From: Pseudoclavibacter helvolus
GTDB taxonomy: Bacteria; Actinomycetota; Actinomycetes; Actinomycetales; Microbacteriaceae
Assembly (NCBI RefSeq): GCF_014191305.1
Contig: NZ_JACHWJ010000001.1
Coordinates: forward strand, 62,001 to 126,000
Direction of reading: 5' to 3'
Length of the DNA stretch: 64,000 nt
This document shows positions 1-64,000 of the stretch, one piece after another. The first letter of the stretch is position 1; each line of letters starts with the position of its first letter. The notes beneath the pieces are model-generated. The model did not search any database. It was not told the DNA's origin and saw only the letters and a list, made by a program, of their open reading frames with translations. A program made the position numbers and the translations under genes.

Positions 1-132
1 GTACCTGAGGGTTTGCGGCTCGTCTGAGGTCGTGGCCTCGCTCGAACACGCGGCAAGTGGCACGATGAGGGCTGCGGAGAGGGCGAGGAGCGCAACGGGC
101 TTCGCCGAACGGCGGGTGACTGATACTGGCAC
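1..132 (-). CDS. Lipoprotein, N-terminal part (gene runs off the window)
   Basis: A GTG at 132 (minus strand) opens 44 codons without a stop up to the window edge. The product begins with Arg/Lys residues, then a hydrophobic stretch (VALLALSAALIVPL) and a lipobox LAAC at about residues 28-31, then a Ser/Thr/Asp-rich linker and TLRY. This is a typical type II signal peptide of an exported lipoprotein anchored on the outside of the membrane. TLRY soon after the linker resembles family-5 solute-binding proteins of ABC transporters, but too little is present to be sure. It is divergent from the TetR gene at 182, with only 49 bases between them, so the two probably share a control region. Confidence 0.7.
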   Translation of the reverse strand, partial: MPVSVTRRSAKPVALLALSAALIVPLAACSSEATTSDEPQTLRY

Positions 133-181
133 CCGCAGAGTGTAACCGTGTTTATGGACACCATGCAGAAATGAGTCGGAG

Positions 182-841
182 ATGACTGAAAACGAGGAGC
201 GGGCCGCGCGCCGGGGCCGGCCGTCGGCTTCGAGTCGGGAGACTCTCGAAGAGGCGGCCCTCGAGCTGTTCCTCGAGCAGGGGTACGAGCAGACGAGCGC
301 GAGCGACATCGCACGTCGTGCTGGCGTCGCCCGGAGCTCGTTCTTCAACTACTTCACCGCGAAGGCCGACGTGCTGTGGGTCGGCCTCGACCCGCTCCTG
401 GCCGGCATTCCGTCGGTACTGGATGCGGCCGCCGCCGATCTCGCAGACGCGGGGCTGAGCGAGCAGGCTGGACGGGCCGAGGTGGGAGCCGGGGGAGCCG
501 GCCTCGCCGAGCTGCGCCGGGTGCTTCTCGCGATCTCCGAGACTGTCCGGCCCGAGCACATCCCGTGGGCCGCTTCCCTCCGCGAGATGACCGGCACGGG
601 GGACGACCTCGCCGCGACGGGCTCGAAGCGCATGCTCGCGCAGCAGGCGGCGTTGGTTCGCTACCTGGCGCGTACGGAGCCGGAGTTGGATGCGCTCCAG
701 CGGTCGGTCTGTGTCGGTGCGATCGTCGCTGCGGTCGTCGCGGCGGGCAGTGTCTGGATCGAGGCAGGCCCAACCCGCGGAAGCCTGGCCGAGCTCGTCG
801 ACAAGGCGACGGCGCCGATCCTGCGTGCCTACGGCGGCTAG
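182..841 (+). CDS. TetR/AcrR family transcriptional regulator
   Basis: 219 aa. The N-terminal DNA-binding domain (about residues 18-64) shows the family pattern: ETLEEAALELFLEQGYEQTSASDIARRAGV, then SSFFNYFTAKADVL as recognition helix and following helix. The C-terminal ligand-binding part is Ala-rich helical and not assigned to a known inducer. GGAG directly abuts the ATG, so a conventional Shine-Dalgarno start is unlikely and a leaderless start is possible. The 49-base gap to the divergent lipoprotein gene contains an imperfect TGT-N6-ACA palindrome (TGTTTATGGACA) that could be the operator. By position it probably represses itself and the lipoprotein gene. The regulator call is firm; the target is inferred. 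Confidence 0.85.
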   Translation: MTENEERAARRGRPSASSRETLEEAALELFLEQGYEQTSASDIARRAGVARSSFFNYFTAKADVLWVGLDPLLAGIPSVLDAAAADLADAGLSEQAGRAEVGAGGAGLAELRRVLLAISETVRPEHIPWAASLREMTGTGDDLAATGSKRMLAQQAALVRYLARTEPELDALQRSVCVGAIVAAVVAAGSVWIEAGPTRGSLAELVDKATAPILRAYGG

Positions 842-918
842 CGGCGTGGGTCGGCTCCGCACGTTGCACTTGCCTATGCTGCTCAATCAGAGGTAAGTCG
901 GTACGATTAAACGGTAGT

Positions 919-941
919 TTCTATGTTCTAAGAATGTAGAA
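919..941. promoter_or_regulatory. 23-bp imperfect palindrome in an AT-rich gap
   Basis: The gap 842-1014 is much more AT-rich than the surrounding genes. In it TTCTA (919-923) mirrors TAGAA (937-941), and an inner TTCT mirrors AGAA around a single central A, giving 9 of 11 matched positions per arm. It lies after the TetR gene and about 75 bases before the HNH/DUF222 gene. It could be an operator or a weak terminator. No protein can be assigned to it. Confidence 0.4.
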
Positions 942-1014
942 AATACCTGGTCTAGCTATTGAGATAGTGTGCGCCAAGAGGTAGGCTGTTGGTGATCCCG
1001 GGGGGGAGGTCATC

Positions 1015-2643
1015 GTGGTCCTTGAAGTCCAGAATTTCGGTGCAGATCGTACGACTGCGTCCCGCGCCGCGAGTGCCGGTTCCTTGACGGAGATGGCCGA
1101 GTCGCGATCGCGGGTTATGGCCGAGTCGGCGGTGGTGGATGCGCTGGTCGCGTCACCCGGCCAAGTCGCGGGCTTACTTGCGGCGGAGATCCCGGTTGTG
1201 ATCAGCGAGCTCGCGGGGCGTCGGCGCGCTTTGGATGCGGCGCTCGTGGAGGTCGCCGGGGAAGCGCTACGACGTGACGAGGAGTCGTCGGCGCCGGACG
1301 CGCTCGCGCGAGCGGCCGGGTTCTCCTCGCTCGCAGAGCTGCTGCAGCATCTGCTTGGCGTGGAGATGCGAGACGCGCGAATGCTCGTAGAGCTCGCCGA
1401 AGCGACCCGGTCGGGCCGGTCGCTCACAGGAGAACCGCTGCTGCCCGCGCGTCCAGCGGTTGCCGGAGCGCTCGCCACGGCGCGCGTTTCGGTTGCGCAG
1501 GCGTTCATGATCGTGAAGGGGTTGAAGGCCGCCGCAGTTCGCGCTGAACCAGCGCACGTCGACGCTGCGGAGACGGAGCTTGTTGCGTCGGCGCAAGGTG
1601 TGACTCTAGTCAGAGCCGATTCCGATGGCATCGATTCTGCGGGCGCCGACCTGGAAGCCGCGGTGCCGGCGACGCCGGAGGAGCTGCGCGTGCAGGCGTC
1701 CGCGTGGGTTGCGTTCCTCGATCCGGACGGGGCGGAACCACGCGCGGAGGCGATCGCGCGCAAGCGCGGTCTGTGGGTTCGGCAGGCCGCGGACGGCACG
1801 GTGCGGGGTCGCTTTGTTGCCACACCCGAGCAGGGCGAGCTGCTCGTGAAGACGCTCGAGACCCTCACCTCGCCCCGCCGCACGGTTGAATGCGAGCGGA
1901 CCCGCACCCCAGGACTCGAAGAGACGACCGCCGGCGATGATCGCGGCGACTCTAAAGGGGTGGGCGCGGGTGGTCTGGACGCTGATGATGGGCAAGCTGG
2001 CGGCCTGGACGCGGCCGAGGTTGATCTCGCACATCCGGACGAGCGAATCACGGACCGGCGCACTCTGCCGCAGCAGCGCGTCGACGCTCTAGGGGAGGTC
2101 TTCGCTCGCTACGCGGAGTCCGCTCATGCGCCCCGCGCGGGCGGGGAAGCGCCCACCGTCGTGATCGTCACCACCCAGGCCGGCGCGAGCGGGGACGCGA
2201 CCCGGCCTGCCGATGTGGCGCACCTTGAGCGCACTGGCACTGCAGTGCCTCCAAGCCTCGTCGCGAAGACCCTCTGCGATGGGTTTGTGCAGACGGCGAT
2301 CGTCGGCAGCAATGGGGAGATCCTGAAACTTGGACGCCGACAGCGGCTCTACAGCCGCGGCCAACGCCGCGCTCTCGCGGTCCGAGACCAGGGGTGCATC
2401 ACGCCTGGCTGCTGGAAACCGGTCGGTATGTGCGAAGCGCACCACACCAGCAGGTGGGTCGACGGCGGCCTCACCAACACCGACGACGGCGTCCTCCTCT
2501 GCAGCCTGCACCATCACATGGCCCACAGCGAAGAACTCGAACTCGTGAAGGACCGCGGCAACCGATGGCGAGTCCTTCGCCCCGGCTGGCAGTACCGACT
2601 CCTCACCCGCAAGCGATACCGAGAAGTCAAGTCGAGGTGCTGA
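1015..2643 (+). CDS. DUF222 and HNH endonuclease domain protein
   Basis: 542 aa, starting at a GTG five bases after GGGAGG. Residues about 30-300 are the Ala/Glu-rich helical DUF222 (13E12-type) region. The C-terminal part carries an HNH nuclease motif: DQGCITPGCWKPVGMCEAHH, then W-V-D-G-G-L-T-N-T-D-D-G-V-L-L-C and HHHMAH. The central linker (about 300-340) is Gly/Asp-rich and low-complexity. Genes of this family are common, often multicopy, in Actinobacteria such as Mycobacterium and Microbacteriaceae, and their role is not settled. The zinc-binding Cys pair and catalytic His appear intact, so it is probably an active nuclease. It converges with the lipoprotein gene at 2671. Confidence 0.85.
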   Translation: MVLEVQNFGADRTTASRAASAGSLTEMAESRSRVMAESAVVDALVASPGQVAGLLAAEIPVVISELAGRRRALDAALVEVAGEALRRDEESSAPDALARAAGFSSLAELLQHLLGVEMRDARMLVELAEATRSGRSLTGEPLLPARPAVAGALATARVSVAQAFMIVKGLKAAAVRAEPAHVDAAETELVASAQGVTLVRADSDGIDSAGADLEAAVPATPEELRVQASAWVAFLDPDGAEPRAEAIARKRGLWVRQAADGTVRGRFVATPEQGELLVKTLETLTSPRRTVECERTRTPGLEETTAGDDRGDSKGVGAGGLDADDGQAGGLDAAEVDLAHPDERITDRRTLPQQRVDALGEVFARYAESAHAPRAGGEAPTVVIVTTQAGASGDATRPADVAHLERTGTAVPPSLVAKTLCDGFVQTAIVGSNGEILKLGRRQRLYSRGQRRALAVRDQGCITPGCWKPVGMCEAHHTSRWVDGGLTNTDDGVLLCSLHHHMAHSEELELVKDRGNRWRVLRPGWQYRLLTRKRYREVKSRC

Positions 2644-2670
2644 ATCTGGTCGAACGGCCGCTTGGAGCTC

Positions 2671-3156
2671 CTAGCTCGTCTGCAGCTCGCAGTACGCGGT
2701 CAGCGACGACAGCGCCGACTCGACCTCGCCGAGCTGGGTCAGGATGCTCGCGGCGGCGGCGAACCCGCCCTCGCCGTTCGCGAGTTCCCCGGCCGTAGTC
2801 TGCAGTTCCGTCACCTCGGTGACGAGCGTGTCGACGTGGGCCTTCAGGTCGGGGTCGGTGACGCTCTGCTGCAGCGTCGTGAGGCTCGCGCCGATGGTCG
2901 CGAGCGTCGCGACGGCACCCGGGATATCGCCGGGCACCTGGTCGCCCATGCTCTGGATGCTCGTGTTGATCGAGTCGATCTCCGCCTGCACGTCAGCACA
3001 CGTGCCACCGCCATCAGCCGTTGTGCTCTCCGCGGACGCGGCAGCAGTCGGAGACGGAGTTGCGGCCCCGCCGCCACCGAGCGCCGAGCACCCGGTGAGG
3101 GCGATCGCGGCGAACGCGCAGATCGCTGTGAGCTTGGGAAGACGGGAGGCAAGCAT
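2671..3156 (-). CDS. Small secreted lipoprotein of unknown function
   Basis: 161 aa. A signal peptide (LPKLTAICAFAAIALTGC) ends in the lipobox LTGC at about residues 20-23, followed by a Gly/Ala/Ser/Thr linker. The mature part is helical with regularly spaced hydrophobic residues and only two more Cys, one in GTCADV and one in AYCEL, which may form a disulphide joining its two ends. No enzyme motif is seen. It is divergent from ileS and separated from it by the T-box leader. No known family is recognised. The start at 3156 lacks a strong ribosome-binding site. Confidence 0.75.
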   Translation of the reverse strand: MLASRLPKLTAICAFAAIALTGCSALGGGGAATPSPTAAASAESTTADGGGTCADVQAEIDSINTSIQSMGDQVPGDIPGAVATLATIGASLTTLQQSVTDPDLKAHVDTLVTEVTELQTTAGELANGEGGFAAAASILTQLGEVESALSSLTAYCELQTS

Positions 3157-3286
3157 TGGTGGTCCGTTCGTTCTGAGGTGCTCGCAGCGAGGCGAGCATC
3201 GGCGAAGCGAGAGTACACAGCCTTCTCATGAACCAGACCTGGCAGCAGAGCACGCCCCGCCCGTTTCACAGGTGTCGACTGGGCGC

Positions 3287-3500
3287 GTACCATGTTGGCA
3301 GCACGACTTTGATCCGCCCATCAGCGGGGAGTCCCCGGAAGAACGGCGCGCGAACCTCTCGAGGAGCACACGCCAAGTAGACCCGGGCGGGTGAGCCCGT
3401 CACAGCTCGGAACGAGTGGCGGGCGCCACCGGAGCCCCTTCCTTCACCGGAAGGCAGACCGGGGGAGCGCGCAATCGGGGTGGTACCGCGCCGCACGGCG
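3287..3500 (+). promoter_or_regulatory. T-box riboswitch leader of ileS
   Basis: The conserved T-box sequence TGGTACCGCG lies at 3481-3490, about 60 bases before the ileS start. Upstream is a long GC-rich leader with several hairpins, and AAGTAGACCC followed by a stem-loop (GGGCGGGTGAGCCCG) is typical of actinobacterial ileS T-boxes. A -10-like TACCAT at 3287-3292 would put the 5' end near 3300. ATC triplets at about 3310-3325 are candidates for the isoleucine specifier. No intrinsic terminator is seen before the gene, so this is probably the translational type, in which uncharged tRNA-Ile frees the ribosome-binding site. The 5' limit is approximate. Confidence 0.88.
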
Positions 3501-3549
3501 TCCCTGAAGCAGACCAAGCACATCCACTTACTGCCAGGAGTTCCACCGC

Positions 3550-6500
3550 ATGAGCTACCCGAAGGCCTCGTTCGGACCAGCCGCCGACCCCGCCGGCTCG
3601 ACCGCAGCCAGCTCGACCCCCGCCAGCTCGACCAGGGACAGCGTCGCGGCCTCCCCGTCGTTCCCGCGGCTCGAAGAGCGTGTCCTCGACTTCTGGCGCG
3701 AAGACGGCACCTTCCAGGCGTCCATCGACCAGCGCGAAGGCGCTGAGGAGTGGGTGTTCTACGACGGCCCTCCCTTCGCGAACGGCCTCCCGCACTACGG
3801 GCACCTCCTCACCGGCTACGCCAAGGACGTCTTCCCCCGGTACTTCACGATGCGCGGCCGCCAGGTGCACCGCCGCTTCGGCTGGGACACGCACGGCCTG
3901 CCCGCCGAGCTCGAGGCCATGCGTCAGCTCGGCATCCAGTCGAAGGCCGAGATCGAGGCCATGGGCATCGACACCTTCAACGACGCCGCCCGCGAATCCG
4001 TGCTCAAGTACACGCGCGAATGGCAGGAGTACGTGACCCGCCAGGCCCGCTGGGTCGACTTCGAGAACGATTACAAGACGCTCGACATCTCCTACATGGA
4101 GTCGGTGCTGTGGGCCTTCAAGAAGCTCTACGACGACGGCCTCGCCTACGAGGGCTTCCGCGTGCTCCCGTACTGCTGGAACGACGAGACGCCGCTCTCC
4201 AACCACGAGCTGCGCATGGACGACGACGTCTACCAGATGCGTCAGGACCAGACGGTCACGGTCACGTTCCCCCTCGAGGGGGAGCAGGCGGATGCGCTTG
4301 GCCTCGCCGGGGTGAACGCGCTCGCGTGGACGACCACACCCTGGACGCTCCCCACGAACCTGGCCCTCGCGGTCGGTCCCGAGATCGATTACGCGGTTGT
4401 ACCAGCTGGCCCGCTCGGCGCGGCCGACGGGACCGCGGCCGGCGCTGGCTCTTTCTTGCTTGCCACGGCCCGAGTCGCCGCGCACGCCAAGGAACTTGGC
4501 TACGAGAACGCCGAAGAGGCGACGGCTGCGAGCACGCGCACCGTCAAGGGTGCCGAGCTCGCCGGCGTCCGCTACCGCCGGCTCTGGGACTTCTACGCGG
4601 ACACCGAGACCTACGGCACGCAGAACGCGTGGCAGTTCCTGCTCGGCGACTACGTCACAACCAGCGACGGCACCGGCATCGTGCACCAGGCTCCCGCCTA
4701 CGGTGAAGACGACAAGGTGCTGAGCGACGCGGCAGGCATCCCGACAATCCTCTCCGTCGACGAGGGCGGAAAGTTCCTCGCCGTCGTCGAGCCCGTCGCG
4801 GGCCTCCAGGTCTTCGACGCCAACAAGCCGCTCACGCAGCTCCTCAAGGCGGACGGGCGCCTCTTCAAGCAGGCGAGCTACGAGCACTCGTACCCGCACT
4901 GCTGGCGCTGCCGCAAGCCCCTCATCTACAAGGCCGTCTCGAGCTGGTTCGTGCGCGTCACCCAGTTCCGCGACGAGCTCGTCGAGCTCAACCAGCAGAT
5001 CGACTGGGTGCCGGACAACGTCAAGGACGGGCAGTTCGGCAAGTGGCTCGAGGGTGCCCGCGACTGGTCGATCAGCCGCAACCGCTACTGGGGCAGCCCC
5101 ATCCCCGTGTGGAAGAGCGACGACCCCAACTACCCCCGCGTCGACGTGTACGGCTCGCTCGACGAGATCGAGCGCGACTTCGGCGTGCGACCGACCGACC
5201 TGCACCGCCCGTACATCGACGAGCTCACGAGGCCGAACCCGGATGACCCGACCGGCGCATCCACCATGCGGCGCATCCCGGACGTGCTCGACGTGTGGTT
5301 CGACTCCGGCTCCATGCCATACGCGCAGGTGCACTACCCGTTCGAGAACGCCGAGTGGTTCGACTCGCACTCGCCTGCCGACTTCATCGTCGAGTACATC
5401 GGGCAGACGCGCGGCTGGTTCTACGTCATGCACGTGCTCTCGACGGCCCTGTTCCACCGCCCCGCCTTCAAGCGTGTCGTGAGCCACGGCATCGTGCTCG
5501 GCAACGACGGTCGCAAGATGTCGAAGAGCCTCCGCAACTACCCGGACGTGCAGGAGGTGTTCGACCGCGACGGCTCCGACGCCATGCGTTGGTTCCTCAT
5601 GGCGAGCCCCGTGCTGCGCGGCGGCAACCTCGTTGTGACCGAGGAGACGATCCGCGAGGGCGTCCGGCAGTTCCTGCTGCCGCTCTGGTCCACCTACTAC
5701 TTCTTCACGACCTACGCGAACACAGCCCTCGGCTCGTCGGAGGCAGGTGACGAGTCCAGGGCGTACGAGGCGAAGTTCCGCACCGACTCGAACGACGTCC
5801 TCGACCAGTACATCCTCGCGAAGCTCGGCGTGCTCGTCTCCGAGGTGCAGGCCGACCTCGAGGCGCTCGACTCGACGACCGCAGCTTCTCGCCTGCGCGA
5901 CTTCGGCGACGTGCTTACGAACTGGTACGTGCGTCGCTCCCGTGACCGCTTCTGGCGGGGCGTGACCGACGACGCGACCAGCACGGAGGCGTTCGACACG
6001 CTCTACACGGTGCTCGAGACGCTCACGCGCGTCGCGGCGCCACTCACCCCGCTGATCTCCGAGACGGTCTGGCGTGGGCTCACCGGTGGACGCAGCGTGC
6101 ACCTCACCGATTGGCCGGATGCCTCGCTGTTCCCGAGCGACCAAGCGCTCGTCGACTCGATGGATGCGGTCCGCCGCGTCACGAGCTCCGCGCTGTCGCT
6201 GCGCAAGCAGGCCGGGCGTCGTGTGCGCCTGCCGCTCGCGAGCCTGACCGTCGTCGCGCCGAACACCGAGGCGCTCGAGCCCTTCGCCGGCATCCTGCGG
6301 GACGAGCTCAACGTGAAGTCGGTCGAGTTCGAGCAGCTCGTCGATGAGTCTGAAGCCAAGTACGGCATCGACCGCGTCCTGCAGGTCAATGCCCGGGCGG
6401 CAGGTCCGCGCCTCGGCAAGCAGGTGCAGCTCGCGATCAAGGCGTCGAAGTCTGGCGACTGGAGCGAGGTTGACGGCGTCGTCACGGCCGGTGGCCTGCA

Positions 6501-6888
6501 GCTCGAGGCCGGCGAATACGAGGTTAAGCTCGTCACCGCCGGCGAGAGCGACGACCGCGCCATCACGCTGCTGCCTAGCGGTGGCATCCTCGTGCTCGAC
6601 ACGAACGTGAGCGCTGAGCTGGCCGCCGAGGGGCTCGCCCGCGACGTGGTTCGTGCCGTGCAGGATGCGCGCAAGGAGGCCGGACTCGAGGTCTCCGACC
6701 GCATCCGCCTGACCCTGCGCGCCGACGACGCGTCGGTCGCAGCCATCGAAGCGCACCGGGAGCTCATCGCGGGCGAGACGCTCGCCGTCGAGTTCCGGGT
6801 GACCGGCGGACTCGCTGTCCCCGCTGACGTCGAGGCGAGCGCCGACACGTATGGTGCACTTGAGATCGACGTGGAGGTAGTGGCGTGA
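3550..6888 (+). CDS. ileS: Isoleucyl-tRNA synthetase
   Basis: 1112 aa cytoplasmic class I synthetase that charges tRNA-Ile. The HIGH-type signature is GLPHYGHLL (about residue 78), preceded by [11 protein letters not shown], and the KMSKS signature is RKMSKSLRN (about 656). The editing domain (CP1) lies between and includes the [17 protein letters not shown] block. Its length and the C-terminal part match the eukaryote-like IleS group found in Actinobacteria. The first ~40 residues are a low-complexity Ser/Ala/Pro extension. CAGGAG nine bases before ATG supports the start. Expression is likely controlled by the T-box leader. Its stop overlaps the folC GTG, so the two genes are translationally coupled. 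Confidence 0.97.
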
Positions 6889-8456
6889 GCGAACGCGACC
6901 AGCAGGATTCCGGTGACTGGGAGGACCAGTTCGGATACTCGGACGAGTCGGAGAACTCTGGCGAGTCGAGTGACTTCGAGCTCGAGCCGAAGGACATCGC
7001 CGAGACGTTCATGCCGGCCGTCTCCGACGATGAGGACGAAGTCCTGACGGAGCGCGAGGAAGACGAGCGCCTGCTCCTCGAGGGCACCGACTGGGCCAGC
7101 GAGGGTGAGCGAGTCTTCGACGAGCTCATGGAACGCGTGGGGGAGGCGGCGCCCGAGCCGCGCCTGCACGCCACGCGCCGCGCCGTCGAGCTCCTCGGCG
7201 ACGTGCACACCGCGTACCCCGTCATCCACCTCACCGGCACGAACGGCAAGAGCTCAACTGCGAGGATCATCGAGACGGTGCTGCGCGCCCATGGCCTGCG
7301 CACGGGACTTCTGACGAGCCCCCACCTCGAGCGGCTCAACGAGCGCATCGCGGTCGACGGGAACCCCATCAGCGACGAGCGGCTCGTCGCGAACTGGGAG
7401 GACATCACCCCGTTCCTCTCGATCGTGGATGCTGAGCTCGAGGCCGCGGGAGAGCCCCGCCTCACGTTCTTCGAGGCCCTCACGGTACTCGCCTATGCGT
7501 GCTTCGCGGACGCCCCGGTCGACGTCGCGGTCGTCGAGGTCGGGATGGGCGGCGAGTGGGACTCCACGAACGTCGCCGACGGGGAGGTCGCCGTCTTCAC
7601 GCCCATCGCGCTCGATCACACGCAGCGGCTCGGCCGAACCCTCGACGAGATCGCGCGCACGAAGGCAGGCATCATCAAGCCCGCCGCGCGCGTCGTCACG
7701 GCGGAGCAGCACCCAGAGGTGCTCGCCGAGATCGAGCGGGCGGCTGAGATCTCCGAGGCGCAGGTGTTCGCCGAGCCGAAGGGCTTCTGGGTGGTCGACA
7801 ACCAACTCGCGGTCGGCGGACGACTCGTCACCGTGCGCGGCATCGCCGGCAAGTACGAGGACCTCCTGCTGCCGCTCGACGGCGAGTACCAAGCCCACAA
7901 CGCCGCGGTTGCCCTCGCCGCCGTCGAGGCGTTCTTCGGAGCGAACCGCAGCCTCCGCGACGAGCTCGTCGAGGCCGCGTTCGGCGAGGTGAAGTCGCCA
8001 GGCCGTCTCGAGCGCATCGGCGTCACGCCTCCCATGCTCATCGACGCTGCCCACAACCCGCACGGCGCTGATGCGCTTGCGCGCGCGGTCACGGAGTCGT
8101 TCGACTTCTCCAGGGTCGTCGTCGTGCTCGGCGTGCTGGAGGACAAGGACGCTGCCGGCATCGTCCGCGCCCTGCAGCCCATCGCTGAGCGCTTCGTCGT
8201 CACCCAGTCCGACTCGGTGCGCGCTATCGACGCCGAGACCCTCGGCGACATCGTCCGCGATGTCACGGGCGGCGAGCCCGAGGTGCTCGAGCGGGCAGAG
8301 GATGCGATCGAGCGCGCCCGCGAGATCGCCCTCGACCTCCTGGCCGAAGGCGCAGACGAGGGGAAGAACGCGGCGGTGCTCATCACGGGCTCCGTCACAC
8401 TCATCGGCACGGCCCTCACGCTGTCGCGCGACGAAGGCTGGGCGCAGGAGTCGTGA
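6885..8456 (+). CDS. folC: Folylpolyglutamate synthase / dihydrofolate synthase
   Basis: 523 aa Mur-ligase-family enzyme that adds glutamate to dihydropteroate and folates. The P-loop is [14 protein letters not shown] (about residues 113-126). [12 protein letters not shown] and the later [12 protein letters not shown] are the family's folate/ATP-binding blocks. The N-terminus carries an unusual acidic extension of about 70 residues, rich in Asp/Glu/Ser, absent from the E. coli enzyme. GTG start overlapping the ileS stop (GTGA). Its own stop overlaps the following DUF4233 gene in the same way, so ileS-folC-DUF4233 form one coupled operon. Confidence 0.95.
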
Positions 8457-8902
8457 ATCCGCGGACCCGTAACCGAGTCCCGCGCCAGCGCAGCATCCGC
8501 GAGGTCATCGGCTCCATCTTCCTTGGCTTCGAGCTCTTCGTCGTCTTCCTCGGGACCCTTCTCGTGTTCGGGATGCGCGTGCTCGATCCCGTCCCCGCGT
8601 TTGTGCTCGGCGCTGCGTTCGCCGCGCTCATTCTCATCACGATCAGGTTCCTTCGTCATGAGTGGGGGATCTGGCTCGGCTGGGCAGTGCAGGTGCTGCT
8701 GGTCGCCGCCGGTTTCCTCCACCCCGGTATGTTCGTCGTCGGGGCGCTGTTCCTCGCATCCTGGACGTACTTCATGTGGAAGGGCGGCCAGATCGACAGA
8801 CAGCGCGCGCCGATCATCGCCGAGTACAACCGTCGCCTCGCGGCGGGGGAGATCGGCATCGATGGGCAGCCCATCGACAGAGAAGACTCGCCGAGCAGCT
8901 GA
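8453..8902 (+). CDS. DUF4233 membrane protein
   Basis: 149 aa with about four hydrophobic segments (residues about 22-45, 47-66, 73-90 and 93-110) and a hydrophilic tail. Actinobacteria commonly have a DUF4233 protein directly after folC, and this one fits in place, size and pattern (IGSIFLGFELFVVFLGTL, GWAVQVLLVAAGFLHPGMF, FLASWTYFMWKGG). GTG start overlaps the folC stop. The function is unknown. It is probably co-expressed with folC. Confidence 0.85.
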   Translation: MNPRTRNRVPRQRSIREVIGSIFLGFELFVVFLGTLLVFGMRVLDPVPAFVLGAAFAALILITIRFLRHEWGIWLGWAVQVLLVAAGFLHPGMFVVGALFLASWTYFMWKGGQIDRQRAPIIAEYNRRLAAGEIGIDGQPIDREDSPSS

Positions 8903-8942
8903 CCTGAGCTCGCATCACTGACCTGAGCTCGCACCACTGACC
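8901..8942. repeat. Tandem 19-bp duplication after the DUF4233 gene
   Basis: TGACCTGAGCTCGCAYCAC occurs twice in a row directly after the stop codon, and a third partial TGACCTG follows. Similar short tandem units follow other genes in this chromosome (10776, 59941). Confidence 0.8.
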
Positions 8943-8982
8943 TGGCCCTCACGGGCCGAACACCACGACCAATGGAGGAATC

Positions 8983-9405
8983 ATGGCAACCATCGAAGAG
9001 ACGCTTGTACTCGTCAAGCCGGACGGCGTCCAGCGCGGGCTGACGGGCGAAGTGCTCCGCCGCATCGAGACGAAGGGCTACTCGCTCGTCGACATCCGCC
9101 TCGTCCACGCCGACCGCGCGCTCCTGTCCGCGCACTACGCAGAGCACGAGGGCAAGCCGTTCTACGAGGGGCTCCTCGAATTCATGCAGTCGGGACCGAC
9201 CGTCGCGATCCGCGTCGCCGGCCACCGCGTGATTGAGGGCTTCCGCTCTCTCGCAGGCACCACTGACCCAACAACAGCAGCGCCGGGCACCATCCGCGGC
9301 GACCTCGGCCGCGACTGGGATGCTGGCGTGCTGCTCAACATCGTCCACGGCTCAGACTCGGTGGAGTCCGCCGAGCGCGAGCTCGGTATTTGGTTCGCGG
9401 CCTGA
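8983..9405 (+). CDS. ndk: Nucleoside-diphosphate kinase
   Basis: 140 aa, the usual length. It transfers phosphate from ATP to NDPs through a phosphohistidine. The start TLVLVKPDGVQRGLTGEV and the catalytic block NIVHGSDSVESAERELG (His in NIVHGSD, about residue 119) are complete. GGAGG eight bases before ATG is a good ribosome-binding site. It is cytoplasmic. It is separated from DUF4233 by 80 bases containing a short tandem repeat. Confidence 0.97.
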   Translation: MATIEETLVLVKPDGVQRGLTGEVLRRIETKGYSLVDIRLVHADRALLSAHYAEHEGKPFYEGLLEFMQSGPTVAIRVAGHRVIEGFRSLAGTTDPTTAAPGTIRGDLGRDWDAGVLLNIVHGSDSVESAERELGIWFAA

Positions 9406-9514
9406 CCGTCACGAGCGGCGGGGGAGGCGCGGAGTCGTAGGCTTCGCGGTACGCGGACTCAGGCCTGACGCAAGAGATCAGGTCTGACACGAGGGTTTTG
9501 GGGCGAGGCACGGG

Positions 9515-10780
9515 ATGAAGGCTGGGAGAGCGTCGGCTGCGACGACACACGGTGAGCGGCTCGACGAGTTGGCGGCGGCTTGGCGCTCTGCGTTGCGAGC
9601 CGAGTTGCCGGCCGCCGTCCGTCTGCGCCAGGAGTTGCATTCGGACCCCAGGCTCTCCGGGAACGAGAACGACACGGCCGCTCGTCTCGAGGCAGAGCTC
9701 GGCGACCGGGTCACTCTGCACCGCATCGCCGACTCGGGGCGCATCGGGCGACTCGGTCCGAGCGTCGGTGGGGCCGTGGGGGTCAGGGCCGAGCTTGATG
9801 CACTTCCGCTGACCGAGCTCACGGGGGTGCCGTTCGCCTCCGCGAACGGGGCCATGCACGCGTGCGGGCACGACGTGCATCAGGCGGCGCTTGTCGCCTT
9901 CATCCGTGCGGCCGACCACCTGGAACTGCCCGTCGGGCTCGTCCCGATCCTCCAGCCCAGGGAAGAGACCTACCCGTCCGGAGCTCACCAGATCGTCCAA
10001 GAGGGTGGCCTCGAGCGCTTCGACGTGCACCACGTCATCGGCGCGCACGTGCACCCGGGGGTGCCTCGCGGCGCCGTCGCGATCGGGGGCGGCTACATCA
10101 ACGCCGCCGCGGACGAGATCGAGATCTCGCTCCAAGGGCGCGGCGGACACGGTGCGTACCCGCACCAGGCAGCAGACCCTGTCGCCGCGATCGCCCAGAT
10201 CGCGCTTGGCCTGCCGGAAGTTGTCCGTCGCACGATCTCGCCGATGAACCCGGCCGTGATCAGCGTCGGCACGCTGAGCGCGGGCGAGGGCGCGGCGAAC
10301 GTGCTGCCTTCGAGTGCGCGGCTGCTCGCCTCGATGCGCACCACGGCGCCGAAAGACCGCGAGCTGCTGTTCGCGGCGGTGCAGCACCTCGCGGTGCGCA
10401 CCGCGGAGGCCTACGGCACCGAGGCTGTTGTCCACATGCACCAGAACATGCCGGTGCTCATCAACGATGCCCATCTTGCGTCCGACGCCGACGACTGGCT
10501 GGCGCGCCTCGGTGTCGACGGTGCCGAGCCAATGCGCTCGCTCGGCGGCGACGACTTCTCGTACTACTGCGACGAGGTGCCATCGATCATGTGCTTCGCC
10601 GGCGTCGAGACGGCAGGCCTCCCCGGTCCGGATGGTGCGTATGCGCCGACACTGCACCATCCGCGATTCCTCCCCACGGAGGACGCGGTCGGACTCGTCG
10701 CCAATGCGTTCCTCGCCGGGTACTGCGCGGCGGCCGAGCGCATCCTGGGCATCGCGCACCACAGACGAGCCCTTTCCTGA
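9515..10780 (+). CDS. M20-family amidohydrolase / peptidase
   Basis: 421 aa, typical of the M20D (IAA-amino-acid hydrolase / hippurate hydrolase-like) group. Metal-binding blocks are visible: HACGHDVHQAAL (about residue 115), QPREETYPSGA (the catalytic Glu pair) and IGAHVHPGVPRG. The lid/dimerisation domain contains GRGGHGAYPHQAADPV, and GGDDFSYY near the C-terminus completes the metal site. It probably cleaves an N-acyl amino acid or a similar amide in the cytosol; the substrate cannot be predicted. GAGG six bases before the ATG supports the start. The gene sits between ndk and rne, with its stop codon inside the first unit of a 20-bp tandem repeat. Confidence 0.9.
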   Translation: MKAGRASAATTHGERLDELAAAWRSALRAELPAAVRLRQELHSDPRLSGNENDTAARLEAELGDRVTLHRIADSGRIGRLGPSVGGAVGVRAELDALPLTELTGVPFASANGAMHACGHDVHQAALVAFIRAADHLELPVGLVPILQPREETYPSGAHQIVQEGGLERFDVHHVIGAHVHPGVPRGAVAIGGGYINAAADEIEISLQGRGGHGAYPHQAADPVAAIAQIALGLPEVVRRTISPMNPAVISVGTLSAGEGAANVLPSSARLLASMRTTAPKDRELLFAAVQHLAVRTAEAYGTEAVVHMHQNMPVLINDAHLASDADDWLARLGVDGAEPMRSLGGDDFSYYCDEVPSIMCFAGVETAGLPGPDGAYAPTLHHPRFLPTEDAVGLVANAFLAGYCAAAERILGIAHHRRALS

Positions 10781-10829
10781 GGTCGGGAATGCAGCCCTGA
10801 GGTCGGGAATGCAGCCCTGAGGTCGGGCA
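10776..10829. repeat. 20-bp unit, 2.7 tandem copies
   Basis: CCTGAGGTCGGGAATGCAGC at 10776-10795 is repeated exactly at 10796-10815 and partly at 10816-10829. The stop codon of the M20 gene (10778-10780) lies in the first unit. The stretch 10781-11127 holds no gene: after the repeat it contains the rne promoter and leader. Confidence 0.92.
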
Positions 10830-10885
10830 GATAGCACTGACGGGCGACCCACAGCCGAATCAGGACTCGGATGCGAGGGCCGTGC

Positions 10886-11127
10886 GATAATAATCAGGTC
10901 GAGCGGGCAGAGTCCCACGGCACCCGAAGTTTTTCAGGCACGAGCCACGAGCAGAGCAACGCTCCGTCGCACGCGCCGTAGGCAGGATCGCCGCAACCGC
11001 GGCACACCACGTAGAACATTTCCGCCGAACGGGCGGAGACCATTTTCGGTGAGGATGCTTGACATCCTCATCGCCCGGAGGGGTGGGCGCACGCTTTGCG
11101 CCACGCCGGAGTAGGAGCACACCAGAA
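10886..11127 (+). promoter_or_regulatory. rne promoter and structured 5' leader
   Basis: GATAAT at 10886-10891 is a good -10 box; no clear -35 is seen. The transcript would have an untranslated leader of about 230 bases. It holds a perfect hairpin TGAGGATG-CTTGA-CATCCTCA at 11050-11070 and a second stem, GGCGCA/TGCGCC with a short loop, at about 11086-11102, just before the ribosome-binding site. Long rne leaders mediate autoregulation by RNase E in E. coli; a similar role here is inferred. Confidence 0.55.
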
Positions 11128-13860
11128 ATGGTGACCACAAACGAATCAGACCAGAACACCGACAACGACACCGAGCCAAGCGGCCAGGAGCAGTTCGACA
11201 CAGATCAGCGCCAGGAGTCCGCGAACGCGGCCGAAGTGGGCGCCGAAGAGCAGGCTCCCGTAGAGCAGCCGGCGCAGGCGGAGAGCGAAGGGCAGGCGGA
11301 GGAAGCTTCTTCGCCCATCCCCGCCGTCATCTCGTCGACGACGCTCTTCTTCCTGCAGCCAGACCTGCCGCCCGTTGTCGAGCGCGCGCCGCGCGACGAC
11401 CGCGGGCGTGCGCGTCGTCAGGACGACGAGCAGTACGAGCGCCAGGAGCGCGGTGAGCGGTCCGATCGTTACGACCGTCAGGAGCGCACTGACCGCTCAG
11501 ACCGCTCAGACCGGGGCGAGCGCGTTGACCGCAGCGACCGCAGCGATCGATCGGACCGTGGCGATCGCTCGCGCGAGTCGACCCGCGACGACCGCCGCCA
11601 GGCTCCCGCCGAGCGCACGCAGTCGACGACCCGTCGCCGTCAGCCTCGCGAAGAACAGCCGGCAGAAGAGCCAGCACTGATCACCGAGCCGCAGAAGATC
11701 AAGGGCTCCACCCGCCTCGAGGCGAAGCGTCAGCGCCGCCGCGAGGGCCGCGAGAGCGGACGCCGTCGCCAGGTCATCACCGAATCCGAGTTCCTCGCCC
11801 GCCGCGAGGCCGTCGACCGCGTGATGCTCGTCCGCGCCAAGGACGACCGCGTGCAGATCGGTGTGCTCGAGGACAAGGTGCTTGTCGAGCACTACGTTGC
11901 ACGCTCGCAGGAGTCGTCGCTCATCGGCAACGTCTACCTCGGACGTGTGCAGAACGTGCTCCCAAGCATGGAAGCCGCCTTCATCGACATCGGGCGTGGC
12001 CGCAACGCCGTGCTCTACTCGGGCGAGGTCGACTGGGCCGCCGCCGAGGTCGGTGGCAAGTCGCGTCGCATCGAGAACGCCCTCAAGCCGGGCGACCGCG
12101 TGCTCGTCCAGGTCACGAAGGACCCGATCGGCCACAAGGGTGCTCGTCTCACGAGCCAGGTCTCGCTTCCCGGCCGCTACCTGGTTTACGTGCCTGGCAA
12201 CTCGATGAACGGCATCTCCCGCAAGCTGCCCGACACGGAGCGCGCGCGCCTCAAGAAGATCCTCAAGGAGACCCTGCCGGCAGGCGTCGGCGTCATCGTG
12301 CGCACGGCGGCCGAGGGTGCGACCCAGGACCAGCTCGAGCGCGACGTCAACCGCCTCACCGCGCAGTGGGCCGACATCTCCTCGCGCATCGAGGCGGGCC
12401 CAGCCCCCGCGCTCCTGCACTCTGAGCCCGACCTGCTCATCAAGATCATCCGCGACGTCTTCAACGAGGACTTCCACAAGATCGTGATCCAGGGCAGCGA
12501 AGAGCTCGAGACCATCACGAACTACCTTCGCCAGGTCGCTCCCGACCTCGTCGACCGCGTCGAGGCATTCCAGGGCGGCGACGTCTTCGCCGAGTACCGC
12601 GCGACCGAGCACATCGAGAAGGCGCTCGACCGCAAGGTCTGGCTGCCTTCCGGCGGTTCGCTGGTCATCGACCGCACGGAAGCCATGACGGTTGTCGACG
12701 TCAACACGGGGAAGTTCGTCGGTTCAGGCGGCAACCTCGAGGAGACGGTCACGAAGAACAACCTCGAGGCTGCAGAAGAGGTCGTCAGGCAGCTGCGTCT
12801 CCGTGACATCGGCGGCATCATCGTCGTCGACTTCATCGACATGGTGCTCGAGTCGAACCGTGACCTCGTCATGCGTCGCCTCATCGAGTGCCTCAGCCGC
12901 GACCGCACGAAGCATCAGGTCGCGGAGGTCACGAGCCTCGGTCTTGTGCAGATGACGCGCAAGAAGCTCGGTCTCGGTCTGCTCGAGACGTTCAGCGAGC
13001 CGTGCGAGTCGTGCGCGGGCCGCGGCGTCATCGTGTTCCACGACCCGGTGCTCAAGCACCGTGGGGGAGCGCCGGACAGCAACGCCAATAGCAAGAACGG
13101 TCGCAAGGGGCGCGGTGGTCAGCAGCGCGAGCAGCAGGCCCCCCGTGCCGTCGCGCCACCGGCCGCGGCCTCCACCCACGGCATCACGGACGAGGCACGC
13201 GGTGCGCTCTCGAAGATCGCCGCATCCACCATCAACGGCCAGAAGCCGGGTGAGCATGCCGAGGAGCTCGCTCCTGCAGCGCAGCCGCAGGCAGGTGCCC
13301 AGGTGGCGGCCGCAGAGGAACGCGGCGGCGACGATCAGGCCGGCCAGCAGGCGCAGGGCGGTCAGCAAGGCGAGGCGCGTCGCTCGCGTCGCGGACGTAG
13401 GCGAGCGAAGACGGACGCCCAGGCGCCGGCCTCCGCTCAGGCGGCTGAGACGGCGAACGGCGAGCAGGTAGCCGGCGACCGCAACGAGGCTCAGCAGTCG
13501 GACGGCGATGACCGCAGGGCTCGCGCGAGTGAGAACCTCTTCGACTTCGACTCGGCCAAGAGTGCCGAGCCGGCACAGACCAAGCGTGAGGCCGACCCGG
13601 CTGCGCTTCGTGAACTCGACTCGCTGCTGGATGCGCTGGTCACCCCTGAGGGTGAGCAGCGGTCGGCGGCGGCCGAAACGACCGAGGCACCCGCCGCGGT
13701 CGAGGTGACGACACCCGTCGCCGCTCCTGAGAAGCTTCAGGAAGCGCCGACGACGTCTGCGCCGAAGGCAGCCCAGCCGGTCACGGCTGAGCCGCCGAAG
13801 GGTGCTTCGGGGCGTCCGCGCCGCCGCCGCATCACGACGCCGCCGCTCTCGGCCGAGTAG
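11128..13860 (+). CDS. rne: Ribonuclease E/G
   Basis: 910 aa endoribonuclease for rRNA processing and mRNA decay. An N-terminal disordered region of about 200 residues, rich in Asp/Arg/Ser/Gln repeats, precedes the catalytic core. The S1-like domain includes GNVYLGRVQNVLPSMEAAFIDIG. The catalytic acidic residues are in VVDVNTGKF and VVDFIDM, and the zinc link is CESCAGRG. A second long disordered tail (Ala/Gln/Glu-rich, with an Arg-rich patch RSRRGRRRAK) follows. Extensions at both ends around a central core are characteristic of actinobacterial RNase E/G. The ATG at 11128 is preceded by AGGAG ten bases upstream. Confidence 0.95.
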   Translation: MVTTNESDQNTDNDTEPSGQEQFDTDQRQESANAAEVGAEEQAPVEQPAQAESEGQAEEASSPIPAVISSTTLFFLQPDLPPVVERAPRDDRGRARRQDDEQYERQERGERSDRYDRQERTDRSDRSDRGERVDRSDRSDRSDRGDRSRESTRDDRRQAPAERTQSTTRRRQPREEQPAEEPALITEPQKIKGSTRLEAKRQRRREGRESGRRRQVITESEFLARREAVDRVMLVRAKDDRVQIGVLEDKVLVEHYVARSQESSLIGNVYLGRVQNVLPSMEAAFIDIGRGRNAVLYSGEVDWAAAEVGGKSRRIENALKPGDRVLVQVTKDPIGHKGARLTSQVSLPGRYLVYVPGNSMNGISRKLPDTERARLKKILKETLPAGVGVIVRTAAEGATQDQLERDVNRLTAQWADISSRIEAGPAPALLHSEPDLLIKIIRDVFNEDFHKIVIQGSEELETITNYLRQVAPDLVDRVEAFQGGDVFAEYRATEHIEKALDRKVWLPSGGSLVIDRTEAMTVVDVNTGKFVGSGGNLEETVTKNNLEAAEEVVRQLRLRDIGGIIVVDFIDMVLESNRDLVMRRLIECLSRDRTKHQVAEVTSLGLVQMTRKKLGLGLLETFSEPCESCAGRGVIVFHDPVLKHRGGAPDSNANSKNGRKGRGGQQREQQAPRAVAPPAAASTHGITDEARGALSKIAASTINGQKPGEHAEELAPAAQPQAGAQVAAAEERGGDDQAGQQAQGGQQGEARRSRRGRRRAKTDAQAPASAQAAETANGEQVAGDRNEAQQSDGDDRRARASENLFDFDSAKSAEPAQTKREADPAALRELDSLLDALVTPEGEQRSAAAETTEAPAAVEVTTPVAAPEKLQEAPTTSAPKAAQPVTAEPPKGASGRPRRRRITTPPLSAE

Positions 13861-13912
13861 TACAGGCAGAGGAGGGCGGCCGGGCGCGAAAGCGTCCACC
13901 GGGTGGGTGCGC

Positions 13913-13941
13913 TTGCGCGCACCGACCCTGCCGGGTAAAGT
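13913..13941 (+). promoter_or_regulatory. Promoter of rplU-rpmA
   Basis: TTGCGC (13913-13918) and TAAAGT (13936-13941) are separated by exactly 17 bases, a good housekeeping-sigma promoter. It would give a leader of about 135 bases before rplU. It lies just after an inverted repeat (GGTGCGC/GCGCACC) that follows rne. Confidence 0.7.
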
Positions 13942-14083
13942 GGTTCGCTGTTGCACGTTTGCATTCGTGCTGGCATTCCCTCGCCCGGTTGCAGGGCAGA
14001 GTCAGCTCGCCGCAGCGAGCAGGGCTTCCAGAGTTTGAACACACAGCGTCCGACCTTGTCGGGCTCGGAGAAAAGGTACTGAA

Positions 14084-14392
14084 GTGGTATTCGCAGTTGT
14101 GCGCGCCGGTGGACGGCAGGAGAAGGTAGAGGTGGGCACTGTGCTCACCACGAACCGTGTTGTTGCCGACAAGAAGGGCAATGTCACGCTTCCAGCTGTG
14201 CTGCTCGTCGACGGTGAGACCATCACGAGTGACGCAGAGAAGCTCGCTAAGGTCACGGTGACCGCAGAGGTGCTGAACGACCTCCGTGGCCCCAAGATCG
14301 TCATCCAGAAGTACAAGAACAAGACCGGTTACAAGAAGCGTCAGGGCCACCGTCAGGAGCTCACGCGCATCAAGATCACCGACATCAAGTAA
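14084..14392 (+). CDS. rplU: 50S ribosomal protein L21
   Basis: 102 aa, normal length. [16 protein letters not shown] at the start and the C-terminal [23 protein letters not shown] are the L21 signatures. It is a large-subunit protein that contacts 23S rRNA. GTG start. It is followed 18 bases later by rpmA and expressed from the promoter at 13913. Confidence 0.97.
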
Positions 14393-14410
14393 GTCGAGGA
14401 GCAGACTTCA

Positions 14411-14665
14411 ATGGCACACAAAAAGGGAGCGAGCTCGACTCGCAACGGCCGTGACTCGAACGCTCAGCGCCTCGGCGTGAAGCGTTTCGCGGGCCAGACC
14501 GTCAGCGCGGGCGAGATCCTCGTCCGTCAGCGCGGCACGCACTTCCACCCAGGCGCCCTCGTGGGCCGCGGTGGCGACGACACGCTGTTTGCCCTCTCGG
14601 CAGGCATCGTCGAATTCGGTGCAAAGGGCCGCCGCAAGGTGGTCAACATCGTCGCTGGCGAATAA
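14411..14665 (+). CDS. rpmA: 50S ribosomal protein L27
   Basis: 84 aa. It starts [26 protein letters not shown] and contains the conserved [12 protein letters not shown], so no N-terminal cleavage extension of the Firmicutes type is present. L27 reaches the peptidyl-transferase centre. It forms a two-gene operon with rplU that ends at the terminator at 14701. Confidence 0.98.
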
Positions 14666-14700
14666 CAGCAAACACAGTCCCTGATTCCAGGGCGGTGTCA

Positions 14701-14740
14701 GGATGAGGGGCGGGCCACGGTCCGCCCCTCATCCGTATTT
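14701..14740 (+). terminator. Intrinsic terminator after rpmA
   Basis: A perfect 13-bp stem (GGATGAGGGGCGG at 14701-14713 with its complement at 14722-14734) has an 8-base loop and is followed by CGTATTTT. It separates rplU-rpmA from obg. Confidence 0.92.
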
Positions 14741-14770
14741 TCACGACTTATCGTTCTACAGGAGCTCCTC

Positions 14771-16279
14771 ATGGCCACCTTCGTCGACCAGGTGACGCTG
14801 TATCTGCGCGCTGGAGAGGGTGGCAACGGCTGCGTCTCTGTCAAGCGCGAGAAGTTCAAGCCACTCGCCGGCCCGGACGGCGGTGACGGCGGCAACGGTG
14901 GGAACATCACGTTCTTCGCCGACCCGCAGGAGACGACGCTGCTGTCGTACCACCACAAGCCGCATCGCTCGAGCGACAAGGGCGGCTTCGGGATGGGCGA
15001 CTGGCGAAACGGCTACACCGGCCAGCCGCTTGATCTTCCCGTGCCGGTTGGCACCGTTGTCCGCGACTCGGACGGTCTCGAGCTCGCGGACCTCTCGGAA
15101 CCCGGCATGCGCTACGTCGCAGCCGAAGGCGGGCAGGGGGGACTCGGCAACGCGTCGCTCGCGAACACGAAGCGCAAGGCCCCCGGCTTCGCCTTGCTCG
15201 GAACACCTGGCGAGGAGCTGCAGGTGCAGCTCGAGCTCAAGATCGTCGCCGATGTCGCCTTCGTCGGCTACCCGTCGGCCGGCAAATCCAGCCTCATCGC
15301 GGCCATGTCTGCGGCCAAGCCGAAGATCGCCGACTACCCCTTCACCACGCTCCACCCCAACCTCGGCGTCGTGCAGGCGGCTCAGTACCGCTACACGGTC
15401 GCCGACGTGCCCGGTCTGATCGAGGGCGCAAGCGAGGGTAAGGGCCTCGGGCTGGACTTCCTCAGGCACGTCGAGCGTTGCTCGGCGCTCCTGCACGTGC
15501 TCGATTGCGGAACGCTCGACCCGGGTCGCGACCCGATCAGCGACCTTGACGTCATCCTCGAGGAGCTCGGCAACTACCCGGTGCCCGAGGGGCAGACGCC
15601 CCTGCTCGAGCGACCGCAGCTCATCGCGCTCAACAAGATCGACCTGCCAGACGGGCGCGAGCTTGCCGACTTCGTGCGGCCTGAGCTCGAAGAGCGCGGC
15701 TACCGCGTCTTCGAGATCTCGACCGTCAGCCACGAGGGCCTCAAGGAGCTCTCGTTCGCACTGGGCGAGCTCATCGACCGCGACCGTGAGGCGAAGCTCG
15801 CCGAACTGGCGATCAAGCCGCGCATCGTGCTTCGTCCGCGCCCCGTCGACGAGAAGGACTTCGAGATCCGCGTCGAAGGCGGAACGCACGGCAACACGTA
15901 CCGAATTCTTGGCGAGAAGCCGCAGCGCTGGGTCGCCCAGACCGACTTCGCCAACGACGAAGCCATCGGCTACCTGGCTGACCGCCTCAACAAGATCGGC
16001 GTCGAGGAGTCCCTCTTCAAGGCCGGTGCCGTCGCCGGCTCCGCCGTCATCATCGGGCCAGGCGCGCAGGGCATCGTCTTCGACTGGGAGCCGACGCTCA
16101 CGAGCGCCGCAGAGCTGACCGTCTCCCCTCGAGGCACCGACAGCCGTCTCGAGGAGAACAGCCGTACCACGACGCGTGAGCGTCGTGAGGGCTACTACGA
16201 GCGCATGGACGGCAAGGCTGCGGCCCGTGCCGAGCTGGAGCGCGAGCGCGAGGGTGGCGTGTGGAAGGTCGACGAGTGA
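14771..16279 (+). CDS. obg: GTPase Obg/CgtA
   Basis: 502 aa. The Gly-rich Obg fold (FVDQVTLYLRAGEGGNGCVSVKREKFKPLAGPDGGDGGNGG) takes about residues 1-160. The GTPase domain has G1 GYPSAGKSSL (about 166), G2 YPFTTLHPNLG, G3 DVPGLIEGA and G4 NKID. The C-terminal OCT domain (about 350-430) and a charged tail follow. It is essential for 50S assembly and stress signalling. AGGAG six bases before ATG gives the start. In related genomes proB/proA often lie between obg and nadD; here only a short membrane-protein gene does. Confidence 0.97.
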   Translation: MATFVDQVTLYLRAGEGGNGCVSVKREKFKPLAGPDGGDGGNGGNITFFADPQETTLLSYHHKPHRSSDKGGFGMGDWRNGYTGQPLDLPVPVGTVVRDSDGLELADLSEPGMRYVAAEGGQGGLGNASLANTKRKAPGFALLGTPGEELQVQLELKIVADVAFVGYPSAGKSSLIAAMSAAKPKIADYPFTTLHPNLGVVQAAQYRYTVADVPGLIEGASEGKGLGLDFLRHVERCSALLHVLDCGTLDPGRDPISDLDVILEELGNYPVPEGQTPLLERPQLIALNKIDLPDGRELADFVRPELEERGYRVFEISTVSHEGLKELSFALGELIDRDREAKLAELAIKPRIVLRPRPVDEKDFEIRVEGGTHGNTYRILGEKPQRWVAQTDFANDEAIGYLADRLNKIGVEESLFKAGAVAGSAVIIGPGAQGIVFDWEPTLTSAAELTVSPRGTDSRLEENSRTTTRERREGYYERMDGKAAARAELEREREGGVWKVDE

Positions 16280-16307
16280 GCCCGCGAACATGGGTAGGAT
16301 GGACGGC

Positions 16308-16562
16308 ATGATCGAGCTGATTCCCGCCGTGCTTGCCAACGCCGTGCTAGCTGAAGAGGGGCACCACGTCGTCAACGAACTCGTGATGCCTCCGTTCATG
16401 TTCGGGGTTGTCACGCTCGTCGCATTTGTGTCGCTCATCATCGTCACGTACGCGTTCCGGAACACGTGGCACAGCCACCCGGTCGACTCGAAGGTCGTGC
16501 CGTACGAGCCGTTCAACCACGCGGGCGTCATCGAAGCCGGCTCGGAGCACTCGAAGCACTAG
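16308..16562 (+). CDS. Small single-pass membrane protein
   Basis: 84 aa. One long hydrophobic helix (FGVVTLVAFVSLIIVTYAF, about residues 35-53) follows an N-terminal amphipathic part (IELIPAVLANAVLAEEGHH) and precedes a hydrophilic, His-rich tail. TAGGAT at 16294-16299 is a good -10 box placed so that transcription would begin almost at the ATG at 16308, so the mRNA is probably leaderless. No family is recognised. An alternative ATG at 16299 lies inside the -10 box and is less likely. Confidence 0.65.
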   Translation: MIELIPAVLANAVLAEEGHHVVNELVMPPFMFGVVTLVAFVSLIIVTYAFRNTWHSHPVDSKVVPYEPFNHAGVIEAGSEHSKH

Positions 16563-16583
16563 CGCGGAGAGCCGCGTCACCCT

Positions 16584-17213
16584 ATGCCTCACACCGTCGA
16601 GACTTCCCCCGTTGCTGCGCGCCGTCGCGTCGGCGTGATGGGTGGCACCTTCGACCCCATCCACCACGGCCACCTTGTGGCGGCCAGCGAGGCGGCCGCG
16701 CATTTCGAACTCGACGAGGTGCTGTTCGTGCCGACGGGAAAGCCGTCGCACAAGGCGCACGTCACCCCGGTCGAGCACCGTTACCTCATGACCGTCATCG
16801 CGACGGCCTCGAACCCTCGGTTCAAGGTCAGTCGTGTCGACGTCGACCGTGACGGTCCGACCTACACGATCGACACGCTTCGTGACGTGCAGCGCCTCCG
16901 GCCAGACGCCGATCTGTACTTCATCACGGGGGCGGACGCCATCGCGCAGATCCTCGGATGGAAGAACTCGCTCGAGCTCTTCGAGCTCGCTCAGTTCGTG
17001 GCCGTCTCCCGTCCGGGCCACGAGATGCGTACCGATGGCATCCCTGCCGACAAGGTCGCGACGCTCCAGATTCCAGCGCTGGCGATCTCCTCGACCGACA
17101 TCAGGGAACGTGCCTACGAAGAGAAGCCGGTCTGGTACCTCGTCCCGGATGGTGTTGTGCAGTACATGTCGAAGCACCGGCTGTACACGGCGGAAGAGAT
17201 TGATGCGATATGA
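16584..17213 (+). CDS. nadD: Nicotinate-nucleotide adenylyltransferase
   Basis: 209 aa. Makes deamido-NAD from NaMN and ATP in the cytosol. The nucleotidyl-transferase signature [15 protein letters not shown] (about residues 20-34) and the late motif ISSTDIRER are complete. PTGKPSHK and [11 protein letters not shown] are further family blocks. Its stop overlaps the ATG of the next gene (ATGA), so translation is coupled. Confidence 0.96.
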
Positions 17214-18064
17214 GTGACGCTCCACTGACTCGTCGCGAGCTCCGCGAACTCGAACGGCGCCGCGAGAAGGGCGAGGAGACGCCGCTGCCGACGCTCACGC
17301 CGACCGTCTCCGTGACCTCCGAGGCCACGACCACGGAAGCCGTGCGCGAGCCCGTCGAAGCGGCCGAAGTCGAAGTCGAGCCTGAATCGGCAGACGAACC
17401 CGGATCGGCAGACGAACCTGGATCGGCCGACGCACCAGAAGCGGAAGTACCCGTCTCTTCGGTACCTGCCTCAGGCGTCGCCTTGGAGGCACCCCTCCAG
17501 ATCGCGGGCCTTTCTCCCGCGACAGTGCCGGAGCCGGAGCCGGAGAACGACCGCGCGGATGCGCCAGAGCTGCCGGGGGACTCGTTCAATCGCAGCCCGG
17601 CCGCGGCGGAGCAGGAAGCCCAGCAAGACGGCACAAGCGGCGACTACTTCCGTCGTCTCGTAATGGCGAGCCACTCAACGGACGAGACTCCGACGGGCAT
17701 GATCGTTATGCCAGACATGAGCTCGCCCGGCATCACGGGCGCGCTCAGCGGAGCCGGCGACCTCATGGTGACCGGCAAGATGCAGGTCTCGCGCGAGCTG
17801 TCCAACTTCGGCACGCTCACGAGCGGCCTCGACTCTCCGGAGATCGACGTCGACGACGACGACATCGAAGAGCAGCGCGTGAAGATCGTTGAGGAGCACA
17901 GCCCCGTTGCCGCCAGCCGTGCCGTGAGGGAGCCCGGAATGCCGCTCGCTCCCCGCCGCGGGAACGGGGTGCGGCTGTCCATCTGGGCCGTCGTCAGCGG
18001 GATCGCCGTCGCTGTGGCTGGCGTTGTCGCAGTGATCCTGGGTATTGTTCAGGGTTGGTTCTGA
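17210..18064 (+). CDS. Hypothetical protein with disordered body and C-terminal membrane anchor
   Basis: 284 aa. It starts with [20 protein letters not shown], a basic/acidic helix. About 200 residues of Glu/Ala/Pro/Ser-rich low-complexity sequence follow, including a short internal repeat [18 protein letters not shown] (about residues 61-78) caused by a DNA tandem repeat at 17390-17435. One transmembrane helix ([29 protein letters not shown]) ends the protein. Similar tail-anchored proteins lie between nadD and rsfS in Microbacteriaceae. The function is unknown. Confidence 0.8.
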
Positions 18065-18134
18065 TCAGCTGGCGAGCGCATCGCCTCTCGGACACCACGA
18101 TGGGCTCTCCTGAGCTCTCAACGAAAGGCACCGA

Positions 18135-18539
18135 ATGACCGCGAGTACGCGAGCAATCGAACTGGCAAACATCGCAGCGCAGGCTGCCGACAAGAGGCTC
18201 GGCTTCGACATCGTCGGCCTCGACGTCTCGAACAACATGCCACTTACGGATATCTTCCTGCTCGCCTCCGGCCGCAACGAGCGCATGGTGCTCTCCATCG
18301 CCGACGAGATCGAAGACGCAATGCGCGACATCGGCCAGTGCACGCTTCGACGTGAGGGCCGCCGCGAGGGCCGCTGGGTTCTCCTCGACTTCAACGACAT
18401 CGTGGTCCACGTCTTCCACGAGGAAGAGCGCATGTTCTACGGCCTCGAGCGCCTGTGGAACGACGCCCCCGTCGTCAAGCTCGACCTCGCTGATGCGGAT
18501 GCTGAAGCAGACGAGTCAGAGCAGGCAGAAGAGAACTGA
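18135..18539 (+). CDS. rsfS: Ribosomal silencing factor
   Basis: 134 aa. RsfS binds L14 and blocks subunit joining when nutrients are short. Family blocks: FDIVGLDVSNNMPLTDIFLLASG near the N-terminus, EGRREGRWVLLDFNDIVVHVFHEEERMFYGLERLW in the middle, and an acidic tail. AACGAAAGG seven bases before ATG is the likely ribosome-binding site. The place after nadD is conserved in many bacteria. Confidence 0.95.
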   Translation: MTASTRAIELANIAAQAADKRLGFDIVGLDVSNNMPLTDIFLLASGRNERMVLSIADEIEDAMRDIGQCTLRREGRREGRWVLLDFNDIVVHVFHEEERMFYGLERLWNDAPVVKLDLADADAEADESEQAEEN

Positions 18540-18544
18540 CCAGC

Positions 18545-19330
18545 GTGACGCCCCGCAGGTCGCTGGGAGGATGGGCGTGGCTCATCCTCACCGGCTTGCT
18601 GGCGGGGTTCCTGTCCGGGCTCTTCGGTGTTGGCGGGGGCATCCTCATCGTGCCCGCGCTTGTGTACCTGGTGCGGCTCGACACTCGTCTGGCAGCCGGC
18701 ACGTCCCTCCTGGCGATCCTGCCTTCCGCGATCGTTGGAGTCCTGACGTACGCGAGCGCGGGCAATGTCGATCTGTTGCTTGCGGCGCTGCTGGCCCTCG
18801 GCGCGATCGTCGGGGCGCCGATCGGCTCCTGGCTGCTTGAGAAGGTCTCGAAGCGGACGCTGCAGTGGTCGTTCATCGCCTTCATCGGCGTGGTCATCGT
18901 CTCGCTCTTCCTTGTTGTCCCCTCGCGGGATGCCGCCGTGCACATCGACGTGCTCGGGGGAGTGCTCCTGGTCATCCTTGGGGTCTGCACGGGCATCCTG
19001 TCCGGGCTGCTCGGCATCGGCGGTGGCGTCGTTGTCGTCCCGATGCTCGTTGTGCTCTTCGGCTCGAGCGACCTCCTCGCGAAGGGCAGCTCGCTGCTCA
19101 TGATGATCCCGACTGCACTCTCCGGCACGATCAGCAACCTCCGGCGGAAGAACGTTGACGTCGGGGCCGGCCTCGCGGTTGGCGGGGCTGCGTGTCTCAC
19201 GACGACCCTCGGCGGGTTGAGCGCCGCGGCAATCTCGCCGTCGCTGGCCAACATCCTCTTTGCAGCGTTCCTCGTTGTCATCGCCGTGCGCATGGGCTTC
19301 GACGCGTGGCCGCGCCGAAGCGCCCAGTAG
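18545..19330 (+). CDS. TSUP-family (TauE/SafE) permease
   Basis: 261 aa, about eight transmembrane helices in two repeats. Each repeat carries the family pattern: AGFLSGLFGVGGGILIVPAL near the N-terminus and TGILSGLLGIGGGVVVVPML in the second half. TSUP proteins move sulfonates, sulfite or other anions across the membrane; the substrate cannot be predicted. GTG start five bases after the rsfS stop, so it is probably co-transcribed. It is the last chromosomal gene before the tRNA. Confidence 0.9.
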   Translation: MTPRRSLGGWAWLILTGLLAGFLSGLFGVGGGILIVPALVYLVRLDTRLAAGTSLLAILPSAIVGVLTYASAGNVDLLLAALLALGAIVGAPIGSWLLEKVSKRTLQWSFIAFIGVVIVSLFLVVPSRDAAVHIDVLGGVLLVILGVCTGILSGLLGIGGGVVVVPMLVVLFGSSDLLAKGSSLLMMIPTALSGTISNLRRKNVDVGAGLAVGGAACLTTTLGGLSAAAISPSLANILFAAFLVVIAVRMGFDAWPRRSAQ

Positions 19331-19378
19331 CGACACGCGCTCGGCGCCTCGATTTGGTGCGCCTCAGCTTCTGAGCTA

Positions 19379-21085
19379 TTATTTTCGAGTTCCCGGAAAC
19401 GGGTGCGGGTCTGTGGCGCAGCTGGTAGCGCACCTGCATGGCATGCAGGGGGTCAGGGGTTCGAATCCCCTCAGATCCACAATTGAAGACGTACTAGAAC
19501 TCCTGACGTCGGTTGATGCGGGTTCTGGTGTGAGGGCGGCGAAGGGCTCAGCGAGTCGGATCGTCGCCCTTTCGTCTTCGCTGATGTCGATGCCGTGGGT
19601 GAGCGCTTGGTTTGCCAGCCGCTTGCCCTGGTCGTTGGTGCGGGCGTAGAGCGTTGCGCAGTCGACCAGCAGGCCGAGGGCCGTGCTGAGTTGTTTGCGT
19701 GCTCCGGTGTGGTGGTCGTGTTCGCTGGCGAGGCGGCGGTCGATGTCGGCGAGCCCGGTGCGGATGCGGTCTTGGTGGCGCTTCAAGGTGTCGAGGTCGA
19801 TGGCGTCGGCGAAGTGCGCGGCCAGGAGCTTGTCGCTCTCGTTCTGGAGTCGCTGACGGTTCTCGGTCAGCTCGGCCATCTCCTGGGAGCGGGAGGCGAG
19901 GCGTTCATCGAACGCGGCCTCGACCTGGGCAGCCAGCGCGGTGTACTCGTCCTCGGTGATCGCGATGTCTTGGTAGCAGTCGGCGACGAGTTGCTCGGCG
20001 ACGCCGATGGGCACTGCTCGGCGGGTGCAGTTCTTGCGTTTGGAGGCCCGCCCGGAGCAAACGTAGTAGCCGTAGCGGACGCCTTGCTTGTTGGCCGGGT
20101 AGTCCAGTTGCATCCGTGACCCGCACGATCCGCAGTACAGGGTGCCCTTGAGGTAGTGGTCGTGGGAGCGTCGCCGTTCTGAGGCGATCTTGCGGGAGTC
20201 GAGGAGTCGTTGGACGTGCTGCCAGGTGTCGAGGTCGATGAGTGGTTCGTGGGTGCCGGGCTGTTCGGCGCCTTTGTAGCGGACGATGCCGATGTAGTAG
20301 GGGTTGCGCAGGATCTTGAAGAATCCTGATCGTGCCATTGGCCCGGAGGGGCGCTTGGGGGTGGGCACGGTGGTCAGGCCGCGGGCGGTGACCTCGGCGA
20401 GCAGGTCGACGACGGTGCGATCGCCGGTGGCGTACTGCTCGAACACCCACCGGATGAGCGGTGCGCGTTCGGGGTCGATCTCCACGGTGCGGTACTCGCG
20501 GCCCTGTTCGTCACGTTTGCGGACGTTGAGGTAGCCGATGGGGGCACGCATAGGGGTACCGCCGGTCTCGAACTTCTGGTTCAGACCCTTGGTGACCTCG
20601 GTGGCGAGGTTCTTGGAGTAGAACTCCGCGATGGACGACATGATCCCGTGCAGCAGCATCCCCGATGGCGTCTCATCGATGTTCTCCGTCGCCGAAACCA
20701 ACGTCACCCCGGCTTCGACGAGGCGGCGGTGGATCTCGACGTCATCTACCCGGTTGCGGGCGAGGCGGTCGACCTTGTGCACGATGCAGTAGCTGACCTG
20801 ATGGGTCGCGATGTACTCGAGCATCCGTTGCAGGTCGGGCCGGTCAGCAGAGCGCGCGGATTCTCCGGCGTCGACGAACTCCGCCACGACCCGCGCGCCG
20901 AGAGACTCGGCTTTGCGGGCGTTGGCCTCACGTTGGGCGGGGATCGAGAATCCCTCATCGCGTCCGCCCTTGGCTGCTTGTTCCTTGGTTGAGACCCGCT
21001 GGTAGGTGACTGCCGTGAACAAGGGGGCGGAGTCGGTCTCAGGGTGTGGGGCGAGGAGTGTCATCGTGATCTGTTCCTTGCTCAT
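19379..21085 (-). CDS. Large serine recombinase (ICE integrase), C-terminus replaced by integration
   Basis: 568 aa in the integrated state. The resolvase domain carries the nucleophile in TYQRVSTKEQA (about residue 32) and the R-x-x-R-x pattern HKVDRLARNRVDD. The recombinase domain has PIGYLNVRKRDEQG and FFKILRNPYYIGIV. The zinc ribbon is CGSCGSRM...YYVCSG...NC, followed by a coiled-coil region rich in Glu/Gln/Arg. The last 33 codons (19478-19382) read the antisense strand of the tRNA and chromosome (DLRGFEPLTP and onwards), so they are not native. On excision the frame continues into the HTH tail at 57300-57016. A second ATG at 21064, nine bases after AAGGAA, is a plausible alternative start. 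The gene is last in the leftward block. Confidence 0.93.
   Translation of the reverse strand: MSKEQITMTLLAPHPETDSAPLFTAVTYQRVSTKEQAAKGGRDEGFSIPAQREANARKAESLGARVVAEFVDAGESARSADRPDLQRMLEYIATHQVSYCIVHKVDRLARNRVDDVEIHRRLVEAGVTLVSATENIDETPSGMLLHGIMSSIAEFYSKNLATEVTKGLNQKFETGGTPMRAPIGYLNVRKRDEQGREYRTVEIDPERAPLIRWVFEQYATGDRTVVDLLAEVTARGLTTVPTPKRPSGPMARSGFFKILRNPYYIGIVRYKGAEQPGTHEPLIDLDTWQHVQRLLDSRKIASERRRSHDHYLKGTLYCGSCGSRMQLDYPANKQGVRYGYYVCSGRASKRKNCTRRAVPIGVAEQLVADCYQDIAITEDEYTALAAQVEAAFDERLASRSQEMAELTENRQRLQNESDKLLAAHFADAIDLDTLKRHQDRIRTGLADIDRRLASEHDHHTGARKQLSTALGLLVDCATLYARTNDQGKRLANQALTHGIDISEDERATIRLAEPFAALTPEPASTDVRSSSTSSIVDLRGFEPLTPCMPCRCATSCATDPHPFPGTRK
19407..19479 (+). tRNA. tRNA-Ala (anticodon GGC), site of ICE insertion
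   Basis: A full cloverleaf: acceptor GGGTCTG/CAGATCC (one G-U pair), D-arm GCGC-AGCTGGTA-GCGC, anticodon arm CCTGC-ATGGCAT-GCAGG with GGC in the centre of the loop, variable loop GGGTC, T-arm AGGGG-TTCGAAT-CCCCT, discriminator A. The gene is followed by CAA rather than CCA. The sequence across attR (TCCACCAAGG) shows that the uninterrupted gene ended in an encoded CCA that the ICE replaced. The tRNA must now rely on CCA-adding enzyme. Confidence 0.97.
19476..19480. other. attL core (TCCAC)
   Basis: Five bases shared with 57296-57300. They cover the last bases of the tRNA (TCCA) plus one C. The reverse strand reads GTGGA in the recombinase frame (codons GTG and the first two bases of GAT). 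Confidence 0.8.
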
Positions 21086-21281
21086 CTGCCGGAGCAGATG
21101 GTGATGCGTCGTTGATGTTCAGCGTGCCGATGCAGCGCTGGCGTTCATCGATTTCGTGGGCGTGGAGTTCGTCGGCGAGGTGCAGCACGAGGTCGACCAG
21201 ACGGGCGTGGTCAGGTGTGGAGCGCACCCGGGGTTCGGCCGAGATACGTCTCCCCGTGTTCGTTGTCCGGTAGTGCCTCAT
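21039..21281 (-). CDS. Small protein upstream of the recombinase
   Basis: 80 aa, hydrophilic. A helical middle (DHARLVDLVLHLADELHAHEIDERQRCIGTLNIN) and a disordered Asp/Thr/Pro-rich end. It overlaps the 3' end of the membrane-protein gene and the 5' end of the recombinase gene by 47 bases. The start ATG lies six bases after a GCGCACCTG motif, with GTAGGG in between as a weak ribosome-binding site. Its size and position next to the recombinase would suit a recombination directionality factor, but no family is recognised, so this is a guess. Confidence 0.5.
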   Translation of the reverse strand: MRHYRTTNTGRRISAEPRVRSTPDHARLVDLVLHLADELHAHEIDERQRCIGTLNINDASPSAPADEQGTDHDDTPRPTP

Positions 21282-21627
21282 GCCCTACAGGTGCGCTCCG
21301 TGCCTGTCGGCCCAGGTGGTCGTGCTTGCGTTCACGGCGACGGACGCTGATGAGCCTGGCGGCTGTGATGGGGCCGTTGACGAGGAACTTGAAGGCATTG
21401 ATGATGCACAGCAGCACGATCAGGTGCAGCCAGCCCGGGCCACCATCGGCGATGAGAGTGGTGCACCAGTAGGCGACGGCGAAGTAGCCGACTGAGAGCA
21501 GCATGGCCGGGATGCCCCAGCGCAGCCCTCGCCTGGTACGCAGGGCGTCGAGCAGAATGTTGGTGGGCATCCAGATCCGCATGAACGTGCGGATGCGGGT
21601 GCTGGTGTTCCAGATCAGTCGGAGCAT
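21211..21627 (-). CDS. Small membrane protein of the ICE
   Basis: 138 aa from the ATG at 21627, chosen because GGAGG lies seven bases upstream; the reading frame is open further but without a better start. Two hydrophobic helices: WGIPAMLLSVGYFAVAYWCT (about residues 37-56) and LHLIVLLCIINAFKFLVNGPI (about 67-87), then a basic tail. Similar small proteins occur in actinobacterial conjugative elements without a known role. The tail overlaps the next small gene. Confidence 0.65.
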   Translation of the reverse strand: MLRLIWNTSTRIRTFMRIWMPTNILLDALRTRRGLRWGIPAMLLSVGYFAVAYWCTTLIADGGPGWLHLIVLLCIINAFKFLVNGPITAARLISVRRRERKHDHLGRQARSAPVGHEALPDNEHGETYLGRTPGALHT

Positions 21628-21833
21628 GACGGAGTCCTCCCAAGCGGCGACGCCTTGATGGGATGGACTCACCTGGGCGGGTGCCCGGCTCGTCATGCCG
21701 TCTCCACGGAGGGTGACGGCCTAGCTGATGTGATGTCGCCTGTGCCCACGATTCTACCGGGTCAGCTGACGCTCGGGAAGGGCATGGGCGTGGGGTCGAG
21801 CTGTGTGGCTCGATCCCACTGCTGTTCGGAGGC

Positions 21834-22433
21834 TCAGGTGATCTCGCCGGTGTCAGGGTTGAGGCTGGCGTAGAAGTCGTGTTCGATCTGGCGGCGGCGT
21901 TCGACGTCGGCGATGACGAAGGCTACGAAGTCCTCGTCACGGTTCTCGATGGGGGTGTCTTCGATGGGTGCGGCTTCGTCCTCGCCGGGCCAGATCGTCT
22001 GGCGAGTGGGCCTGTCCCGGTCGAGTCGGGTGCCGCTGGCGGCGACCCAATCGCGCAGTCGCTGTCGGGTATCTGCGAAGTCGCGATGCCAGCCGATCGG
22101 GGCCGAACCGTTCTGCTGTGGATCGAAGGCGTTGAGCCAGTGGGTGTGGAGTGCGGAGAGTTCCCAGTGCAGCTCGGGGTGCCGATGCCACATCGGAGGA
22201 ATCACCGAGGTGGGCAGCCCGTAGGTGCTGCGCAGCCAGTTCACCCACTGGTTCAGCTCCAACCATGCATGCTCTGCCTCATCAGCGGTCAGGAGGTTCC
22301 AGTTGATCGGGCCGGGCGGTTCCTCCAGCACCGGTCCGAGGTCACCGTGCGGCTCAGGCGTCGATGCGGGGTCGAGATCGGGGTCTGGCCGGCCGTCGGG
22401 CTCTTCGGCTGATGCGCGAGTGTAATCGCTCAT
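21834..22433 (-). CDS. Conserved ICE protein, unknown function
   Basis: 199 aa from the ATG at 22433, thirteen bases after the SSB stop. A disordered Asp/Pro/Glu-rich N-terminus is followed by a Trp- and His-rich middle: AEHAWLELNQWVNWLRSTYGLP, PPMWHRHPELHWELSALHTHWLNAF and GWHRDFADTRQRLRDW. This Trp/His spacing resembles DUF4913-type proteins of actinobacterial plasmids and ICEs; the match is by eye only. It lies between ssb and the recombinase genes and is probably co-transcribed with them. Confidence 0.65.
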   Translation of the reverse strand: MSDYTRASAEEPDGRPDPDLDPASTPEPHGDLGPVLEEPPGPINWNLLTADEAEHAWLELNQWVNWLRSTYGLPTSVIPPMWHRHPELHWELSALHTHWLNAFDPQQNGSAPIGWHRDFADTRQRLRDWVAASGTRLDRDRPTRQTIWPGEDEAAPIEDTPIENRDEDFVAFVIADVERRRQIEHDFYASLNPDTGEIT

Positions 22434-22446
22434 GATCTGGTCCGGT

Positions 22447-22905
22447 TCAGCGGCCAAGCGTCGCAGGCTCGCGGGCCTGCGAGGACTGCTCGGGCCGTTC
22501 GAATGCCTGGCTGCGGTCAACGCCGGGCGCGCCTCGTCCCGGACCGGGGCGCGGTTCGCGTTCGATGCTCAGACGTGTGCTGACCGGGTTCGGGGCGAGG
22601 GTGTCGGCGCGGAACTCTTCGCGTTCGGCCCCGGTGGTGGGGTCTGTAAACTTCTCGAACCGTCCGGTGGCGATGAAGTCGTCGCCCTTCTTGAACAGCT
22701 CCATCGCTGCTTCAGCGGCCTTGTAGCGCACCGCGAGGTCGTGGAACGTCCGGTCGGTCTTGGTGAAGGTGCCATCATCTTCGCGTCGCCAGTGGTCGAC
22801 GCCCACACGCGCATAGAACCTCGGCGTGCCGGTCTTCTCGCTGTGGGTCAGTCGCGGGTCACCGGCGATGTGACCGACCATGATCGTGCCGTTCTTGATC
22901 CCCAT
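22447..22905 (-). CDS. ssb: Single-stranded DNA-binding protein (ICE-encoded)
   Basis: 152 aa. An OB-fold starts at the N-terminus: GTIMVGHIAGDPRLTHSEKTGTPRFYARVGVDHW...TFHDLAVRYKAAEAAMELFKKGDDFIATGRF. This fold is diverged from chromosomal SSB, with a disordered tail and no acidic tip. It probably coats the transferred single strand. AGGAGG seven bases upstream of the ATG at 22905 decides the start. About 50 bases further up lies a GCGCACCT motif. Confidence 0.85.
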   Translation of the reverse strand: MGIKNGTIMVGHIAGDPRLTHSEKTGTPRFYARVGVDHWRREDDGTFTKTDRTFHDLAVRYKAAEAAMELFKKGDDFIATGRFEKFTDPTTGAEREEFRADTLAPNPVSTRLSIEREPRPGPGRGAPGVDRSQAFERPEQSSQAREPATLGR

Positions 22906-22966
22906 CACGCATCCTCCTGTTCGCGTCGCACCGCCTCTCTTCGGCTGGTGTGACGGGAAGGTGCGC

Positions 22967-25900
22967 TCAGAGTCCACGTGGGGAAAGGTCACGCGATTCG
23001 CCACCAGCGGTGGCGAACGCTCCGGTGGTGCTCGGGGTCCGGGCCGGGTCGGCTCGCACACCGAGCGCCGCCCGGTGCGCTCGCACCGTCTCCACCGTCA
23101 GCCCGCTCGGAGAGCCCTGCGGTGCGGGTTCGGGCGGTGCAGCGTGGTCGATGTCTTCTTGCATCGCGGCCAGCCGGGTCTCGATTCGGGAGAGGTCGTT
23201 CTCTGCGTCTGCGAGGGCCCTTGTGTGGCGGAAGGGCTGTCCGATGCGTTGCTCGGCATCGTCGCGTTCTTGCTCAGCACTGGTCAGGTCGTCGCGGGCT
23301 TGCTCCAGGAGCGCGGGGATGCCGGAGGCGCGGTTCTCGATGCGCTGGATGAGCCCGACGCCGCCGTCGAGGAACGATTGGCGGGTCATAGTGAATCCAC
23401 TACGGGGCACTCCGTCGAGTCTGACGGTCACCATCGGTTCAGCTCCGAGCGCCGGGCTCGTTGAGACGGTGACGTCGAAGCCGCTGATCTTGCCGATGGC
23501 ACCGTAGTCACGGGTGGCGTAGCGGGGTGCCCATTTCAGGTCGGAGTCGTGCGCCCAGGACGCGAGCGCGTGGGCGGCGTCGGTACGGGAAGTGTAGGTG
23601 TGACCGCGTAGCTCGATGCGGAACTTCTCGCCCGAGGTATCGGTCAAGCGAGGCAGCACCGCTTCGAGGGCTTCGACATCGGAGGCAGCGCGACGTGCGT
23701 GATCGCTGGCTCGGTCGCGGGCATGGGCGAGCATCGACTCGTTGCGATGGTAGGCGCGCTCCAAGCGACGCAGCCGTTGCACTTCGGTGTGCACGGTGGA
23801 GTGCTCCAGCAGCAGCGGGTTCCCCGAGGAGATGGCTTTGGCTTCTGCGGCCGAGAGCGCGGAGGAGTCGATCTCCTCGATTTCGCGGGAGTCGAGGCTG
23901 CCACGCATGAGCTGCGCGATGAATGTGGCTTTGCGTTCGACGCCCTGCCACATGTATGAGTCGAACGATCGCTCGGTGACGAAGCGGACAATGCCGATCT
24001 CGGGATTCTGGTTGCCTTGTCGCAGGATGCGGCCCTCGCGCTGGGCGATGTCGGACGGGCGCCACGGGCAGTCCAGGTGATACAAGGCGACGGCACGGTT
24101 CTGGACGTTGGTGCCGACGCCCATCTTCTCGGTCGAGCCCATCAGCACCGCGACGTACCCGGCGCGCGCCGCAGCGAACAGCCGGGCTTTGTCCACGTCG
24201 GTCTTGGCCTCGTGCATGTACCGGATCGACTCAGGAGGCATCCCGCGTGCGATCAGTTGTGCCCGGAGTTCGTCGTAGGCGTTCCACCGGGTCGGGTTCG
24301 GGGTGCCGATGTCGGAGAACACCAGCTGCAAAGCTCCGCGCACGGGCGATTCCTGCCCGGTGATCGGGTCGAGGTAGGTGTTGTCTTTCGTCTGTTCCCA
24401 GACCCGATGGATGCTGTCGGCGGCCAGATCGACCTTGGTCGGCCCCGAGATGTCGCGCGGGGCGATCATGCGAATGTCGAGCGCGGCCTTGCGCCCATCG
24501 GTCGAGATGGTGAGCATGTTGTCCTCGCTCGGCGACACCGCTCGGGCCGCGACCTTCTCGGCGCGCGTGCCGAGGGTCTCGATGAACTGCTCCAGCTCGA
24601 CCGTGGGCTGAATCGCCACCGTTGCCGGTGCCCGGCGTCCGTCGTCGCGTTCAGCGATGTGGGGGATCGGCAGTTGCAGATCCTCGGCGGTCTTCACATC
24701 GGCGAAGATCGACCAGAGTTTCAGCATCTCGGGCACGTTCTGGAACTTCGAAAACCTTGTCTTCATGCGGAACGTGTTGTTGCCAGTGGGGGCCATCTCC
24801 ATCTGCGTGACCGTCTGCCCGAACGTCGCCGCCCACGCATCGAACGCCCCGATCCCGGCAGTCTCCAGCAAGTCCGGGCGCAAGTACTTCTGCATCACGA
24901 ACGCCTCCGTGACCGAGTTCGAGATCGGTGTCGCGGTCGCGCCGGTGACGACTCGCTCTCTGCCTTGGGAGCGAAGATATTCGAGCTTCATGTGCAGATC
25001 GCTGGCCCGGTTGGAACCCTCGATCGCGGCGTCAGCGATGTTGGAGTCGGTGGCGAGGTTCTTGTACATGTGCATCTCGTCGACGACCACGTAGTCGATG
25101 CCGGTGTCCTCGAAGCACACCCCGGCATCCCGACTGGTGTCGATGCGGGCTTTGACCTTGTTCTCCAGCTGGAGCAGCTTGCGCTGGATGCGCTTGACGC
25201 TCATCGCGTTCTCACCCGTGGCCGCAGCCAGCACTTCCCGCATCTCGTCAACCTGGGCTTGGATGTACGCCTGCTGGGTCTCTGCGCGCAGCGGGATCTT
25301 CTCGAACGCTCCCTGCGTCACCAGGACGCCATCCCACTCGTTCGCCGACGCCCGCGCGACGAACAGGCGACGCTTGTCGGCGGTGAGGTCTTTGCTGGAC
25401 GCGGCGAGAATCCGGGCCTGTGGATAGATCTGCAGCCACTCGCGGCTGAACTGTTCCAGCATGTGGTTCGGGATCACCAGGACCGGCTTGTCGATGAGAC
25501 CCATGCGGCGCATCTCCATCACGCCCATGATCATTTCCGCCGTCTTGCCCGCTCCGACCTCGTGGAACAGCCCGGCGGAGGGTTCGGCGATCATGCGCGC
25601 GACTGCTGAGCGCTGGTGCGGGCGCGGGGTGAAGTTCTCCGCCAGCCCCGGCAGGCTCAGGTACTCGCCCGCGTTCGTGTAATCCCTGAGCACAATGGAA
25701 TTGAAGCGCCGGTTGTACTCGTTCACGAGGGTGCGGGCGCGTTCGGGGTCTTCGAATACCCACTCGGAGAACCGCTCTTGCAGGGCGTCGGCTTTCTCCT
25801 GCGCGGCGGTGGTCTCCAGCGGGTTGAGCACGCGGCGCTTTTTGCCGTCGAGCTCTTCGATCTCGTCATAGACGAGTAGGGTGCGCTGTTCCATGATTGC

Positions 25901-28717
25901 CTGGGCGATATCGGGAGCGGGGCGACGCTCGGTGCCCCACTCGCTGGTGGACATGAGCCCTTGGCGGCCTCCGCGTACTTCCCACATGCCCGGCAGCGGG
26001 TTTTCCACATTCACGTCGCTGGTGCGCAGCAGCTCGTTCAGGAACTGCGCGTGCACCTCGGCGCTGATCCACACCGCTCCCATGCGGGCGCTGATCTCCT
26101 GGACACCGAGCGCTTCGGGCACGACCTCGGTCAGCGCGTCCACGTTCGCCTGAAACTCAGGATCGTCGGCAGCGCGCGTAGTGGCCTGCTCCAGTTTCAC
26201 TCGCACATCACCGGAGAGGTACGCCGGGGCGTGGATGAGTTCGTCAGTGACCGGATCGGTGAACACCAGTCCGGTCAGCGAGGCGCGTGCCTCAGCCTCG
26301 TCCATGCCGAGCATGTCAGCGATCAGCGGCAAGTCGATGCGACCGGTGCGATCCAGGCTCACCGCGATCGCATCAGCGGGAGTGTCGACGCCCTGGGTCT
26401 CGGTGCGCGGGGAGACGACCCGGCGCGTCATGATCGCCGCTGGGGTCGCGGTCTGGTCGGTGTCGTCGAACTGCTCCAGCGCGAGCACGAGCGCCCCGAA
26501 CGGGTCGCTTCTCAGTAGCCGGATCGGGGTCGGCACCTTACGGGCGTAGGTGTCTTCCCCGGCATCGTTGGTGCGTCCGGTGCGGCGCAGCGTGTAGCGG
26601 TTCAGTGGCCCGTACCGGCCGACGTACTTGCGGTAGTCGCGGTGCAGAGCCTCGCGTGCCGCGTTGATCTCGTCGGTGTCATCGACGGTTGCGGCCTCCA
26701 GTTCGAGCAGCCGGTGCGCGCCGTCGCGCAGCCCCAGCAGGGCGCGTAGCTCCAGGCCAGCCGACTTCGGCACCTCCAGCGGTTCGACGGCACCGGCGGC
26801 GACGGTGCCGAACCCGGTGTCGGTGGTGACGATGCTGCCATCCCACAACTGCGGCGGCGACGGCACACGGGCGGCCTGCCGCGCCTGGTGCTCCGCCGTA
26901 GGCGCGGTGAACGTCAGCCCGGTGCGGCGAGCACTGAACGTGACCTGATCGAGCACGTCAGCCAGGTCTGCTTCCAGCCGGTCGAGGTCGCCGGCGACGG
27001 TGAGCGCCGGGCCGTACATGCCGTGCCCGATCCCCAGAGTGCCGAGGACATGCTCGGGGTGGGTGTCGAAGTAGGCGTTGATCTTGGCCGTCTGCCCGTC
27101 CATGTTGATCGGGGTGACCGTCTCCCACAAGCCGTCATCGGCGGTCGGCTGGCCTTCCTCGCGGCGGCGCAGGATGAGCAGATCGGTCACCACGTCTGTG
27201 CCCGCCGTGCGCCGGTGCGCTCCGGCGGGGAGCCGGATCGCGCCCACGAGGTCGGCGAGCATCGCCATCTCGCGGCGCGCGCCGGGGTTCTGCGCGTCCA
27301 TCGTGTATTGCGACGTGAGTACGGCGACCATCCCGCCCGGCCTGACGAGCCGGAGGGATTTGAGGATGAAGTGGTTGTGCATCGACTGTCGGGTCGGGTT
27401 GTGCACTGGGTCGTGCAAGGTCACATCCGAGAACGGCACGTTCCCGATCACCGCGTCGAACGATCCCTCGGGCAGACGGGTGTCCGCGAACGACTCGCCG
27501 CGAACCTCGGCGTGCGAATACAGCGCCCTACTGATGGTTGCGGTCACCGGGTCAAGCTCGACGCCGGTCATGTGCGCCGTGTCCGGGGCCATGCCAAGGA
27601 ACGTGCCCAGCCCGGAACCAGGCTCCAGCACCCTGCCGCCGTCGAAGCCGAGCATGGTCATGGCCCGCCACATCTGCCGCACGATCAACGGGTCGGTGTA
27701 GTGCGCGTTGATCGTCGTGCGCGCGGCGGCATCCCACTCTTCTGGGGTGAGCAGGCTCCGCAGCTGCTCGCGCTCTGTGTTCCAGTCCTGCTTGGATTCG
27801 TCGAAAACCTCGGGCACCGCGCCCCAGCTCGACCAGCGCGCAAGCGTCTGCTGCTCGTCGGCGGTCGCCGGGCGTTCCTGAGCCGCGAGCAGCCGCGCGG
27901 CTTCGATGGCGGCCACGTTCGCGTGGAAGCGGGCTTTCGCGCCCGAGGGGGCCAGATCGTCGTGCGTGGCGGGCACGAACCGCAAGACCGGCGCGGCAGA
28001 CCGTGGCTCCGGGTCGGTGTCGTCAGCAGTGGGGGTTAGTGGACTTCGCGCAGGAAGCGGATCGTCGCTGCCTCTGCCAGCAGGCTCTGGTGCTCTTCCA
28101 GATACCGCCTCGGGATCCCCGCTTCGACCATGCCCTCCAAGAACCAGAGTGGCACGGCCCAGTCTTTGGCTTTCTGCTCCAGGTCGATCGTCGAGGGCAT
28201 CAGATCGGGGGCGTCCTGTATTCGCTCGGCCCACATGATCAGGTTCTCGTCGTTCGGCGTGGTCTGGTTCCACTCCTGACGGGCCTCGTCCAGCGGCAGG
28301 CTCGGGTCGGTGAGCCAGGCGAGTTGCTGCATCACGACGTCCTCCGCTATCCGTAGCGCCGTCATCCGGCGTGCCACGTCCTGCAAGTAAGTCTGCTCCG
28401 AAGAGGCCATCTTCGCCAGCGTCAACGCCGGGTTCGTCTCGATCTGCCGTGCCAGTTCGGTGATCTGGCCCTGTGCCTCCAGTCCCAGTTCGGTGAAGAA
28501 CTGGGTCGGGTTCTCGATCAGCTTGTACCGTTCTGGTGCGTGGGTCTTCCAGTGCTGCATCGCCTGTGCCCCGTACTTGTTCACGTTCTGCTCCCTCCAC
28601 GTCGAGCGTGTTCTCGGCTGCTTCGCTGATCTGCTTGTCGGCGGTGTGCTCGGCTAGCCCCCACAGGTCGAACTCCAGCTGACCGGGCGGCGCTGTGCGG
28701 CTCCTGCGTCTGGCCAT
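22967..28717 (-). CDS. DNA methylase-helicase fusion (DarB/antirestriction-like)
   Basis: 1916 codons from ATG 28717 (GGAGG nine bases upstream). Class I methyltransferase domain: RVLEPGSGLGTFLG (about residue 362), then IGNVPFSD (about 422), a variant of the NPPY motif of N6-adenine methylases. SF2 helicase: FHEVGAGKTAEM (about 1050), VVVDEMHMYKN (about 1209), GATATPISNS and QREGRILRQG (about 1555). The C-terminus is a coiled coil. Such methylase-helicase giants on phages and conjugative elements (P1 DarB type) are thought to protect incoming DNA from host restriction. Residues about 46-228 are low-complexity Gly/Arg/Asp/Pro and overlap a different, better-looking gene (28036-28584), so the true N-terminus is uncertain and may lie near 28035. 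Confidence 0.85.
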   Translation of the reverse strand: MARRRSRTAPPGQLEFDLWGLAEHTADKQISEAAENTLDVEGAEREQVRGTGDAALEDPRTRTVQADREPDPVLHRTGTGGTGPDHRTGTADRDEPGVDAGEDGLFGADLLAGRGTPDDGATDSGGRRDAATRLAHRPEPAAGRGPSGVEPDHAERREPDHVGRANTGRPRSDALDDRPGAESQRLGRATLVLGGHGRSGDPEAVSGRAPEPAGRGSDDPLPARSPLTPTADDTDPEPRSAAPVLRFVPATHDDLAPSGAKARFHANVAAIEAARLLAAQERPATADEQQTLARWSSWGAVPEVFDESKQDWNTEREQLRSLLTPEEWDAAARTTINAHYTDPLIVRQMWRAMTMLGFDGGRVLEPGSGLGTFLGMAPDTAHMTGVELDPVTATISRALYSHAEVRGESFADTRLPEGSFDAVIGNVPFSDVTLHDPVHNPTRQSMHNHFILKSLRLVRPGGMVAVLTSQYTMDAQNPGARREMAMLADLVGAIRLPAGAHRRTAGTDVVTDLLILRRREEGQPTADDGLWETVTPINMDGQTAKINAYFDTHPEHVLGTLGIGHGMYGPALTVAGDLDRLEADLADVLDQVTFSARRTGLTFTAPTAEHQARQAARVPSPPQLWDGSIVTTDTGFGTVAAGAVEPLEVPKSAGLELRALLGLRDGAHRLLELEAATVDDTDEINAAREALHRDYRKYVGRYGPLNRYTLRRTGRTNDAGEDTYARKVPTPIRLLRSDPFGALVLALEQFDDTDQTATPAAIMTRRVVSPRTETQGVDTPADAIAVSLDRTGRIDLPLIADMLGMDEAEARASLTGLVFTDPVTDELIHAPAYLSGDVRVKLEQATTRAADDPEFQANVDALTEVVPEALGVQEISARMGAVWISAEVHAQFLNELLRTSDVNVENPLPGMWEVRGGRQGLMSTSEWGTERRPAPDIAQAIMEQRTLLVYDEIEELDGKKRRVLNPLETTAAQEKADALQERFSEWVFEDPERARTLVNEYNRRFNSIVLRDYTNAGEYLSLPGLAENFTPRPHQRSAVARMIAEPSAGLFHEVGAGKTAEMIMGVMEMRRMGLIDKPVLVIPNHMLEQFSREWLQIYPQARILAASSKDLTADKRRLFVARASANEWDGVLVTQGAFEKIPLRAETQQAYIQAQVDEMREVLAAATGENAMSVKRIQRKLLQLENKVKARIDTSRDAGVCFEDTGIDYVVVDEMHMYKNLATDSNIADAAIEGSNRASDLHMKLEYLRSQGRERVVTGATATPISNSVTEAFVMQKYLRPDLLETAGIGAFDAWAATFGQTVTQMEMAPTGNNTFRMKTRFSKFQNVPEMLKLWSIFADVKTAEDLQLPIPHIAERDDGRRAPATVAIQPTVELEQFIETLGTRAEKVAARAVSPSEDNMLTISTDGRKAALDIRMIAPRDISGPTKVDLAADSIHRVWEQTKDNTYLDPITGQESPVRGALQLVFSDIGTPNPTRWNAYDELRAQLIARGMPPESIRYMHEAKTDVDKARLFAAARAGYVAVLMGSTEKMGVGTNVQNRAVALYHLDCPWRPSDIAQREGRILRQGNQNPEIGIVRFVTERSFDSYMWQGVERKATFIAQLMRGSLDSREIEEIDSSALSAAEAKAISSGNPLLLEHSTVHTEVQRLRRLERAYHRNESMLAHARDRASDHARRAASDVEALEAVLPRLTDTSGEKFRIELRGHTYTSRTDAAHALASWAHDSDLKWAPRYATRDYGAIGKISGFDVTVSTSPALGAEPMVTVRLDGVPRSGFTMTRQSFLDGGVGLIQRIENRASGIPALLEQARDDLTSAEQERDDAEQRIGQPFRHTRALADAENDLSRIETRLAAMQEDIDHAAPPEPAPQGSPSGLTVETVRAHRAALGVRADPARTPSTTGAFATAGGESRDLSPRGL
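28036..28584 (-). CDS. 182-aa ICE protein nested within the methylase-helicase frame
   Basis: GTG start with GGAGGGAG six to nine bases upstream. The product has normal globular composition: MNKYGAQAMQHWKTHAPERY, then ENPTQFFTELGLEAQGQITELARQIE, QTYLQDVARRMTALRIAEDVVMQQL and a C-terminal RRYLEEHQSLLAEAATIRFLREVH. It may be distantly like the TnpV-type small proteins of mobile elements, but that is a weak impression. Its codon-by-codon composition looks coding, whereas the overlapping frame looks like a shadow. The gene lies between traG and the helicase, in the same direction. Confidence 0.7.
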   Translation of the reverse strand: MNKYGAQAMQHWKTHAPERYKLIENPTQFFTELGLEAQGQITELARQIETNPALTLAKMASSEQTYLQDVARRMTALRIAEDVVMQQLAWLTDPSLPLDEARQEWNQTTPNDENLIMWAERIQDAPDLMPSTIDLEQKAKDWAVPLWFLEGMVEAGIPRRYLEEHQSLLAEAATIRFLREVH

Positions 28718-28811
28718 GAGCTATCACCTCCACCACACTCGGGCCGTTGTCGTCGCTGCCCGTGGCTGAAACTGTCGGTCGTAGGTCAGCGGTCGGTGAG
28801 ATAGGTGCGGC

Positions 28812-30602
28812 TCAGGTGCCATTGCTGCCTCGTTCCAGCATCGCCTCGATCTCGGCGCGATCGGCCTTGAGCTGGTTACCGTCGGGTCGTTTCGGCCACG
28901 CGCGTAGGTCGGTGATGATCGGCGGGGCCGAGCGCAGCATGGTGACGGCGGTGCCGAACGGGAGGGTGCGGATGCGGTCGGGCGGCATGATCGGCACGCG
29001 CCGGATCGAGCGTTGATTCGAGCGGGTGCCGTGATCGCCGAGGGTCATGCTGTCGGTGAACTCGTCGCGTTCGCCGATCAGCGCGGAGAGGTCTTGCAGA
29101 TCGCGGCTGTTGGATGCGCCGCCGAGGATGATCTTGGTGATCGCCGCATCCCAGATGGCGTTGGCTTGGTTCTCGCTCCAGCGGTCACGTGCCTGCGCGA
29201 GGCTCTGGAGCACCGGCATTGTTGTGATGCCCGTGCCGCCGCCCTCGGCCATGAGAGTCGGCAGGCTCGGCAGCGGGCTGAGGTTGGCGATCTCATCCAA
29301 GGCCAGCAACAGGGGTGGGTCGAGGCGCGCGCCGGGTGAGCGTGCCGCCACCCGTCGGGCGGCTTCTACGAGGTCTTCGACGAACGCCGCCACGAGCGCG
29401 GCGCTGGCTCCGGCTCCTGCGCCGGTGGCGAGTAGGTAGAGGGTGCCGCGCGAGGAGATGAACTTCTCCGGGTCGAAGTCCTCGCCCGCGCCGGGCGTGA
29501 CCGCATCGAGTACGCGCGGGTCAGCTAGCGCGCTGAGTGACAGGGAGACGCCTTGCCAGATCGAATCGCGGGTGCGCGGGTCGGAATCGATCATCGCCTC
29601 CAAGGACTCGGCCCATCCGCCCGCCGCGAGCGGGCTATTTGTCAAGATCGCCACCGCGTCGGCGGCGGCGGTCGGGTCGAGCGTCCAGCGGAACAGTTCG
29701 GCGGGCGGCCTGTGGTCGATCGCGGCTGCGTGCAAGAGCGCTTGGAGGGCGGAGCGTGTCTTGCCCTCCCAGAACCCGCCGCCCTCGACGCCGCCGGAGC
29801 TCAGGCCGGTCGCTGAGGCGAGGCCGGTTGCGCGAATCATCGCCGTCAGAGGGTCTTCGCATCCCCTGATCGGTGACCAGCGCAGCCCGGCGGGGATGCC
29901 CTTGGCCAGATGCTGCGGGTCAAACACCGCTGTCGGGCCGATGCGCTGCCTCGCTCGCAGGCTCGCGGTGAGGTTGTCCGGGCGGGTCGAGGTCACCACG
30001 ACCGCGCCGGGCGCGTCCAAGATCGACGGGATGACGATGTGCAGGCCCTTGCCCGAGCGCGGTGGCCCGATCAGCAGAATCGAGTCCTCGACGCTGGCCC
30101 ACACGTCACGCCCGTGCGCGGTGCCGAGCCGGTAGCCCACATCGGCAGGTGCCGGCTGTGTCAGTGAGGGGCGCAGGTTCGCTGCCCTCCCCAGCAGTGC
30201 CTTGGTCGAGGCGGCCCCGGCGACGTCGTGTTTCGTGGCGATGCCGACGAGCCGGTGCGGGTCGGTCGCGGTCTTCCGCGACTGACGGCGCAGCAGCGTC
30301 CAGCCCCAGGTGATCGCCGCCGCCAGCAGCGCGAACAGGACGACCGCGACAATCCAGTAAGCCACGACGTTCAGGCCCTCGGCCTCGAGCGCGGTTGCCG
30401 GGTCGCCGGGGTTGAACAGCACGCCGACCCCAGCAGCGGGGCCAGCCGCCGGCTGAGCAGTCCCGGTGAGGAACGCGGCCACCGACCCGGCCCCGCGCAG
30501 CAGGAGCGCGAGCGCGAACACCCCGATCAGGCCGATCATGGCGGCGTTGGTCAGCTCGTCACCGAATGAGCCGGTCTGCCTGCCGGGTGCCGGAGCGCTC
30601 AT
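28812..30602 (-). CDS. traG: Type IV coupling protein (VirD4/TraG family)
   Basis: 596 aa from the ATG at 30602, which overlaps the stop of the upstream gene (ATGA). Two N-terminal transmembrane helices (AAMIGLIGVFALALLLRGAG and VVAYWIVAVVLFALLAAAITWGW) anchor it. Walker A is GPPRSGKGLHIVIPS (about residue 177), Walker B LLLALDEIANLSPL, and GGTGITTMPVLQSLAQARDRW is a conserved TraG block. It delivers the relaxase-DNA complex to the secretion channel. A cluster of two GCACCT motifs lies right after its stop. Confidence 0.95.
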   Translation of the reverse strand: MSAPAPGRQTGSFGDELTNAAMIGLIGVFALALLLRGAGSVAAFLTGTAQPAAGPAAGVGVLFNPGDPATALEAEGLNVVAYWIVAVVLFALLAAAITWGWTLLRRQSRKTATDPHRLVGIATKHDVAGAASTKALLGRAANLRPSLTQPAPADVGYRLGTAHGRDVWASVEDSILLIGPPRSGKGLHIVIPSILDAPGAVVVTSTRPDNLTASLRARQRIGPTAVFDPQHLAKGIPAGLRWSPIRGCEDPLTAMIRATGLASATGLSSGGVEGGGFWEGKTRSALQALLHAAAIDHRPPAELFRWTLDPTAAADAVAILTNSPLAAGGWAESLEAMIDSDPRTRDSIWQGVSLSLSALADPRVLDAVTPGAGEDFDPEKFISSRGTLYLLATGAGAGASAALVAAFVEDLVEAARRVAARSPGARLDPPLLLALDEIANLSPLPSLPTLMAEGGGTGITTMPVLQSLAQARDRWSENQANAIWDAAITKIILGGASNSRDLQDLSALIGERDEFTDSMTLGDHGTRSNQRSIRRVPIMPPDRIRTLPFGTAVTMLRSAPPIITDLRAWPKRPDGNQLKADRAEIEAMLERGSNGT

Positions 30603-31114
30603 GACAGGCTCCGCACGACGAGCGTCCCCGAGACTCGGCCCACCAGCACCACTTCGTCGCCACGGTTGAGGTGGTCGTGGTCCAGGTCGATGAGCGCGCG
30701 GGCGGTGCCGGTCGCAGCGGCGTCGGTGTGCCGGATGATGCGGCACACCGCAATGTCCTCGCCGGGTACAAAGCCCTCCCCGGTCACTTCCCGCAGCCGG
30801 GGCGCATCCGCCGGTTCGGGATCCGGCAGGTCAGGGGCTGGGGTGTTCTTGCGGGCGGTGGCGGTGATGATGTCGGTGAACACCGAACCATCGGCCTCGG
30901 TGACCTCGACCCGTGCCGGGATCATCCGCTCGGCGGTGACCTGATCGACAATCTGCGCGAACGAGCCGCGCCGCCACACTCCCTCGGCGACCGGCGGGGC
31001 GAGCGGTTCACCGTCGATGCTGGCGCTCATCGTGCCGTCGTCGTGCACGGCCAGGCGGATTACCGGCATCGACACCGGCGCGGGAACAGGAACGTGGGTA
31101 GGTGGCTTTCTCAT
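30599..31114 (-). CDS. ICE protein with a C-terminal beta-like module
   Basis: 171 aa from ATG 31114. The motif GCGCACCTG ends five bases before this ATG and no Shine-Dalgarno sequence is close by. An alternative ATG is at 31150. The C-terminal 50 residues (VPGEDIAVCRIIRHTDAAATGTARALIDLD...EVVLVGRVSGTLVVRS) match the next gene upstream (31158-31391) in pattern: PGE-x-I-x-V, R-x-T-x-A, G-x-A-x-x-L-I, G-x-x-SGTL. The two are diverged tandem copies of a module of unknown function. It overlaps traG by four bases. Confidence 0.7.
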   Translation of the reverse strand: MRKPPTHVPVPAPVSMPVIRLAVHDDGTMSASIDGEPLAPPVAEGVWRRGSFAQIVDQVTAERMIPARVEVTEADGSVFTDIITATARKNTPAPDLPDPEPADAPRLREVTGEGFVPGEDIAVCRIIRHTDAAATGTARALIDLDHDHLNRGDEVVLVGRVSGTLVVRSLS

Positions 31115-31157
31115 GCTGTCAGGTGCGCCCGCAGCCTCCCGGCCAGGCATTACCGCG

Positions 31158-31391
31158 TCAGCGGGGGTCTTCGTAGTAAAGCGTTCCGGAGTCGTACCCG
31201 AACAGCACGACGCCCTCACAGCCGCTGGGAAGTTCGGCAGTCTTGATGAGCACCTGAGCCTCGCCGTAACGGTTGGCCTCGGTGTTGCGGAGCAGGATGG
31301 CGACGCCGATAGTCTCGCCGGGCAGGAACGCGCGCCCCTCGATCTCGTAGGGTGTTGTGCGAGTGGCAGTAGATGATGTGTTGTGTTTCAT
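31158..31391 (-). CDS. Small ICE protein, single copy of the same module
   Basis: 77 aa from the ATG at 31391 (a GTG two codons upstream, 31397, is also possible). After a short Ser/Thr-rich N-terminus the whole protein is one module: LPGETIGVAILLRNTEANRYGEAQVLIKTA...GVVLFGYDSGTLYYED, paralogous to the end of the following gene. A GCACCTG motif ends six bases before the ATG. Function unknown. It lies between virB4 and the 171-aa protein, in the transfer block. Confidence 0.65.
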   Translation of the reverse strand: MKHNTSSTATRTTPYEIEGRAFLPGETIGVAILLRNTEANRYGEAQVLIKTAELPSGCEGVVLFGYDSGTLYYEDPR

Positions 31392-31425
31392 GCCCACCAG
31401 GTGCTTCGCCTGTTTCCCGTGTGGG

Positions 31426-32928
31426 TCACGGTGTGTTTCCGCCGGGAGTGAGGCCCGATGCCCTGGCGCTCGTGTCGAACAGTTCCAACTCGGCAGGGTG
31501 CAACTGCTGTTGCACGACGAAGCTGCGTTCCTTGATGCGCCACAAGCCCTGCCCGACCCCGAGCGAGGGCAACAGTTTGCGTTCGGTGGTCGTCAGCCCG
31601 AGCGCCTTCGCGGTGACGCCCAATTGGTCGGATTCTTGCCGGTAGATGATGCGCGTCTCGGCGTTCGCTAGCAGGCTGTTGGCGAGCGAGCGCATGGCGC
31701 TGCCGGAGTCGCCGACGTTCTCCAGATCGGTCAGCTTGTGGAAGATGAGGGCGTTGGCGATGCCGTAGTGCCTGGCGAGACGCCAGTGCGCGTCCATTCG
31801 TCTCAGCAACGATGGCTGCGACATCAGACGCCACGCCTCGTCGTAGATCACCCACCGTTGCCCGCCTGCCGGGTCGAGCAGCGCCGATTCCATCCACGCC
31901 GAGCAGCACGTCATGAGTGCGCTGATGAGCGTGCTGTTCTCCGTCACCCGCGACAGATCGAGGCTCATCATCGGCAGCGTCGGATCGAACTGCACCGTCG
32001 AGGGACCATCGAATAACCCCGCTAGGTCGCCTGCGACCAGCCGCCGCAAAGCATGGCCGACAATGCGGCCGTCCTCGGCCAGTCGTCCGTCATTGTCGTC
32101 GGTGGGGGCGAGGATGCGGTCGACGACCATCGGCAGAATCGGCACCGTATTCTCCCGCACGGTCGCGGTCAGCGCGGTGTCGATCGCGGTGTGTTCCAGC
32201 GGGGTCAGCGTGCGAGTGAGCACCACCTCGGCCAAAGCGCCGATGAGGTCGCGGCGACGAGCGGCCACGGTGCTCTCCCACTCGACATCAGTGAAGTGGG
32301 AGGGTCGATAGCCCTCGTCCAAGGGGTTGAGTCTGTTGGCCATGCCGTGCCCGAGCGCGATCGCGCGTCCGCCGACGGCCTCCGCGACAGCGGTATGTTC
32401 GCCTTTCGGATCGCCCGGCACGTACACGCGCCTGCCGAACGGCAGGCTGCGGGTGTACAAGGACTTGGCGAGTGAAGACTTGCCTGAGCCGACGATTCCG
32501 GCCAGGACGACGTTGGGTGCGGTGATGACGCCGTTGGCATACAGCACCCACGGGTCGTACACGAACGAGCCGCCGCTGTAGAGGTCTTGGCCAACGAATA
32601 CTCCGCTGGACCCGAGCCCGCCCTCTGCGACGAACGGGTACGCACCCGACAGGGTGGCGGAGGTGTCCTGATGCCGGGGCAGATGGAAACGGCCCGGTGT
32701 GCGCAGCATCGACGGGCCGGGTTCACCTGCTGCGGGCAGATACTGGCGTGCGGCGCGCTCGGCTTTCTCCGCTTCGGCACGGGCCTTGGCCTCGTCCATC
32801 CGCTGCTGCCGCTGCTCGTGGTGCAGCTGGTTCGCGGCTTGGCGTCGCTGTTTGCGGTAGCGTCGCTGTTCTTTCGCGGGGGCGACCAGCACCGAGGCAT
32901 GCAGCTTCTCACCATCGCTGCGGTTCAT
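31426..32928 (-). CDS. virB4: VirB4-family conjugation ATPase
   Basis: 500 aa. After a basic, Gln/Arg-rich N-terminal coiled coil (about residues 15-65) comes the ATPase: Walker A LAGIVGSGKSSLAKSLY (about 141), YVPGDPKGE, and Walker B RWVIYDEAWRLMSQ (about 359), followed by RHYGIANALIFHKLTDLENVGD. These are typical of VirB4/TraC-type motors that energise pilus assembly and DNA transfer. It is shorter than Gram-negative VirB4, as expected when the N-terminal half is split off into another protein; the SCO6880-family gene two places upstream may supply that part. Start overlaps the previous stop by four bases. Confidence 0.92.
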   Translation of the reverse strand: MNRSDGEKLHASVLVAPAKEQRRYRKQRRQAANQLHHEQRQQRMDEAKARAEAEKAERAARQYLPAAGEPGPSMLRTPGRFHLPRHQDTSATLSGAYPFVAEGGLGSSGVFVGQDLYSGGSFVYDPWVLYANGVITAPNVVLAGIVGSGKSSLAKSLYTRSLPFGRRVYVPGDPKGEHTAVAEAVGGRAIALGHGMANRLNPLDEGYRPSHFTDVEWESTVAARRRDLIGALAEVVLTRTLTPLEHTAIDTALTATVRENTVPILPMVVDRILAPTDDNDGRLAEDGRIVGHALRRLVAGDLAGLFDGPSTVQFDPTLPMMSLDLSRVTENSTLISALMTCCSAWMESALLDPAGGQRWVIYDEAWRLMSQPSLLRRMDAHWRLARHYGIANALIFHKLTDLENVGDSGSAMRSLANSLLANAETRIIYRQESDQLGVTAKALGLTTTERKLLPSLGVGQGLWRIKERSFVVQQQLHPAELELFDTSARASGLTPGGNTP

Positions 32929-33728
32929 CGCTCCAGCCCCCGGTTGCGCTTGATGTCCGCGATGCGGTCAGGGGTGAACCATGACCCGTCGCCGCGCACC
33001 CGGTCGCGGCGCTCATCGAGCGCCCGCCGCGCGGCCTCGGCGGTCGCCGCGTCCTGCGCAGGCCCTACGTTCTGCGGACCGTCGCTCTCCGGCGTGCTGC
33101 TGTCGGGCGGTGGTGTGTGGGCGCGGTACAGCCCGGTGTGCCCGAGGGCGTGATTGTAGATCAGGGCGTAGTCGCCGTCATCGACTCGTTGCGAGTGCAT
33201 ATTGGTGGGCGGTTCGTCGTAGTGGTGCCCGTTGGCGAGCGCGGCGCTGGTGGTCTCGTCGCCGTAGTCGTAGCCGCGCAGATGCTTGATTGCGGCGTCG
33301 GTGCCGTCGCGGTTGATGAGGTCGAGCACCTGCCCGGCCTCGTCGCCCTGCAAGAAGACGACCGTCACCCATTGCCGCTGCGGGGGTTGCCAGGCGATGC
33401 GGCCCAGGTGCCCGGATGCCTGATCGAGGACGCTCTCGGCGGCGCTGACGTGCCTTGCGGCCTGCTGGAGTGCGTCGGCAGCGGCCCAGGCGTCGGCAGC
33501 CCCGAGATCACGGTCACCGTCATCGTGGGCGGCGCGGCCTTGGTGGGTGAGGCTGGCTCCGCCGAGTTGGATGAGCGACTGCTCCAGGGAGCGGGTCGCG
33601 CCGAGGAGTTCCCCGACGATGCCGTAGAGGTTGTCGGGGTCGTCGATACGGATGGTGGCGTGTGCGAGACCGCGCAGCGCTTGGCGGGCTTCCTCGGCGT
33701 CGGCGGTCGGGTCGTTGAACGTGGGCAT
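32925..33728 (-). CDS. Conserved transfer-region protein, unknown function
   Basis: 267 aa. A helical N-terminal half (EEARQALRGLAHATIRIDDPDNLYGIVGELLGATRSLEQSL, then ALQQAARHVSAAESVLDQASGHLG) is followed by a part with WVTVVFLQGDEAGQVLDLINRDG and YALIYNHALGHTGLYR. The N-terminal half looks like small ICE proteins that precede virB4 in actinobacterial elements; the fused second half is unassigned. GGAGG six bases before the ATG overlaps a CACCTG, and another GCGCACCT lies 36 bases upstream. It overlaps virB4. Confidence 0.7.
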   Translation of the reverse strand: MPTFNDPTADAEEARQALRGLAHATIRIDDPDNLYGIVGELLGATRSLEQSLIQLGGASLTHQGRAAHDDGDRDLGAADAWAAADALQQAARHVSAAESVLDQASGHLGRIAWQPPQRQWVTVVFLQGDEAGQVLDLINRDGTDAAIKHLRGYDYGDETTSAALANGHHYDEPPTNMHSQRVDDGDYALIYNHALGHTGLYRAHTPPPDSSTPESDGPQNVGPAQDAATAEAARRALDERRDRVRGDGSWFTPDRIADIKRNRGLER

Positions 33729-33780
33729 GTCGGGCCTCCAGGTGGATCAGTGGTGATGGTTTCGAGGTGCGCTTGGCGGC

Positions 33781-35250
33781 TCAGACCTTGCGGCACAGCG
33801 GTAGCGCGGCGGCGGTGAAGGCCTGCGCCTGCTGGCCGACCAGCACGCGGGTCTCGCACGAGGCTTGAATGGCGGCTTGCTCGATCGCGGCGACTGCCGC
33901 TTCCAGTTCCTCGAGCGAGTCGGCAGACACGGAGATCAGCCCGGTGTAGCGGAGCACTCCGTGCCCGGCGGTCAGGTCAGCCTCCTGCTGGAGCACGTCG
34001 TGGTACTCGGCGGTCTGCGAGGCGTCTTCGATCTGCCCGATGCGGGCACGCTGGGCTGCGTCGGAGATGTACTCGGTCTTCTTGCGGCGAATGTCGCGGG
34101 CAGCCTGATCGGTGCGCAGCGGGGTGCAGATCAGCGAGAACGCCCGATGGATGCCGCTACTGAGCAGCACGGGAGAGAGGAACCCTGGATGCACCATCGA
34201 GCGCGGCCACTCCGAGATCCAGACGACGCAGTGATAGGCCGAGTCGCTGCGCAGATGCCCCCACGACTCGGTAACCGCGACCGGCCCGGCAGTGGCGAGG
34301 TCGTGCCCGAGGTCACCGTGGCGTTCCAGCGTGGCGGCGATAGCTGGGTCATACGCCGAGCGCAGGATGACTGCGATCTGTCCGGTGCTGAGCCAGCTCG
34401 TGCTCGTCAGGTCTGCCGAGCGCAGCGCCGCCGACAGCGTGCCCATCTCCTGTCGCAGCACGTTTGCTGCGCCCTTGACGCCGCCGCCTGCGGTGCGAAT
34501 CTGACGGGCGGCAGCACGCATATCCAGGCTCAGACTGAGGGTGGTTGCGTGGCGTTCCCCGGCAGGCCCGGCCCGTTCGATGAGTTCCTGATAGGTCGTC
34601 GCCGCCCACGAGCCGTCAGCGGTGCCGTGCGCGGCCCACCACTCGGCCAGACCCTGCCCGGAGTCCGGCAGTGTGCGTTCCAGCACTTGCAAGGTGGCGA
34701 TGCGCCCCGAACGGCACACGGTCGCCAGCACCCTGCCCCACGCGGTCACGCGTCGTTCTTGCTCACCGGGGTCGAGCAGCACGAACGCGGGATGGGTGAT
34801 CTCGGTGACGACAGTGAGAGTGCCGGCGGTGGGATCGTGCACCATCCCAGCCCCGGTCTCGGGATCGACGTACTCGCGCAACCGGGCCATGTCGCCTGGC
34901 AGCGCGAGTGTGCCCGCCGGGCGTGGGGTGACGATCCTGCGCCGGTAGGCCAGTTGCCCGCCGGTGGTGCGCCACAGCCACCAGCACGCCACCGGCAGCC
35001 ACTCGACCAGCGGGCGGCCCGCGACCGGAATCCAAGTGATCGCGGCAGCGATAATCCAAATCGGCGCGGTGATGAGGAACAGGACACCGCCGCCGCCGTA
35101 GAACGCGGCCACCAGGCTCGCCCCGCCGACACCGAGGGTGATCAGCTGAGACAGCGACAGGCCGAGCAAGATGCCGCGCCTGGTGAGGCGGGAGAATTTC
35201 ACGGGCACCAGCTCGCCGCCGCGTTCGTGGGCCATTTCAGTGTTCGGCAT
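33781..35250 (-). CDS. SCO6880-family type IV secretion protein
   Basis: 489 aa. Two or three transmembrane helices near the N-terminus (GILLGLSLSQLITLGVGGASLVAAFY, GGVLFLITAPIWIIAAAITW) are followed by a large cytosolic part with WGRVLATVCRSGRIATLQVLERTLPD and RHATTLSLSLDMRAAARQIR. The family takes its name from Streptomyces SCO6880 and sits beside VirB4 in actinobacterial conjugation loci, where it probably combines a VirB3/PrgI-like membrane part with the N-terminal part of VirB4. AAGGAA nine bases before ATG supports the start. Confidence 0.85.
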   Translation of the reverse strand: MPNTEMAHERGGELVPVKFSRLTRRGILLGLSLSQLITLGVGGASLVAAFYGGGGVLFLITAPIWIIAAAITWIPVAGRPLVEWLPVACWWLWRTTGGQLAYRRRIVTPRPAGTLALPGDMARLREYVDPETGAGMVHDPTAGTLTVVTEITHPAFVLLDPGEQERRVTAWGRVLATVCRSGRIATLQVLERTLPDSGQGLAEWWAAHGTADGSWAATTYQELIERAGPAGERHATTLSLSLDMRAAARQIRTAGGGVKGAANVLRQEMGTLSAALRSADLTSTSWLSTGQIAVILRSAYDPAIAATLERHGDLGHDLATAGPVAVTESWGHLRSDSAYHCVVWISEWPRSMVHPGFLSPVLLSSGIHRAFSLICTPLRTDQAARDIRRKKTEYISDAAQRARIGQIEDASQTAEYHDVLQQEADLTAGHGVLRYTGLISVSADSLEELEAAVAAIEQAAIQASCETRVLVGQQAQAFTAAALPLCRKV

Positions 35251-35256
35251 CGCAGG

Positions 35257-36618
35257 TCATTCCTTCGTCGGCTTGGGCTGGGGAGACGGTGGTGGCGGGG
35301 AGCTGTTCGGGGTCTTCGGCAACGGCCCGGAGGGAGGCGGTGCGTGGGGCGTGACCGGAGCCTGCCCCGACTGCTCGGCACCGGACGCGGCTTGATCGGC
35401 TTGACCGGCGAGCGCCTGGCCCGCTTTTGGTCCGGCGGTCGCGGCTGCCTTGACCACTGCGGCACCGGCCACTACTCCTGCGGCGATCGGCCCTGCCGCC
35501 GCTGCACCACCCCCGGCACCCGCGGTCCCGGCGGACCCACCAGCGCCAGCGCTGCCCGCTGAGGACGGCGGGGGCGTGGGATTTGACTTGGGGCCACCAC
35601 CGGCACCACCGCTTCCGCCGCTGGCTTTCTTGTCGCTGCTCTTGCTGCCTTCGTCGAGCACCTTCTTCGGCTCGCCGCCCTGCGGCTTGCCCGGCGTCGG
35701 CACGGGCCGGTTGAGGGCGCTCTTGGCCTCCTGCTCGGTGCCCATCGAGTTGTAAAGGTCGAAGCCGATGAACGACAGGAACCGGTAGGTCATGTACGGC
35801 GCGAACCCGGCCAGCGCCATCAGCACCACCCCGGCCAGCGGGTCGGCGATGTTCGACAGGTCGGCGTCGATGGGGGCCGACACCTGGGTCACCGCGACCA
35901 GCAGAATCACGACGAGCACCAGCTTGGACAACACGAGCGCGATGACGAACATCGCCCACTTGGAAATCCACCCGCGCGTGGCATCCCAGGAGGCACCAGA
36001 GAACGCGAACGGGGCCAAGACCACCGCGACCAGCAGCAGCGCCTTGCGGATGAGCAGGGACAGCCACACGATCGCTGCGGCGGCGATGGCCAAGGATGCG
36101 AGGAAGATCGTCAGGATCGCTCCGACTCCGGGAGCGCCGACGTTCAGTGCGGTCAGTCCGGCGACGAGAATGGCGATCTTGTCGCCCATCGTCTCGGTGG
36201 TTTCCCCGGCGGCTTGGATGATCCCGACTGCGAGTTGGTCGGTGATCTCCAGCAGCAGCGTCACCAGCGTGATGACCACGAACGACCCGAGCACGCTCTT
36301 GGCCAAGCCGAGGGCGGCGCGGGAGAGGGCGGCGGGTTCTCGGCGGATCATGCCGGTGATCAGTTGCAGGCAGAAGAACAGCAGCATGACGAACACGGCG
36401 ATCCCGAAGATCAGGTTGTAGACGCCCACGTACTCGCCGCTGGTGACGTCGACCATCGTGGTGGTGTCGAAGACAGTCCAGACGGCCTCGAACAGCCAGG
36501 CGGCGGCTTCGCCCATCGCGCTGGCAAGCCAGTCGAACGGGGCCGAGATTAGCGTCGCGGCAGCTTCACCGGCGACATCGCAGACGCTGGAAATGACGGG
36601 GATATCGCACACGCCCAT
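35257..36618 (-). CDS. VirB6/TrbL-like channel protein
   Basis: 453 aa from ATG 36618 (AGGAGG six bases upstream). About six transmembrane helices between residues 45 and 290, including VYNLIFGIAVFVMLLFFCLQLITGM and LGSFVVITLVTLLLEITDQLAVG. A conserved stretch AFSGASWDATRGWISKWAMFVIALVLSKLVLVVILLV and a cytosolic Gly/Ala/Pro/Ser tail of about 150 residues follow. This layout is that of the polytopic channel subunit (VirB6/TrbL) in Gram-positive conjugation systems. Only six bases separate its stop from the SCO6880-family gene. Confidence 0.85.
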   Translation of the reverse strand: MGVCDIPVISSVCDVAGEAAATLISAPFDWLASAMGEAAAWLFEAVWTVFDTTTMVDVTSGEYVGVYNLIFGIAVFVMLLFFCLQLITGMIRREPAALSRAALGLAKSVLGSFVVITLVTLLLEITDQLAVGIIQAAGETTETMGDKIAILVAGLTALNVGAPGVGAILTIFLASLAIAAAAIVWLSLLIRKALLLVAVVLAPFAFSGASWDATRGWISKWAMFVIALVLSKLVLVVILLVAVTQVSAPIDADLSNIADPLAGVVLMALAGFAPYMTYRFLSFIGFDLYNSMGTEQEAKSALNRPVPTPGKPQGGEPKKVLDEGSKSSDKKASGGSGGAGGGPKSNPTPPPSSAGSAGAGGSAGTAGAGGGAAAAGPIAAGVVAGAAVVKAAATAGPKAGQALAGQADQAASGAEQSGQAPVTPHAPPPSGPLPKTPNSSPPPPSPQPKPTKE

Positions 36619-36658
36619 CACGAGCCTCCTTGTAGTTCGGAGTTGTTGATGGGTGGGT

Positions 36659-36928
36659 TCAGACGGCTTGGCCGACGCCCCAGAAGAAGTTGATGAGCGT
36701 GACGGACGCGCCACAGACGACGGCTGCACCGCATGAGATCAGAACGCCGATCTTGCCGCGACCGGCCAGATGCGGGTTGGATGAGTTGGAGCCGTAGGCC
36801 CAGATGATCGCGGAGACGATCAGCGCCAGAACGCTGAGGATCAGGCCCACGGTCATGACTGCGCCGACGATGATGCGCAGCTGTTCGATTCCCGGCAAGC
36901 CGCTGGAGTTGGGGTCGATGTCGATCAC
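36659..36928 (-). CDS. Small two-helix membrane protein, VirB2/pilin-like (copy 2)
   Basis: 89 aa from a GTG at 36928 with AAGGAG seven bases upstream; an ATG at 36976 is in frame but lacks a site. Two hydrophobic helices (IVGAVMTVGLILSVLALIVSAIIWAYG and GVLISCGAAVVCGASVTLINFFWGVG) separated by a short Gly/Arg/Lys loop. It is a paralogue of the 88-aa gene directly upstream (same IVSAIIWA and GRxxIGVLxS positions). Two-helix proteins of this size next to VirB6 are VirB2/TrbC-like pilins or DUF6112-type proteins; the pilin role is inferred. Confidence 0.8.
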   Translation of the reverse strand: MIDIDPNSSGLPGIEQLRIIVGAVMTVGLILSVLALIVSAIIWAYGSNSSNPHLAGRGKIGVLISCGAAVVCGASVTLINFFWGVGQAV

Positions 36929-36995
36929 GGCAGTTCTCCTTCTTGAAGCGTTGGGTGGTTCTGCCGTCAGGTGCACCCCGCCGCCACACGTACGA

Positions 36996-37023
36996 GAGCG
37001 CCCGCCCCAGAGGGCGGGCGCTC
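36996..37023 (-). terminator. Strong hairpin between the two pilin-like genes
   Basis: A perfect 11-bp stem (GAGCGCCCGCC with GGCGGGCGCTC) and a 6-base loop stand 15 bases after the upstream gene's stop. No T-run follows in the direction of transcription, so it is more likely an attenuator or mRNA-stabilising element that sets different levels of the two proteins than a full terminator. Confidence 0.7.
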
Positions 37024-37037
37024 AGAAGCCGTAGGGG

Positions 37038-37304
37038 TCAGAGTTGTTGGCCGATGCCGATCAGCCAGTTCATCCACGCGACACCGGCCCCGGCCAGGAC
37101 TGCGCCGCCGAGGGAGACCAGCACCCCGACGCGGCCCTTGGAGGCGGCGGCATAGTTGCCGGTGCTCGATGAGACCGCCCAGATGATCGCCGAGACGATC
37201 AGCATCAGCACCGCGATCACGAGAGCGAACATCAGCAGCGCCCCGACGACCTCCCGTAGATCGCCGATGCCTGCCAGTCCGTCGAAGTCGGGAAACACGT
37301 TCAT
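37038..37304 (-). CDS. Small two-helix membrane protein, VirB2/pilin-like (copy 1)
   Basis: 88 aa: a short N-terminus with DFDGLAGIGDLREV, helix 1 VGALLMFALVIAVLMLIVSAIIWAV, a loop with KGRVGVLVS, helix 2 LGGAVLAGAGVAWMNWLIGIG. Paralogue of the following gene. The order M23 peptidase - pilin - pilin - VirB6 suits a set of secretion-channel and pilus parts. It is followed by the strong hairpin at 36996, which could make this copy the more abundant one. Confidence 0.8.
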   Translation of the reverse strand: MNVFPDFDGLAGIGDLREVVGALLMFALVIAVLMLIVSAIIWAVSSSTGNYAAASKGRVGVLVSLGGAVLAGAGVAWMNWLIGIGQQL

Positions 37305-37314
37305 GACGCACCCG

Positions 37315-38949
37315 CTACTTCACCGTGACGTGGAGGTGGTCGTAGTGCCCACCCGTCACATTGCCGGGGTCGTGCATCCCGCCGCCGTTGTATGGACGCC
37401 AACCCTCGGAATCGCGCGAGAGCGACCAGATTTTGCCTTGCCAGATCAGGTACTCGACGCCGAGCGCTTCGGCGTGGGTCTGCATCCACTCGGTGACCTG
37501 CCAGCCGTAGGCGAGCTGCTCAGCGGTTGGGTACTGGCCGATCGCGTTGCCGAACGTCAGATCACACGCACGGCCCAAGGGATGCTCCGATTGGGTGCCG
37601 GGCCGGGGTGAGTAGCAGCCCCACCCGGTGTCGGGGAACGAGGCGATGGTCTGCTCGTACAGGTGCAGCATCCGGGCGGCGATCTGCCCGGTCGAGGTCG
37701 GGTCGTCGACCATCCGGTTCGGGTCATCGCTGTCGAACGGTGCCGGGTCACCGACAGTGCCAGTGCTGCTCTCACATCCGGTCGGAGACCCGACTGAGGC
37801 TTCAGGGAGGTCGGCGGCGTTGTGCTGGTTCAGCCATGCGGCAGGGTCGATGAACTCTCCGTTGGTGCCGCCGTCACGAACCTCGAAATGCAGATGCGGC
37901 CCCGTGCTCATGCCCGAGGAACCGACGTCGGCGATGTGCTGCCCGGCACGTACTTGATCGCCCAGCGAGACGTGGATGCCGTGCTTCCAGCTGTGCGCGT
38001 ACGCGGTCGCCACGGTGCGCCCGCCGATACGGTGCTCGATCACGACCAGGCCGCCGTACCCGCCGGAAAACTCGGCGACGGTGACCGTGCCAGAGGCGGC
38101 GGCGAGGATCGGGGTACCGTCCGGCGCGGCGAAGTCAGAACCCGTATGGAAGCTCTGCTCCCCGGTGATTGGGTGGATGCGCGATCCGAACGGTGACGTG
38201 GGAACCCAGGTGCCCTCCGGCAGTGGGAACACCACGCGCGATGACTCCGCGACCTCAGCCACTACGACAGTGGGGAGGAGCGGTGCTGGGTTGATCGGTC
38301 CACCCGCTCCCGTGAGCGTGCTCAGGATGGTGAGTGCGACCGGCTCGTAGTTGTTGTACCTGTCGGGGTAGGCACTGACTTCGACCGCCTGAGCTGCCTC
38401 GCCCTTGCCCATCTGCTGCCAGCCGGGAATGTCGAGCAGGCCACGCGGACTCGGGTAGTTCGGGCCGTCCGGTCCCCCGTAGAACGCCCGAGCTTGATAG
38501 GTGGCGTCCATGAGTTCGGCGACGCTGCCCCACCCGGACTGCGGGCGCATCTGGAACAGGCCCAGGCTGTCGTGGTCGCCGCCATCGCCGTCGTTCGGGT
38601 AGTCGGCGCTCTCGGGATAGGCGGAGGTGTTCGACAGCATCCGCAGGGTGGATTCGGTCAGTGCTGCCATGAGTGCGATCTGGATACCGTCGCGCCCGAC
38701 CCCGTCGATACCAGAACCGATCTCGATGATGGTTGCCGCGTGCGTGAGCTGTTGCCGGTTGAGCGTGATGGTCTCGCCGTTTGCGGTGGTGGCCGTCAGC
38801 GAGTCGGGGATGTTCCCGATGGTGACGCCGGTGCCGTCGATGGTGCACGCGGCGTTCGCGGCGGGATTCATCAGCACGCCGATCGCTAGCAGACCGACGA
38901 ACGGGCCGAGCAGGAGCAGCAGGGCGAGAGCGATGACTGCTTTCTTCAT
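37315..38949 (-). CDS. Secreted peptidoglycan hydrolase with lytic and M23 domains
   Basis: 544 aa if started at the second ATG (38949), which has GGAGG eight bases upstream; the first ATG (38955) is only two bases from it. Signal peptide KKAVIALALLLLLGPFVGLLAIGVLMNPAANA. A lysozyme-like part follows (IQIALMAALTESTLRMLSNT...SLGLFQMRPQSGWG, ATYQARAFYGG). Then an M23 peptidase-like domain: FHTGSDFAAPDGTPILAAASGTV and the H-x-H motif GPHLHFEVR. The C-terminus has another conserved region ending HYDHLHVTV. It is the wall-cutting enzyme (VirB1-like) that opens peptidoglycan for the channel. Confidence 0.92.
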   Translation of the reverse strand: MKKAVIALALLLLLGPFVGLLAIGVLMNPAANAACTIDGTGVTIGNIPDSLTATTANGETITLNRQQLTHAATIIEIGSGIDGVGRDGIQIALMAALTESTLRMLSNTSAYPESADYPNDGDGGDHDSLGLFQMRPQSGWGSVAELMDATYQARAFYGGPDGPNYPSPRGLLDIPGWQQMGKGEAAQAVEVSAYPDRYNNYEPVALTILSTLTGAGGPINPAPLLPTVVVAEVAESSRVVFPLPEGTWVPTSPFGSRIHPITGEQSFHTGSDFAAPDGTPILAAASGTVTVAEFSGGYGGLVVIEHRIGGRTVATAYAHSWKHGIHVSLGDQVRAGQHIADVGSSGMSTGPHLHFEVRDGGTNGEFIDPAAWLNQHNAADLPEASVGSPTGCESSTGTVGDPAPFDSDDPNRMVDDPTSTGQIAARMLHLYEQTIASFPDTGWGCYSPRPGTQSEHPLGRACDLTFGNAIGQYPTAEQLAYGWQVTEWMQTHAEALGVEYLIWQGKIWSLSRDSEGWRPYNGGGMHDPGNVTGGHYDHLHVTVK

Positions 38950-38965
38950 TTTCATGGCCTCCGTG

Positions 38966-39691
38966 TCAGCGCAGCGGCTGGTCGAGCATCGACAGGCGCA
39001 GCAGATAGCAGGACGGCACCTCACCCGCATCGGCTGCGCCGGTCTCGCTCTGGCTGCCCGTCGGCGGGGTGTCGGGTGGGCAGGCGAGGAAGATCGTGAA
39101 CACCACCTGGTGCTCAGAAGTCACCGGTTCGTCGTTCCAGATTCCTTCGCGGTGCCGGGTGCCCTCGATCGTGATGGCGGTCGCCCCGACCGGGAGCTGG
39201 CCGGGCCGGGCTTGCTCGACTGCCCCGGCCCACTGCTCAGGTACATAGGCGTCGGTGATGGCCAGGTGCTGGCTCGTGCTGTACTGGCGCAGATCGACCC
39301 AGGCGTCACGGTCCGGCAGGTAGGAGGTGACGTCGGAGGCCAGGCCCGCTTGCTCATTCCCGGTCGGGTCGCCCACGTCGAGCAGCACGGCGGTGTGATC
39401 CAGCGGTAGGAACCCGCTGGTGGCATCCCAGGTGAATAGCGCATGCGCGGCCGAGCGTGCGAACTCTTCGGGGTCGGTCGACGGGGCGATGTGGGGCAGG
39501 CGCGGAGTCGGCTGATCGGGAGTGGAGCGAGTCGGAACCGGTGGCCTATCAGGTGACGGACCGGTGTCGTTCGGGCCGGTCACCAGCCCGTAGACGCCGA
39601 TCGCAGCCAGGACGAGGAACGCGACCCCGGCGCAGAAGAGGGAGATCAATCGGCGGCGGGTGCGGGCGGGATCATCGGGAGTCGTCTTCAT
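38966..39691 (-). CDS. Single-pass ICE protein, VirB8/TcpC-like candidate
   Basis: 241 aa. A short basic N-terminus, one transmembrane helix (LISLFCAGVAFLVLAAIGVYGLVTG, about residues 15-39), a Pro/Thr-rich linker, then an extracytoplasmic alpha+beta domain starting DPEEFARSAAHALFTWDATSGFLPLDH. This topology, size and place just upstream of the wall hydrolase suit a VirB8/TcpC-type assembly factor (NTF2-like fold), but no sequence motif proves it. A GCGCACCTG motif ends six bases before the ATG. Confidence 0.7.
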   Translation of the reverse strand: MKTTPDDPARTRRRLISLFCAGVAFLVLAAIGVYGLVTGPNDTGPSPDRPPVPTRSTPDQPTPRLPHIAPSTDPEEFARSAAHALFTWDATSGFLPLDHTAVLLDVGDPTGNEQAGLASDVTSYLPDRDAWVDLRQYSTSQHLAITDAYVPEQWAGAVEQARPGQLPVGATAITIEGTRHREGIWNDEPVTSEHQVVFTIFLACPPDTPPTGSQSETGAADAGEVPSCYLLRLSMLDQPLR

Positions 39692-39727
39692 AACCCCCAG
39701 GTGCGCCGCCCACGCACCCGATGAGGG

Positions 39728-40708
39728 TCAGAGCGCTCGTAGGTGCCTACGCGGGTTGTCCAGCGACTGCCGGGCGGCGCGTAGCTCGTCGGCGAACGTA
39801 CTGGTGCCATCAGCGGTCGCCAGGAACGAGCCGATCTGCTCGTCGGTGAGATCGCTGGCCAGCATCTCGGCGTCGTAGTGCATCCACCAGTCGGCAAGCT
39901 CCGTCCAGGTGGCGACGAACGCGCGCACCGGCCACCGCGCAGGCTCGGTCTCACTCGCGGAGATGACCGGCACGGGCTTGGCTTGCGCCGCCTGAGCGCG
40001 GGCGACGGCCTCACGCGCCGCGGCCTCCAGATCGGCGTCCTCGCTGGTCACTTCGGCGACAGCGGCACGAATGCGCTCGAAGCCGGGATGCACCGGAGCA
40101 CCGGCGTTGATGCGTTCGACCTCCGCTGCCGCCTCGGCGCGCACTGTCGCGGGCAGATTGGGGTCGTCGGTGACTTGCCGCAGGTAGTCGATCTTGTCGA
40201 GCGTCTTGTACGACGCACCGCCGGGGATCATTGCGGCGGCTTGCTCGCTGGCTCGGCCCGCAGCTTCGGACGGTGCGGGAAACTTTCCCACGCCGTCGTT
40301 TCCGGGCTGGTTCTCCGCACTGAACCTTGTTGCTGCCTGCCTGCGCGCGGCGTCCTCGGCCATGAGGGTCTTCAGTTCGCTGTACAGCGCAGACTTCTCG
40401 CTCGGGGTGAGGTCTTTGTGCAGAAGGTTGTCGTCTTGCTCGGCCAGCAGGTGTCCCAGCCTGCCCGAGACGCCCGAGCGCACCCACACGCTCACCGTGC
40501 GCCAGCCGAGCAGCTTGATCGCGGCCAGCCGCCGAGCGCCGCACACCAGCACCCCGTCGATGGTGACCGTCAACGGTTGCAGGAGTCCGTCGCGGGCGAT
40601 GGACTCGGCCAGCTCGGTCAGGTCGCCCAGATCGGTGCGGTGCCGGTTGCCGACGATGATCGAGGCGACGGTGCGGTCGAGTTCGATGTGCCCGGTGTGC
40701 CTGCTCAT
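39728..40708 (-). CDS. ParB-like nuclease-domain protein
   Basis: 326 aa. The N-terminal ParB/Sulfiredoxin-like fold: LDRTVASIIVGNRHRTDLGDLTELAESIARDGLLQPLTVTIDGVLVCGARRLAAIKLLGW, with the GxRR box as CGARR. HKDLTPSEKSALYSELKTLM is the usual following helix. No HTH of the Spo0J kind is clear. No ParA gene lies in the ICE, so it probably regulates transfer or stabilises the circular form rather than driving standard partition. ATG overlaps the previous stop. Confidence 0.88.
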   Translation of the reverse strand: MSRHTGHIELDRTVASIIVGNRHRTDLGDLTELAESIARDGLLQPLTVTIDGVLVCGARRLAAIKLLGWRTVSVWVRSGVSGRLGHLLAEQDDNLLHKDLTPSEKSALYSELKTLMAEDAARRQAATRFSAENQPGNDGVGKFPAPSEAAGRASEQAAAMIPGGASYKTLDKIDYLRQVTDDPNLPATVRAEAAAEVERINAGAPVHPGFERIRAAVAEVTSEDADLEAAAREAVARAQAAQAKPVPVISASETEPARWPVRAFVATWTELADWWMHYDAEMLASDLTDEQIGSFLATADGTSTFADELRAARQSLDNPRRHLRAL

Positions 40709-41553
40709 GACCGACCCCCATGTTTGGGGGCCGCGAGGGAGATCATCAGTACGAGATCGTCGTCGCGCAGCAGCGCGCGCAGACTCTCGCCAATCAGCAA
40801 CCTGAGCAGGATGCCGCGCCCAGCAGTGGTCGCGGCATAGGCCGGGCTGGGATGCCCGAGCAGCGCCTTCAACAGCGCTGTCCAGGCGGTGCCGTTCACG
40901 TCCAGCAGGGCGCGAGCGTGCTTGTCGCGGCGCAGCGCTTCATAGGCGCTCTGGCGGCTACCCGCACCGGCCAGAGCCTGGCAGATGTGCTCGACCCCGG
41001 CGCGGGCGACGTGTGGGGGCCAGCCCAGCAGCGTGAACAGCGCGATCGCGTCCTCCACCGCCGAGCCTGCCGAGCAGCTCGTCGTCGTACTGGCCGGTTC
41101 GTCGGCGCCGGTCGGTTCGGGATCGGTGACGTGGAATGCGGAGTGATAGTCCGTAAGCGGGTTCTCCCGATCCGACAGCCTCTCCGCGTCATGGAACGCA
41201 GAGATGTGCGGGCGTCGGGCCTGATGCACCGAACACAACAGACCCTGCCCGCGTTCCTCAGCGATGCAGGTGATGCGCACCGCGTGGGTCACCACGCCCC
41301 ACGGGTCGTTCGCGGTACGCGCGGCCTTGGTGCGCATCACATCGAACGCGGCTGATGCCGCCTCCCAGGGGTCGAGGCCGTGCTTGCGAGCCAGCGCTCC
41401 GTACTTATCGGCGGCGTAGACCATCAGGTCAGCGGCGACCGGATCGGATTGCCACGCGCCGGGGCCGCTCTCGTGCAGCCGGTTCAGCAGGGCACGCAAG
41501 CCCTCGCTGCGAGTGAAGTCTTCCGGTTCACGGAAGGTCGTGCGGGTTGTCAT
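40705..41553 (-). CDS. Conserved ICE protein, unknown function
   Basis: 282 aa from ATG 41553 (AGGAGG seven bases upstream). Residues 40-115 (AADLMVYAADKYGALARKHGLDPWEAASAAFDVMRTKAARTANDPWGVVTHAVRIT) faintly resemble region 2 of sigma factors. The rest is helical and Ala/Leu-rich. The ribosome-binding site can pair with an upstream GCACCT (6-bp stem, 10-base loop), which could limit translation. It lies between the ParB-like gene and a short ICE protein in the leftward block. No family can be named. Confidence 0.65.
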   Translation of the reverse strand: MTTRTTFREPEDFTRSEGLRALLNRLHESGPGAWQSDPVAADLMVYAADKYGALARKHGLDPWEAASAAFDVMRTKAARTANDPWGVVTHAVRITCIAEERGQGLLCSVHQARRPHISAFHDAERLSDRENPLTDYHSAFHVTDPEPTGADEPASTTTSCSAGSAVEDAIALFTLLGWPPHVARAGVEHICQALAGAGSRQSAYEALRRDKHARALLDVNGTAWTALLKALLGHPSPAYAATTAGRGILLRLLIGESLRALLRDDDLVLMISLAAPKHGGRS

Positions 41554-41644
41554 GATGGCACCTCCTGGCGGCAAGGTGCACGCAGTGGGCCTCTTCGTAG
41601 GGGGTGGTCGGGCGTTCGTTGTCGAGTCATCGCTGATCACCGCT

Positions 41645-42106
41645 TCACGACTTCCCGACCGCAGCCCTCGTCGGAGCGTGGTGCCGGACACCGTGCTCGA
41701 ACGCCGACAGCGGGGACAGCTGCTTGGCCCGGTCGCCGAGGTTCCTCAGCCCGTCCGCCAACGGTGCACGGGCCTTGCGCGACATCTCGACCTCCAGGTC
41801 GATGCCCCGCCCGGCCAGTGACGCCGTATTGCGGGCGATCAGATCGGTGGGCCGCACCCACTCGATGCCGCGCGCCCGGTGTTCCTCGAGCTTCTGCTCG
41901 ACCTCCGCCGCGTCAGCTGCATCGGTGATCTCGTCAGCTCCGGTGGTCTTGACCGTGGCGTCCTTGCGCTTGGTCACGTCAGCAGCGGCGACCGCCTCGG
42001 GCACCTGCCGAACCTCGCTGCGGTCTTCCGGCATCTCCGGTTCGGGCACATCCTCGACGCGCGCGTCCTCGTACGCTCGCGCCTGCTCTCGCGGGTCGAT
42101 GCTCAT
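41645..42106 (-). CDS. Short hydrophilic ICE protein
   Basis: 153 aa from the ATG at 42106 (GGAG upstream), overlapping the end of the DUF2637 gene. Acidic N-terminus (SIDPREQARAYEDARVEDVPEPEMPEDRSEVRQV), a helical middle (DAADAAEVEQKLEEHRARGIEWVRPTDLIARN) and a basic end. No membrane or catalytic motif. Probably a cytosolic accessory factor; nothing further can be said. Confidence 0.65.
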   Translation of the reverse strand: MSIDPREQARAYEDARVEDVPEPEMPEDRSEVRQVPEAVAAADVTKRKDATVKTTGADEITDAADAAEVEQKLEEHRARGIEWVRPTDLIARNTASLAGRGIDLEVEMSRKARAPLADGLRNLGDRAKQLSPLSAFEHGVRHHAPTRAAVGKS

Positions 42107-42789
42107 GATGTTGTCTCCATTCCTGTTGTGGTCTCCGGTTCCTCGACCGGCGGGGTAAACCAACGGCCCACGGTCGAGGGATGCACATGCAACTCGTCAG
42201 CGATCGCCTTGTTCGACCAGCCGGCCTCCCGAAGCCGCGCGGCACGCTCACGCCGACCAAGCACCAGCTCGGCCTCTGGCTCGGCATCCGGTTCGGCTTC
42301 GGTCTCGGCTGCTGATGCTGGGTCTGCCTCGGCTACGGCTGGTAGCTCGCGCGGTGCCTGAGCGGGGCCATCCGGCGGCGTGGTGGTCGAGCGTGTGAGG
42401 ACGACGGTGAGGTGCGTGCTGGCAAGCAGCACCAGCGGCGGCACCGCCGCGACCGTCGCGGCGAGCATCGCGGGCACGCTGGCATCAGCAGCAACGACCG
42501 CGTGCAGCGCGTTCGCAGCCACCGACACCAGCGCCCCACAGATCAGCAGCGCCCACGGATACCACGCGCCCCGGCGAACATCGAGTGCGACGACCGCGAT
42601 CGTCGAGACCACGATCAGCCCGTCGACCAGCAGCGGCCAGATCCACGCCTGCTCCGAAGCGATACCCGACCGGGCCGCGAGGTCGGCCAGCGCCATGAAC
42701 GAGAGCCAGAACGCACCGATGCCGATCAAGACCGTGCCAGTCGCAGCAGTCACCACCGCCCAACCCCACGCAGGTCGTCGTGCGCTCAT
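42103..42789 (-). CDS. DUF2637 membrane protein with C-terminal HTH
   Basis: 228 aa. Four transmembrane helices of DUF2637 (AVVTAATGTVLIGIGAFWLSFMAL; WIWPLLVDGLIVVSTIAVVAL; WALLICGALVSVAANALHAVV; VPPLVLLASTHLTVVLT) are followed by a Glu/Ala-rich linker and a helix-turn-helix (ERAARLREAGWSNKAIADELHVHPSTVGRWF, about residues 180-210). DUF2637 proteins (SpdB-like) are linked to plasmid spread in Streptomyces. The fused HTH suggests a membrane-tethered DNA-binding protein. TGATG overlap with the primase stop. Confidence 0.88.
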   Translation of the reverse strand: MSARRPAWGWAVVTAATGTVLIGIGAFWLSFMALADLAARSGIASEQAWIWPLLVDGLIVVSTIAVVALDVRRGAWYPWALLICGALVSVAANALHAVVAADASVPAMLAATVAAVPPLVLLASTHLTVVLTRSTTTPPDGPAQAPRELPAVAEADPASAAETEAEPDAEPEAELVLGRRERAARLREAGWSNKAIADELHVHPSTVGRWFTPPVEEPETTTGMETTS

Positions 42790-43757
42790 CACAGCCCCCG
42801 CCCACTCGCCGAGGCCGCCACCGTCTCGCTACGGACAAGCAGCGCATCCGTCTGGCGTACTGGGGCACGACGACGCGGCCCGTAGGTACTGACGTGGCGA
42901 TACGCCGAACCGACCGTTCGGGTGATCTCGCGCTCGCCCAGCCCAGACTGGCTCGCAGCCAGGCCAAGCACATCGAGCGCTTCGCGGGGCGAGTGGCCGT
43001 GCTCGGCCATGCGGCACGCGGCTTTGAACAGCCCGAGGTTGCGTTCGCCCCCGGGCCTGTTCGCCACCTGAGAGGCAAGCCGGGCAACATCCAGCGGCCA
43101 GCCACCCGGCGGCGCGGGCGTAGTGGTGTACTTCGGGCGAGGATCGAGGAAGTCGCGTAGCCGCTGCGCGTCCAGCCGCGCGACTGGGCGCGCGGTCACA
43201 CTCTCGACCCGGTACTGCATCCGGCGACCGTCGATCATGCGCTGCGAGGGAGGCACGATGATGTAGCCGCCGTCGCCCCGAAAGTCGATACCCGCCCGGC
43301 CCACCTGCCACGACCGCTGCTCATGCTCCGTATCTGCGGGGAAGTGCAGATGCTTGCCGCCAGTCGGCGTCGTCACCACTGCCAACGGTTCCGGCAGCAG
43401 CCCCGAGTGGGCCGCACGTTCGAGCGCGGCGTACCCGTCGACCTTGTGCACGTCAACATCGACGACGACCACACCTGAAGCTGCACCGGTCGGGATAGCG
43501 AGGTTCGCGCGAGGCCGCTGCCCCCACCATGCCTCCACCTGACTGATGTCGGTGGTTGCCTCGCGAAAACCGCGCTCGGGAATCGGACGCTTCCCGCCCG
43601 GCGCGCACGGGAACACAGGCACACCGAGCCGTGCCAGCTCGCGCGCGGCGAGAGGCAGCGGCACGCCTTCGCCGAGCCGGGAGAAGATCACAGCGACCGC
43701 TGAGGCTCGGCGTGCGATCACATCCTGCGACGCATCCGCGTCGCGTACCTCAGCCAT
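42789..43757 (-). CDS. Primase-polymerase (Prim-Pol) of the ICE
   Basis: 322 aa. The bifunctional primase/polymerase domain: LARLGVPVFPCAPGGKRPIPERGFREATTDISQVEAWW, then ANLAIPTGAASGVVVVDVDVHKVDG (catalytic Asp pair DVDVH), TTPTGGKHLHF and GIDFRGDGGYIIVPPS. A short helical C-terminus follows. It probably primes complementary-strand synthesis after transfer or supports replication of the circular ICE. AAGGAGG seven bases before ATG. It is the first gene of the leftward transfer block, so the block's promoter should lie at about 43760-43860. Confidence 0.93.
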   Translation of the reverse strand: MAEVRDADASQDVIARRASAVAVIFSRLGEGVPLPLAARELARLGVPVFPCAPGGKRPIPERGFREATTDISQVEAWWGQRPRANLAIPTGAASGVVVVDVDVHKVDGYAALERAAHSGLLPEPLAVVTTPTGGKHLHFPADTEHEQRSWQVGRAGIDFRGDGGYIIVPPSQRMIDGRRMQYRVESVTARPVARLDAQRLRDFLDPRPKYTTTPAPPGGWPLDVARLASQVANRPGGERNLGLFKAACRMAEHGHSPREALDVLGLAASQSGLGEREITRTVGSAYRHVSTYGPRRRAPVRQTDALLVRSETVAASASGRGL

Positions 43758-43861
43758 CGTCTGACCTCCTTCCGCCCGAGGCCACTCATCAACGAGTAGC
43801 CGTACGACCGTGAGGTACGTCGGGAGGGTCAGGAAGAGGAGACGGACAAGGAGACGAGACA

Positions 43862-44020
43862 GTGACCATCAAGCTTCTCGAAGAACCCGACGAGTCCTTA
43901 CCGGCCTACCAGCCCGATTCATGCCTGAGACGGTTGGAGGTAGATGATCTGAAAGAAGCGGCGCAGAATTGGCAGATCCGGCACAGCGCTCAGACGATTT
44001 GCACGCCCATCCTGCGGTAA
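43862..44020 (+). CDS. Possible 52-aa protein opposite the AraC gene end
   Basis: GTG with AAGGAG eight bases upstream opens 53 codons: it starts VTIKLLEEPDESLPAYQPD, and contains CLRRLEVDDLKEAAQNWQ. The last 31 bases overlap the 3' end of the convergent AraC gene. The strong ribosome-binding site and sensible composition argue for a gene, but it may be the truncated start of a longer one cut off when the AraC region was inserted. No family seen. Confidence 0.4.
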   Translation: MTIKLLEEPDESLPAYQPDSCLRRLEVDDLKEAAQNWQIRHSAQTICTPILR

Positions 44021-44898
44021 TGGCCGGGGGTGACGCCGACGTACTCGCGGAACAGTCGAGTTGCGTGCGAGCGGGAGTGCCAGCCAACCCGCTGCATCGC
44101 AGCCGTGACAGTCAGATCAGTCTCCCGCAAGAGCTTGGCGAGGTGCTCGGCGCGGATCATCGTCAGGAACGCCAGTGGGGTCTTGCCGTATGCCTCCACG
44201 AACACGCTGGACAGCCGCGATGGCGACATGTGAACCTCGGCGGCAAGCTTCTCCAGCGTCCAACGCCGTGCCGGGTGGTCCCGCAGCAGAGCAGCCGCTC
44301 TACGAACCTCGGCTCGAAGCGGCGTGAAGCGGCGATTCCTGGGCAGTGTGGGTCGGATATGAGCGCGCTGCGACGGTGAAATGCGAACTGGTGAGACCTT
44401 GACGAACGGAGCGATCACGTAGGCGATCTGGAACCACAGCGCTTGGATACGCAGGTAGTGGTCCACGAAGTTCCCATCGATGCTGAGCGCGACAAGCTCG
44501 TCCAGCCACGGCATCAGCATCCCAGCTCGATCCTCGCCGAGACGCAGGATCTGTGCGGGCTCGGTGTAGAGGGTGTCGGCGAACTTCTGGGCGTCGAGCC
44601 GGTCTTGGAGAAACGCGGCGTACTGCCAGCGCACCTGGTCGAGGACGTAGTCGGTGTCGAGATAGACGGTCGTGACCGTGACCTGGCCTTCAGGCGCCGA
44701 CCCTGCCAGCACGTTCGTGCCAAGCAGGATCACGTCACCGGGTCTGACGGCTTGCTGACCGAACTCGCTGAAGATAAACGCGGAGCCTTCCCGGACGACG
44801 ACAACTTTCACGCAGTCATACGACACCGGCCCTACCGGGTGATGCACGGTTTGAGTCCGCGCCAGAAGCGGAACGTAGCCCCTCTGCTCGCCGCTCAC
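43990..44898 (-). CDS. AraC-family transcriptional regulator
   Basis: 302 aa from the GTG at 44898 (GAGG seven bases upstream). An N-terminal cupin-like sensing part (VVVVREGSAFIFSEFGQQAVRPGDVILLGTN) and a C-terminal double HTH: RWTLEKLAAEVHMSPSRLSSVFVEAYGKTPLAFLTMIRAEHLAKLLRETDLTVTAAMQRVGWHSRSHATRLFREYVGVTPGHYRR. The second HTH and the P-x-x-Y-R-R ending are canonical. It stands alone at the border between the transfer block and cargo and could control either; inducer unknown. Confidence 0.9.
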   Translation of the reverse strand: MSGEQRGYVPLLARTQTVHHPVGPVSYDCVKVVVVREGSAFIFSEFGQQAVRPGDVILLGTNVLAGSAPEGQVTVTTVYLDTDYVLDQVRWQYAAFLQDRLDAQKFADTLYTEPAQILRLGEDRAGMLMPWLDELVALSIDGNFVDHYLRIQALWFQIAYVIAPFVKVSPVRISPSQRAHIRPTLPRNRRFTPLRAEVRRAAALLRDHPARRWTLEKLAAEVHMSPSRLSSVFVEAYGKTPLAFLTMIRAEHLAKLLRETDLTVTAAMQRVGWHSRSHATRLFREYVGVTPGHYRRMGVQIV

Positions 44899-44975
44899 CA
44901 AGACGCCTCATCAAAGCCGACAATGGCTCAATCGACCGCTCAGGACGAGCGAACGAAGAGACCGTAGGGCGTTGA

Positions 44976-45413
44976 TCAACGATGCAGTACATAGAAGTCG
45001 CTGACCGCTTCCAAGTAGCGGACGACAACTGACAACTCGTCGGAGGTGAACTGTCTGCTGAGTGCATCAAACTCCGCGTCGGTGTTCCCATACAAGGTCC
45101 GAAGAGGGGCGATCGTCTCCGCTACAAGTTCGATTCGTGTCTTACGGCGATCCGTCGGGTCGGGGGCGCGACGAACATACCCTGCCTGTTCGAGCCGGTC
45201 GAGCAGCTTCGTGACCGTGCTGGTTGGCATGCCCGTGGTGTCACTGATCTGACGCGGCGTCCGCACGTCATCGCGTAGCACCATCAGGTGGAGAGTCTGA
45301 AGGTCCGTGACCCGCAGTCCGTGCTGTCTGGCGACCAGCTCGTTCCCGAGGATCGCATGTACCAGCTGGCGCTGTAACGCCCCCCGAGCCTGTCCCACCA
45401 GGTCCTCTTTCAT
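44976..45413 (-). CDS. MarR-family transcriptional regulator
   Basis: 145 aa. Winged-helix core: LRVTDLQTLHLMVLRDDVRTPRQISDTTGMPTSTVTKLLDRLEQAGYVRRAPDPTDRRKTRIELV; the D-P-T-D-R-R-K wing is canonical. No Cys suited to redox sensing is seen. Divergent from the oxidoreductase gene, and an inverted repeat in the shared gap is its likely operator. It probably represses the oxidoreductase - YccA-like - heme A synthase operon. Confidence 0.9.
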   Translation of the reverse strand: MKEDLVGQARGALQRQLVHAILGNELVARQHGLRVTDLQTLHLMVLRDDVRTPRQISDTTGMPTSTVTKLLDRLEQAGYVRRAPDPTDRRKTRIELVAETIAPLRTLYGNTDAEFDALSRQFTSDELSVVVRYLEAVSDFYVLHR

Positions 45414-45440
45414 CCTATGCTCCTCCTCGGTTGCTATACT

Positions 45441-45473
45441 GTTCCCGAATCAGGAATACATCTACTCGGGAAC
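45441..45473. promoter_or_regulatory. Candidate MarR operator overlapping a promoter
   Basis: GTTCCCGA (45441-45448) and TCGGGAAC (45466-45473) form a perfect 8-bp inverted repeat with a 17-base spacer, between the divergent marR and oxidoreductase genes. TATACT at 45435-45440, a good -10 box for the rightward operon, abuts the left arm. Confidence 0.7.
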
Positions 45474-45514
45474 ATCCCGTAAGTGTACTAGATGGACGAG
45501 GGAGCGGGACAGCG

Positions 45515-46150
45515 TTGAAGATTCTGATACCAGGTGCCACGGGAATGGTCGGCGGACATGTAGTGGAACAGGCGCTTGCGCGTGGGCACGAAGTGGTCGC
45601 CATCGCCCGCAATCTAGCGAAGCTCACCATCGAGCACCCGTTGCTCACGAAAGCTCAGGGCGACATTTTGGATGCAGCTTCAGTCGAGCCACTGCTTGAC
45701 GGAGTGGATGCGGTGGTGAGCACAGTGGGGATCGGCGCTTCGAAGCAGCCCACAAAGCTGTACTCCGATGGCACTCAGAACTTGATCGCCGCGATGGACA
45801 AGCACGGCGTTCGACGGATCGTCGTGATCTCGTCAGAGGTAGCCGAGCACTGGGCGCATCAGAGCTTGTTCAAGCTGTGGGTGGTGCTGCCGTTGCTGCA
45901 GAAGTTCATCGGCGCGACCTATGACGATATGCGGCGCATGGATATCGTGCTCTGGGAGAGCCAGGCGCAGTGGACAGCGATCCGAGCCCCACGCATCCGA
46001 CTGGCGGCAGCGAAAGGTCCCTACCGCCTAGACACCGACGGGGCGCTCCCACGCGGCTGGTCGATTACTGCACCCGATATGGCCACGGCGTTGCTGGATA
46101 TCGTCGAGCGCGATGACCTCGGTCGACAGTATGTCTATGTCGCGAACTAG
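45515..46150 (+). CDS. NAD(P)-binding oxidoreductase (atypical SDR / NmrA-like)
   Basis: 211 aa from a TTG at 45515; the Rossmann fold begins immediately (LKILIPGATGMVGGHVVEQALARGHEVVAIARN), so the earlier part of the open frame is untranslated and contains the operator. GGGAG about nine bases upstream may be the ribosome-binding site. VSTVGIGAS, HGVRRIVVISSEVAEHW and TAIRAPRIRL are typical of atypical SDRs of the NmrA/SDR_a5 kind. It may reduce a small molecule or sense the NAD(P) state. First gene of a three-gene cargo operon. Confidence 0.85.
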   Translation: MKILIPGATGMVGGHVVEQALARGHEVVAIARNLAKLTIEHPLLTKAQGDILDAASVEPLLDGVDAVVSTVGIGASKQPTKLYSDGTQNLIAAMDKHGVRRIVVISSEVAEHWAHQSLFKLWVVLPLLQKFIGATYDDMRRMDIVLWESQAQWTAIRAPRIRLAAAKGPYRLDTDGALPRGWSITAPDMATALLDIVERDDLGRQYVYVAN

Positions 46151-46892
46151 CAATACCGCCCCGATTCCTGAGATATCGAACCCGGTAACAGTGGCTCGTG
46201 CGCTGTGGGTGACGCTGCTGCTGTTCGTGATTCTCCATATCGCGGCCATCGCAGGAATCCTTTGGACGGCAGCTCCCGCGAGTGCCACTGGCGACCCTCA
46301 CGATGTCAGAGTGTTGCCGTGGATAGTCGGCCTCGGCGTAGGCATTGGCGTGATCGGACTGCTTCGTCGTGGTTCGAGCATCAGACCTTCGCTTGCAGTC
46401 TTCGCTGTCGCCGCAGAAGGCTTATTTCTCGGCGGGATCGCGACCTACTTCGAGGGTGTGCTGCCGGGGATCGTGTTGCAGATCGTGTTCGCGCTGCTGT
46501 CCGTGGTTGCCGCGTTCCTGCCCTTGGCCGCAAGCAAGCGCTTCCGACGACTCAGGCAAGGTCCGCGCGTGCTATTGCTCGCGGTGACCGGGTATCTGGT
46601 GTTCGCGGTGCACAACCTCACGCTCATGGGGATGGACTTCATCCCCGAACAGACCGCCTGGGGGCAAGGATCGGTCTCGGTACTCGGTGTCCCGGTCGGT
46701 CTAGTCCTCGCGGTACTCGTGGTGCCCTCGATTGCATACGCACTCGCCAGAGCGCTCGAACGTACCGAGGAGGTTGCCCGAGACAAAGCGCCCTCGACTC
46801 GTGCCTGGCGTTCGGGGCTTGACATCATGGGTCTGATCTTCTGGCACCCTATCGATACGTCTCAAGCGCTCTCACGCTCCCGCAACCACTAG
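46131..46892 (+). CDS. Bax inhibitor-1 / YccA-like membrane protein
   Basis: 253 aa, about six to seven transmembrane helices. EGLFLGGIATYFEGVLPGIVLQIVFALLSVVAAFLPLAASKRFRRLRQGPRVLLLAVTGYLVFAVHNL closely follows the YccA pattern (EGLFLG-x-x-x-x-x-x-E, PGIV-x-Q, GYL-x-F-x-x-x-N). Bacterial YccA restrains the FtsH protease, and the wider family leaks protons or calcium. The ATG overlaps the end of the oxidoreductase gene; ATG 46137 is an alternative. Its role in an ICE is unclear; membrane stress protection is a guess. Confidence 0.75.
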   Translation: MSMSRTSNTAPIPEISNPVTVARALWVTLLLFVILHIAAIAGILWTAAPASATGDPHDVRVLPWIVGLGVGIGVIGLLRRGSSIRPSLAVFAVAAEGLFLGGIATYFEGVLPGIVLQIVFALLSVVAAFLPLAASKRFRRLRQGPRVLLLAVTGYLVFAVHNLTLMGMDFIPEQTAWGQGSVSVLGVPVGLVLAVLVVPSIAYALARALERTEEVARDKAPSTRAWRSGLDIMGLIFWHPIDTSQALSRSRNH

Positions 46893-46927
46893 TGATCCGG
46901 CTTCTGTCAGCTCGAAAGGCCCCACCC

Positions 46928-47914
46928 ATGAGTTCCTCTGATGCTCGGCGCAAGGCGCGCACACCGTTCACCTGGCTGGAGAAGCGCGTCCGTTTCAACC
47001 GGCCTGCGCTGCGCTGGGCGGCGCTCGTCGCAGTGGCAGCGAGCGTCCTCATCATCGTGACCGGTGGGATCGTCCGCGTTACTGGGTCCGGGCTCGGCTG
47101 TCCGACTTGGCCGAGTTGCACGGGCGAGGGGTTCGCGCCGACCGCGGAGATGGGCATCCACGGTGTCATCGAGTTCGGCAACCGACTCCTGACCGGCTTG
47201 CTGTGCGTTGTTGTCGGCTGGCTCATCGTCGTCGCTCGCCTTCAGCGACAGCCGGTGCCGCAGGTGACCCGGTGGGCATGGGCACAATTCTGGATCATCC
47301 TCCTCAACGCCCTCGTCGGCGGTATCACCGTATTGGCCCGATTGAGCCCCTACATCGTCGCGGCGCACTTCCTCGCCGCGACCCTGTTGCTGGCCGCTGC
47401 CACCGTCGCATGGCACAAGGCCGGCCAGCTCGATGCCCCTCCGACTACGGACAACCCCGACGCGAGCGTGCACCGCATCGGGGCCGTGTTGCTGGTGTCG
47501 ACGGCAGTCCTGTTGATCGCTGGGACGCTGGTCACCGGCACAGGGCCGCACGCTGGCGACTCGTCCGACGTCGCGCGGATGCCGTTTGACTGGACCGCAG
47601 TTACCTTCCTCCACGGGATCATTGCCGTCCTCGTGGGCGGTACCGCCGTGACGCTATGGATCAAGGTCTGCACGGCCGCGAACCCCACGATGCTGCGTCG
47701 GATCACGCTGTTCCTTGCGGTGTTTCTCGCGCAAGGGCTTGTTGGGATCGTCCAGGTTGTCACAGCCCTGCCCGAGGTGGCCGTCGTCCTGCATCTGCTC
47801 GGCTCTGCGTTCGTATGGATCGGCGCGATCCGCGTCTACTTCGACACCCGATCCAGTCATCTCTCGGGTTCCGAGCAAGCGATGTGTCATCCGGTCAATG
47901 GAGCGGTGGGCTGA
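46928..47914 (+). CDS. ctaA: Heme A synthase (CtaA/COX15 family)
   Basis: 328 aa, eight transmembrane helices in two four-helix halves. The heme-ligand histidines are present: IHGVIEFGNRLL, YIVAAHFLAA, FLHGIIAVLVGG and VVLHLLGSAFVW. The Cys pair GLGCPTWPSC between helices 1 and 2 is conserved in the actinobacterial/Bacillus group. It converts heme O to heme A for aa3-type oxidases. A second, ICE-borne copy is unusual; no oxidase or ctaB gene accompanies it, so it must feed the host's enzyme. GAAAGG about eight bases before the ATG is the likely ribosome-binding site. Confidence 0.92.
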   Translation: MSSSDARRKARTPFTWLEKRVRFNRPALRWAALVAVAASVLIIVTGGIVRVTGSGLGCPTWPSCTGEGFAPTAEMGIHGVIEFGNRLLTGLLCVVVGWLIVVARLQRQPVPQVTRWAWAQFWIILLNALVGGITVLARLSPYIVAAHFLAATLLLAAATVAWHKAGQLDAPPTTDNPDASVHRIGAVLLVSTAVLLIAGTLVTGTGPHAGDSSDVARMPFDWTAVTFLHGIIAVLVGGTAVTLWIKVCTAANPTMLRRITLFLAVFLAQGLVGIVQVVTALPEVAVVLHLLGSAFVWIGAIRVYFDTRSSHLSGSEQAMCHPVNGAVG

Positions 47915-47977
47915 ACGCTGCCGAGAGAAAGGTGTCACTCACCCCGACACCGGCATGCTGCGTAGCGTCAGATGGCA

Positions 47978-48018
47978 CCCGGCTAGCAGCCGGGCCGAGC
48001 ACTGCATTACCGGCTGCT
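47978..48018. other. Candidate oriT: overlapping inverted repeats before the relaxase gene
   Basis: CCCGGCT (47978-47984) pairs with AGCCGGG (47988-47994), and AGCAGCCGG (47985-47993) pairs with CCGGCTGCT (48010-48018). The two hairpins exclude each other. The 241-base gap 47915-48155 is the only sizeable gene-free stretch beside the MobF relaxase gene, where oriT often lies. The nick site cannot be identified from the sequence alone. Confidence 0.4.
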
Positions 48019-48100
48019 CTGGCTTGTCTTGTCGAGGCCGTCCCAGAGCCTGCCACTTACCCACACGGTTGGCACTAAGAGTGCGAGCCGCGGGCTGCGC

Positions 48101-48155
48101 GCGCACCTGACCTCCGAGATCGCCCCTCCCGTGACGGTCTCGGGGAGGGGCCGTC
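48101..48155 (+). promoter_or_regulatory. Structured leader hiding the relaxase ribosome-binding site
   Basis: GCGCACCTG (48101-48109) is followed by CCTCCGAGA (48111-48119), which pairs with TCTCGGGGAGG (48138-48148) containing the ribosome-binding site. Alternative stems CCCCTCCC/GGGAGGGG (48123-48130 with 48143-48150) and GACGG/CCGTC (48133-48137 with 48151-48155) also cover it. Translation of the relaxase is probably kept low unless a factor opens the leader. Confidence 0.6.
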
Positions 48156-51100
48156 ATGGTGATGACGATCCGGGTCATGTCGTCCGGCAAGGGCTACGAG
48201 TACCTGCTGAAATCGGTCGTCGTCGGTGACGGCGACCGGGAGATGAGCAGCCCGCTGACCCAGTACTACACCGACTCCGGCTGCCCGCCCGGCACCTGGG
48301 TCGGCACTGGCCTGATGAGCCTCAACGACGGCCGCTCGCCGACGTTGGCCGAAGGTGACACGGTGACCGAGGAACACCTGGCCCGACTGCTGGGCGAGGG
48401 CGTCCACCCGATCACCGGCGAGAAGCTCGGCAAGAAGTTCCCCGCGCTGCAACCTCCGCGCGAGCGGATTGCAGCCCGCCTTGCACGCCTCGATCCCGGC
48501 TTGCGCGGGGAGGCACGGGAAGAGACTGTGCAGCGCATCCGTGAGGAAGAGCTTGCGAAGAAACCCCGTACTGCCGTTGCAGGGTTCGATCTCACGTTCT
48601 CGCCGCCCAAGTCGGTCAGCGCGATCTGGGGTGTCGCCGATGCGGGTACGCAAGCGCTGATCGCGCGGGCACATCACGCAGCGATGCGCGACACGATCGC
48701 GTTGCTGGAGGATCGCGTCGCCGCAACCCGCGTCGGTGCGGGAGGTATTGCGCAGATGCCGATCGTAGGCGTGATCGCCACAGCGTTCGACCACTACGAC
48801 AGCAGGGCAGCAGACCCGCAGCTGCACACGCACGTTGTGGTCTCGAACAAGGTGCAGGGCGAGGACGGGCGTTGGAGGTCGCTGGACTCGCGCCGCCTGC
48901 ACAAGGCGACGGTCGCGCTCTCGGCGTCGTACAACGCCTTTCTCACCGACCACACCGCGCGGCTGCTCGGCGTGACCTGGACGGCGGTCGACCGAGGCAA
49001 GGACCGCAACACCGGCTGGGAGATCGAGGGCGTACCGGCGGCGCTGATCGCTGAGTTCTCCCGCCGCACTACCGGGGGTAGCGACGGCGCGGAGGGTATC
49101 GAGCAGGTCAAGAACCGGCTGATCGAGCAGTACGTGGCCGAGCATGGGCGGCAACCCTCTGCCGCGACGATTGCGATTCTTCGGCAGCAGGCGACCTTGG
49201 AGACCCGGCCCGAGAAGGTACTGCACTCGCTGGCCGAACTGACCGCCGACTGGCGGGCGCGTGCCGAGGTCGTGCTCGGCGAGGACGCAACCACCTGGGC
49301 GCAGCACCTGCTCGACCGGGGTGCGACCGAAGCCCGGCTGCGTGCAGACGATCTGGGGCTGGAGCAGATCGAGGATCTCGCCACCGTGGTGCTGATGGAG
49401 GTAGCGAACCGGCGCGCGACCTGGGGGCGATGGAACCTGCACGCCGAGACCATGCGGCAGATCATGGGCGTCCGGTTCGCAACCATCGACGACCGTATCC
49501 GCGTGCTCGACCAGATCGTCGCGCACGCCGAGGCCGAATCGCTCCGGCTCACCCCGGACTACGACCGCGCCATACCTGCTCATTACATCGAGGGCGAGGG
49601 CAACAGGTTCCAGCCTGTCGATCAGATCGCGTACTCCAGCCAAGACATTCTCGACGCCGAGCAGCGCCTACTCGCGCATAGCCAGCAGACCGGCGGGCCA
49701 GCACTGACGGCACGGCTCGTCGCGCGCCACACTTCCCGCAAGATCAGGGGCGTCCGGCTCGACCCCGACCAGGCCGTCGCTATCACCCGCATCGCCCGTT
49801 CCGGGCTGACTCTCGATCTGCTGGTCGGCCCCGCAGGTTCGGGCAAGACCACCGCTCTGCGTGCCCTGCACCGGGCGTGGACGGCGGCGCATGGCCGCGA
49901 CTCGGTGATCGGCCTCGCGCCGTCGGCGGCTGCCGCCGAAGTGCTCGGCGACTCGCTCGGCGTGCGGGCGGAGAACACCGCGAAGTTCCTCTACGAACAC
50001 CATCATGGACGCTGGAACCTCGAAGCCGGGCAGCTCATTCTCGTGGACGAGTCCTCCCTCGCCGGAACTCTCGCGCTCGATCGCATCACCGAGCACGCCG
50101 CTGAGGTCGGAGCCAAGGTCGTCCTGATCGGGGATTGGGCGCAACTCTCGGCGGTGGAGACGGGCGGGGCGTTCGGGATGCTCGTGCGCGACCGCGATCA
50201 GGTGCCCGAACTCACCGATGTGCGCCGCTTCGCTAACGAGTGGGAGAAGTCCGCCAGCCTAGGACTGCGGCACGGAAGCACTGACGCGCTCGACGGGTAC
50301 CAGGAGCGCGGCAGACTGATCGACGGCGACGCAGAGACGATGCTCGATGCGATCTACGAGGTATGGCGCACCGACCGCGACGAGGGCCTGCGCACGTTGA
50401 TGATCGCGGGCACCGGAGAGATGGTCGCCCAGCTCAACGCGCGCGCCCGCGCCGATCTGATCGAAGCCGGGCGCGTCGAGGCAGACGGGCTGCGTCTGCA
50501 CGACGGCACCACCGCAGGCGTCGGTGATCTCGTCGTCACCCGGCTCAACGACCGCCGCCTCACCACCGGCAGGACATGGGTCAAGAACGGCGACCGCTGG
50601 CAAGTCACGCACCGCTACGACGACGGCTCGTTGGCCGTGCGCCGGTTGGGGCGCGGCGACAAGCCCCACGGTAAGGCTCTCGTGCTGCCTGCGAAGTACG
50701 TGCGCGAGGAACTCGAACTCGGCTATGCCTCCACTGTCCACCGCGCCCAAGGAGCCAGCGTGGACACCGCGCACGCTCTCGTCGACCCCGAAGCTTCGTC
50801 ACGGGAGTTGTTCTACGTGGCGATGACACGCGGCAAGCACCGCAACCACGCCTACGTGATCGTGCCCGACCCGCACGAGGTTGAGCGGCATCTCGACCAA
50901 CCCGAGCCGCTGACCCTGATCGACCGGCTCGCCAAGGTACTCGCCCGAACCGACGCCGACCTCTCGGCTACCGAAACCCTCACGCTCGAGGTAGACCGTC
51001 ACGCCTCCCTGTCCACGCTACTGGCCGAGTACGACGTACTCGCCCGCGAAGCACAGACCGACCGCTGGGCCGCACTACTCGACATCGCGCCGTTCCCCGA

Positions 51101-51722
51101 GAACGTGGCCGACGACCTGTTCACCAGCCCCTACTACGAGCAGTTGGAGAGCGCACTCGCACGTCACGAGGCAGCCGGCCATCTCGCAGCGGCGGCACTC
51201 ACCGCTCTCGCACCGAGGCTCACGCCCGGCGACGAACAAGCCGACCCCGCCGCGCAGCTGGCCGACATGCTCGACCAAGCCACCCAGAAACTCCGGCCAG
51301 GTAAACGAGGCAGGGCACGAGTCGCCGGACTCATCCCGACACCTGCCGAGCCAATCGCAGACGACATGCGGACCGCGCTCACAGAGCGGCAGACGCTCAT
51401 CGAGACCGCCGCGCGCCGACTCCTGCACGATGCCCAGGAAGCGAGAGCCGCTTGGGTGGCGCGGCTCGGGCAGCCGAGTCCACGACCCGAGGAGCGAGAG
51501 CGGTGGGAGGCGCACGCCGCCACGGTTGCGCTGTACCGTGACCGCTACGAGATCACCGGCCCGGCACCGCTTGGCGACCCGCATGTCGTCCGAAGCCCTG
51601 ACCAAGCGGCCGAGTACCGAGTCGGACAGCTCGCATTGCGGCAGATCAAGATGAGTGTTCAACACGATGATGAGAGAGCAAACCAGTCGACCGTCCGCAG
51701 CACACCACGACGTGGACTCTGA
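48156..51722 (+). CDS. traA: MobF relaxase-helicase (TraA/TrwC type)
   Basis: 1188 aa. The relaxase domain starts MTIRVMSSGKGYEYLLKSVV and has GFDLTFSPPKSVSAIWG and the metal-binding HUH region AADPQLHTHVVVSNKV (about residue 222) with an upstream HYDSR. The RecD-like helicase has Walker A LLVGPAGSGKTTALRAL (about 558), LILVDESSLAGT, VLIGDWAQLSAVE and the late motif GYASTVHRAQGASVDT. It nicks oriT, stays bound to the 5' end and unwinds the strand for transfer. It reads opposite to the transfer block. Confidence 0.95.
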   Translation: MVMTIRVMSSGKGYEYLLKSVVVGDGDREMSSPLTQYYTDSGCPPGTWVGTGLMSLNDGRSPTLAEGDTVTEEHLARLLGEGVHPITGEKLGKKFPALQPPRERIAARLARLDPGLRGEAREETVQRIREEELAKKPRTAVAGFDLTFSPPKSVSAIWGVADAGTQALIARAHHAAMRDTIALLEDRVAATRVGAGGIAQMPIVGVIATAFDHYDSRAADPQLHTHVVVSNKVQGEDGRWRSLDSRRLHKATVALSASYNAFLTDHTARLLGVTWTAVDRGKDRNTGWEIEGVPAALIAEFSRRTTGGSDGAEGIEQVKNRLIEQYVAEHGRQPSAATIAILRQQATLETRPEKVLHSLAELTADWRARAEVVLGEDATTWAQHLLDRGATEARLRADDLGLEQIEDLATVVLMEVANRRATWGRWNLHAETMRQIMGVRFATIDDRIRVLDQIVAHAEAESLRLTPDYDRAIPAHYIEGEGNRFQPVDQIAYSSQDILDAEQRLLAHSQQTGGPALTARLVARHTSRKIRGVRLDPDQAVAITRIARSGLTLDLLVGPAGSGKTTALRALHRAWTAAHGRDSVIGLAPSAAAAEVLGDSLGVRAENTAKFLYEHHHGRWNLEAGQLILVDESSLAGTLALDRITEHAAEVGAKVVLIGDWAQLSAVETGGAFGMLVRDRDQVPELTDVRRFANEWEKSASLGLRHGSTDALDGYQERGRLIDGDAETMLDAIYEVWRTDRDEGLRTLMIAGTGEMVAQLNARARADLIEAGRVEADGLRLHDGTTAGVGDLVVTRLNDRRLTTGRTWVKNGDRWQVTHRYDDGSLAVRRLGRGDKPHGKALVLPAKYVREELELGYASTVHRAQGASVDTAHALVDPEASSRELFYVAMTRGKHRNHAYVIVPDPHEVERHLDQPEPLTLIDRLAKVLARTDADLSATETLTLEVDRHASLSTLLAEYDVLAREAQTDRWAALLDIAPFPENVADDLFTSPYYEQLESALARHEAAGHLAAAALTALAPRLTPGDEQADPAAQLADMLDQATQKLRPGKRGRARVAGLIPTPAEPIADDMRTALTERQTLIETAARRLLHDAQEARAAWVARLGQPSPRPEERERWEAHAATVALYRDRYEITGPAPLGDPHVVRSPDQAAEYRVGQLALRQIKMSVQHDDERANQSTVRSTPRRGL

Positions 51723-51856
51723 CCATCGGCCTCACCAGGCGCGCAACGACACGCCACGCGGAGAATCACTCGGCGACGACGTTGTGGCAGGCGGAACGGG
51801 GCGGGGCACCACGGAACCGACAACGCGGGAGGGTGCCGGAGGATACCCTATGTAGC

Positions 51857-53395
51857 ATGGGTACCGCGTACGACTTCCTCAGCTCTCATCTGAAGACGAT
51901 GGCTGCGCCGTACCTGTTTATCGGCTCGGGGATTTCAAGACGGTACGCTGACCTGCCCGATTGGGAAGGTCTCCTCAGGCACTTTGCTGCATTTACTAGC
52001 CACCCGTATGAATACTACCGTGGCCTCGCTTCAGGCGATCTTCCCAAGACCGCCTCACTGCTAGCCAACGAGTTTTACTCTGTGTGGTGGTCTGATAAGC
52101 GATTCTCAGATTCGAGAGACAGATATGGCACTGAGGTTACTGATCCCTCATCAGCCTTAAAGATCGAAGTAGCAAGGTATTTCGAAGAAGCGATTGAAGG
52201 ATTCAAGCCGACGGCCGAGTATGCTTCCGAGTTCGCGCTCCTGCAGAGTGCAAATGTCGAGGGAGTGATAACGACGAATTTCGACAGGCTGATGTCCGTT
52301 GTTTACCCTGACTACACCGTCTTCACTGGCCAAGATGAGTTGCTGTTTGCCGACCCACAAGGTATCGCAGAGATCTACATGATTCACGGATCGTCGCAAC
52401 AGCCGCGCTCACTCGTTCTGACGGGGGAGGACTACGACGACTTCCAAGAGCGAGATGCGTACCTCGCCGCCAAGCTGATGACCTTTTTCGTCGAGCACCC
52501 GATCGTTTTCCTTGGTTACAGCCTGAGTGACAACAACGTACTGGAGATACTTCGTTCGCTGGTGAAGGCGATGCGCGGCACCAACGCGAGCAAGCTTAAG
52601 GAGCGCCTTCTTTTCGTCGACTGGGACTCGGAAGCTTCCCCAGAGGTTCGTTCTCGAACCGTGCAGATCGAAGGTGGCCAAATCGAGGCCTTTGAGATCG
52701 TCGTCCCTGACTTCATCGACGTCTTTCGAGCGCTAGGAATCAAGGAGAGGGCTCTTCCGGCTCGTGTTCTACGTCAGCTCAAGAATCAGATTTACGAACT
52801 GGTAAAAAGCAACGATCCTGACGGTCGACTCGTGCAGGTTTCCGACATTGAGTCGACCTCGGATCAACTTGACGTGGTGTTCGGTGTTGGCGCCAAGATG
52901 ACAGTCAAAGGGATCATTGGCCTATCTCGCTGGGACCTCGTTGATGATGTGCTCGGTTCGCCAGACCGCGGGCTTCCTAGTGACCAGGTGATCACTGAGG
53001 CGTTCGGGAGTTCCTTCGCCAGCAACTGGTACGTGCCTTACTGGAAGCATCTCCGGCAAGGTGGATTCCTCGATGAGGCGGGGGACTTGTTGCCGCAGGT
53101 TGAGGTCCCATCCAAAATTCATTCCTATATCTCCCGAGAGACCAAGAACCTTGGAAAACGCTCTCTCCCGCCCGGTGTGACCTTTCAAGACGTGCTCGAC
53201 CGTCAAGGAGAGGACTGGATTCTTGGCCACCCTTGGTCGTTGCTCGACGAGACCCGCGACGGTGAGGGCTTGCGAGAGTACCTGAACAACAACCGAAGCT
53301 ATCGTCAGCAGTCCTACTACCTCACGCAGTACGCCAAGTTGGCCGTGACCCTCGACTGGCTGATGTACGGACCCCCGAACGAGGCCAAATCATGA
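51857..53395 (+). CDS. SIR2-domain protein (candidate anti-phage NADase)
   Basis: 512 aa from ATG 51857. The SIR2-like domain has the NAD-binding loop APYLFIGSGISRRYADLPDWEGLL (GSG at 23-25), VEGVITTNFDRLM (Asn141) and AEIYMIHGSSQQP (His177), and VFLGYSLSDNNVLEILR. Asn and His at these places are the catalytic pair of SIR2 effectors in defence systems such as Thoeris ThsA and the DSR proteins. The C-terminal 250 residues are unassigned. It overlaps the sce7726 gene (ATGA) and is less GC-rich than the transfer genes. Function as an NAD-depleting abortive-infection effector is inferred. Confidence 0.88.
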   Translation: MGTAYDFLSSHLKTMAAPYLFIGSGISRRYADLPDWEGLLRHFAAFTSHPYEYYRGLASGDLPKTASLLANEFYSVWWSDKRFSDSRDRYGTEVTDPSSALKIEVARYFEEAIEGFKPTAEYASEFALLQSANVEGVITTNFDRLMSVVYPDYTVFTGQDELLFADPQGIAEIYMIHGSSQQPRSLVLTGEDYDDFQERDAYLAAKLMTFFVEHPIVFLGYSLSDNNVLEILRSLVKAMRGTNASKLKERLLFVDWDSEASPEVRSRTVQIEGGQIEAFEIVVPDFIDVFRALGIKERALPARVLRQLKNQIYELVKSNDPDGRLVQVSDIESTSDQLDVVFGVGAKMTVKGIIGLSRWDLVDDVLGSPDRGLPSDQVITEAFGSSFASNWYVPYWKHLRQGGFLDEAGDLLPQVEVPSKIHSYISRETKNLGKRSLPPGVTFQDVLDRQGEDWILGHPWSLLDETRDGEGLREYLNNNRSYRQQSYYLTQYAKLAVTLDWLMYGPPNEAKS

Positions 53396-54261
53396 GCGTG
53401 GTGGAAAGCCAGGCGGCAGCAGCCTCGGCGCTGCTTTCGGCACCCGTCCTCCGCTCTGCGATGCGAGACGGCCCCGCGTCGAAGTTGGCGAATCGCACCA
53501 TTTCCAGTCTTGTCGAGAGTGGTCTAGCCCTTGGCGCATCTACTGTTCGAACCCTGATCTGGCGTTGTGACCGATGGCTCTCGCGCCATTACCGTAACGA
53601 TCTTGTCTACCGTAGAGCCGTTCTCGGTCAGATGATTCCTTGGAGCGACGGCATTCTCCTGCCGGAGTTCAGGGTCGGTCGATCCATCGTCGACTTCTTG
53701 GCCGTGACAGACTCGTTGCACGCCGTCGAGATCAAGAGCGACCTCGACAACACTTCCCGGCTCGATAGTCAACTACACGATTACAGCAAAATCGCACCCT
53801 TGGTGTCTGTTATGGCATCAAAGCGCGTAGTGGAACGAGTGCTCGCAATCCCGGAGTTCCAGACTATTGGTCTTCATTGGCTTGATGTGAACGGTCGCGT
53901 GGAGACTGTCCGCGATGCGAAGTTTAGAAGTGATCTTCTTGAGTCAGAGGTCTTGATGCGGTCACTTCGTCGTGCAGAGTATCTCAGAGTTCTGTCTGCT
54001 CTTGGTTCTACTGTTCCCGACCTCCCGAACACGCGGGTTTTCTCATATGCACTAGCAGCCTCCCGAAATTTGGACCCGCTTGTTTTCCACAACGCGGTCG
54101 CCGAGCAGCTGAGAGAGCGAAAGCCACGGGCTGGCCGGTCACTGATCGCTCGATTGCCCGAGCCGGTGCGGCCCGCCGTCTTAAAGCTCGATCCGACGAG
54201 ACAGCAGATATCCAGTCTTCAAGATTGGATGAACCAGGAGGTTGCAAATGTATATGCCTAG
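53392..54261 (+). CDS. sce7726-family protein, PD-(D/E)xK nuclease-like
   Basis: 289 aa. The core LLPEFRVGRSIVDFLAVTDSLHAVEIKSDLDNTSRLDSQLHDYSKIAPLVSVM gives Glu92, Asp101, Glu113-x-Lys115, the arrangement of a PD-(D/E)xK nuclease. This pattern, with the long helical C-terminus, is that of the sce7726 family named after a Sorangium cellulosum gene. ATGA overlap with the SIR2 gene upstream and a 14-base overlap with sce7725 downstream show a tightly coupled operon. The nuclease activity is predicted, not proven for the family. Confidence 0.85.
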   Translation: MSVVESQAAAASALLSAPVLRSAMRDGPASKLANRTISSLVESGLALGASTVRTLIWRCDRWLSRHYRNDLVYRRAVLGQMIPWSDGILLPEFRVGRSIVDFLAVTDSLHAVEIKSDLDNTSRLDSQLHDYSKIAPLVSVMASKRVVERVLAIPEFQTIGLHWLDVNGRVETVRDAKFRSDLLESEVLMRSLRRAEYLRVLSALGSTVPDLPNTRVFSYALAASRNLDPLVFHNAVAEQLRERKPRAGRSLIARLPEPVRPAVLKLDPTRQQISSLQDWMNQEVANVYA

Positions 54262-55186
54262 GCTTAGGGCACGGCAGCATGAGGTCTTTGCTGTTCGAAA
54301 CTGCGCCTCAAGTTTTGCTGCATCTTCGCGTGTCGTACCGATTCTTGAGCCGGTGGCCTCGCCAAACGATCTCTTCACCCGCAGGCTGGGAGCGATAGCC
54401 GACGAGGGGGCCAGTTGTGACCTCGTCCTTAACCCTTCGGTCGGTGATCTACGTTCGAAGGGTAGCTGGAGAGCACTTGGCGACTACTACCTTGAGAACG
54501 ATCTTCTCAAGCACCACGGACTTGCCGTCCTCTCCAATGCCGACGCTGATCACGCGGCGATGTCGCGTTGGATCAGTGAAGCCAGGGGCGCTGGTCACCA
54601 GTTCACGCTCGATATCGTTCATGAGCTGGATCTCTCCGTGACTCTGCAAGGGGCGACGTATCACGGAGTTCGATGGAACATTGCCGAGGATCGGACGGTC
54701 CCGGCGTCATATGGTCTGCCACTCGGAGGCCTTCCGGTGGTCTGGGCGAACGACCCGTTTCCTTCTTTGCCGCGCAATCGAGAGTATGTCGGACGTGAAG
54801 AGGGGATCTTCAGCACTCGCGTTGCCGGCTACAAGAGCGCAGGCTACCTCGGCGTCAGCGACTTCCTCACCCTTGGAAGGGGATATCAACCAGGCGGCGG
54901 TCCAGCCTATGCGGTAGTTATCCACTTCACTTATGAATCAGGTAATGTCGTCCGCCTGAAGCACTTCTGCTCTGACAGCAACGAGACTCAGGATGACCCG
55001 GCTGGGAAGTTCTTCGAGGCCCTTGAGAAGCTCATCGACTTCGTTGACGAAAGGTCGCTCCCAACAAACCTAGGAATCGACGGGTTCCGCGATCTGTATC
55101 AGCGTCAGCACTTTCCCGGGCTTGGCAAGGCCAAGGAGTTGTCGATCATGAATCACATGTTGGTTATGCAGGACGCGATTATCTAG
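54248..55186 (+). CDS. sce7725-family protein
   Basis: 312 aa from ATG 54248, chosen because AGGAGG lies six bases upstream (inside the sce7726 end). It starts MYMPRLRARQHEVFAVRNCA, typical of the sce7725 family, which is found beside sce7726. It contains CDLVLNPSVGDLR, YHGVRWNIAEDRTVPASYGLPLGGLPVVWANDPFPSLPRN and GYLGVSDFLTLGRGYQPGGGPAYAVVIHFTY. The family may relate to phage 'beta protein' (PF14350); no catalytic motif is evident. It completes the three-gene defence-like operon. Confidence 0.85.
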   Translation: MYMPRLRARQHEVFAVRNCASSFAASSRVVPILEPVASPNDLFTRRLGAIADEGASCDLVLNPSVGDLRSKGSWRALGDYYLENDLLKHHGLAVLSNADADHAAMSRWISEARGAGHQFTLDIVHELDLSVTLQGATYHGVRWNIAEDRTVPASYGLPLGGLPVVWANDPFPSLPRNREYVGREEGIFSTRVAGYKSAGYLGVSDFLTLGRGYQPGGGPAYAVVIHFTYESGNVVRLKHFCSDSNETQDDPAGKFFEALEKLIDFVDERSLPTNLGIDGFRDLYQRQHFPGLGKAKELSIMNHMLVMQDAII

Positions 55187-55438
55187 ATTTCGTGCCGAGA
55201 CGACACAGTCGGAGTTGCGTCTAGTGTTTTGCTAGACCGTCTTCCGGTGTACCTCGAATCGTCTGTCGATGGACGGAACGCTAACACCATTTGCTCGGGA
55301 GTGCGCGTGCAGATGAACCCGTCAGGGTGGCCGAGTTGGCTTCCCTTCTGGAGGTGCACGCGAAGAGGACACAGAGATGCCAGCGGACGACTGGGCTCGG
55401 GGGATCCCAGCCCTCTCAACTAGAAATGAGACATCACT

Positions 55439-55792
55439 TCAGTCGTCAGACTGTGATTCGCTTACTCGCTTAACGATGCCCTTGGCGACCGGCTTCAGAG
55501 GTCTCCAGTCAATGCCGCTGCCTCGCCAATAGCGGTCATATTCCGCCTCGATCTCAGACTTCAGCTCGTCCAATTGAGCGTAACTCGCTTGCTCAGACTT
55601 GGACAGACCTGGACCCTTCATCTGTTCTCTGTACGCATCAAGCTTCTCCTGAATTCGGCGCAAGGCTATACCAGCAGCGCTGCTGAAACCCCTTATGTGG
55701 CCGTCATCATGATGATCGCTCAGTACCTGTCGAGCAGACTCTTGTGCAGCATCTCGCAGGAACTCACCTGCCTTTTGAAAGTGACCGCTCAC
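55439..55792 (-). CDS. Hypothetical 117-aa protein
   Basis: Starts at a GTG four bases after AAGGAG. Helical, charged: HFQKAGEFLRDAAQESARQVL, then RRIQEKLDAYREQMKGPGLSKSEQASYAQLDELKSEIEAEYDRYW, a likely coiled coil, and a basic end. Converges with the sce7725 gene. The 252-base gap 55187-55438 between them holds no convincing gene; a short frame with PVRVAELASLLEVHAKR might be a remnant. No family is recognised. It may be a cargo protein of the defence island. Confidence 0.6.
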   Translation of the reverse strand: MSGHFQKAGEFLRDAAQESARQVLSDHHDDGHIRGFSSAAGIALRRIQEKLDAYREQMKGPGLSKSEQASYAQLDELKSEIEAEYDRYWRGSGIDWRPLKPVAKGIVKRVSESQSDD

Positions 55793-55888
55793 CGCACTCC
55801 TTCCTCGATTCTGCTAGCCCGCAGCGGCTGCCAGAATAGGTCAATTTGCCTTCGTCGCGCCGATTCCGCTGGCGAACGCCGTCGAGAT

Positions 55889-56914
55889 TCAAAACGGAGT
55901 CTCGGCGTTCGTTGACCACGGACTGCTTGGCGTTGGTGGCAACGCGCCTTCTGGCAGCGGTAGGTTTGCGACGACGTAGAGGTTCAAGATGTCGTCGCGA
56001 TCCATGAACATGATCTGGCTGCGCTTGTGGGCGTCGAGAGCGTTGCCGAGCCAGTTGCGGGCCGCTTTGGTGATCTCACCACCCGCGACGATGAAGGCGT
56101 GATCGACCAGGACGCGACGGTTGGTCTCGGGGTCAAAGATCTCGTGTGCCAGCATCATGAGCGCCTGGTTGTGGATCTCAGCCATGTTGGCGTTACCTGT
56201 CTTGGTTACCCCCGAAGCGTCGAGCTTGCCCTTTTTCGCCTGGATGCCGAAGTAGAGAATGTGCTGCGTCGGCAAGGTGTAGCGCATCCAAATGTCCTTG
56301 CCGTACTCCAGGGCCTTGTCCTTGTGCCCGGCGGCGGTGATGCGGTGGTAGCCAAGTTGCCTGAACATCGGGAGTAGCACCTCCTCGATGAGGTCATCCT
56401 CGCTGCACTGGTCGAGGTACGCCGTCAGGAGCTGCCGCCGTTCCAGCTCAGCCTTGCTGAAGGGGCGGTGGGGGTTGGCGGCAAGGATGGTCACGGTCTG
56501 GGTGCCGACATGACGGAGGTAGCAGTGGTTGTCCTCGCCATAGAACGCCTCGAAACCTTCGCGGCCAAGTACCTCATTGAGTTGCGCGAGCGCCCGAGGA
56601 CGGTCGGACCCTTCGTTGAGCCGATCGGCCGGGCTCATCAGCTGGTCGATGAGGCGGCAGAAGATCTCTGGCGGGCGGTTGGGTCCGTCGTGCGGTTCGG
56701 CCAGCATCTGTTCCAACACATCTGCCACCCAGCGGTGGCGAGTTGAACCGTCATGCTGGTACTCCGTCTCCAGCTCTTGGAAGAACTCGGTGATGTACAT
56801 GCTGGACCGGTAGGGGAAGTACTTGGCTTCGTCCTCATTTTCAGCGTCGTCGCGGCCCGTGTTGCCCACGATGAGGTCAGCAAGGGCTTCGAGGTTGCGG
56901 CGCTTGAACTTCAC
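55889..56914 (-). CDS. AbiJ-NTD-like and restriction-nuclease-like protein
   Basis: 341 aa. The N-terminus (RRNLEALADLIVGNTG...YFPYRSSMYITEFFQELETEYQHDGSTRHRWVADVLEQML) looks like the AbiJ N-terminal domain family linked to abortive infection. The C-terminal half holds YGKDIWM...LYFGIQAKKGK (Asp207, Gln225-x-Lys227), a PD-(D/E)xK variant of restriction enzymes, then VDHAFIVAGGEITKAARNWL. It is therefore a candidate DNA-cutting defence protein. It stands alone on the minus strand next to the SIR2 operon. Domain names rest on visual similarity. Confidence 0.75.
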   Translation of the reverse strand: MKFKRRNLEALADLIVGNTGRDDAENEDEAKYFPYRSSMYITEFFQELETEYQHDGSTRHRWVADVLEQMLAEPHDGPNRPPEIFCRLIDQLMSPADRLNEGSDRPRALAQLNEVLGREGFEAFYGEDNHCYLRHVGTQTVTILAANPHRPFSKAELERRQLLTAYLDQCSEDDLIEEVLLPMFRQLGYHRITAAGHKDKALEYGKDIWMRYTLPTQHILYFGIQAKKGKLDASGVTKTGNANMAEIHNQALMMLAHEIFDPETNRRVLVDHAFIVAGGEITKAARNWLGNALDAHKRSQIMFMDRDDILNLYVVANLPLPEGALPPTPSSPWSTNAETPF

Positions 56915-57015
56915 GGTGCCATTATCGCAAGTGAAGCCGACAAGCTTCCGGACTCAGCAACGCTCGTGTGCGCACTCGTGCACGGGGCACTTCGGGTGTG
57001 CAGCACGAGGGGACG

Positions 57016-57300
57016 TTAGAGCAAGTCTCTCGTGTGCGTCCAGACGGTCATCCGATGTACGTCGAACCGCCGACAGATCGAGACCACGCTCTCGCCGTTC
57101 GCGCGTGCAGTTCGAATAGCGTCCACTTGCCTCTCGGTCAGGGGTGTTCTAGCTCGTCTCCTAGGGTTCGAGACGACTCCCGGCTCGTCGTCAGTGGCAC
57201 CGTCTGGCTCGTGAACGATACGGAGTTTCGCCTGATTCCACGCGGAACTCAGCCGCTCGAACCGCTGCCAGGTGTTCGGTTTAAGTCCACCCGCGTCCAC
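57016..57300 (-). pseudogene. Detached C-terminal HTH tail of the ICE recombinase
   Basis: 94 codons in frame from the attR core: VDAGGLKPNTWQRFERLSSAW, a linker, then a resolvase-type HTH (PLTERQVDAIRTARANGESVVSICRRFDVHRMTVWTHTRDLL). A TTG at 57303 exists, but outside the ICE. The codon frame across the TCCAC core (GTG GA) is the same as that of the recombinase at 19480, so in the excised circle this becomes the recombinase's own C-terminus. In the integrated state it has no known start of its own. Confidence 0.85.
57296..57300. other. attR core (TCCAC)
   Basis: Matches 19476-19480. The next bases, CAAGG, complete the CCA of the original tRNA-Ala (TCCACCA), which supports this as the exact right end. 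Confidence 0.82.
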
Positions 57301-57305
57301 CAAGG

Positions 57306-57340
57306 AGCCCGGGTCAGCAGTTGCTGATCGGGGCTTTCTC
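57306..57340 (+). terminator. Original tRNA-Ala terminator, now 37.8 kb from the tRNA
   Basis: AGCCCGGGTCAGCA pairs with TGCTGATCGGGGCT (14 positions, one mismatch) around a GT turn, followed by TTCTCGTTCT. On the empty chromosome it would lie five bases after the tRNA's CCA. Confidence 0.85.
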
Positions 57341-57455
57341 GTTCTCTCGCGGCGCCGCGAAGTGCTTGGCCGCGGGGCAGGCTTGTGGTCGCTTCAAGGC
57401 GGTCTTGACGACCATAACGCCGCTGCCGGCAGCTCGATGGGGGAGGATGGGCCGC

Positions 57456-58220
57456 ATGGCGAGACGCATCACGAGCGACAATGCGCGGGCGAACTGGAGC
57501 ACGCTCATCGCGGTCCCCTTAGCGGTTGCCTTCTACCTGCTTGTGGCGAGGAGGCTCGGCGTCGAGATCAACGACTACTGGCGTTACCTCGTGAGCATCT
57601 TCATCGTGTTCTGGCCACTCTTTGGCACCGTGTACCTCGTCTGGACGCACCTCGCCTACCGCAATGCCGACACGGTGGCGCTCCGGGTCGCCTCGCGCCG
57701 CGAGCGGGCCACGCGGCGCCGCTGGTGGCACAAGTTCGTCGGCTACGGAGGCGCCACGGACTGGACGACCGCGGGCGCCATGGTCGCCGTCGGCCTCACG
57801 ATCGCGATCGCGCAGGACCCGACCTTCCGCGACCAGACGATCTTCGTGGTGCTCGGCCTCGCGACGGTCGCTGCGTCCTGGGCGCTCATGGTCTACTCGT
57901 TTGCGCTCGAGTACCTGCGCCTCGACGCCACGCCCGAGGCGGCGCAGCAGGGGGAGACCGAGTCGGGCGCGGCCCCCGCTGCGGAGGTTCGCCCGCCACG
58001 TCGCTCCGAGATTGTGTTCCCGTTCCCTGAGGAGCCGAGGTTCGGTGACTACCTCACGCTTGCCGTGCTGATGTCCACCATGGCCGCGACGGCGTCGGCC
58101 GAGATCACCTCGCGCCGCGGCTGGCGCGTTGCGCGCACCAACGTCGTGCTGGCGTTCTCGTTCAACTCCGTCATCGTGGCGATGATGGTATCCGTGCTCT
58201 TCGGAGGGCTTGCGGGCTAG
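57456..58220 (+). CDS. DUF1345 membrane protein
   Basis: 254 aa from ATG 57456 (GGAGG nine bases upstream). Five or six transmembrane helices. The C-terminal part FPFPEEPRFGDYLTLAVLMSTMAATASAEITSRRGWRVARTNVVLAFSFNSVIVAMMVSVLFGGLAG follows DUF1345 (the D-Y-L/F-x-F, S-D/E-x-x-x-T-S-R-R and F-N-x-x-I pattern). Function unknown. First chromosomal gene to the right of the ICE. Confidence 0.85.
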   Translation: MARRITSDNARANWSTLIAVPLAVAFYLLVARRLGVEINDYWRYLVSIFIVFWPLFGTVYLVWTHLAYRNADTVALRVASRRERATRRRWWHKFVGYGGATDWTTAGAMVAVGLTIAIAQDPTFRDQTIFVVLGLATVAASWALMVYSFALEYLRLDATPEAAQQGETESGAAPAAEVRPPRRSEIVFPFPEEPRFGDYLTLAVLMSTMAATASAEITSRRGWRVARTNVVLAFSFNSVIVAMMVSVLFGGLAG

Positions 58221-58258
58221 CGGATGCCGCTTGCGCGACGGTGAGGTCGCCGGCCTCG

Positions 58259-59212
58259 TCAGGCGTTCGGGAGGATGACGAGGTTGCCGACCTTGCGGCC
58301 CGAGTCGACGACGGCGTAGGCGTCGCGGATACTCTCCAAGCCGCCCGCGACGGTCGTAACCGCATCGAGTGCGCCGTCCGCAGTGAGCGCGAGCAACTCG
58401 GCCTCGTCAGCGGTGCGTTCGGGGATGGGGCCCGCGATGACGTTGCCGCGTGCGGCGACCGTGTCTCCCAGGCTGGCGACGGCAAGGATCAGCCGCCCAG
58501 TCGACGTGAGCAATTCGCGGCCCGACTGCCTTCCGAGGTTGCCGACGGTGTCGAAGACGACGTCGTAGCGCGGCGAGGCGCCCGTGAGCGGGGCGGTGGC
58601 GTAGTCGAGGTGCTCATCCGCACCGAGGCCGAGCACGAAGTCTCGATTGCGGGCGCTGGAGACCGCGGTGACGTGGGCGCCAAGGTGCTTCGCGAGCTGG
58701 ACGGCGCTGGAGCCGACGGCCCCTGAAGCACCGTTGACGAGCACGCGCTCGCCTGGTTGCAGTCTGGCGCGTTCGCGGAGGAACTGGAGGGAGGTGCCGC
58801 CGCCGAAGAGCAGCCCGGCTGCGGCCTCGGACGAGACGCTGTCGGGGATGAGGGCCAGCCGTGCGATGGGAACCCTCGCCAGCTCCGCGTGGGCACCGAG
58901 GTTGGTGCCGATCATGGCCGCGACCCTGGCGCCGTGCGGGAACTCGTGGTCGGCTGAGGTGGGAGACTCCACCGTGCCAGCGACCGCGATGCCAAGCACC
59001 TTCTTCCGGGGGCCGCGGATCCCGATGGCGAGCCGGGCGGGCAGGCTGAAGCCCGCGGGGAACCTCCCGGCTCGCATCCGCGCATCGCCCGAGGTGACGG
59101 CGGCGGCCTCAACACGCACCAGCACCTCGTCGCGGCGGGCGACGGGATCCGGCACCTCGGCGATCGTGACGGCCTCTGGTGGACCGTACCTGGTGACAAC
59201 TGCAGCTCTCAT
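58259..59212 (-). CDS. Zinc-independent MDR oxidoreductase (quinone-reductase-like)
   Basis: 317 aa. GroES-like N-terminus (AVVTRYGPPEAVTIAEVPDPVARRDEVLVRVEAAAVTSGDARMRAG) and a Rossmann domain with VLVNGASGAVGSSAVQLAKHLGAHVTAVSS. The Cys and His zinc ligands of alcohol dehydrogenases are absent, so it belongs to the NADPH:quinone-reductase branch. Divergent from a TetR gene, with two matching operators in the 71-base gap; it is almost certainly the regulator's target. Confidence 0.9.
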   Translation of the reverse strand: MRAAVVTRYGPPEAVTIAEVPDPVARRDEVLVRVEAAAVTSGDARMRAGRFPAGFSLPARLAIGIRGPRKKVLGIAVAGTVESPTSADHEFPHGARVAAMIGTNLGAHAELARVPIARLALIPDSVSSEAAAGLLFGGGTSLQFLRERARLQPGERVLVNGASGAVGSSAVQLAKHLGAHVTAVSSARNRDFVLGLGADEHLDYATAPLTGASPRYDVVFDTVGNLGRQSGRELLTSTGRLILAVASLGDTVAARGNVIAGPIPERTADEAELLALTADGALDAVTTVAGGLESIRDAYAVVDSGRKVGNLVILPNA

Positions 59213-59219
59213 GAGATTC

Positions 59220-59267
59220 CTTACGCCTGTAAGCCTGGTGGCCTCAGAGTAGCCTTACGCTTGTAAG
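59220..59267. promoter_or_regulatory. Two TetR operators in the divergent gap
   Basis: CTTACGCCTGTAAG (59220-59233) and CTTACGCTTGTAAG (59254-59267), each a 5-bp inverted repeat with a 4-base spacer. They lie 34 bases apart, one near the oxidoreductase start and one near the TetR start. Confidence 0.8.
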
Positions 59268-59283
59268 CCCGCAAGGAGGAATA

Positions 59284-59937
59284 ATGGCAAACCGGACACC
59301 GCTAAGCAGAGGGCGCATCCTCGAGGCAGCCGTGCGCGTCGCGGACCGAGGCGGACTGGCGGCCGTGAGCATGCGAAGTGTTGCGCGAGAGGCCGGCGTC
59401 GAGGCGATGTCGCTCTACCACCACGTCGCCAACAAGCAGGCAGTGCTCGACGCGCTCGCCGGCTGGGCGTTCGAGCAGATCCCTCTGCCAGAGGGCGGCG
59501 GAGACTGGCGCGCGGAGATGGGGGCTCGGGCGCGCGCGTCCCGCGAGGTGCTCGGCGCGCATCCCTGGGCGCTTGGCCTCCTCGAGTCGCGCTCGAACCC
59601 GGCCCGCGCCGTGCTGGCCCACCACGACGCGACGATCGGTGCGCTGCGTGCCGGCGGATTCTCGCTGTGGCTCGCCGCGCACGCCTACTCGCTGCTGGAT
59701 GCGTACGTCTTCGGTTTTGTGCTCACCGAGCAGAACCTCCCTTTCGAGGAGGGGCAAGACGCTGAGGACTTCGTTGTCGGCCTCGAGATGCCGGCCGACG
59801 AGTTCCCGCACCTCGCAGCGTTCATGGGGGAGCTGATCGTCGGCGGGAGCTACGACTTCGCAGACGAGTTCGCGGTCGGCCTCGAGATGATCCTCGACCA
59901 GCTTGCGACCCGGCTGCGGCTCGAGAACCGCGCGTAG
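59284..59937 (+). CDS. TetR-family regulator (TetR_C_1 type)
   Basis: 217 aa. HTH: RGRILEAAVRVADRGGLAAVSMRSVAREAGVEAMSLYHHVANKQAVLDAL. The LYHHV form and the C-terminal part (LDAYVFGFVLTEQNLPF, DEFAVGLEMILDQL) place it with TetR proteins that have a TetR_C_1 domain. AAGGAGG six bases before ATG. It probably represses itself and the divergent oxidoreductase through the CTTAC-N4-GTAAG operators. Confidence 0.92.
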   Translation: MANRTPLSRGRILEAAVRVADRGGLAAVSMRSVAREAGVEAMSLYHHVANKQAVLDALAGWAFEQIPLPEGGGDWRAEMGARARASREVLGAHPWALGLLESRSNPARAVLAHHDATIGALRAGGFSLWLAAHAYSLLDAYVFGFVLTEQNLPFEEGQDAEDFVVGLEMPADEFPHLAAFMGELIVGGSYDFADEFAVGLEMILDQLATRLRLENRA

Positions 59938-59940
59938 CAG

Positions 59941-59990
59941 GAGTGAGCGGACAACCGAGTCAGCAGACGACCGGAGTCAGCGGACAACCC
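59941..59990. repeat. Three imperfect 17-bp tandem units
   Basis: GAGTSAGCRGACRACC occurs at 59941, 59957 and 59974. It lies between the TetR stop and the acylphosphatase stop, and the last unit reaches into that coding end. Confidence 0.75.
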
Positions 59991-60252
59991 GAAAGCCCTT
60001 CGTCCCCTTCGGGGTGCGTTCAGAGAGTCGCGACGAGGTCACCTCCGCGAACTGCGGGCCCCTCGCCATCCAGGCGAGGAGCGCATCCACCTGCTCCTCT
60101 TCGCCCTCGATCTCAGCCTCGACTCTGCCGTCGTGCAGGTTTCGTACCCAGCCGCTGACACCGAGGCACTCGGCTTCTTGCGCGGCAGTGAACCGATAGC
60201 CGACGCCCTGCACGTTCCCGCCGACGATGACGTTGACTCTGCGCATGGCCAT
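59977..60252 (-). CDS. acyP: Acylphosphatase
   Basis: 91 aa from ATG 60252 (GGAG six bases upstream). The catalytic Arg lies in VQGVGYRF and the Asn in GWVRNLHDGRVE, both intact. It hydrolyses acyl phosphates such as acetyl or carbamoyl phosphate in the cytosol. The extreme C-terminus overlaps a tandem repeat (59941-59990). Confidence 0.95.
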   Translation of the reverse strand: MAMRRVNVIVGGNVQGVGYRFTAAQEAECLGVSGWVRNLHDGRVEAEIEGEEEQVDALLAWMARGPQFAEVTSSRLSERTPKGTKGFRVVR

Positions 60253-60361
60253 ATTGTGCTCCGCAGGTTCGGAATACGTGAAGACTCCCGACGGTGCGGG
60301 ACACGAAGCACAGGGTTTTCCCACCTGGAACACGCTCGCGAGAGGGGCGCGGAGCCGCGGA

Positions 60362-61126
60362 TCAGGCGAGGTGGGCGAGCTCGCCGCCGTCGTAGCCGGC
60401 CTCGGGGAGGCAGCCGAGCGCGGTGAATAGCTCTGGCATGCGCCAGAGGCGCACCTCCTGCGGGCGGTTCGAGGCGAGCGAGGCCCTCGCGTTGCCGCCG
60501 ACTGCGAGCGCCGTCACGCACATGGATGGAGCCGCGGTGCTGAGGGCAGGGGCATCGTGCACCCGGTGCCAGCCGGCGTGCTCGGGGTCAGGATGCTCGT
60601 CGACGCGGAGCGAGGAGGGCTCGGTTCGCAGGCCGCTGCCTGACACCTTGAGCGCGGCCTCCTTGGCGGTCCAGGCGCCGATCCGGGCGCCGATGCCAGA
60701 CGGAGCGCCGATCGAGAGCATCCGCAGACGCTCTTCCGGGTGCAGCGCGTAGGTGTCGAACTCCGGCCACAGCTGTCGCGGCACGGTCTCGATGTCGACG
60801 CCGATCGAGTCCGCGGGGTCCGCGATTGCCACCAGCACCCTTCCGGCACTCGTCGAGGAACTCAGCGAGAGGTCGGCGCTGGTCGGGCGCCCGTGCTGGC
60901 CGCCGCAGTCGGGGCACAGGCGGGAGATCTCGAGTTCGCCGGCCCGCTCGAGCGGGATGCCGCGGCCCCAGGCAGCCAGGAGGCGGAGGGCAGCCCGCCC
61001 GGCAAGTGTTCGCCGACGCAGCTCCTCGCTCCGTCGGGCGCTGGCTGCGGCGCGATCGTCGTCGCTGGCACACTGGGTCGCGACGTCGAGCACCTCGTCG
61101 ACACCAGCTGCGAGCACGGCGATCAT
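60362..61126 (-). CDS. 4'-Phosphopantetheinyl transferase
   Basis: 254 aa from ATG 61126, which overlaps the stop of the ABC permease gene (ATGA). Sfp-type signatures: SIGVDIETVPRQ with the Mg-binding Asp/Glu, and IGAWTAKEAALKVSGSGL. It transfers the phosphopantetheine arm to carrier domains of NRPS, PKS or fatty-acid synthases. Coupling to a DrrB-like exporter suggests a lost or nearby secondary-metabolite locus. The open frame further upstream is a shadow of the permease gene. Confidence 0.9.
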   Translation of the reverse strand: MIAVLAAGVDEVLDVATQCASDDDRAAASARRSEELRRRTLAGRAALRLLAAWGRGIPLERAGELEISRLCPDCGGQHGRPTSADLSLSSSTSAGRVLVAIADPADSIGVDIETVPRQLWPEFDTYALHPEERLRMLSIGAPSGIGARIGAWTAKEAALKVSGSGLRTEPSSLRVDEHPDPEHAGWHRVHDAPALSTAAPSMCVTALAVGGNARASLASNRPQEVRLWRMPELFTALGCLPEAGYDGGELAHLA

Positions 61127-61923
61127 CGGCGGCTGATGCGGCGGTACTGCCACACGGCAATCGGGGCGAAGATCGCGATGATGACGACACTGCACAGGAA
61201 GGCGTACAGCACGGCGTTCTCCGCCGGCCAGCCTCCAGCGGCAGTGAAGCCGCTGGAGGCCGCGTTGCCGAAGAGTTCCCGCACGGCGCTCGCGACGGCG
61301 GTCACCGGGTTCCACTCGGCGAAGGCGCGCAATGGGCCAGGCAGCATGTCTGCCGAGACGAAGGCGCCCGAGATGAAGCAGACGGGGAACAGCCAGAGCA
61401 GGCCAAGGTTCTGCGCCACCTCGACGCTCTTCGCCGTGAGGGCGATCGTGGCGCCGATCCATGACGTCGCGAAGGCGAACAGGAGCAGCAGCGAGAACGC
61501 CACGAGCACCTGTAGGGGGCCGGACTCCACGCGCCAGCCGATGGCCAGCCCGCAGGTGAGGATGACGGCGATCGAGATGATGCTCGTGACGAGGTCGGAG
61601 CTCGTTCTGCCGAGGATGACCCCCACGCGCGACATGGGCAGCGTGCGGAGCCTGTCGATGAGGCCTGACTGGAGATCCTTGGCGAGATACACCGCGGTGA
61701 AGGAGGAGTTGAACGTGAGCGTCTGAGCGAGGATGCCGCCGATCAGGAACTGCCGGTAGTCGGCACCGCCGAGCGCCCCGCCGAAGACAAACGCGAGGAT
61801 AAGCACGAAGATGATGGGCTGGGCGATGCCCGTGACGAGCGCCCCCGGGGTGCGCCGCACGTTGAGCACGTTCCTGCGGGCGACGATGCTGCCGTCGCGG
61901 AAGGCCGCGGTGATGGCGCTCAT
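61123..61923 (-). CDS. ABC-2 type transporter permease (DrrB-like)
   Basis: 266 aa, six transmembrane helices: QPIIFVLILAFVFGGAL; FLIGGILAQTLTFNSSFTAVYLAKDLQSGLIDRLRTLPMSRVGVILGRTSSDLV, which is the family's conserved middle; NLGLLWLFPVCFISGAFVSADMLPGPLRAFAEWNPVTAVASAVRELFGN; and a final helix. It belongs to the daunorubicin-type export family. It needs an ATPase partner; only the last 22 codons of that gene remain at 61920-61987, so the exporter is probably dead. Confidence 0.92.
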   Translation of the reverse strand: MSAITAAFRDGSIVARRNVLNVRRTPGALVTGIAQPIIFVLILAFVFGGALGGADYRQFLIGGILAQTLTFNSSFTAVYLAKDLQSGLIDRLRTLPMSRVGVILGRTSSDLVTSIISIAVILTCGLAIGWRVESGPLQVLVAFSLLLLFAFATSWIGATIALTAKSVEVAQNLGLLWLFPVCFISGAFVSADMLPGPLRAFAEWNPVTAVASAVRELFGNAASSGFTAAGGWPAENAVLYAFLCSVVIIAIFAPIAVWQYRRISRR

Positions 61924-61987
61924 GCGGAGACCTTCTCTCGGTTGTCGTGCGCGTTCGTCTCATCGGCGGGAGCGACCGAGTCGGCTA
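61920..61987 (-). pseudogene. 3' remnant of an ABC ATPase gene cut by the IS
   Basis: The frame ending LADSVAPADETNAHDNREKVSA and a TGA overlapping the permease ATG (ATGA) is what is left of the gene that normally precedes a DrrB-like permease. It runs straight into the IS end at 61988; the rest is not on the other side. Confidence 0.7.
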
Positions 61988-62926
61988 GGGCATGTCTGAC
62001 AAAGGTTGAGGGTCTTCGTTGAGAGGCTTGCTGGGTGTCGAGGTTTCAGTTGCTTTCGGATGTGCAGTGGTCGTTGATCGAGGGTTTGTTGCCCGCCCCG
62101 ACTGGGCGGCCCGGGCGGAAGTTTTCTGATGCTCGGACGATGGTCGAGGCGATCGCGTACCGGTATCGGACGGGAATCGCGTGGCGTGATCTTCCCGAGG
62201 TGTTCGGTCCGTGGCAGACGGTGTGGACCTGGCATCGTCGTATGGCTGCGGATGGGAGCTGGGATCGCGTGCTCGCGAAGCTGACCGCGGCCGCTGACAG
62301 CGCGGGGGTCATCGATTGGTCGATCTCGGTCGACTCGACGATCGCTCGCGCGCACCAGCACGCAACGAACGTCACCCGTCTCACAGGGGGCTTCATCGAA
62401 TTACAAGAATCCGCTCGTCGAGCCGCCTGATCACGCGATCGGCCGCTCCAGAGGCGGGCTCTCGACCAAGATCCACCAGCTCGTGGATGGGTCCGGGCTG
62501 CCGTTGGTGATCGAGGTCACGCCAGGGCAGGCGGGTGATTCCCCGATGTTCCTGCCGCTGCTCGAACAGTTGCGCGTCGCTCGCCCGCTCGGGCGTCCTC
62601 GGACGAGACCCGACGCAGTCCGAGGCGACAAGGCCTACTCCTCGCGGGCGATTCGCGCGCACCTGCGTGAGCGCGGGATCCGGTCGGTGATTCCGGAGCC
62701 CGCCGACCAGCAAGGGAACCGGAAACGGCGCGGTTCCCGCGGCGGTCGCCCCGTCGGTTACGACCGGGACCACTACCGCGGTCGCAACGTCATCGAGCGT
62801 CGCTTCTGTCACCTCAAGCAATGGCGTGGACTCGCCACGCGCTACGACAAACTCGCCCTCGTCTACCGCGCAGCCGCCGTCCTGAACGCGGTGATTGCCT
62901 GGACCAAGGCTTTGTCAGACATGCCC
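61988..62926 (+). mobile_element. IS5-family insertion sequence, 939 bp
   Basis: Ends are 17-bp inverted repeats GGGCATGTCTGACAAAG. Flanking CTAG on both sides (61985-61988 and 62926-62929, palindromic) is the target; the true duplication is TA or CTAG. Two overlapping reading frames encode the transposase. Confidence 0.92.
62035..62430 (+). CDS. IS5-family transposase, first frame
   Basis: 131 aa from a GTG: DUF4096-type N-terminus (MSRFQLLSDVQWSLIEGLLPAPTGRPGRKFSDARTMVEAIAYRYRTGIAWRDLPEVFGPWQTVWTWHRR) and the first catalytic Asp in ISVDSTIARAHQH. After RLTGG the frame ends; the rest of the enzyme continues in the +1 frame. A run of five G (ACAGGGGGC) at about 62385 is the likely shift site. 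Confidence 0.9.
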   Translation: MSRFQLLSDVQWSLIEGLLPAPTGRPGRKFSDARTMVEAIAYRYRTGIAWRDLPEVFGPWQTVWTWHRRMAADGSWDRVLAKLTAAADSAGVIDWSISVDSTIARAHQHATNVTRLTGGFIELQESARRAA

Positions 62927-62929
62927 TAG
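62483..62929 (+). CDS. IS5-family transposase, second frame
   Basis: 148 aa by first ATG, but the frame is open from the shift region (about 62385) with NYKNPLVEPPDHAIGRSRGGLSTKIHQLV, so it is probably made as a fusion. The second catalytic Asp is in VRGDKAYSS and the third, Glu, in YRGRNVIERRFCHLKQWR (Y-2-R-3-E-6-K). Its TAG stop uses bases of the flanking CTAG, that is, of the target site. Confidence 0.9.
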   Translation: MDGSGLPLVIEVTPGQAGDSPMFLPLLEQLRVARPLGRPRTRPDAVRGDKAYSSRAIRAHLRERGIRSVIPEPADQQGNRKRRGSRGGRPVGYDRDHYRGRNVIERRFCHLKQWRGLATRYDKLALVYRAAAVLNAVIAWTKALSDMP

Positions 62930-63041
62930 CTGGCGCGAGGTCGGCCGCGCTCGCCGGAGCGGCGGTCAGGGCGACGGCGCCCAGGGAGAGGGCCGCGGCC
63001 GTGGAGAGGCTGGCGATCGTGCGACTCGTCGTCTTCTTCAT
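62927..63041 (-). pseudogene. 5' fragment of a secreted-protein gene cut by the IS
   Basis: ATG at 63041 (GAGGAG six bases upstream) starts KKTTSRTIASLSTAAALSLGAVALTAAPASAADLAPA, a full signal peptide with an ASA-AD cleavage site. After 38 codons it reaches the IS. The remaining part is missing. Confidence 0.75.
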
Positions 63042-63160
63042 GTTTTGCTCCTCAGTTCGCTGTGTGCCGGGTTGGTCACAGGGAGTCGTTCGGAGCGTGT
63101 CCGGCGGCGGTTTGGCAACATTCCCGCGCCTCTCGGGCCATTCACAGCTAGCCTGAACTC

Positions 63161-64000
63161 GTGTTCGACTGGCTGATAGCTGTCCCCCCAATTCTTGTCG
63201 TCCTCCTCGTTGCTGGGATCGTCACGCTCGAGAGCCTCGGCCTGCCCCTGCCCGGCGAGAGCGTGCTCATCGCGGCGGTACTCCTGAGTCTCGGGGGCGC
63301 CGGGGTCGACCCGTGGCTGCTCGCCGCGGCCGCTGCCGTTGGCGCCATCGTCGGCGACTCGCTCGGCTACTACATCGGCAAGCGTTGGGGTGCCCGCCTG
63401 CTGCGCTACCTCTCGCAGCGGTACCCGAAGTACTTCGGCGTCGCCCGCATCAACGCGGCCGTCGGCCTCATGCAGAAGTGGGGGGCCTACGCCGTCTTCT
63501 TCGGGCGCTTCGTCGCTCTCCTGCGCGTGTTCGCCGGCCCCCTCGCGGGCGCCATGGCCATGCCGTACGGGCGTTTCTTGCTCGCGAACGCGCTCGGCGG
63601 CATCGCCTGGGCCGGTGGCGTCACTGCCATCACCGTCGCCCTCGGCAAGAGCGCGCTCGCGATCATCCACGCCTTTGGCTGGGTGGCGCTTGCGGCCGTC
63701 GCCGTCCTCATCATCGTCATCGTGGCGATCGTGGTCTACCGCGCGCGGCGCCGACCAGAGGGTGCGGATGCGGCGACCGAGACCGAGCAGGAACTCGACC
63801 TGCTCATCCCGGCAGCGCAGGATGCGCAGGGCGCGAACCCGGGAGGCGCGGCAGTCCGCGACGCCCTCGGCGCGGCCGTCAAGCCGCTCGTCACGTTCGC
63901 GCGCCGCGCGCCGTTCACGACGATCCTGGTGCTGGTCATCATCATCGGTGGCGTCGCCACCGGCGCGATGTGGCACCTGTCGCGTGCGCAGTCCTGGTAC
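63161..64000 (+). CDS. DedA-family membrane protein (continues beyond the window)
   Basis: 280 codons without a stop to the window end. GTG start; TAGCCT at 63149-63154 is a -10 box just 7 bases before the GTG, so the mRNA is likely leaderless. The DedA (SNARE-associated) pattern is clear: TLESLGLPLPGESVLIAAVLL, GAIVGDSLGYYIGKRWG, and YAVFFGRFVALLRVFAGPLAGAMAMPYGRFLLANALGG. An extra hydrophilic stretch and a further helix (TTILVLVIIIGGVATGAMW) follow. DedA proteins flip lipids such as undecaprenyl phosphate or PE. Confidence 0.92.
   Translation, partial: MFDWLIAVPPILVVLLVAGIVTLESLGLPLPGESVLIAAVLLSLGGAGVDPWLLAAAAAVGAIVGDSLGYYIGKRWGARLLRYLSQRYPKYFGVARINAAVGLMQKWGAYAVFFGRFVALLRVFAGPLAGAMAMPYGRFLLANALGGIAWAGGVTAITVALGKSALAIIHAFGWVALAAVAVLIIVIVAIVVYRARRRPEGADAATETEQELDLLIPAAQDAQGANPGGAAVRDALGAAVKPLVTFARRAPFTTILVLVIIIGGVATGAMWHLSRAQSWY

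Follow-up and report, generated by a model that had tools for sequence, protein, structure and literature searches.

A candidate promoter class at the heads of transfer operons in an actinobacterial ICE family, probably read by an element-encoded sigma-like factor

Results

An oriented motif in the gaps of the ICE

The window analysed here is a stretch of 64,000 nucleotides from Pseudoclavibacter helvolus. Its ICE part (19400-52000) comprises 1,969 bp of gap and 30,632 bp of coding sequence, according to gene calls from a custom script trained on ten window genes. The genes and features used below are as follows.

48156..51722, plus strand: relaxase-helicase, putative target gene (PF08751, E 3.3e-83; PF13604)
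40705..41553, minus strand: g282, proposed element-encoded sigma-like factor, 282 aa, with a sigma-region-2-like predicted fold at residues ~12-104
39728..40708, minus strand: parB, ParB-N protein (PF02195, E 5e-6), its start overlapping the end of g282
38966..39691, minus strand: g241, putative leaderless target gene
36996..37023, minus strand: 12-bp GC-rich hairpin between g89a and the g89b promoter site (dG -29.3, z -4.43)
36659..36928, minus strand: g89b (DUF6112), putative target gene (PF19607, E 4.8e-22)
33781..35250, minus strand: g489, operon-internal control gene
31426..32928, minus strand: 500-aa gene provisionally labelled virB4, operon-internal control
28812..30602, minus strand: traG/VirD4 coupling protein, operon-internal control (PF12696, PF02534)
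22447..22905, minus strand: ssb (label of an earlier note on this DNA), putative target gene, orthologues by tblastn

The hairpin at 36996..37023 is a possible transcription-unit boundary; it has no T-run and is absent from the terminator scan output.

The window contains 13 copies of the motif GYGCACCTK, where 3.8 are expected and the largest count in 100 shuffles was 10; the looser GCACCT occurs 78 times against a shuffle expectation of 38. Six of the nine GYGCACCTK copies in the ICE part are intergenic, all on the coding strand and 5-90 nt 5' of a gene, while the remaining three lie within the coding sequence, so that gaps and coding sequence differ 31-fold in density. In the host flanks of the window, 3,431 bp of gap contain no GYGCACCTK. 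Across 125 related loci, some of which overlap where the same element was fetched twice, the gap/coding density ratio is 13, and 333/387 gap copies of GYGYACCTB are in promoter orientation, with 12 opposed and 42 neither. The motif described in an earlier note on this DNA is real, oriented and conserved; the outcomes that the earlier note had named as speaking against it, namely equal frequency in coding sequence or in reverse orientation, or a lack of conservation, were not observed. The looser GCACCT copies listed by the earlier note were all found at their places. The claim that copies always stand in coding orientation holds for these listed copies and fails for two occurrences of GCGCACCTG, one inside the tRNA-Ala gene at 19428 (plus strand) and one at 44629 (plus strand), antisense to the frame 43990-44901, which is AraC-like by eye only. 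No function was found for the likeness of the tRNA-Ala sequence to the consensus, which we take as chance.

The motif marks the heads of transcription units

For scoring sites we used a 27-position matrix; the window and seven near relatives were kept out of it, but not the remaining 118 related loci. The sites in the window are given below, with the putative +1 where it can be placed.

48090..48116, plus strand: putative promoter site before the TrwC-type relaxase gene, on the opposite strand; matrix 14.9
43805..43831, minus strand: weak site before the operon 322-aa gene (provisional label pol)-spdB-g153; matrix 11.1; absent from the earlier list
41566..41592, minus strand: putative promoter site before g282-parB; matrix 15.5; putative +1 at A 41566, first A of AGGAGG
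39691..39717, minus strand: putative promoter site before g241; matrix 17.3; probably leaderless, putative +1 at the A of ATG 39691
36961..36987, minus strand: putative promoter site before g89b-trbL-g489; matrix 17.3
33757..33783, minus strand: putative promoter site before g267-virB4; matrix 12.2
31391..31417, minus strand: putative promoter site before g77, which has few orthologues; matrix 12.5; probably leaderless, ATG 31391
31113..31139, minus strand: putative promoter site before g171-traG; matrix 15.4; probably leaderless, ATG 31114, offset 12
22951..22977, minus strand: putative promoter site before ssb-g199; matrix 17.8
21281..21307, minus strand: putative promoter site before g80 and the serine integrase gene; matrix 13.6; probably leaderless, ATG 21281

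The g80 site falls within an overlapping frame (21211-21696), and a search for g80 orthologues found none. Nine of the eleven copies listed earlier score as sites by the matrix. The other two, at 28803-28819 before the 1916-codon frame, are not among the matches of 7.5 or more in the matrix scan, and sites before this gene are unsupported, the motif standing in 0/5 upstreams.

Comparison of 126 loci of the actinobacterial ICE family revealed that the motif marks the heads of transcription units (g282-parB, g241, g89b-trbL, g267-virB4, g171-traG and ssb) and seldom internal genes. After removal of near-identical upstreams and of sequences whose match started past residue 20, the coding-strand motif was present in the unique upstreams of orthologues of g282 (72/89), g241 (72/91), g89b (37/87), g267 (42/68), g171 (12/34) and ssb (15/18), so that many upstreams of g89b, g267 and g171 are without it. 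For the weak site before the 322-aa gene the count was 13/47 unique upstreams against 1.5 expected. The motif was rare before the internal genes spdB (2/90), parB (5/94), lys (0/82), trbL (0/85), g489 (2/80), virB4 (5/80) and traG (2/31). Near-identical upstreams were likewise removed for the logo and the start offsets, and kept for the gap/coding densities and the specificity counts.

Putative promoter architecture and +1

The fuller element reads GG-N8-GYGCACCTG-N3-G-N-Y-R. In the logo of 316 sites (logo numbering), G stands at -12 (74%) and -11 (68%), and G and C at 0 and 1; position 13 is mostly a purine in all six gene sets, despite their differing start distances. The logo sites were picked by N[CT]ACCT, which makes positions 1-5 conserved by construction and positions 0 and 6 partly so; the independent signals are those at -12, -11, -2, -1, 10, 12 and 13. 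Agreement of motif bases within an element is modest: it was reached by 0/500 permutations at position 0, by 2/500 at -1 and at 1, and by 297/500 at 6. Conservation, orientation, location at operon heads and a fixed register are computed properties of the motif.

Since the place of R is fixed while the distance to the start codon varies (8-83 nt from the motif, gene-specific), R is most likely the transcript +1, with CACCTG spanning -12 to -7, and the motif is very probably a promoter. We infer that RNA polymerase would bind here and start at this purine. The proposed promoter would have its core CACCTG at -12 to -7, preceded by G-Y-G (-15 to -13) and, further upstream, by GG (about -25/-24), and followed by G (-3 or -4), a pyrimidine (-1) and a purine (+1). 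A sigma-70 consensus scan of 31000-43900 gave one promoter-like site, inside g267, and none at the motif-marked gene heads.

The same register suggests how the messages would begin. Of the 87 g241 sites, 76 have an in-frame ATG at offset 12/13, with a Shine-Dalgarno stretch in none of them; at the remaining 11 the start lies at 41-54 and is in each case accompanied by a Shine-Dalgarno stretch. Likewise, 12 of 18 g171 sites have ATG at offset 12/13. Family-genome tallies are lower bounds because few candidates were scored per genome, and g241 itself was found in at least 53/398 family genomes at E<=0.001. The leadered genes have an ordinary Shine-Dalgarno-like stretch, their counts being partly by construction because the start-choice rule took a start at offset 12-14 where there was one and, failing that, preferred one with a lax Shine-Dalgarno pattern. 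Genes with ATG at +1 would therefore give leaderless mRNAs, and the others leaders of about 10-70 nt with a Shine-Dalgarno sequence. Four copies noted earlier as lying 5-6 bases from a start are better read as leaderless mRNAs that start at or beside the A of ATG.

Restriction of the motif to g282-type elements within the controls

Promoter-oriented gap matches at a matrix score of at least 12 numbered 8 in 1,969 bp in the window ICE and 10 in 13,125 bp in five distant g282 elements outside the matrix. There were none in 55,413 bp from 22 g282-free loci around other coupling-protein genes (L039 adjoins L040, and L040 is without a coupling-protein match), and none in 58,385 bp from 20 host stretches (400 kb of chromosome, three host genomes). 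Gap matches that were not promoter-oriented numbered 5 in the g282-free loci and 2 in the host stretches. The motif is restricted to g282-type elements within the controls used, and the lack of promoter-oriented gap matches in g282-free loci and host chromosome indicates that its reader is probably element-encoded. In five genomes with close coupling proteins g282 was not detected. Four of these five (G008, G028, G036 and G052) keep 1-4 sites at a score of at least 11; their fetched loci also lack the g282-side half, owing to an IS-type insertion in G008 and, partly, to contig ends elsewhere.

A sigma-region-2-like fold predicted for g282

We identified 423 stretches related to g282 in GTDB genomes, of which 80 were kept, and each structure alignment held 58 sequences (57 of the 80 loci and the window). 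g282 was found in one plasmid record (64.6% over 84%) and in none of the viral contigs and phage records. It has no Pfam match at E<=10 and none in NCBIfam or PHROGs at E<=1, and its sequence gave a single match to solved structures (E 1.3), unrelated in name. The AlphaFold model of its N-terminal domain (pLDDT 87.1, pTM 0.79) was compared with the PDB (186 chains aligned), and the top 17 of the 32 matches listed come from sigma-factor entries, including gp55. The best match reaches Z 7.4 (rmsd 2.9, 85 aligned residues), all Z are below 8, and the first non-sigma match has Z 3.6. With the full model, the first 15 PDB matches likewise come from sigma-factor entries. Confidence is low in the C-terminal half of the model: pLDDT is <60 for most residues beyond 101, the stretch that bears on a region 4 (-35 recognition). 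The best BFVD match is a phage RNA polymerase sigma factor, with a Foldseek E above 0.3, as are all Foldseek E-values for g282, none of them significant. The N-terminal domain is thus predicted to take up a fold like that of sigma-70 region 2, at Z below 8 and with Foldseek E-values that are not significant.

Sequence profiles did not reveal homology to sigma factors. Two profile-profile comparisons of g282 with sigma factors scored 9.1 and 9.4, whereas column shuffles reached 14.3 and 13.9, and the 11 places of PF04542 (Sigma70_r2) in the genome do not include g282. Because these profile tests failed, g282 is proposed to work like a sigma-70 member and is not counted as one. The promoter is probably read by g282 as a sigma-like factor. 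The g282 gene itself is preceded by the same putative promoter, so that self-amplification by a positive feedback would follow once the protein is made.

Discussion

Alternative readings of the motif

The earlier note had offered two alternatives, a shared translational switch or the target of an ICE regulator that coordinates transfer. The second is supported by sites that precede operon-head genes, in up to 72/91 upstreams, with none promoter-oriented in the gaps of the 22 g282-free loci or the 20 host stretches. A translational element, in which the anti-Shine-Dalgarno-like CACCT controls initiation, appears scarcely credible. CACCT is complementary to AGGTG, and a conserved AGGAGGTGC lies opposite GCACCT in g282 orthologues, with the reverse motif in 75/89 upstreams, but five of the six gene sets have hardly any partner (1-2 of 18-91 upstreams with the reverse motif). 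The fixed distance of the motif is to the conserved purine and not to the start codon, in contrast to the fixed short start distance of the start-associated sequence of cluster K phages or of a Shine-Dalgarno-type element, and the supposed clean hairpin at 41553 is no more stable than shuffled sequences (z -0.28), its 5' arm lying upstream of the putative transcript start. The variable start distance and the near absence of partner sequences led us to reject the translational switch. The excess of GCACCT throughout the window would suit chance or composition, a negligible explanation given the gap/coding ratios and refuted by conservation; the operon-head pattern recurs in distant elements outside the matrix.

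If the motif is a promoter or operator, another element protein could read it, foremost the ParB-domain protein as activator or essential partner; we consider this unlikely. parB is present in 5/5 distant motif-bearing elements and 0/22 negative loci, like g282, and the small g89a co-occurs with g282 as strictly as parB does. A region-2-only protein offers no obvious means of reading GG at -25/-24, and sites persist in four genomes where g282 was not detected, although their loci lack parB too. Against ParB as activator, host sigma-A would need its own -10 where CACCTG sits, and the leaderless genes leave no alternative place, the space between motif and ATG being too short for another promoter. 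ParB sites are usually palindromes, and the motif is not. The HTH protein spdB is disfavoured as reader: of the five distant motif-bearing loci, three (G663, G673 and G782) gave no tblastn match to spdB. In G673 and G782, contig ends may hide the gene. A stoperator-like operator, at which a repressor would block transcription from asymmetric sites in gaps as in cluster A mycobacteriophages, is improbable. The sites are asymmetric, element-specific and of one orientation in short gaps, as the 333 of 387 gap copies illustrate, but they lie at operon heads only and are not spread inside transcription units (0-5 of 31-94 at seven internal genes), and a road-block predicts neither a pyrimidine-purine at fixed distance nor the bimodal leaderless/leadered spacing. 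Borrowing of a host sigma factor's promoter class is less probable still. Actinobacteria have many alternative sigma factors, consistent with the 11 Sigma70_r2 places in this genome, but the absence of promoter-oriented gap matches from the 400 kb of host chromosome and the 22 g282-free loci disfavours it.

Comparison with known systems

Sigma-54 (RpoN) promoters have a consensus of GG at -24 and GC at -12, of which ACCT is no part. The GG-N10-GC spacing and the distance to +1, about 12 nt past the GC, coincide with those found here (GG -25/-24, GC -13/-12), the GC being partly fixed by site picking. Unlike sigma-54 promoters, the motif has an invariant ACCT, and the g282 N-terminal domain matches sigma-70-type region 2 entries. 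The RpoN DNA-binding domain (PF04552) has 0 places in the genome of the window and was not found in 38 of the other 39 genomes searched; sigma-54 was rejected as reader because RpoN was not found in the genome itself. One RpoN place was found, in G051. The gp55 protein of PDB 7d7c, which we take to be the bacteriophage T4 late sigma factor, is a highly divergent element-encoded sigma, as proposed for g282, and its entry is among the matches to the predicted g282 fold (Z 6.3, rmsd 3.3, 87 residues). The -10 that gp55 recognises is TATA-like, and the protein acts together with a co-activator and a clamp; the putative g282 sites differ in being GC-rich, with GG at -25/-24.

SetCD is an activator complex and, unlike the role proposed for g282, no sigma-like reader. 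It resembles our proposal in being the element-encoded master activator of the transfer regulon of SXT/R391 ICEs (PMC4344509, in the available portion). SigN (ZpdN) of plasmid pBS32 in Bacillus subtilis is described, in the accessible part of PMC6751061, as a sigma factor homologue with in vitro activity and a regulon tied to cell death following DNA damage. As proposed for g282, this mobile-element sigma factor transcribes a regulon on its own element and activates its own promoter (same part of PMC6751061). At the level of the motif, the sites found here are also confined to the element and include the gene for g282 itself. Unlike SigN, whose regulon is linked to cell death and not to conjugation, g282 is without detectable sigma sequence homology, and its function is predicted. 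rpoN2, linked to the symbiosis island ICEMlSymR7A, is a sigma factor gene that is apparently ICE-borne; unlike g282, it is an ordinary RpoN copy, discussed in connection with symbiotic nitrogen fixation genes and not with a transfer module (PMC3538637, as far as its available text goes). The stoperators of cluster A mycobacteriophages are short asymmetric sites, many per mobile genome, and differ in being bound by an elongation-stopping repressor, without a tie to a +1 (PMC9283540 and PMC6550527, in the text available). The gene list of BreLI, an ICE of Brevibacterium aurantiacum, has ParB, TrbL and SSB (PMC6579920, available text), and L117, from the same species, carries g282; BreLI and the g282 elements probably belong to the same ICE family. 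The term "sigma factor" has 0 occurrences in the available main text of PMC6579920.

A proposed private promoter class for transfer

We propose that this actinobacterial ICE family has a private promoter class at the heads of its transfer operons, which in the window ICE would also precede ssb and the relaxase gene. The element itself would supply the reader, a sigma-like factor that is most likely g282, with its N-terminal domain predicted to resemble sigma region 2. Once made, g282 would amplify itself and turn on the whole transfer module together, with host genes unaffected. For this scheme as a whole we estimate a probability of about 0.7. A bolder version, which we hold to be doubtful, is a new sigma-like lineage, unrecognisable by sequence, that evolved in conjugative elements: g282, as the reader of CACCTG, and the overlapping ParB-domain protein, as the reader of GG at -25/-24, would together make up a two-part sigma. 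In RpoN-less hosts its promoter geometry would have converged on that of sigma-54, and it would drive self-amplifying, element-only transfer with several leaderless mRNAs. The open-licence literature gave no match for split sigma factors and, in the portions available, no sigma-driven conjugation regulon; the sources examined, as far as their text was accessible, held no description of how transfer is switched on in type IV secretion actinobacterial ICEs.

If the scheme is true, the private promoter and the sigma-like factor would make a one-gene master switch, the regulated operons could be predicted from sequence, and there would be a route to inducing or silencing these ICEs across many genera. 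g282 would then represent a sigma-like family that escapes the profiles of Pfam, NCBIfam and PHROGs, and would serve to test the limit to which sigma region 2 can diverge.

Motif content of the ICE

The window (C1:62001-126000 of a 3.84-Mb genome) carries an ICE that encodes a TrwC-type relaxase, a TraG/VirD4 coupling protein, a DUF2637-HTH protein and a ParB-N protein. GYGCACCTK occurs 13 times in the window, against 3.8 expected. As the earlier note had claimed, the motif lies mostly in gaps and in coding orientation: six of the nine copies in the ICE part fall within 1,969 bp of gap and three within 30,632 bp of coding sequence, and all six gap copies point at a gene start. Nine of the eleven copies listed in that note scored 12.2-17.8 by a promoter matrix from which the window and seven near relatives had been left out; the other two are not among them. 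The features concerned are as follows.

40705-41553 (-), g282, encoding a 282-aa protein, its end overlapped by parB
41545-41585 (-), motif and Shine-Dalgarno before g282
38966-39691, g241, encoding a 241-aa protein
22967-28717 (-), 1916-codon gene with weak methyltransferase and SNF2/helicase signals
26040-26066 (+), strong matrix match (17.1), antisense within the 1916-codon gene
43990-47914, cargo-like genes that separate the transfer operons from the relaxase gene, among them AraC- and MarR-like regulators (named by eye)
19407-19480 (+), tRNA-Ala(GGC) gene, adjoining the serine integrase
19379-21085 (-), integrase frame, crossing the tRNA-Ala gene in antisense

The G+C content is 61-64% in 44001-48000 versus 65-69% in the ICE core. 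Just 6 of 126 loci gave a match to the 1916-codon gene, which may be an optional module; many of the 126 stop short of its place. The matrix match within this gene is either an antisense promoter or chance.

Location of the motif at transcription-unit heads

The coupling protein had relatives in 25 of 60 genomes and g241 in 53 of 398 family genomes; the DNA around them, 80 named g282 loci and the window made up 126 partly overlapping loci. Counting G[CT]ACCT[GTC] at -75 to +15 of unique orthologue upstreams revealed the coding-strand motif before g282 (72/89), g241 (72/91), g89b (37/87), g267 (42/68), g171 (12/34) and ssb (15/18), with shuffle expectations of 0.1-3.6 across the gene sets. The counts were 6/23 for g153, 13/47 for the 322-aa gene that we label pol, 16/88 for g89a, 0/5 for g1916, 0/5 for g199 and 1/5 for int. 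At internal genes the motif is rare (spdB 2/90, parB 5/94, lys 0/82, trbL 0/85, g489 2/80, the 500-aa gene labelled virB4 5/80, and traG 2/31), so that it is a mark of transcription-unit heads. Reverse-strand counts were 0-7 in every gene set except g282 (75/89), because the Shine-Dalgarno of g282 reads AGGAGGTGC. In g282 orthologues the promoter GCACCT faces this Shine-Dalgarno; the hairpin proposed there by the earlier note folds no better than shuffles. Speculatively, read-through transcripts from upstream could mask the g282 Shine-Dalgarno, while transcripts from its own promoter could not.

Register and probable transcript start

Alignment of 316 sites on CACCT revealed, at positions outside the bases used for picking, G at -12 (74%), -11 (68%), -2 (91%) and +10 (81%), C or T at -1 and +12, and A (65%) or G (25%) at +13. 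The purine at position 13 is present in all six gene sets despite differing distances from motif to start. For g241, an in-frame ATG lies at offset 12 (7 sites) or 13 (69 sites) in 76 of 87 sites, none with a Shine-Dalgarno, and the other 11 start at offset 41-54, all 11 with one. g171 starts at offset 12-13 in 12 of 18 sites, with a Shine-Dalgarno in 3 of the other 6. Leadered starts with a Shine-Dalgarno-like stretch were found for g282 (79/79), g267 (43/43), ssb (15/15) and g89b (41/42), counts affected by a start choice that favoured such stretches. Read most simply, these data put +1 at position 13 (or 12), which would place CACCTG at -12 to -7, where a -10 element sits, and GG at -25/-24; an ATG at +1 would then yield a leaderless mRNA, and an ATG elsewhere a leadered one. 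In the leaderless genes there is no room downstream of the motif for a second promoter. Between g89a and the promoter of g89b lies a strong GC hairpin (dG -29.3, z -4.43), as would be expected of a unit boundary. We put the probability that the motif is a promoter class at about 0.9.

Specificity to the element family

Matches to the promoter matrix (set; promoter-oriented gap matches of score at least 12; bp; gap matches of other orientation; coding matches)
Window ICE; 8; 1,969; 0; 3
125 related loci, most of which fed the matrix; 429; 242,488; 59; 298
Five distant g282 elements, outside the matrix; 10; 13,125; 5; 8
22 g282-free loci around other coupling-protein genes; 0; 55,413; 5; 34
20 chromosome stretches of three host genomes; 0; 58,385; 2; 34

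Since promoter-oriented gap matches are missing from the g282-free loci and the host stretches, the protein that reads the motif is most likely a product of the element and not of the host. The tRNA-Ala gene holds GCGCACCTGCATGGCATG (matrix score 16.1), which is probably a chance match and possibly tied to the attachment site.

g282 as the candidate reader

g282 and parB were found in 5/5 distant motif-bearing elements and in 0/22 negative loci. The small g89a shows the same distribution (5/5 and 0/22), its matches falling mostly on g89b places, and spdB gave no tblastn match in three of the five elements. A likeness of g282 to sigma region 2 was seen by eye before structure modelling. Only residues ~8-100 are well modelled in the full-length AlphaFold prediction, and the N-domain modelled alone reached pLDDT 87.1 and pTM 0.79. 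Comparison of the N-domain with the PDB (186 chains realigned, best 32 rows taken) revealed that the first 17 of these 32 rows all come from sigma-factor entries (Z 7.4 to 4.2), with the first unrelated row at Z 3.6. The entries include SigH, sigma-S, sigma-E region 2, gp55, SigI1, sigma-32, SigA, WhiG and others, chain identities being partly inferred from PDB entry titles; the RPSH and RPSB chains we take to be sigma-H and sigma-B. With the full model, rows from sigma-factor entries fill the first 15 places (best Z 8.7, rmsd 2.1, 82 residues), with the first unrelated row at Z 5.5. Searches of Pfam, NCBIfam and PHROGs gave no match to g282 at the limits used; among viral models, a phage RNA polymerase sigma factor matches it best (E 0.33). 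No Foldseek E-value was significant and sequence-profile tests detected no sigma homology, so g282 is not filed as a sigma-70 member. g282 probably works like a sigma factor and reads the motif.

Less probably, the motif may be read by a protein other than g282. In five genomes whose coupling proteins are close (G008, G027, G028, G036 and G052) g282 was not detected, and four of them keep 1-4 sites scoring at least 11 upstream of ssb, g267, g171 or an unnamed gene, a pattern also expected under another reader; G027 has no such site in two short contigs. In the loci fetched from these five genomes the g282-side half of the element is missing too, in some through contig ends. In G008 (loci L021/L022, joined coordinates 16310-20311) a transposase-like gene pair, named by eye, adjoins g489, and the remaining part of the related ICE keeps two promoter sites. 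We read these genomes as truncated or incompletely assembled elements. Motif bases agree slightly more within than between elements at -1, 0 and 1 and not at 6, which would weakly favour co-evolution with an element-encoded reader.

Distribution and precedents

tblastn found 423 stretches related to g282 in GTDB genomes, the best 80 including Gordonia, Brevibacterium, Kocuria, Microbacterium, Nesterenkonia, Dietzia, Nocardia, Microlunatus and others. Phylum-wide, g282 is present in at least 6 of 396 genomes, its own included; it occurs in one plasmid record and was absent from the viral contigs and phage records searched. A single RpoN-domain match (G051:C213:44890-45297), in an actinobacterial assembly of ~270 contigs, is possibly contamination. 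In the excerpts covered, SigN of pBS32 is the nearest precedent for an element-encoded sigma factor, and an rpoN2 copy is associated with ICEMlSymR7A, a symbiosis island (PMC3538637). The excerpts of open-licence papers on ICE/plasmid sigma factors and conjugation control described no sigma-driven conjugation regulon; in a review on how Gram-positive conjugation is controlled, the excerpted 'sigma factor' passage concerns phrI and sigma-H. g282 would probably be a mobile-element sigma-type factor of an unrecognised family, whose promoter is unusual and whose regulon serves conjugation.
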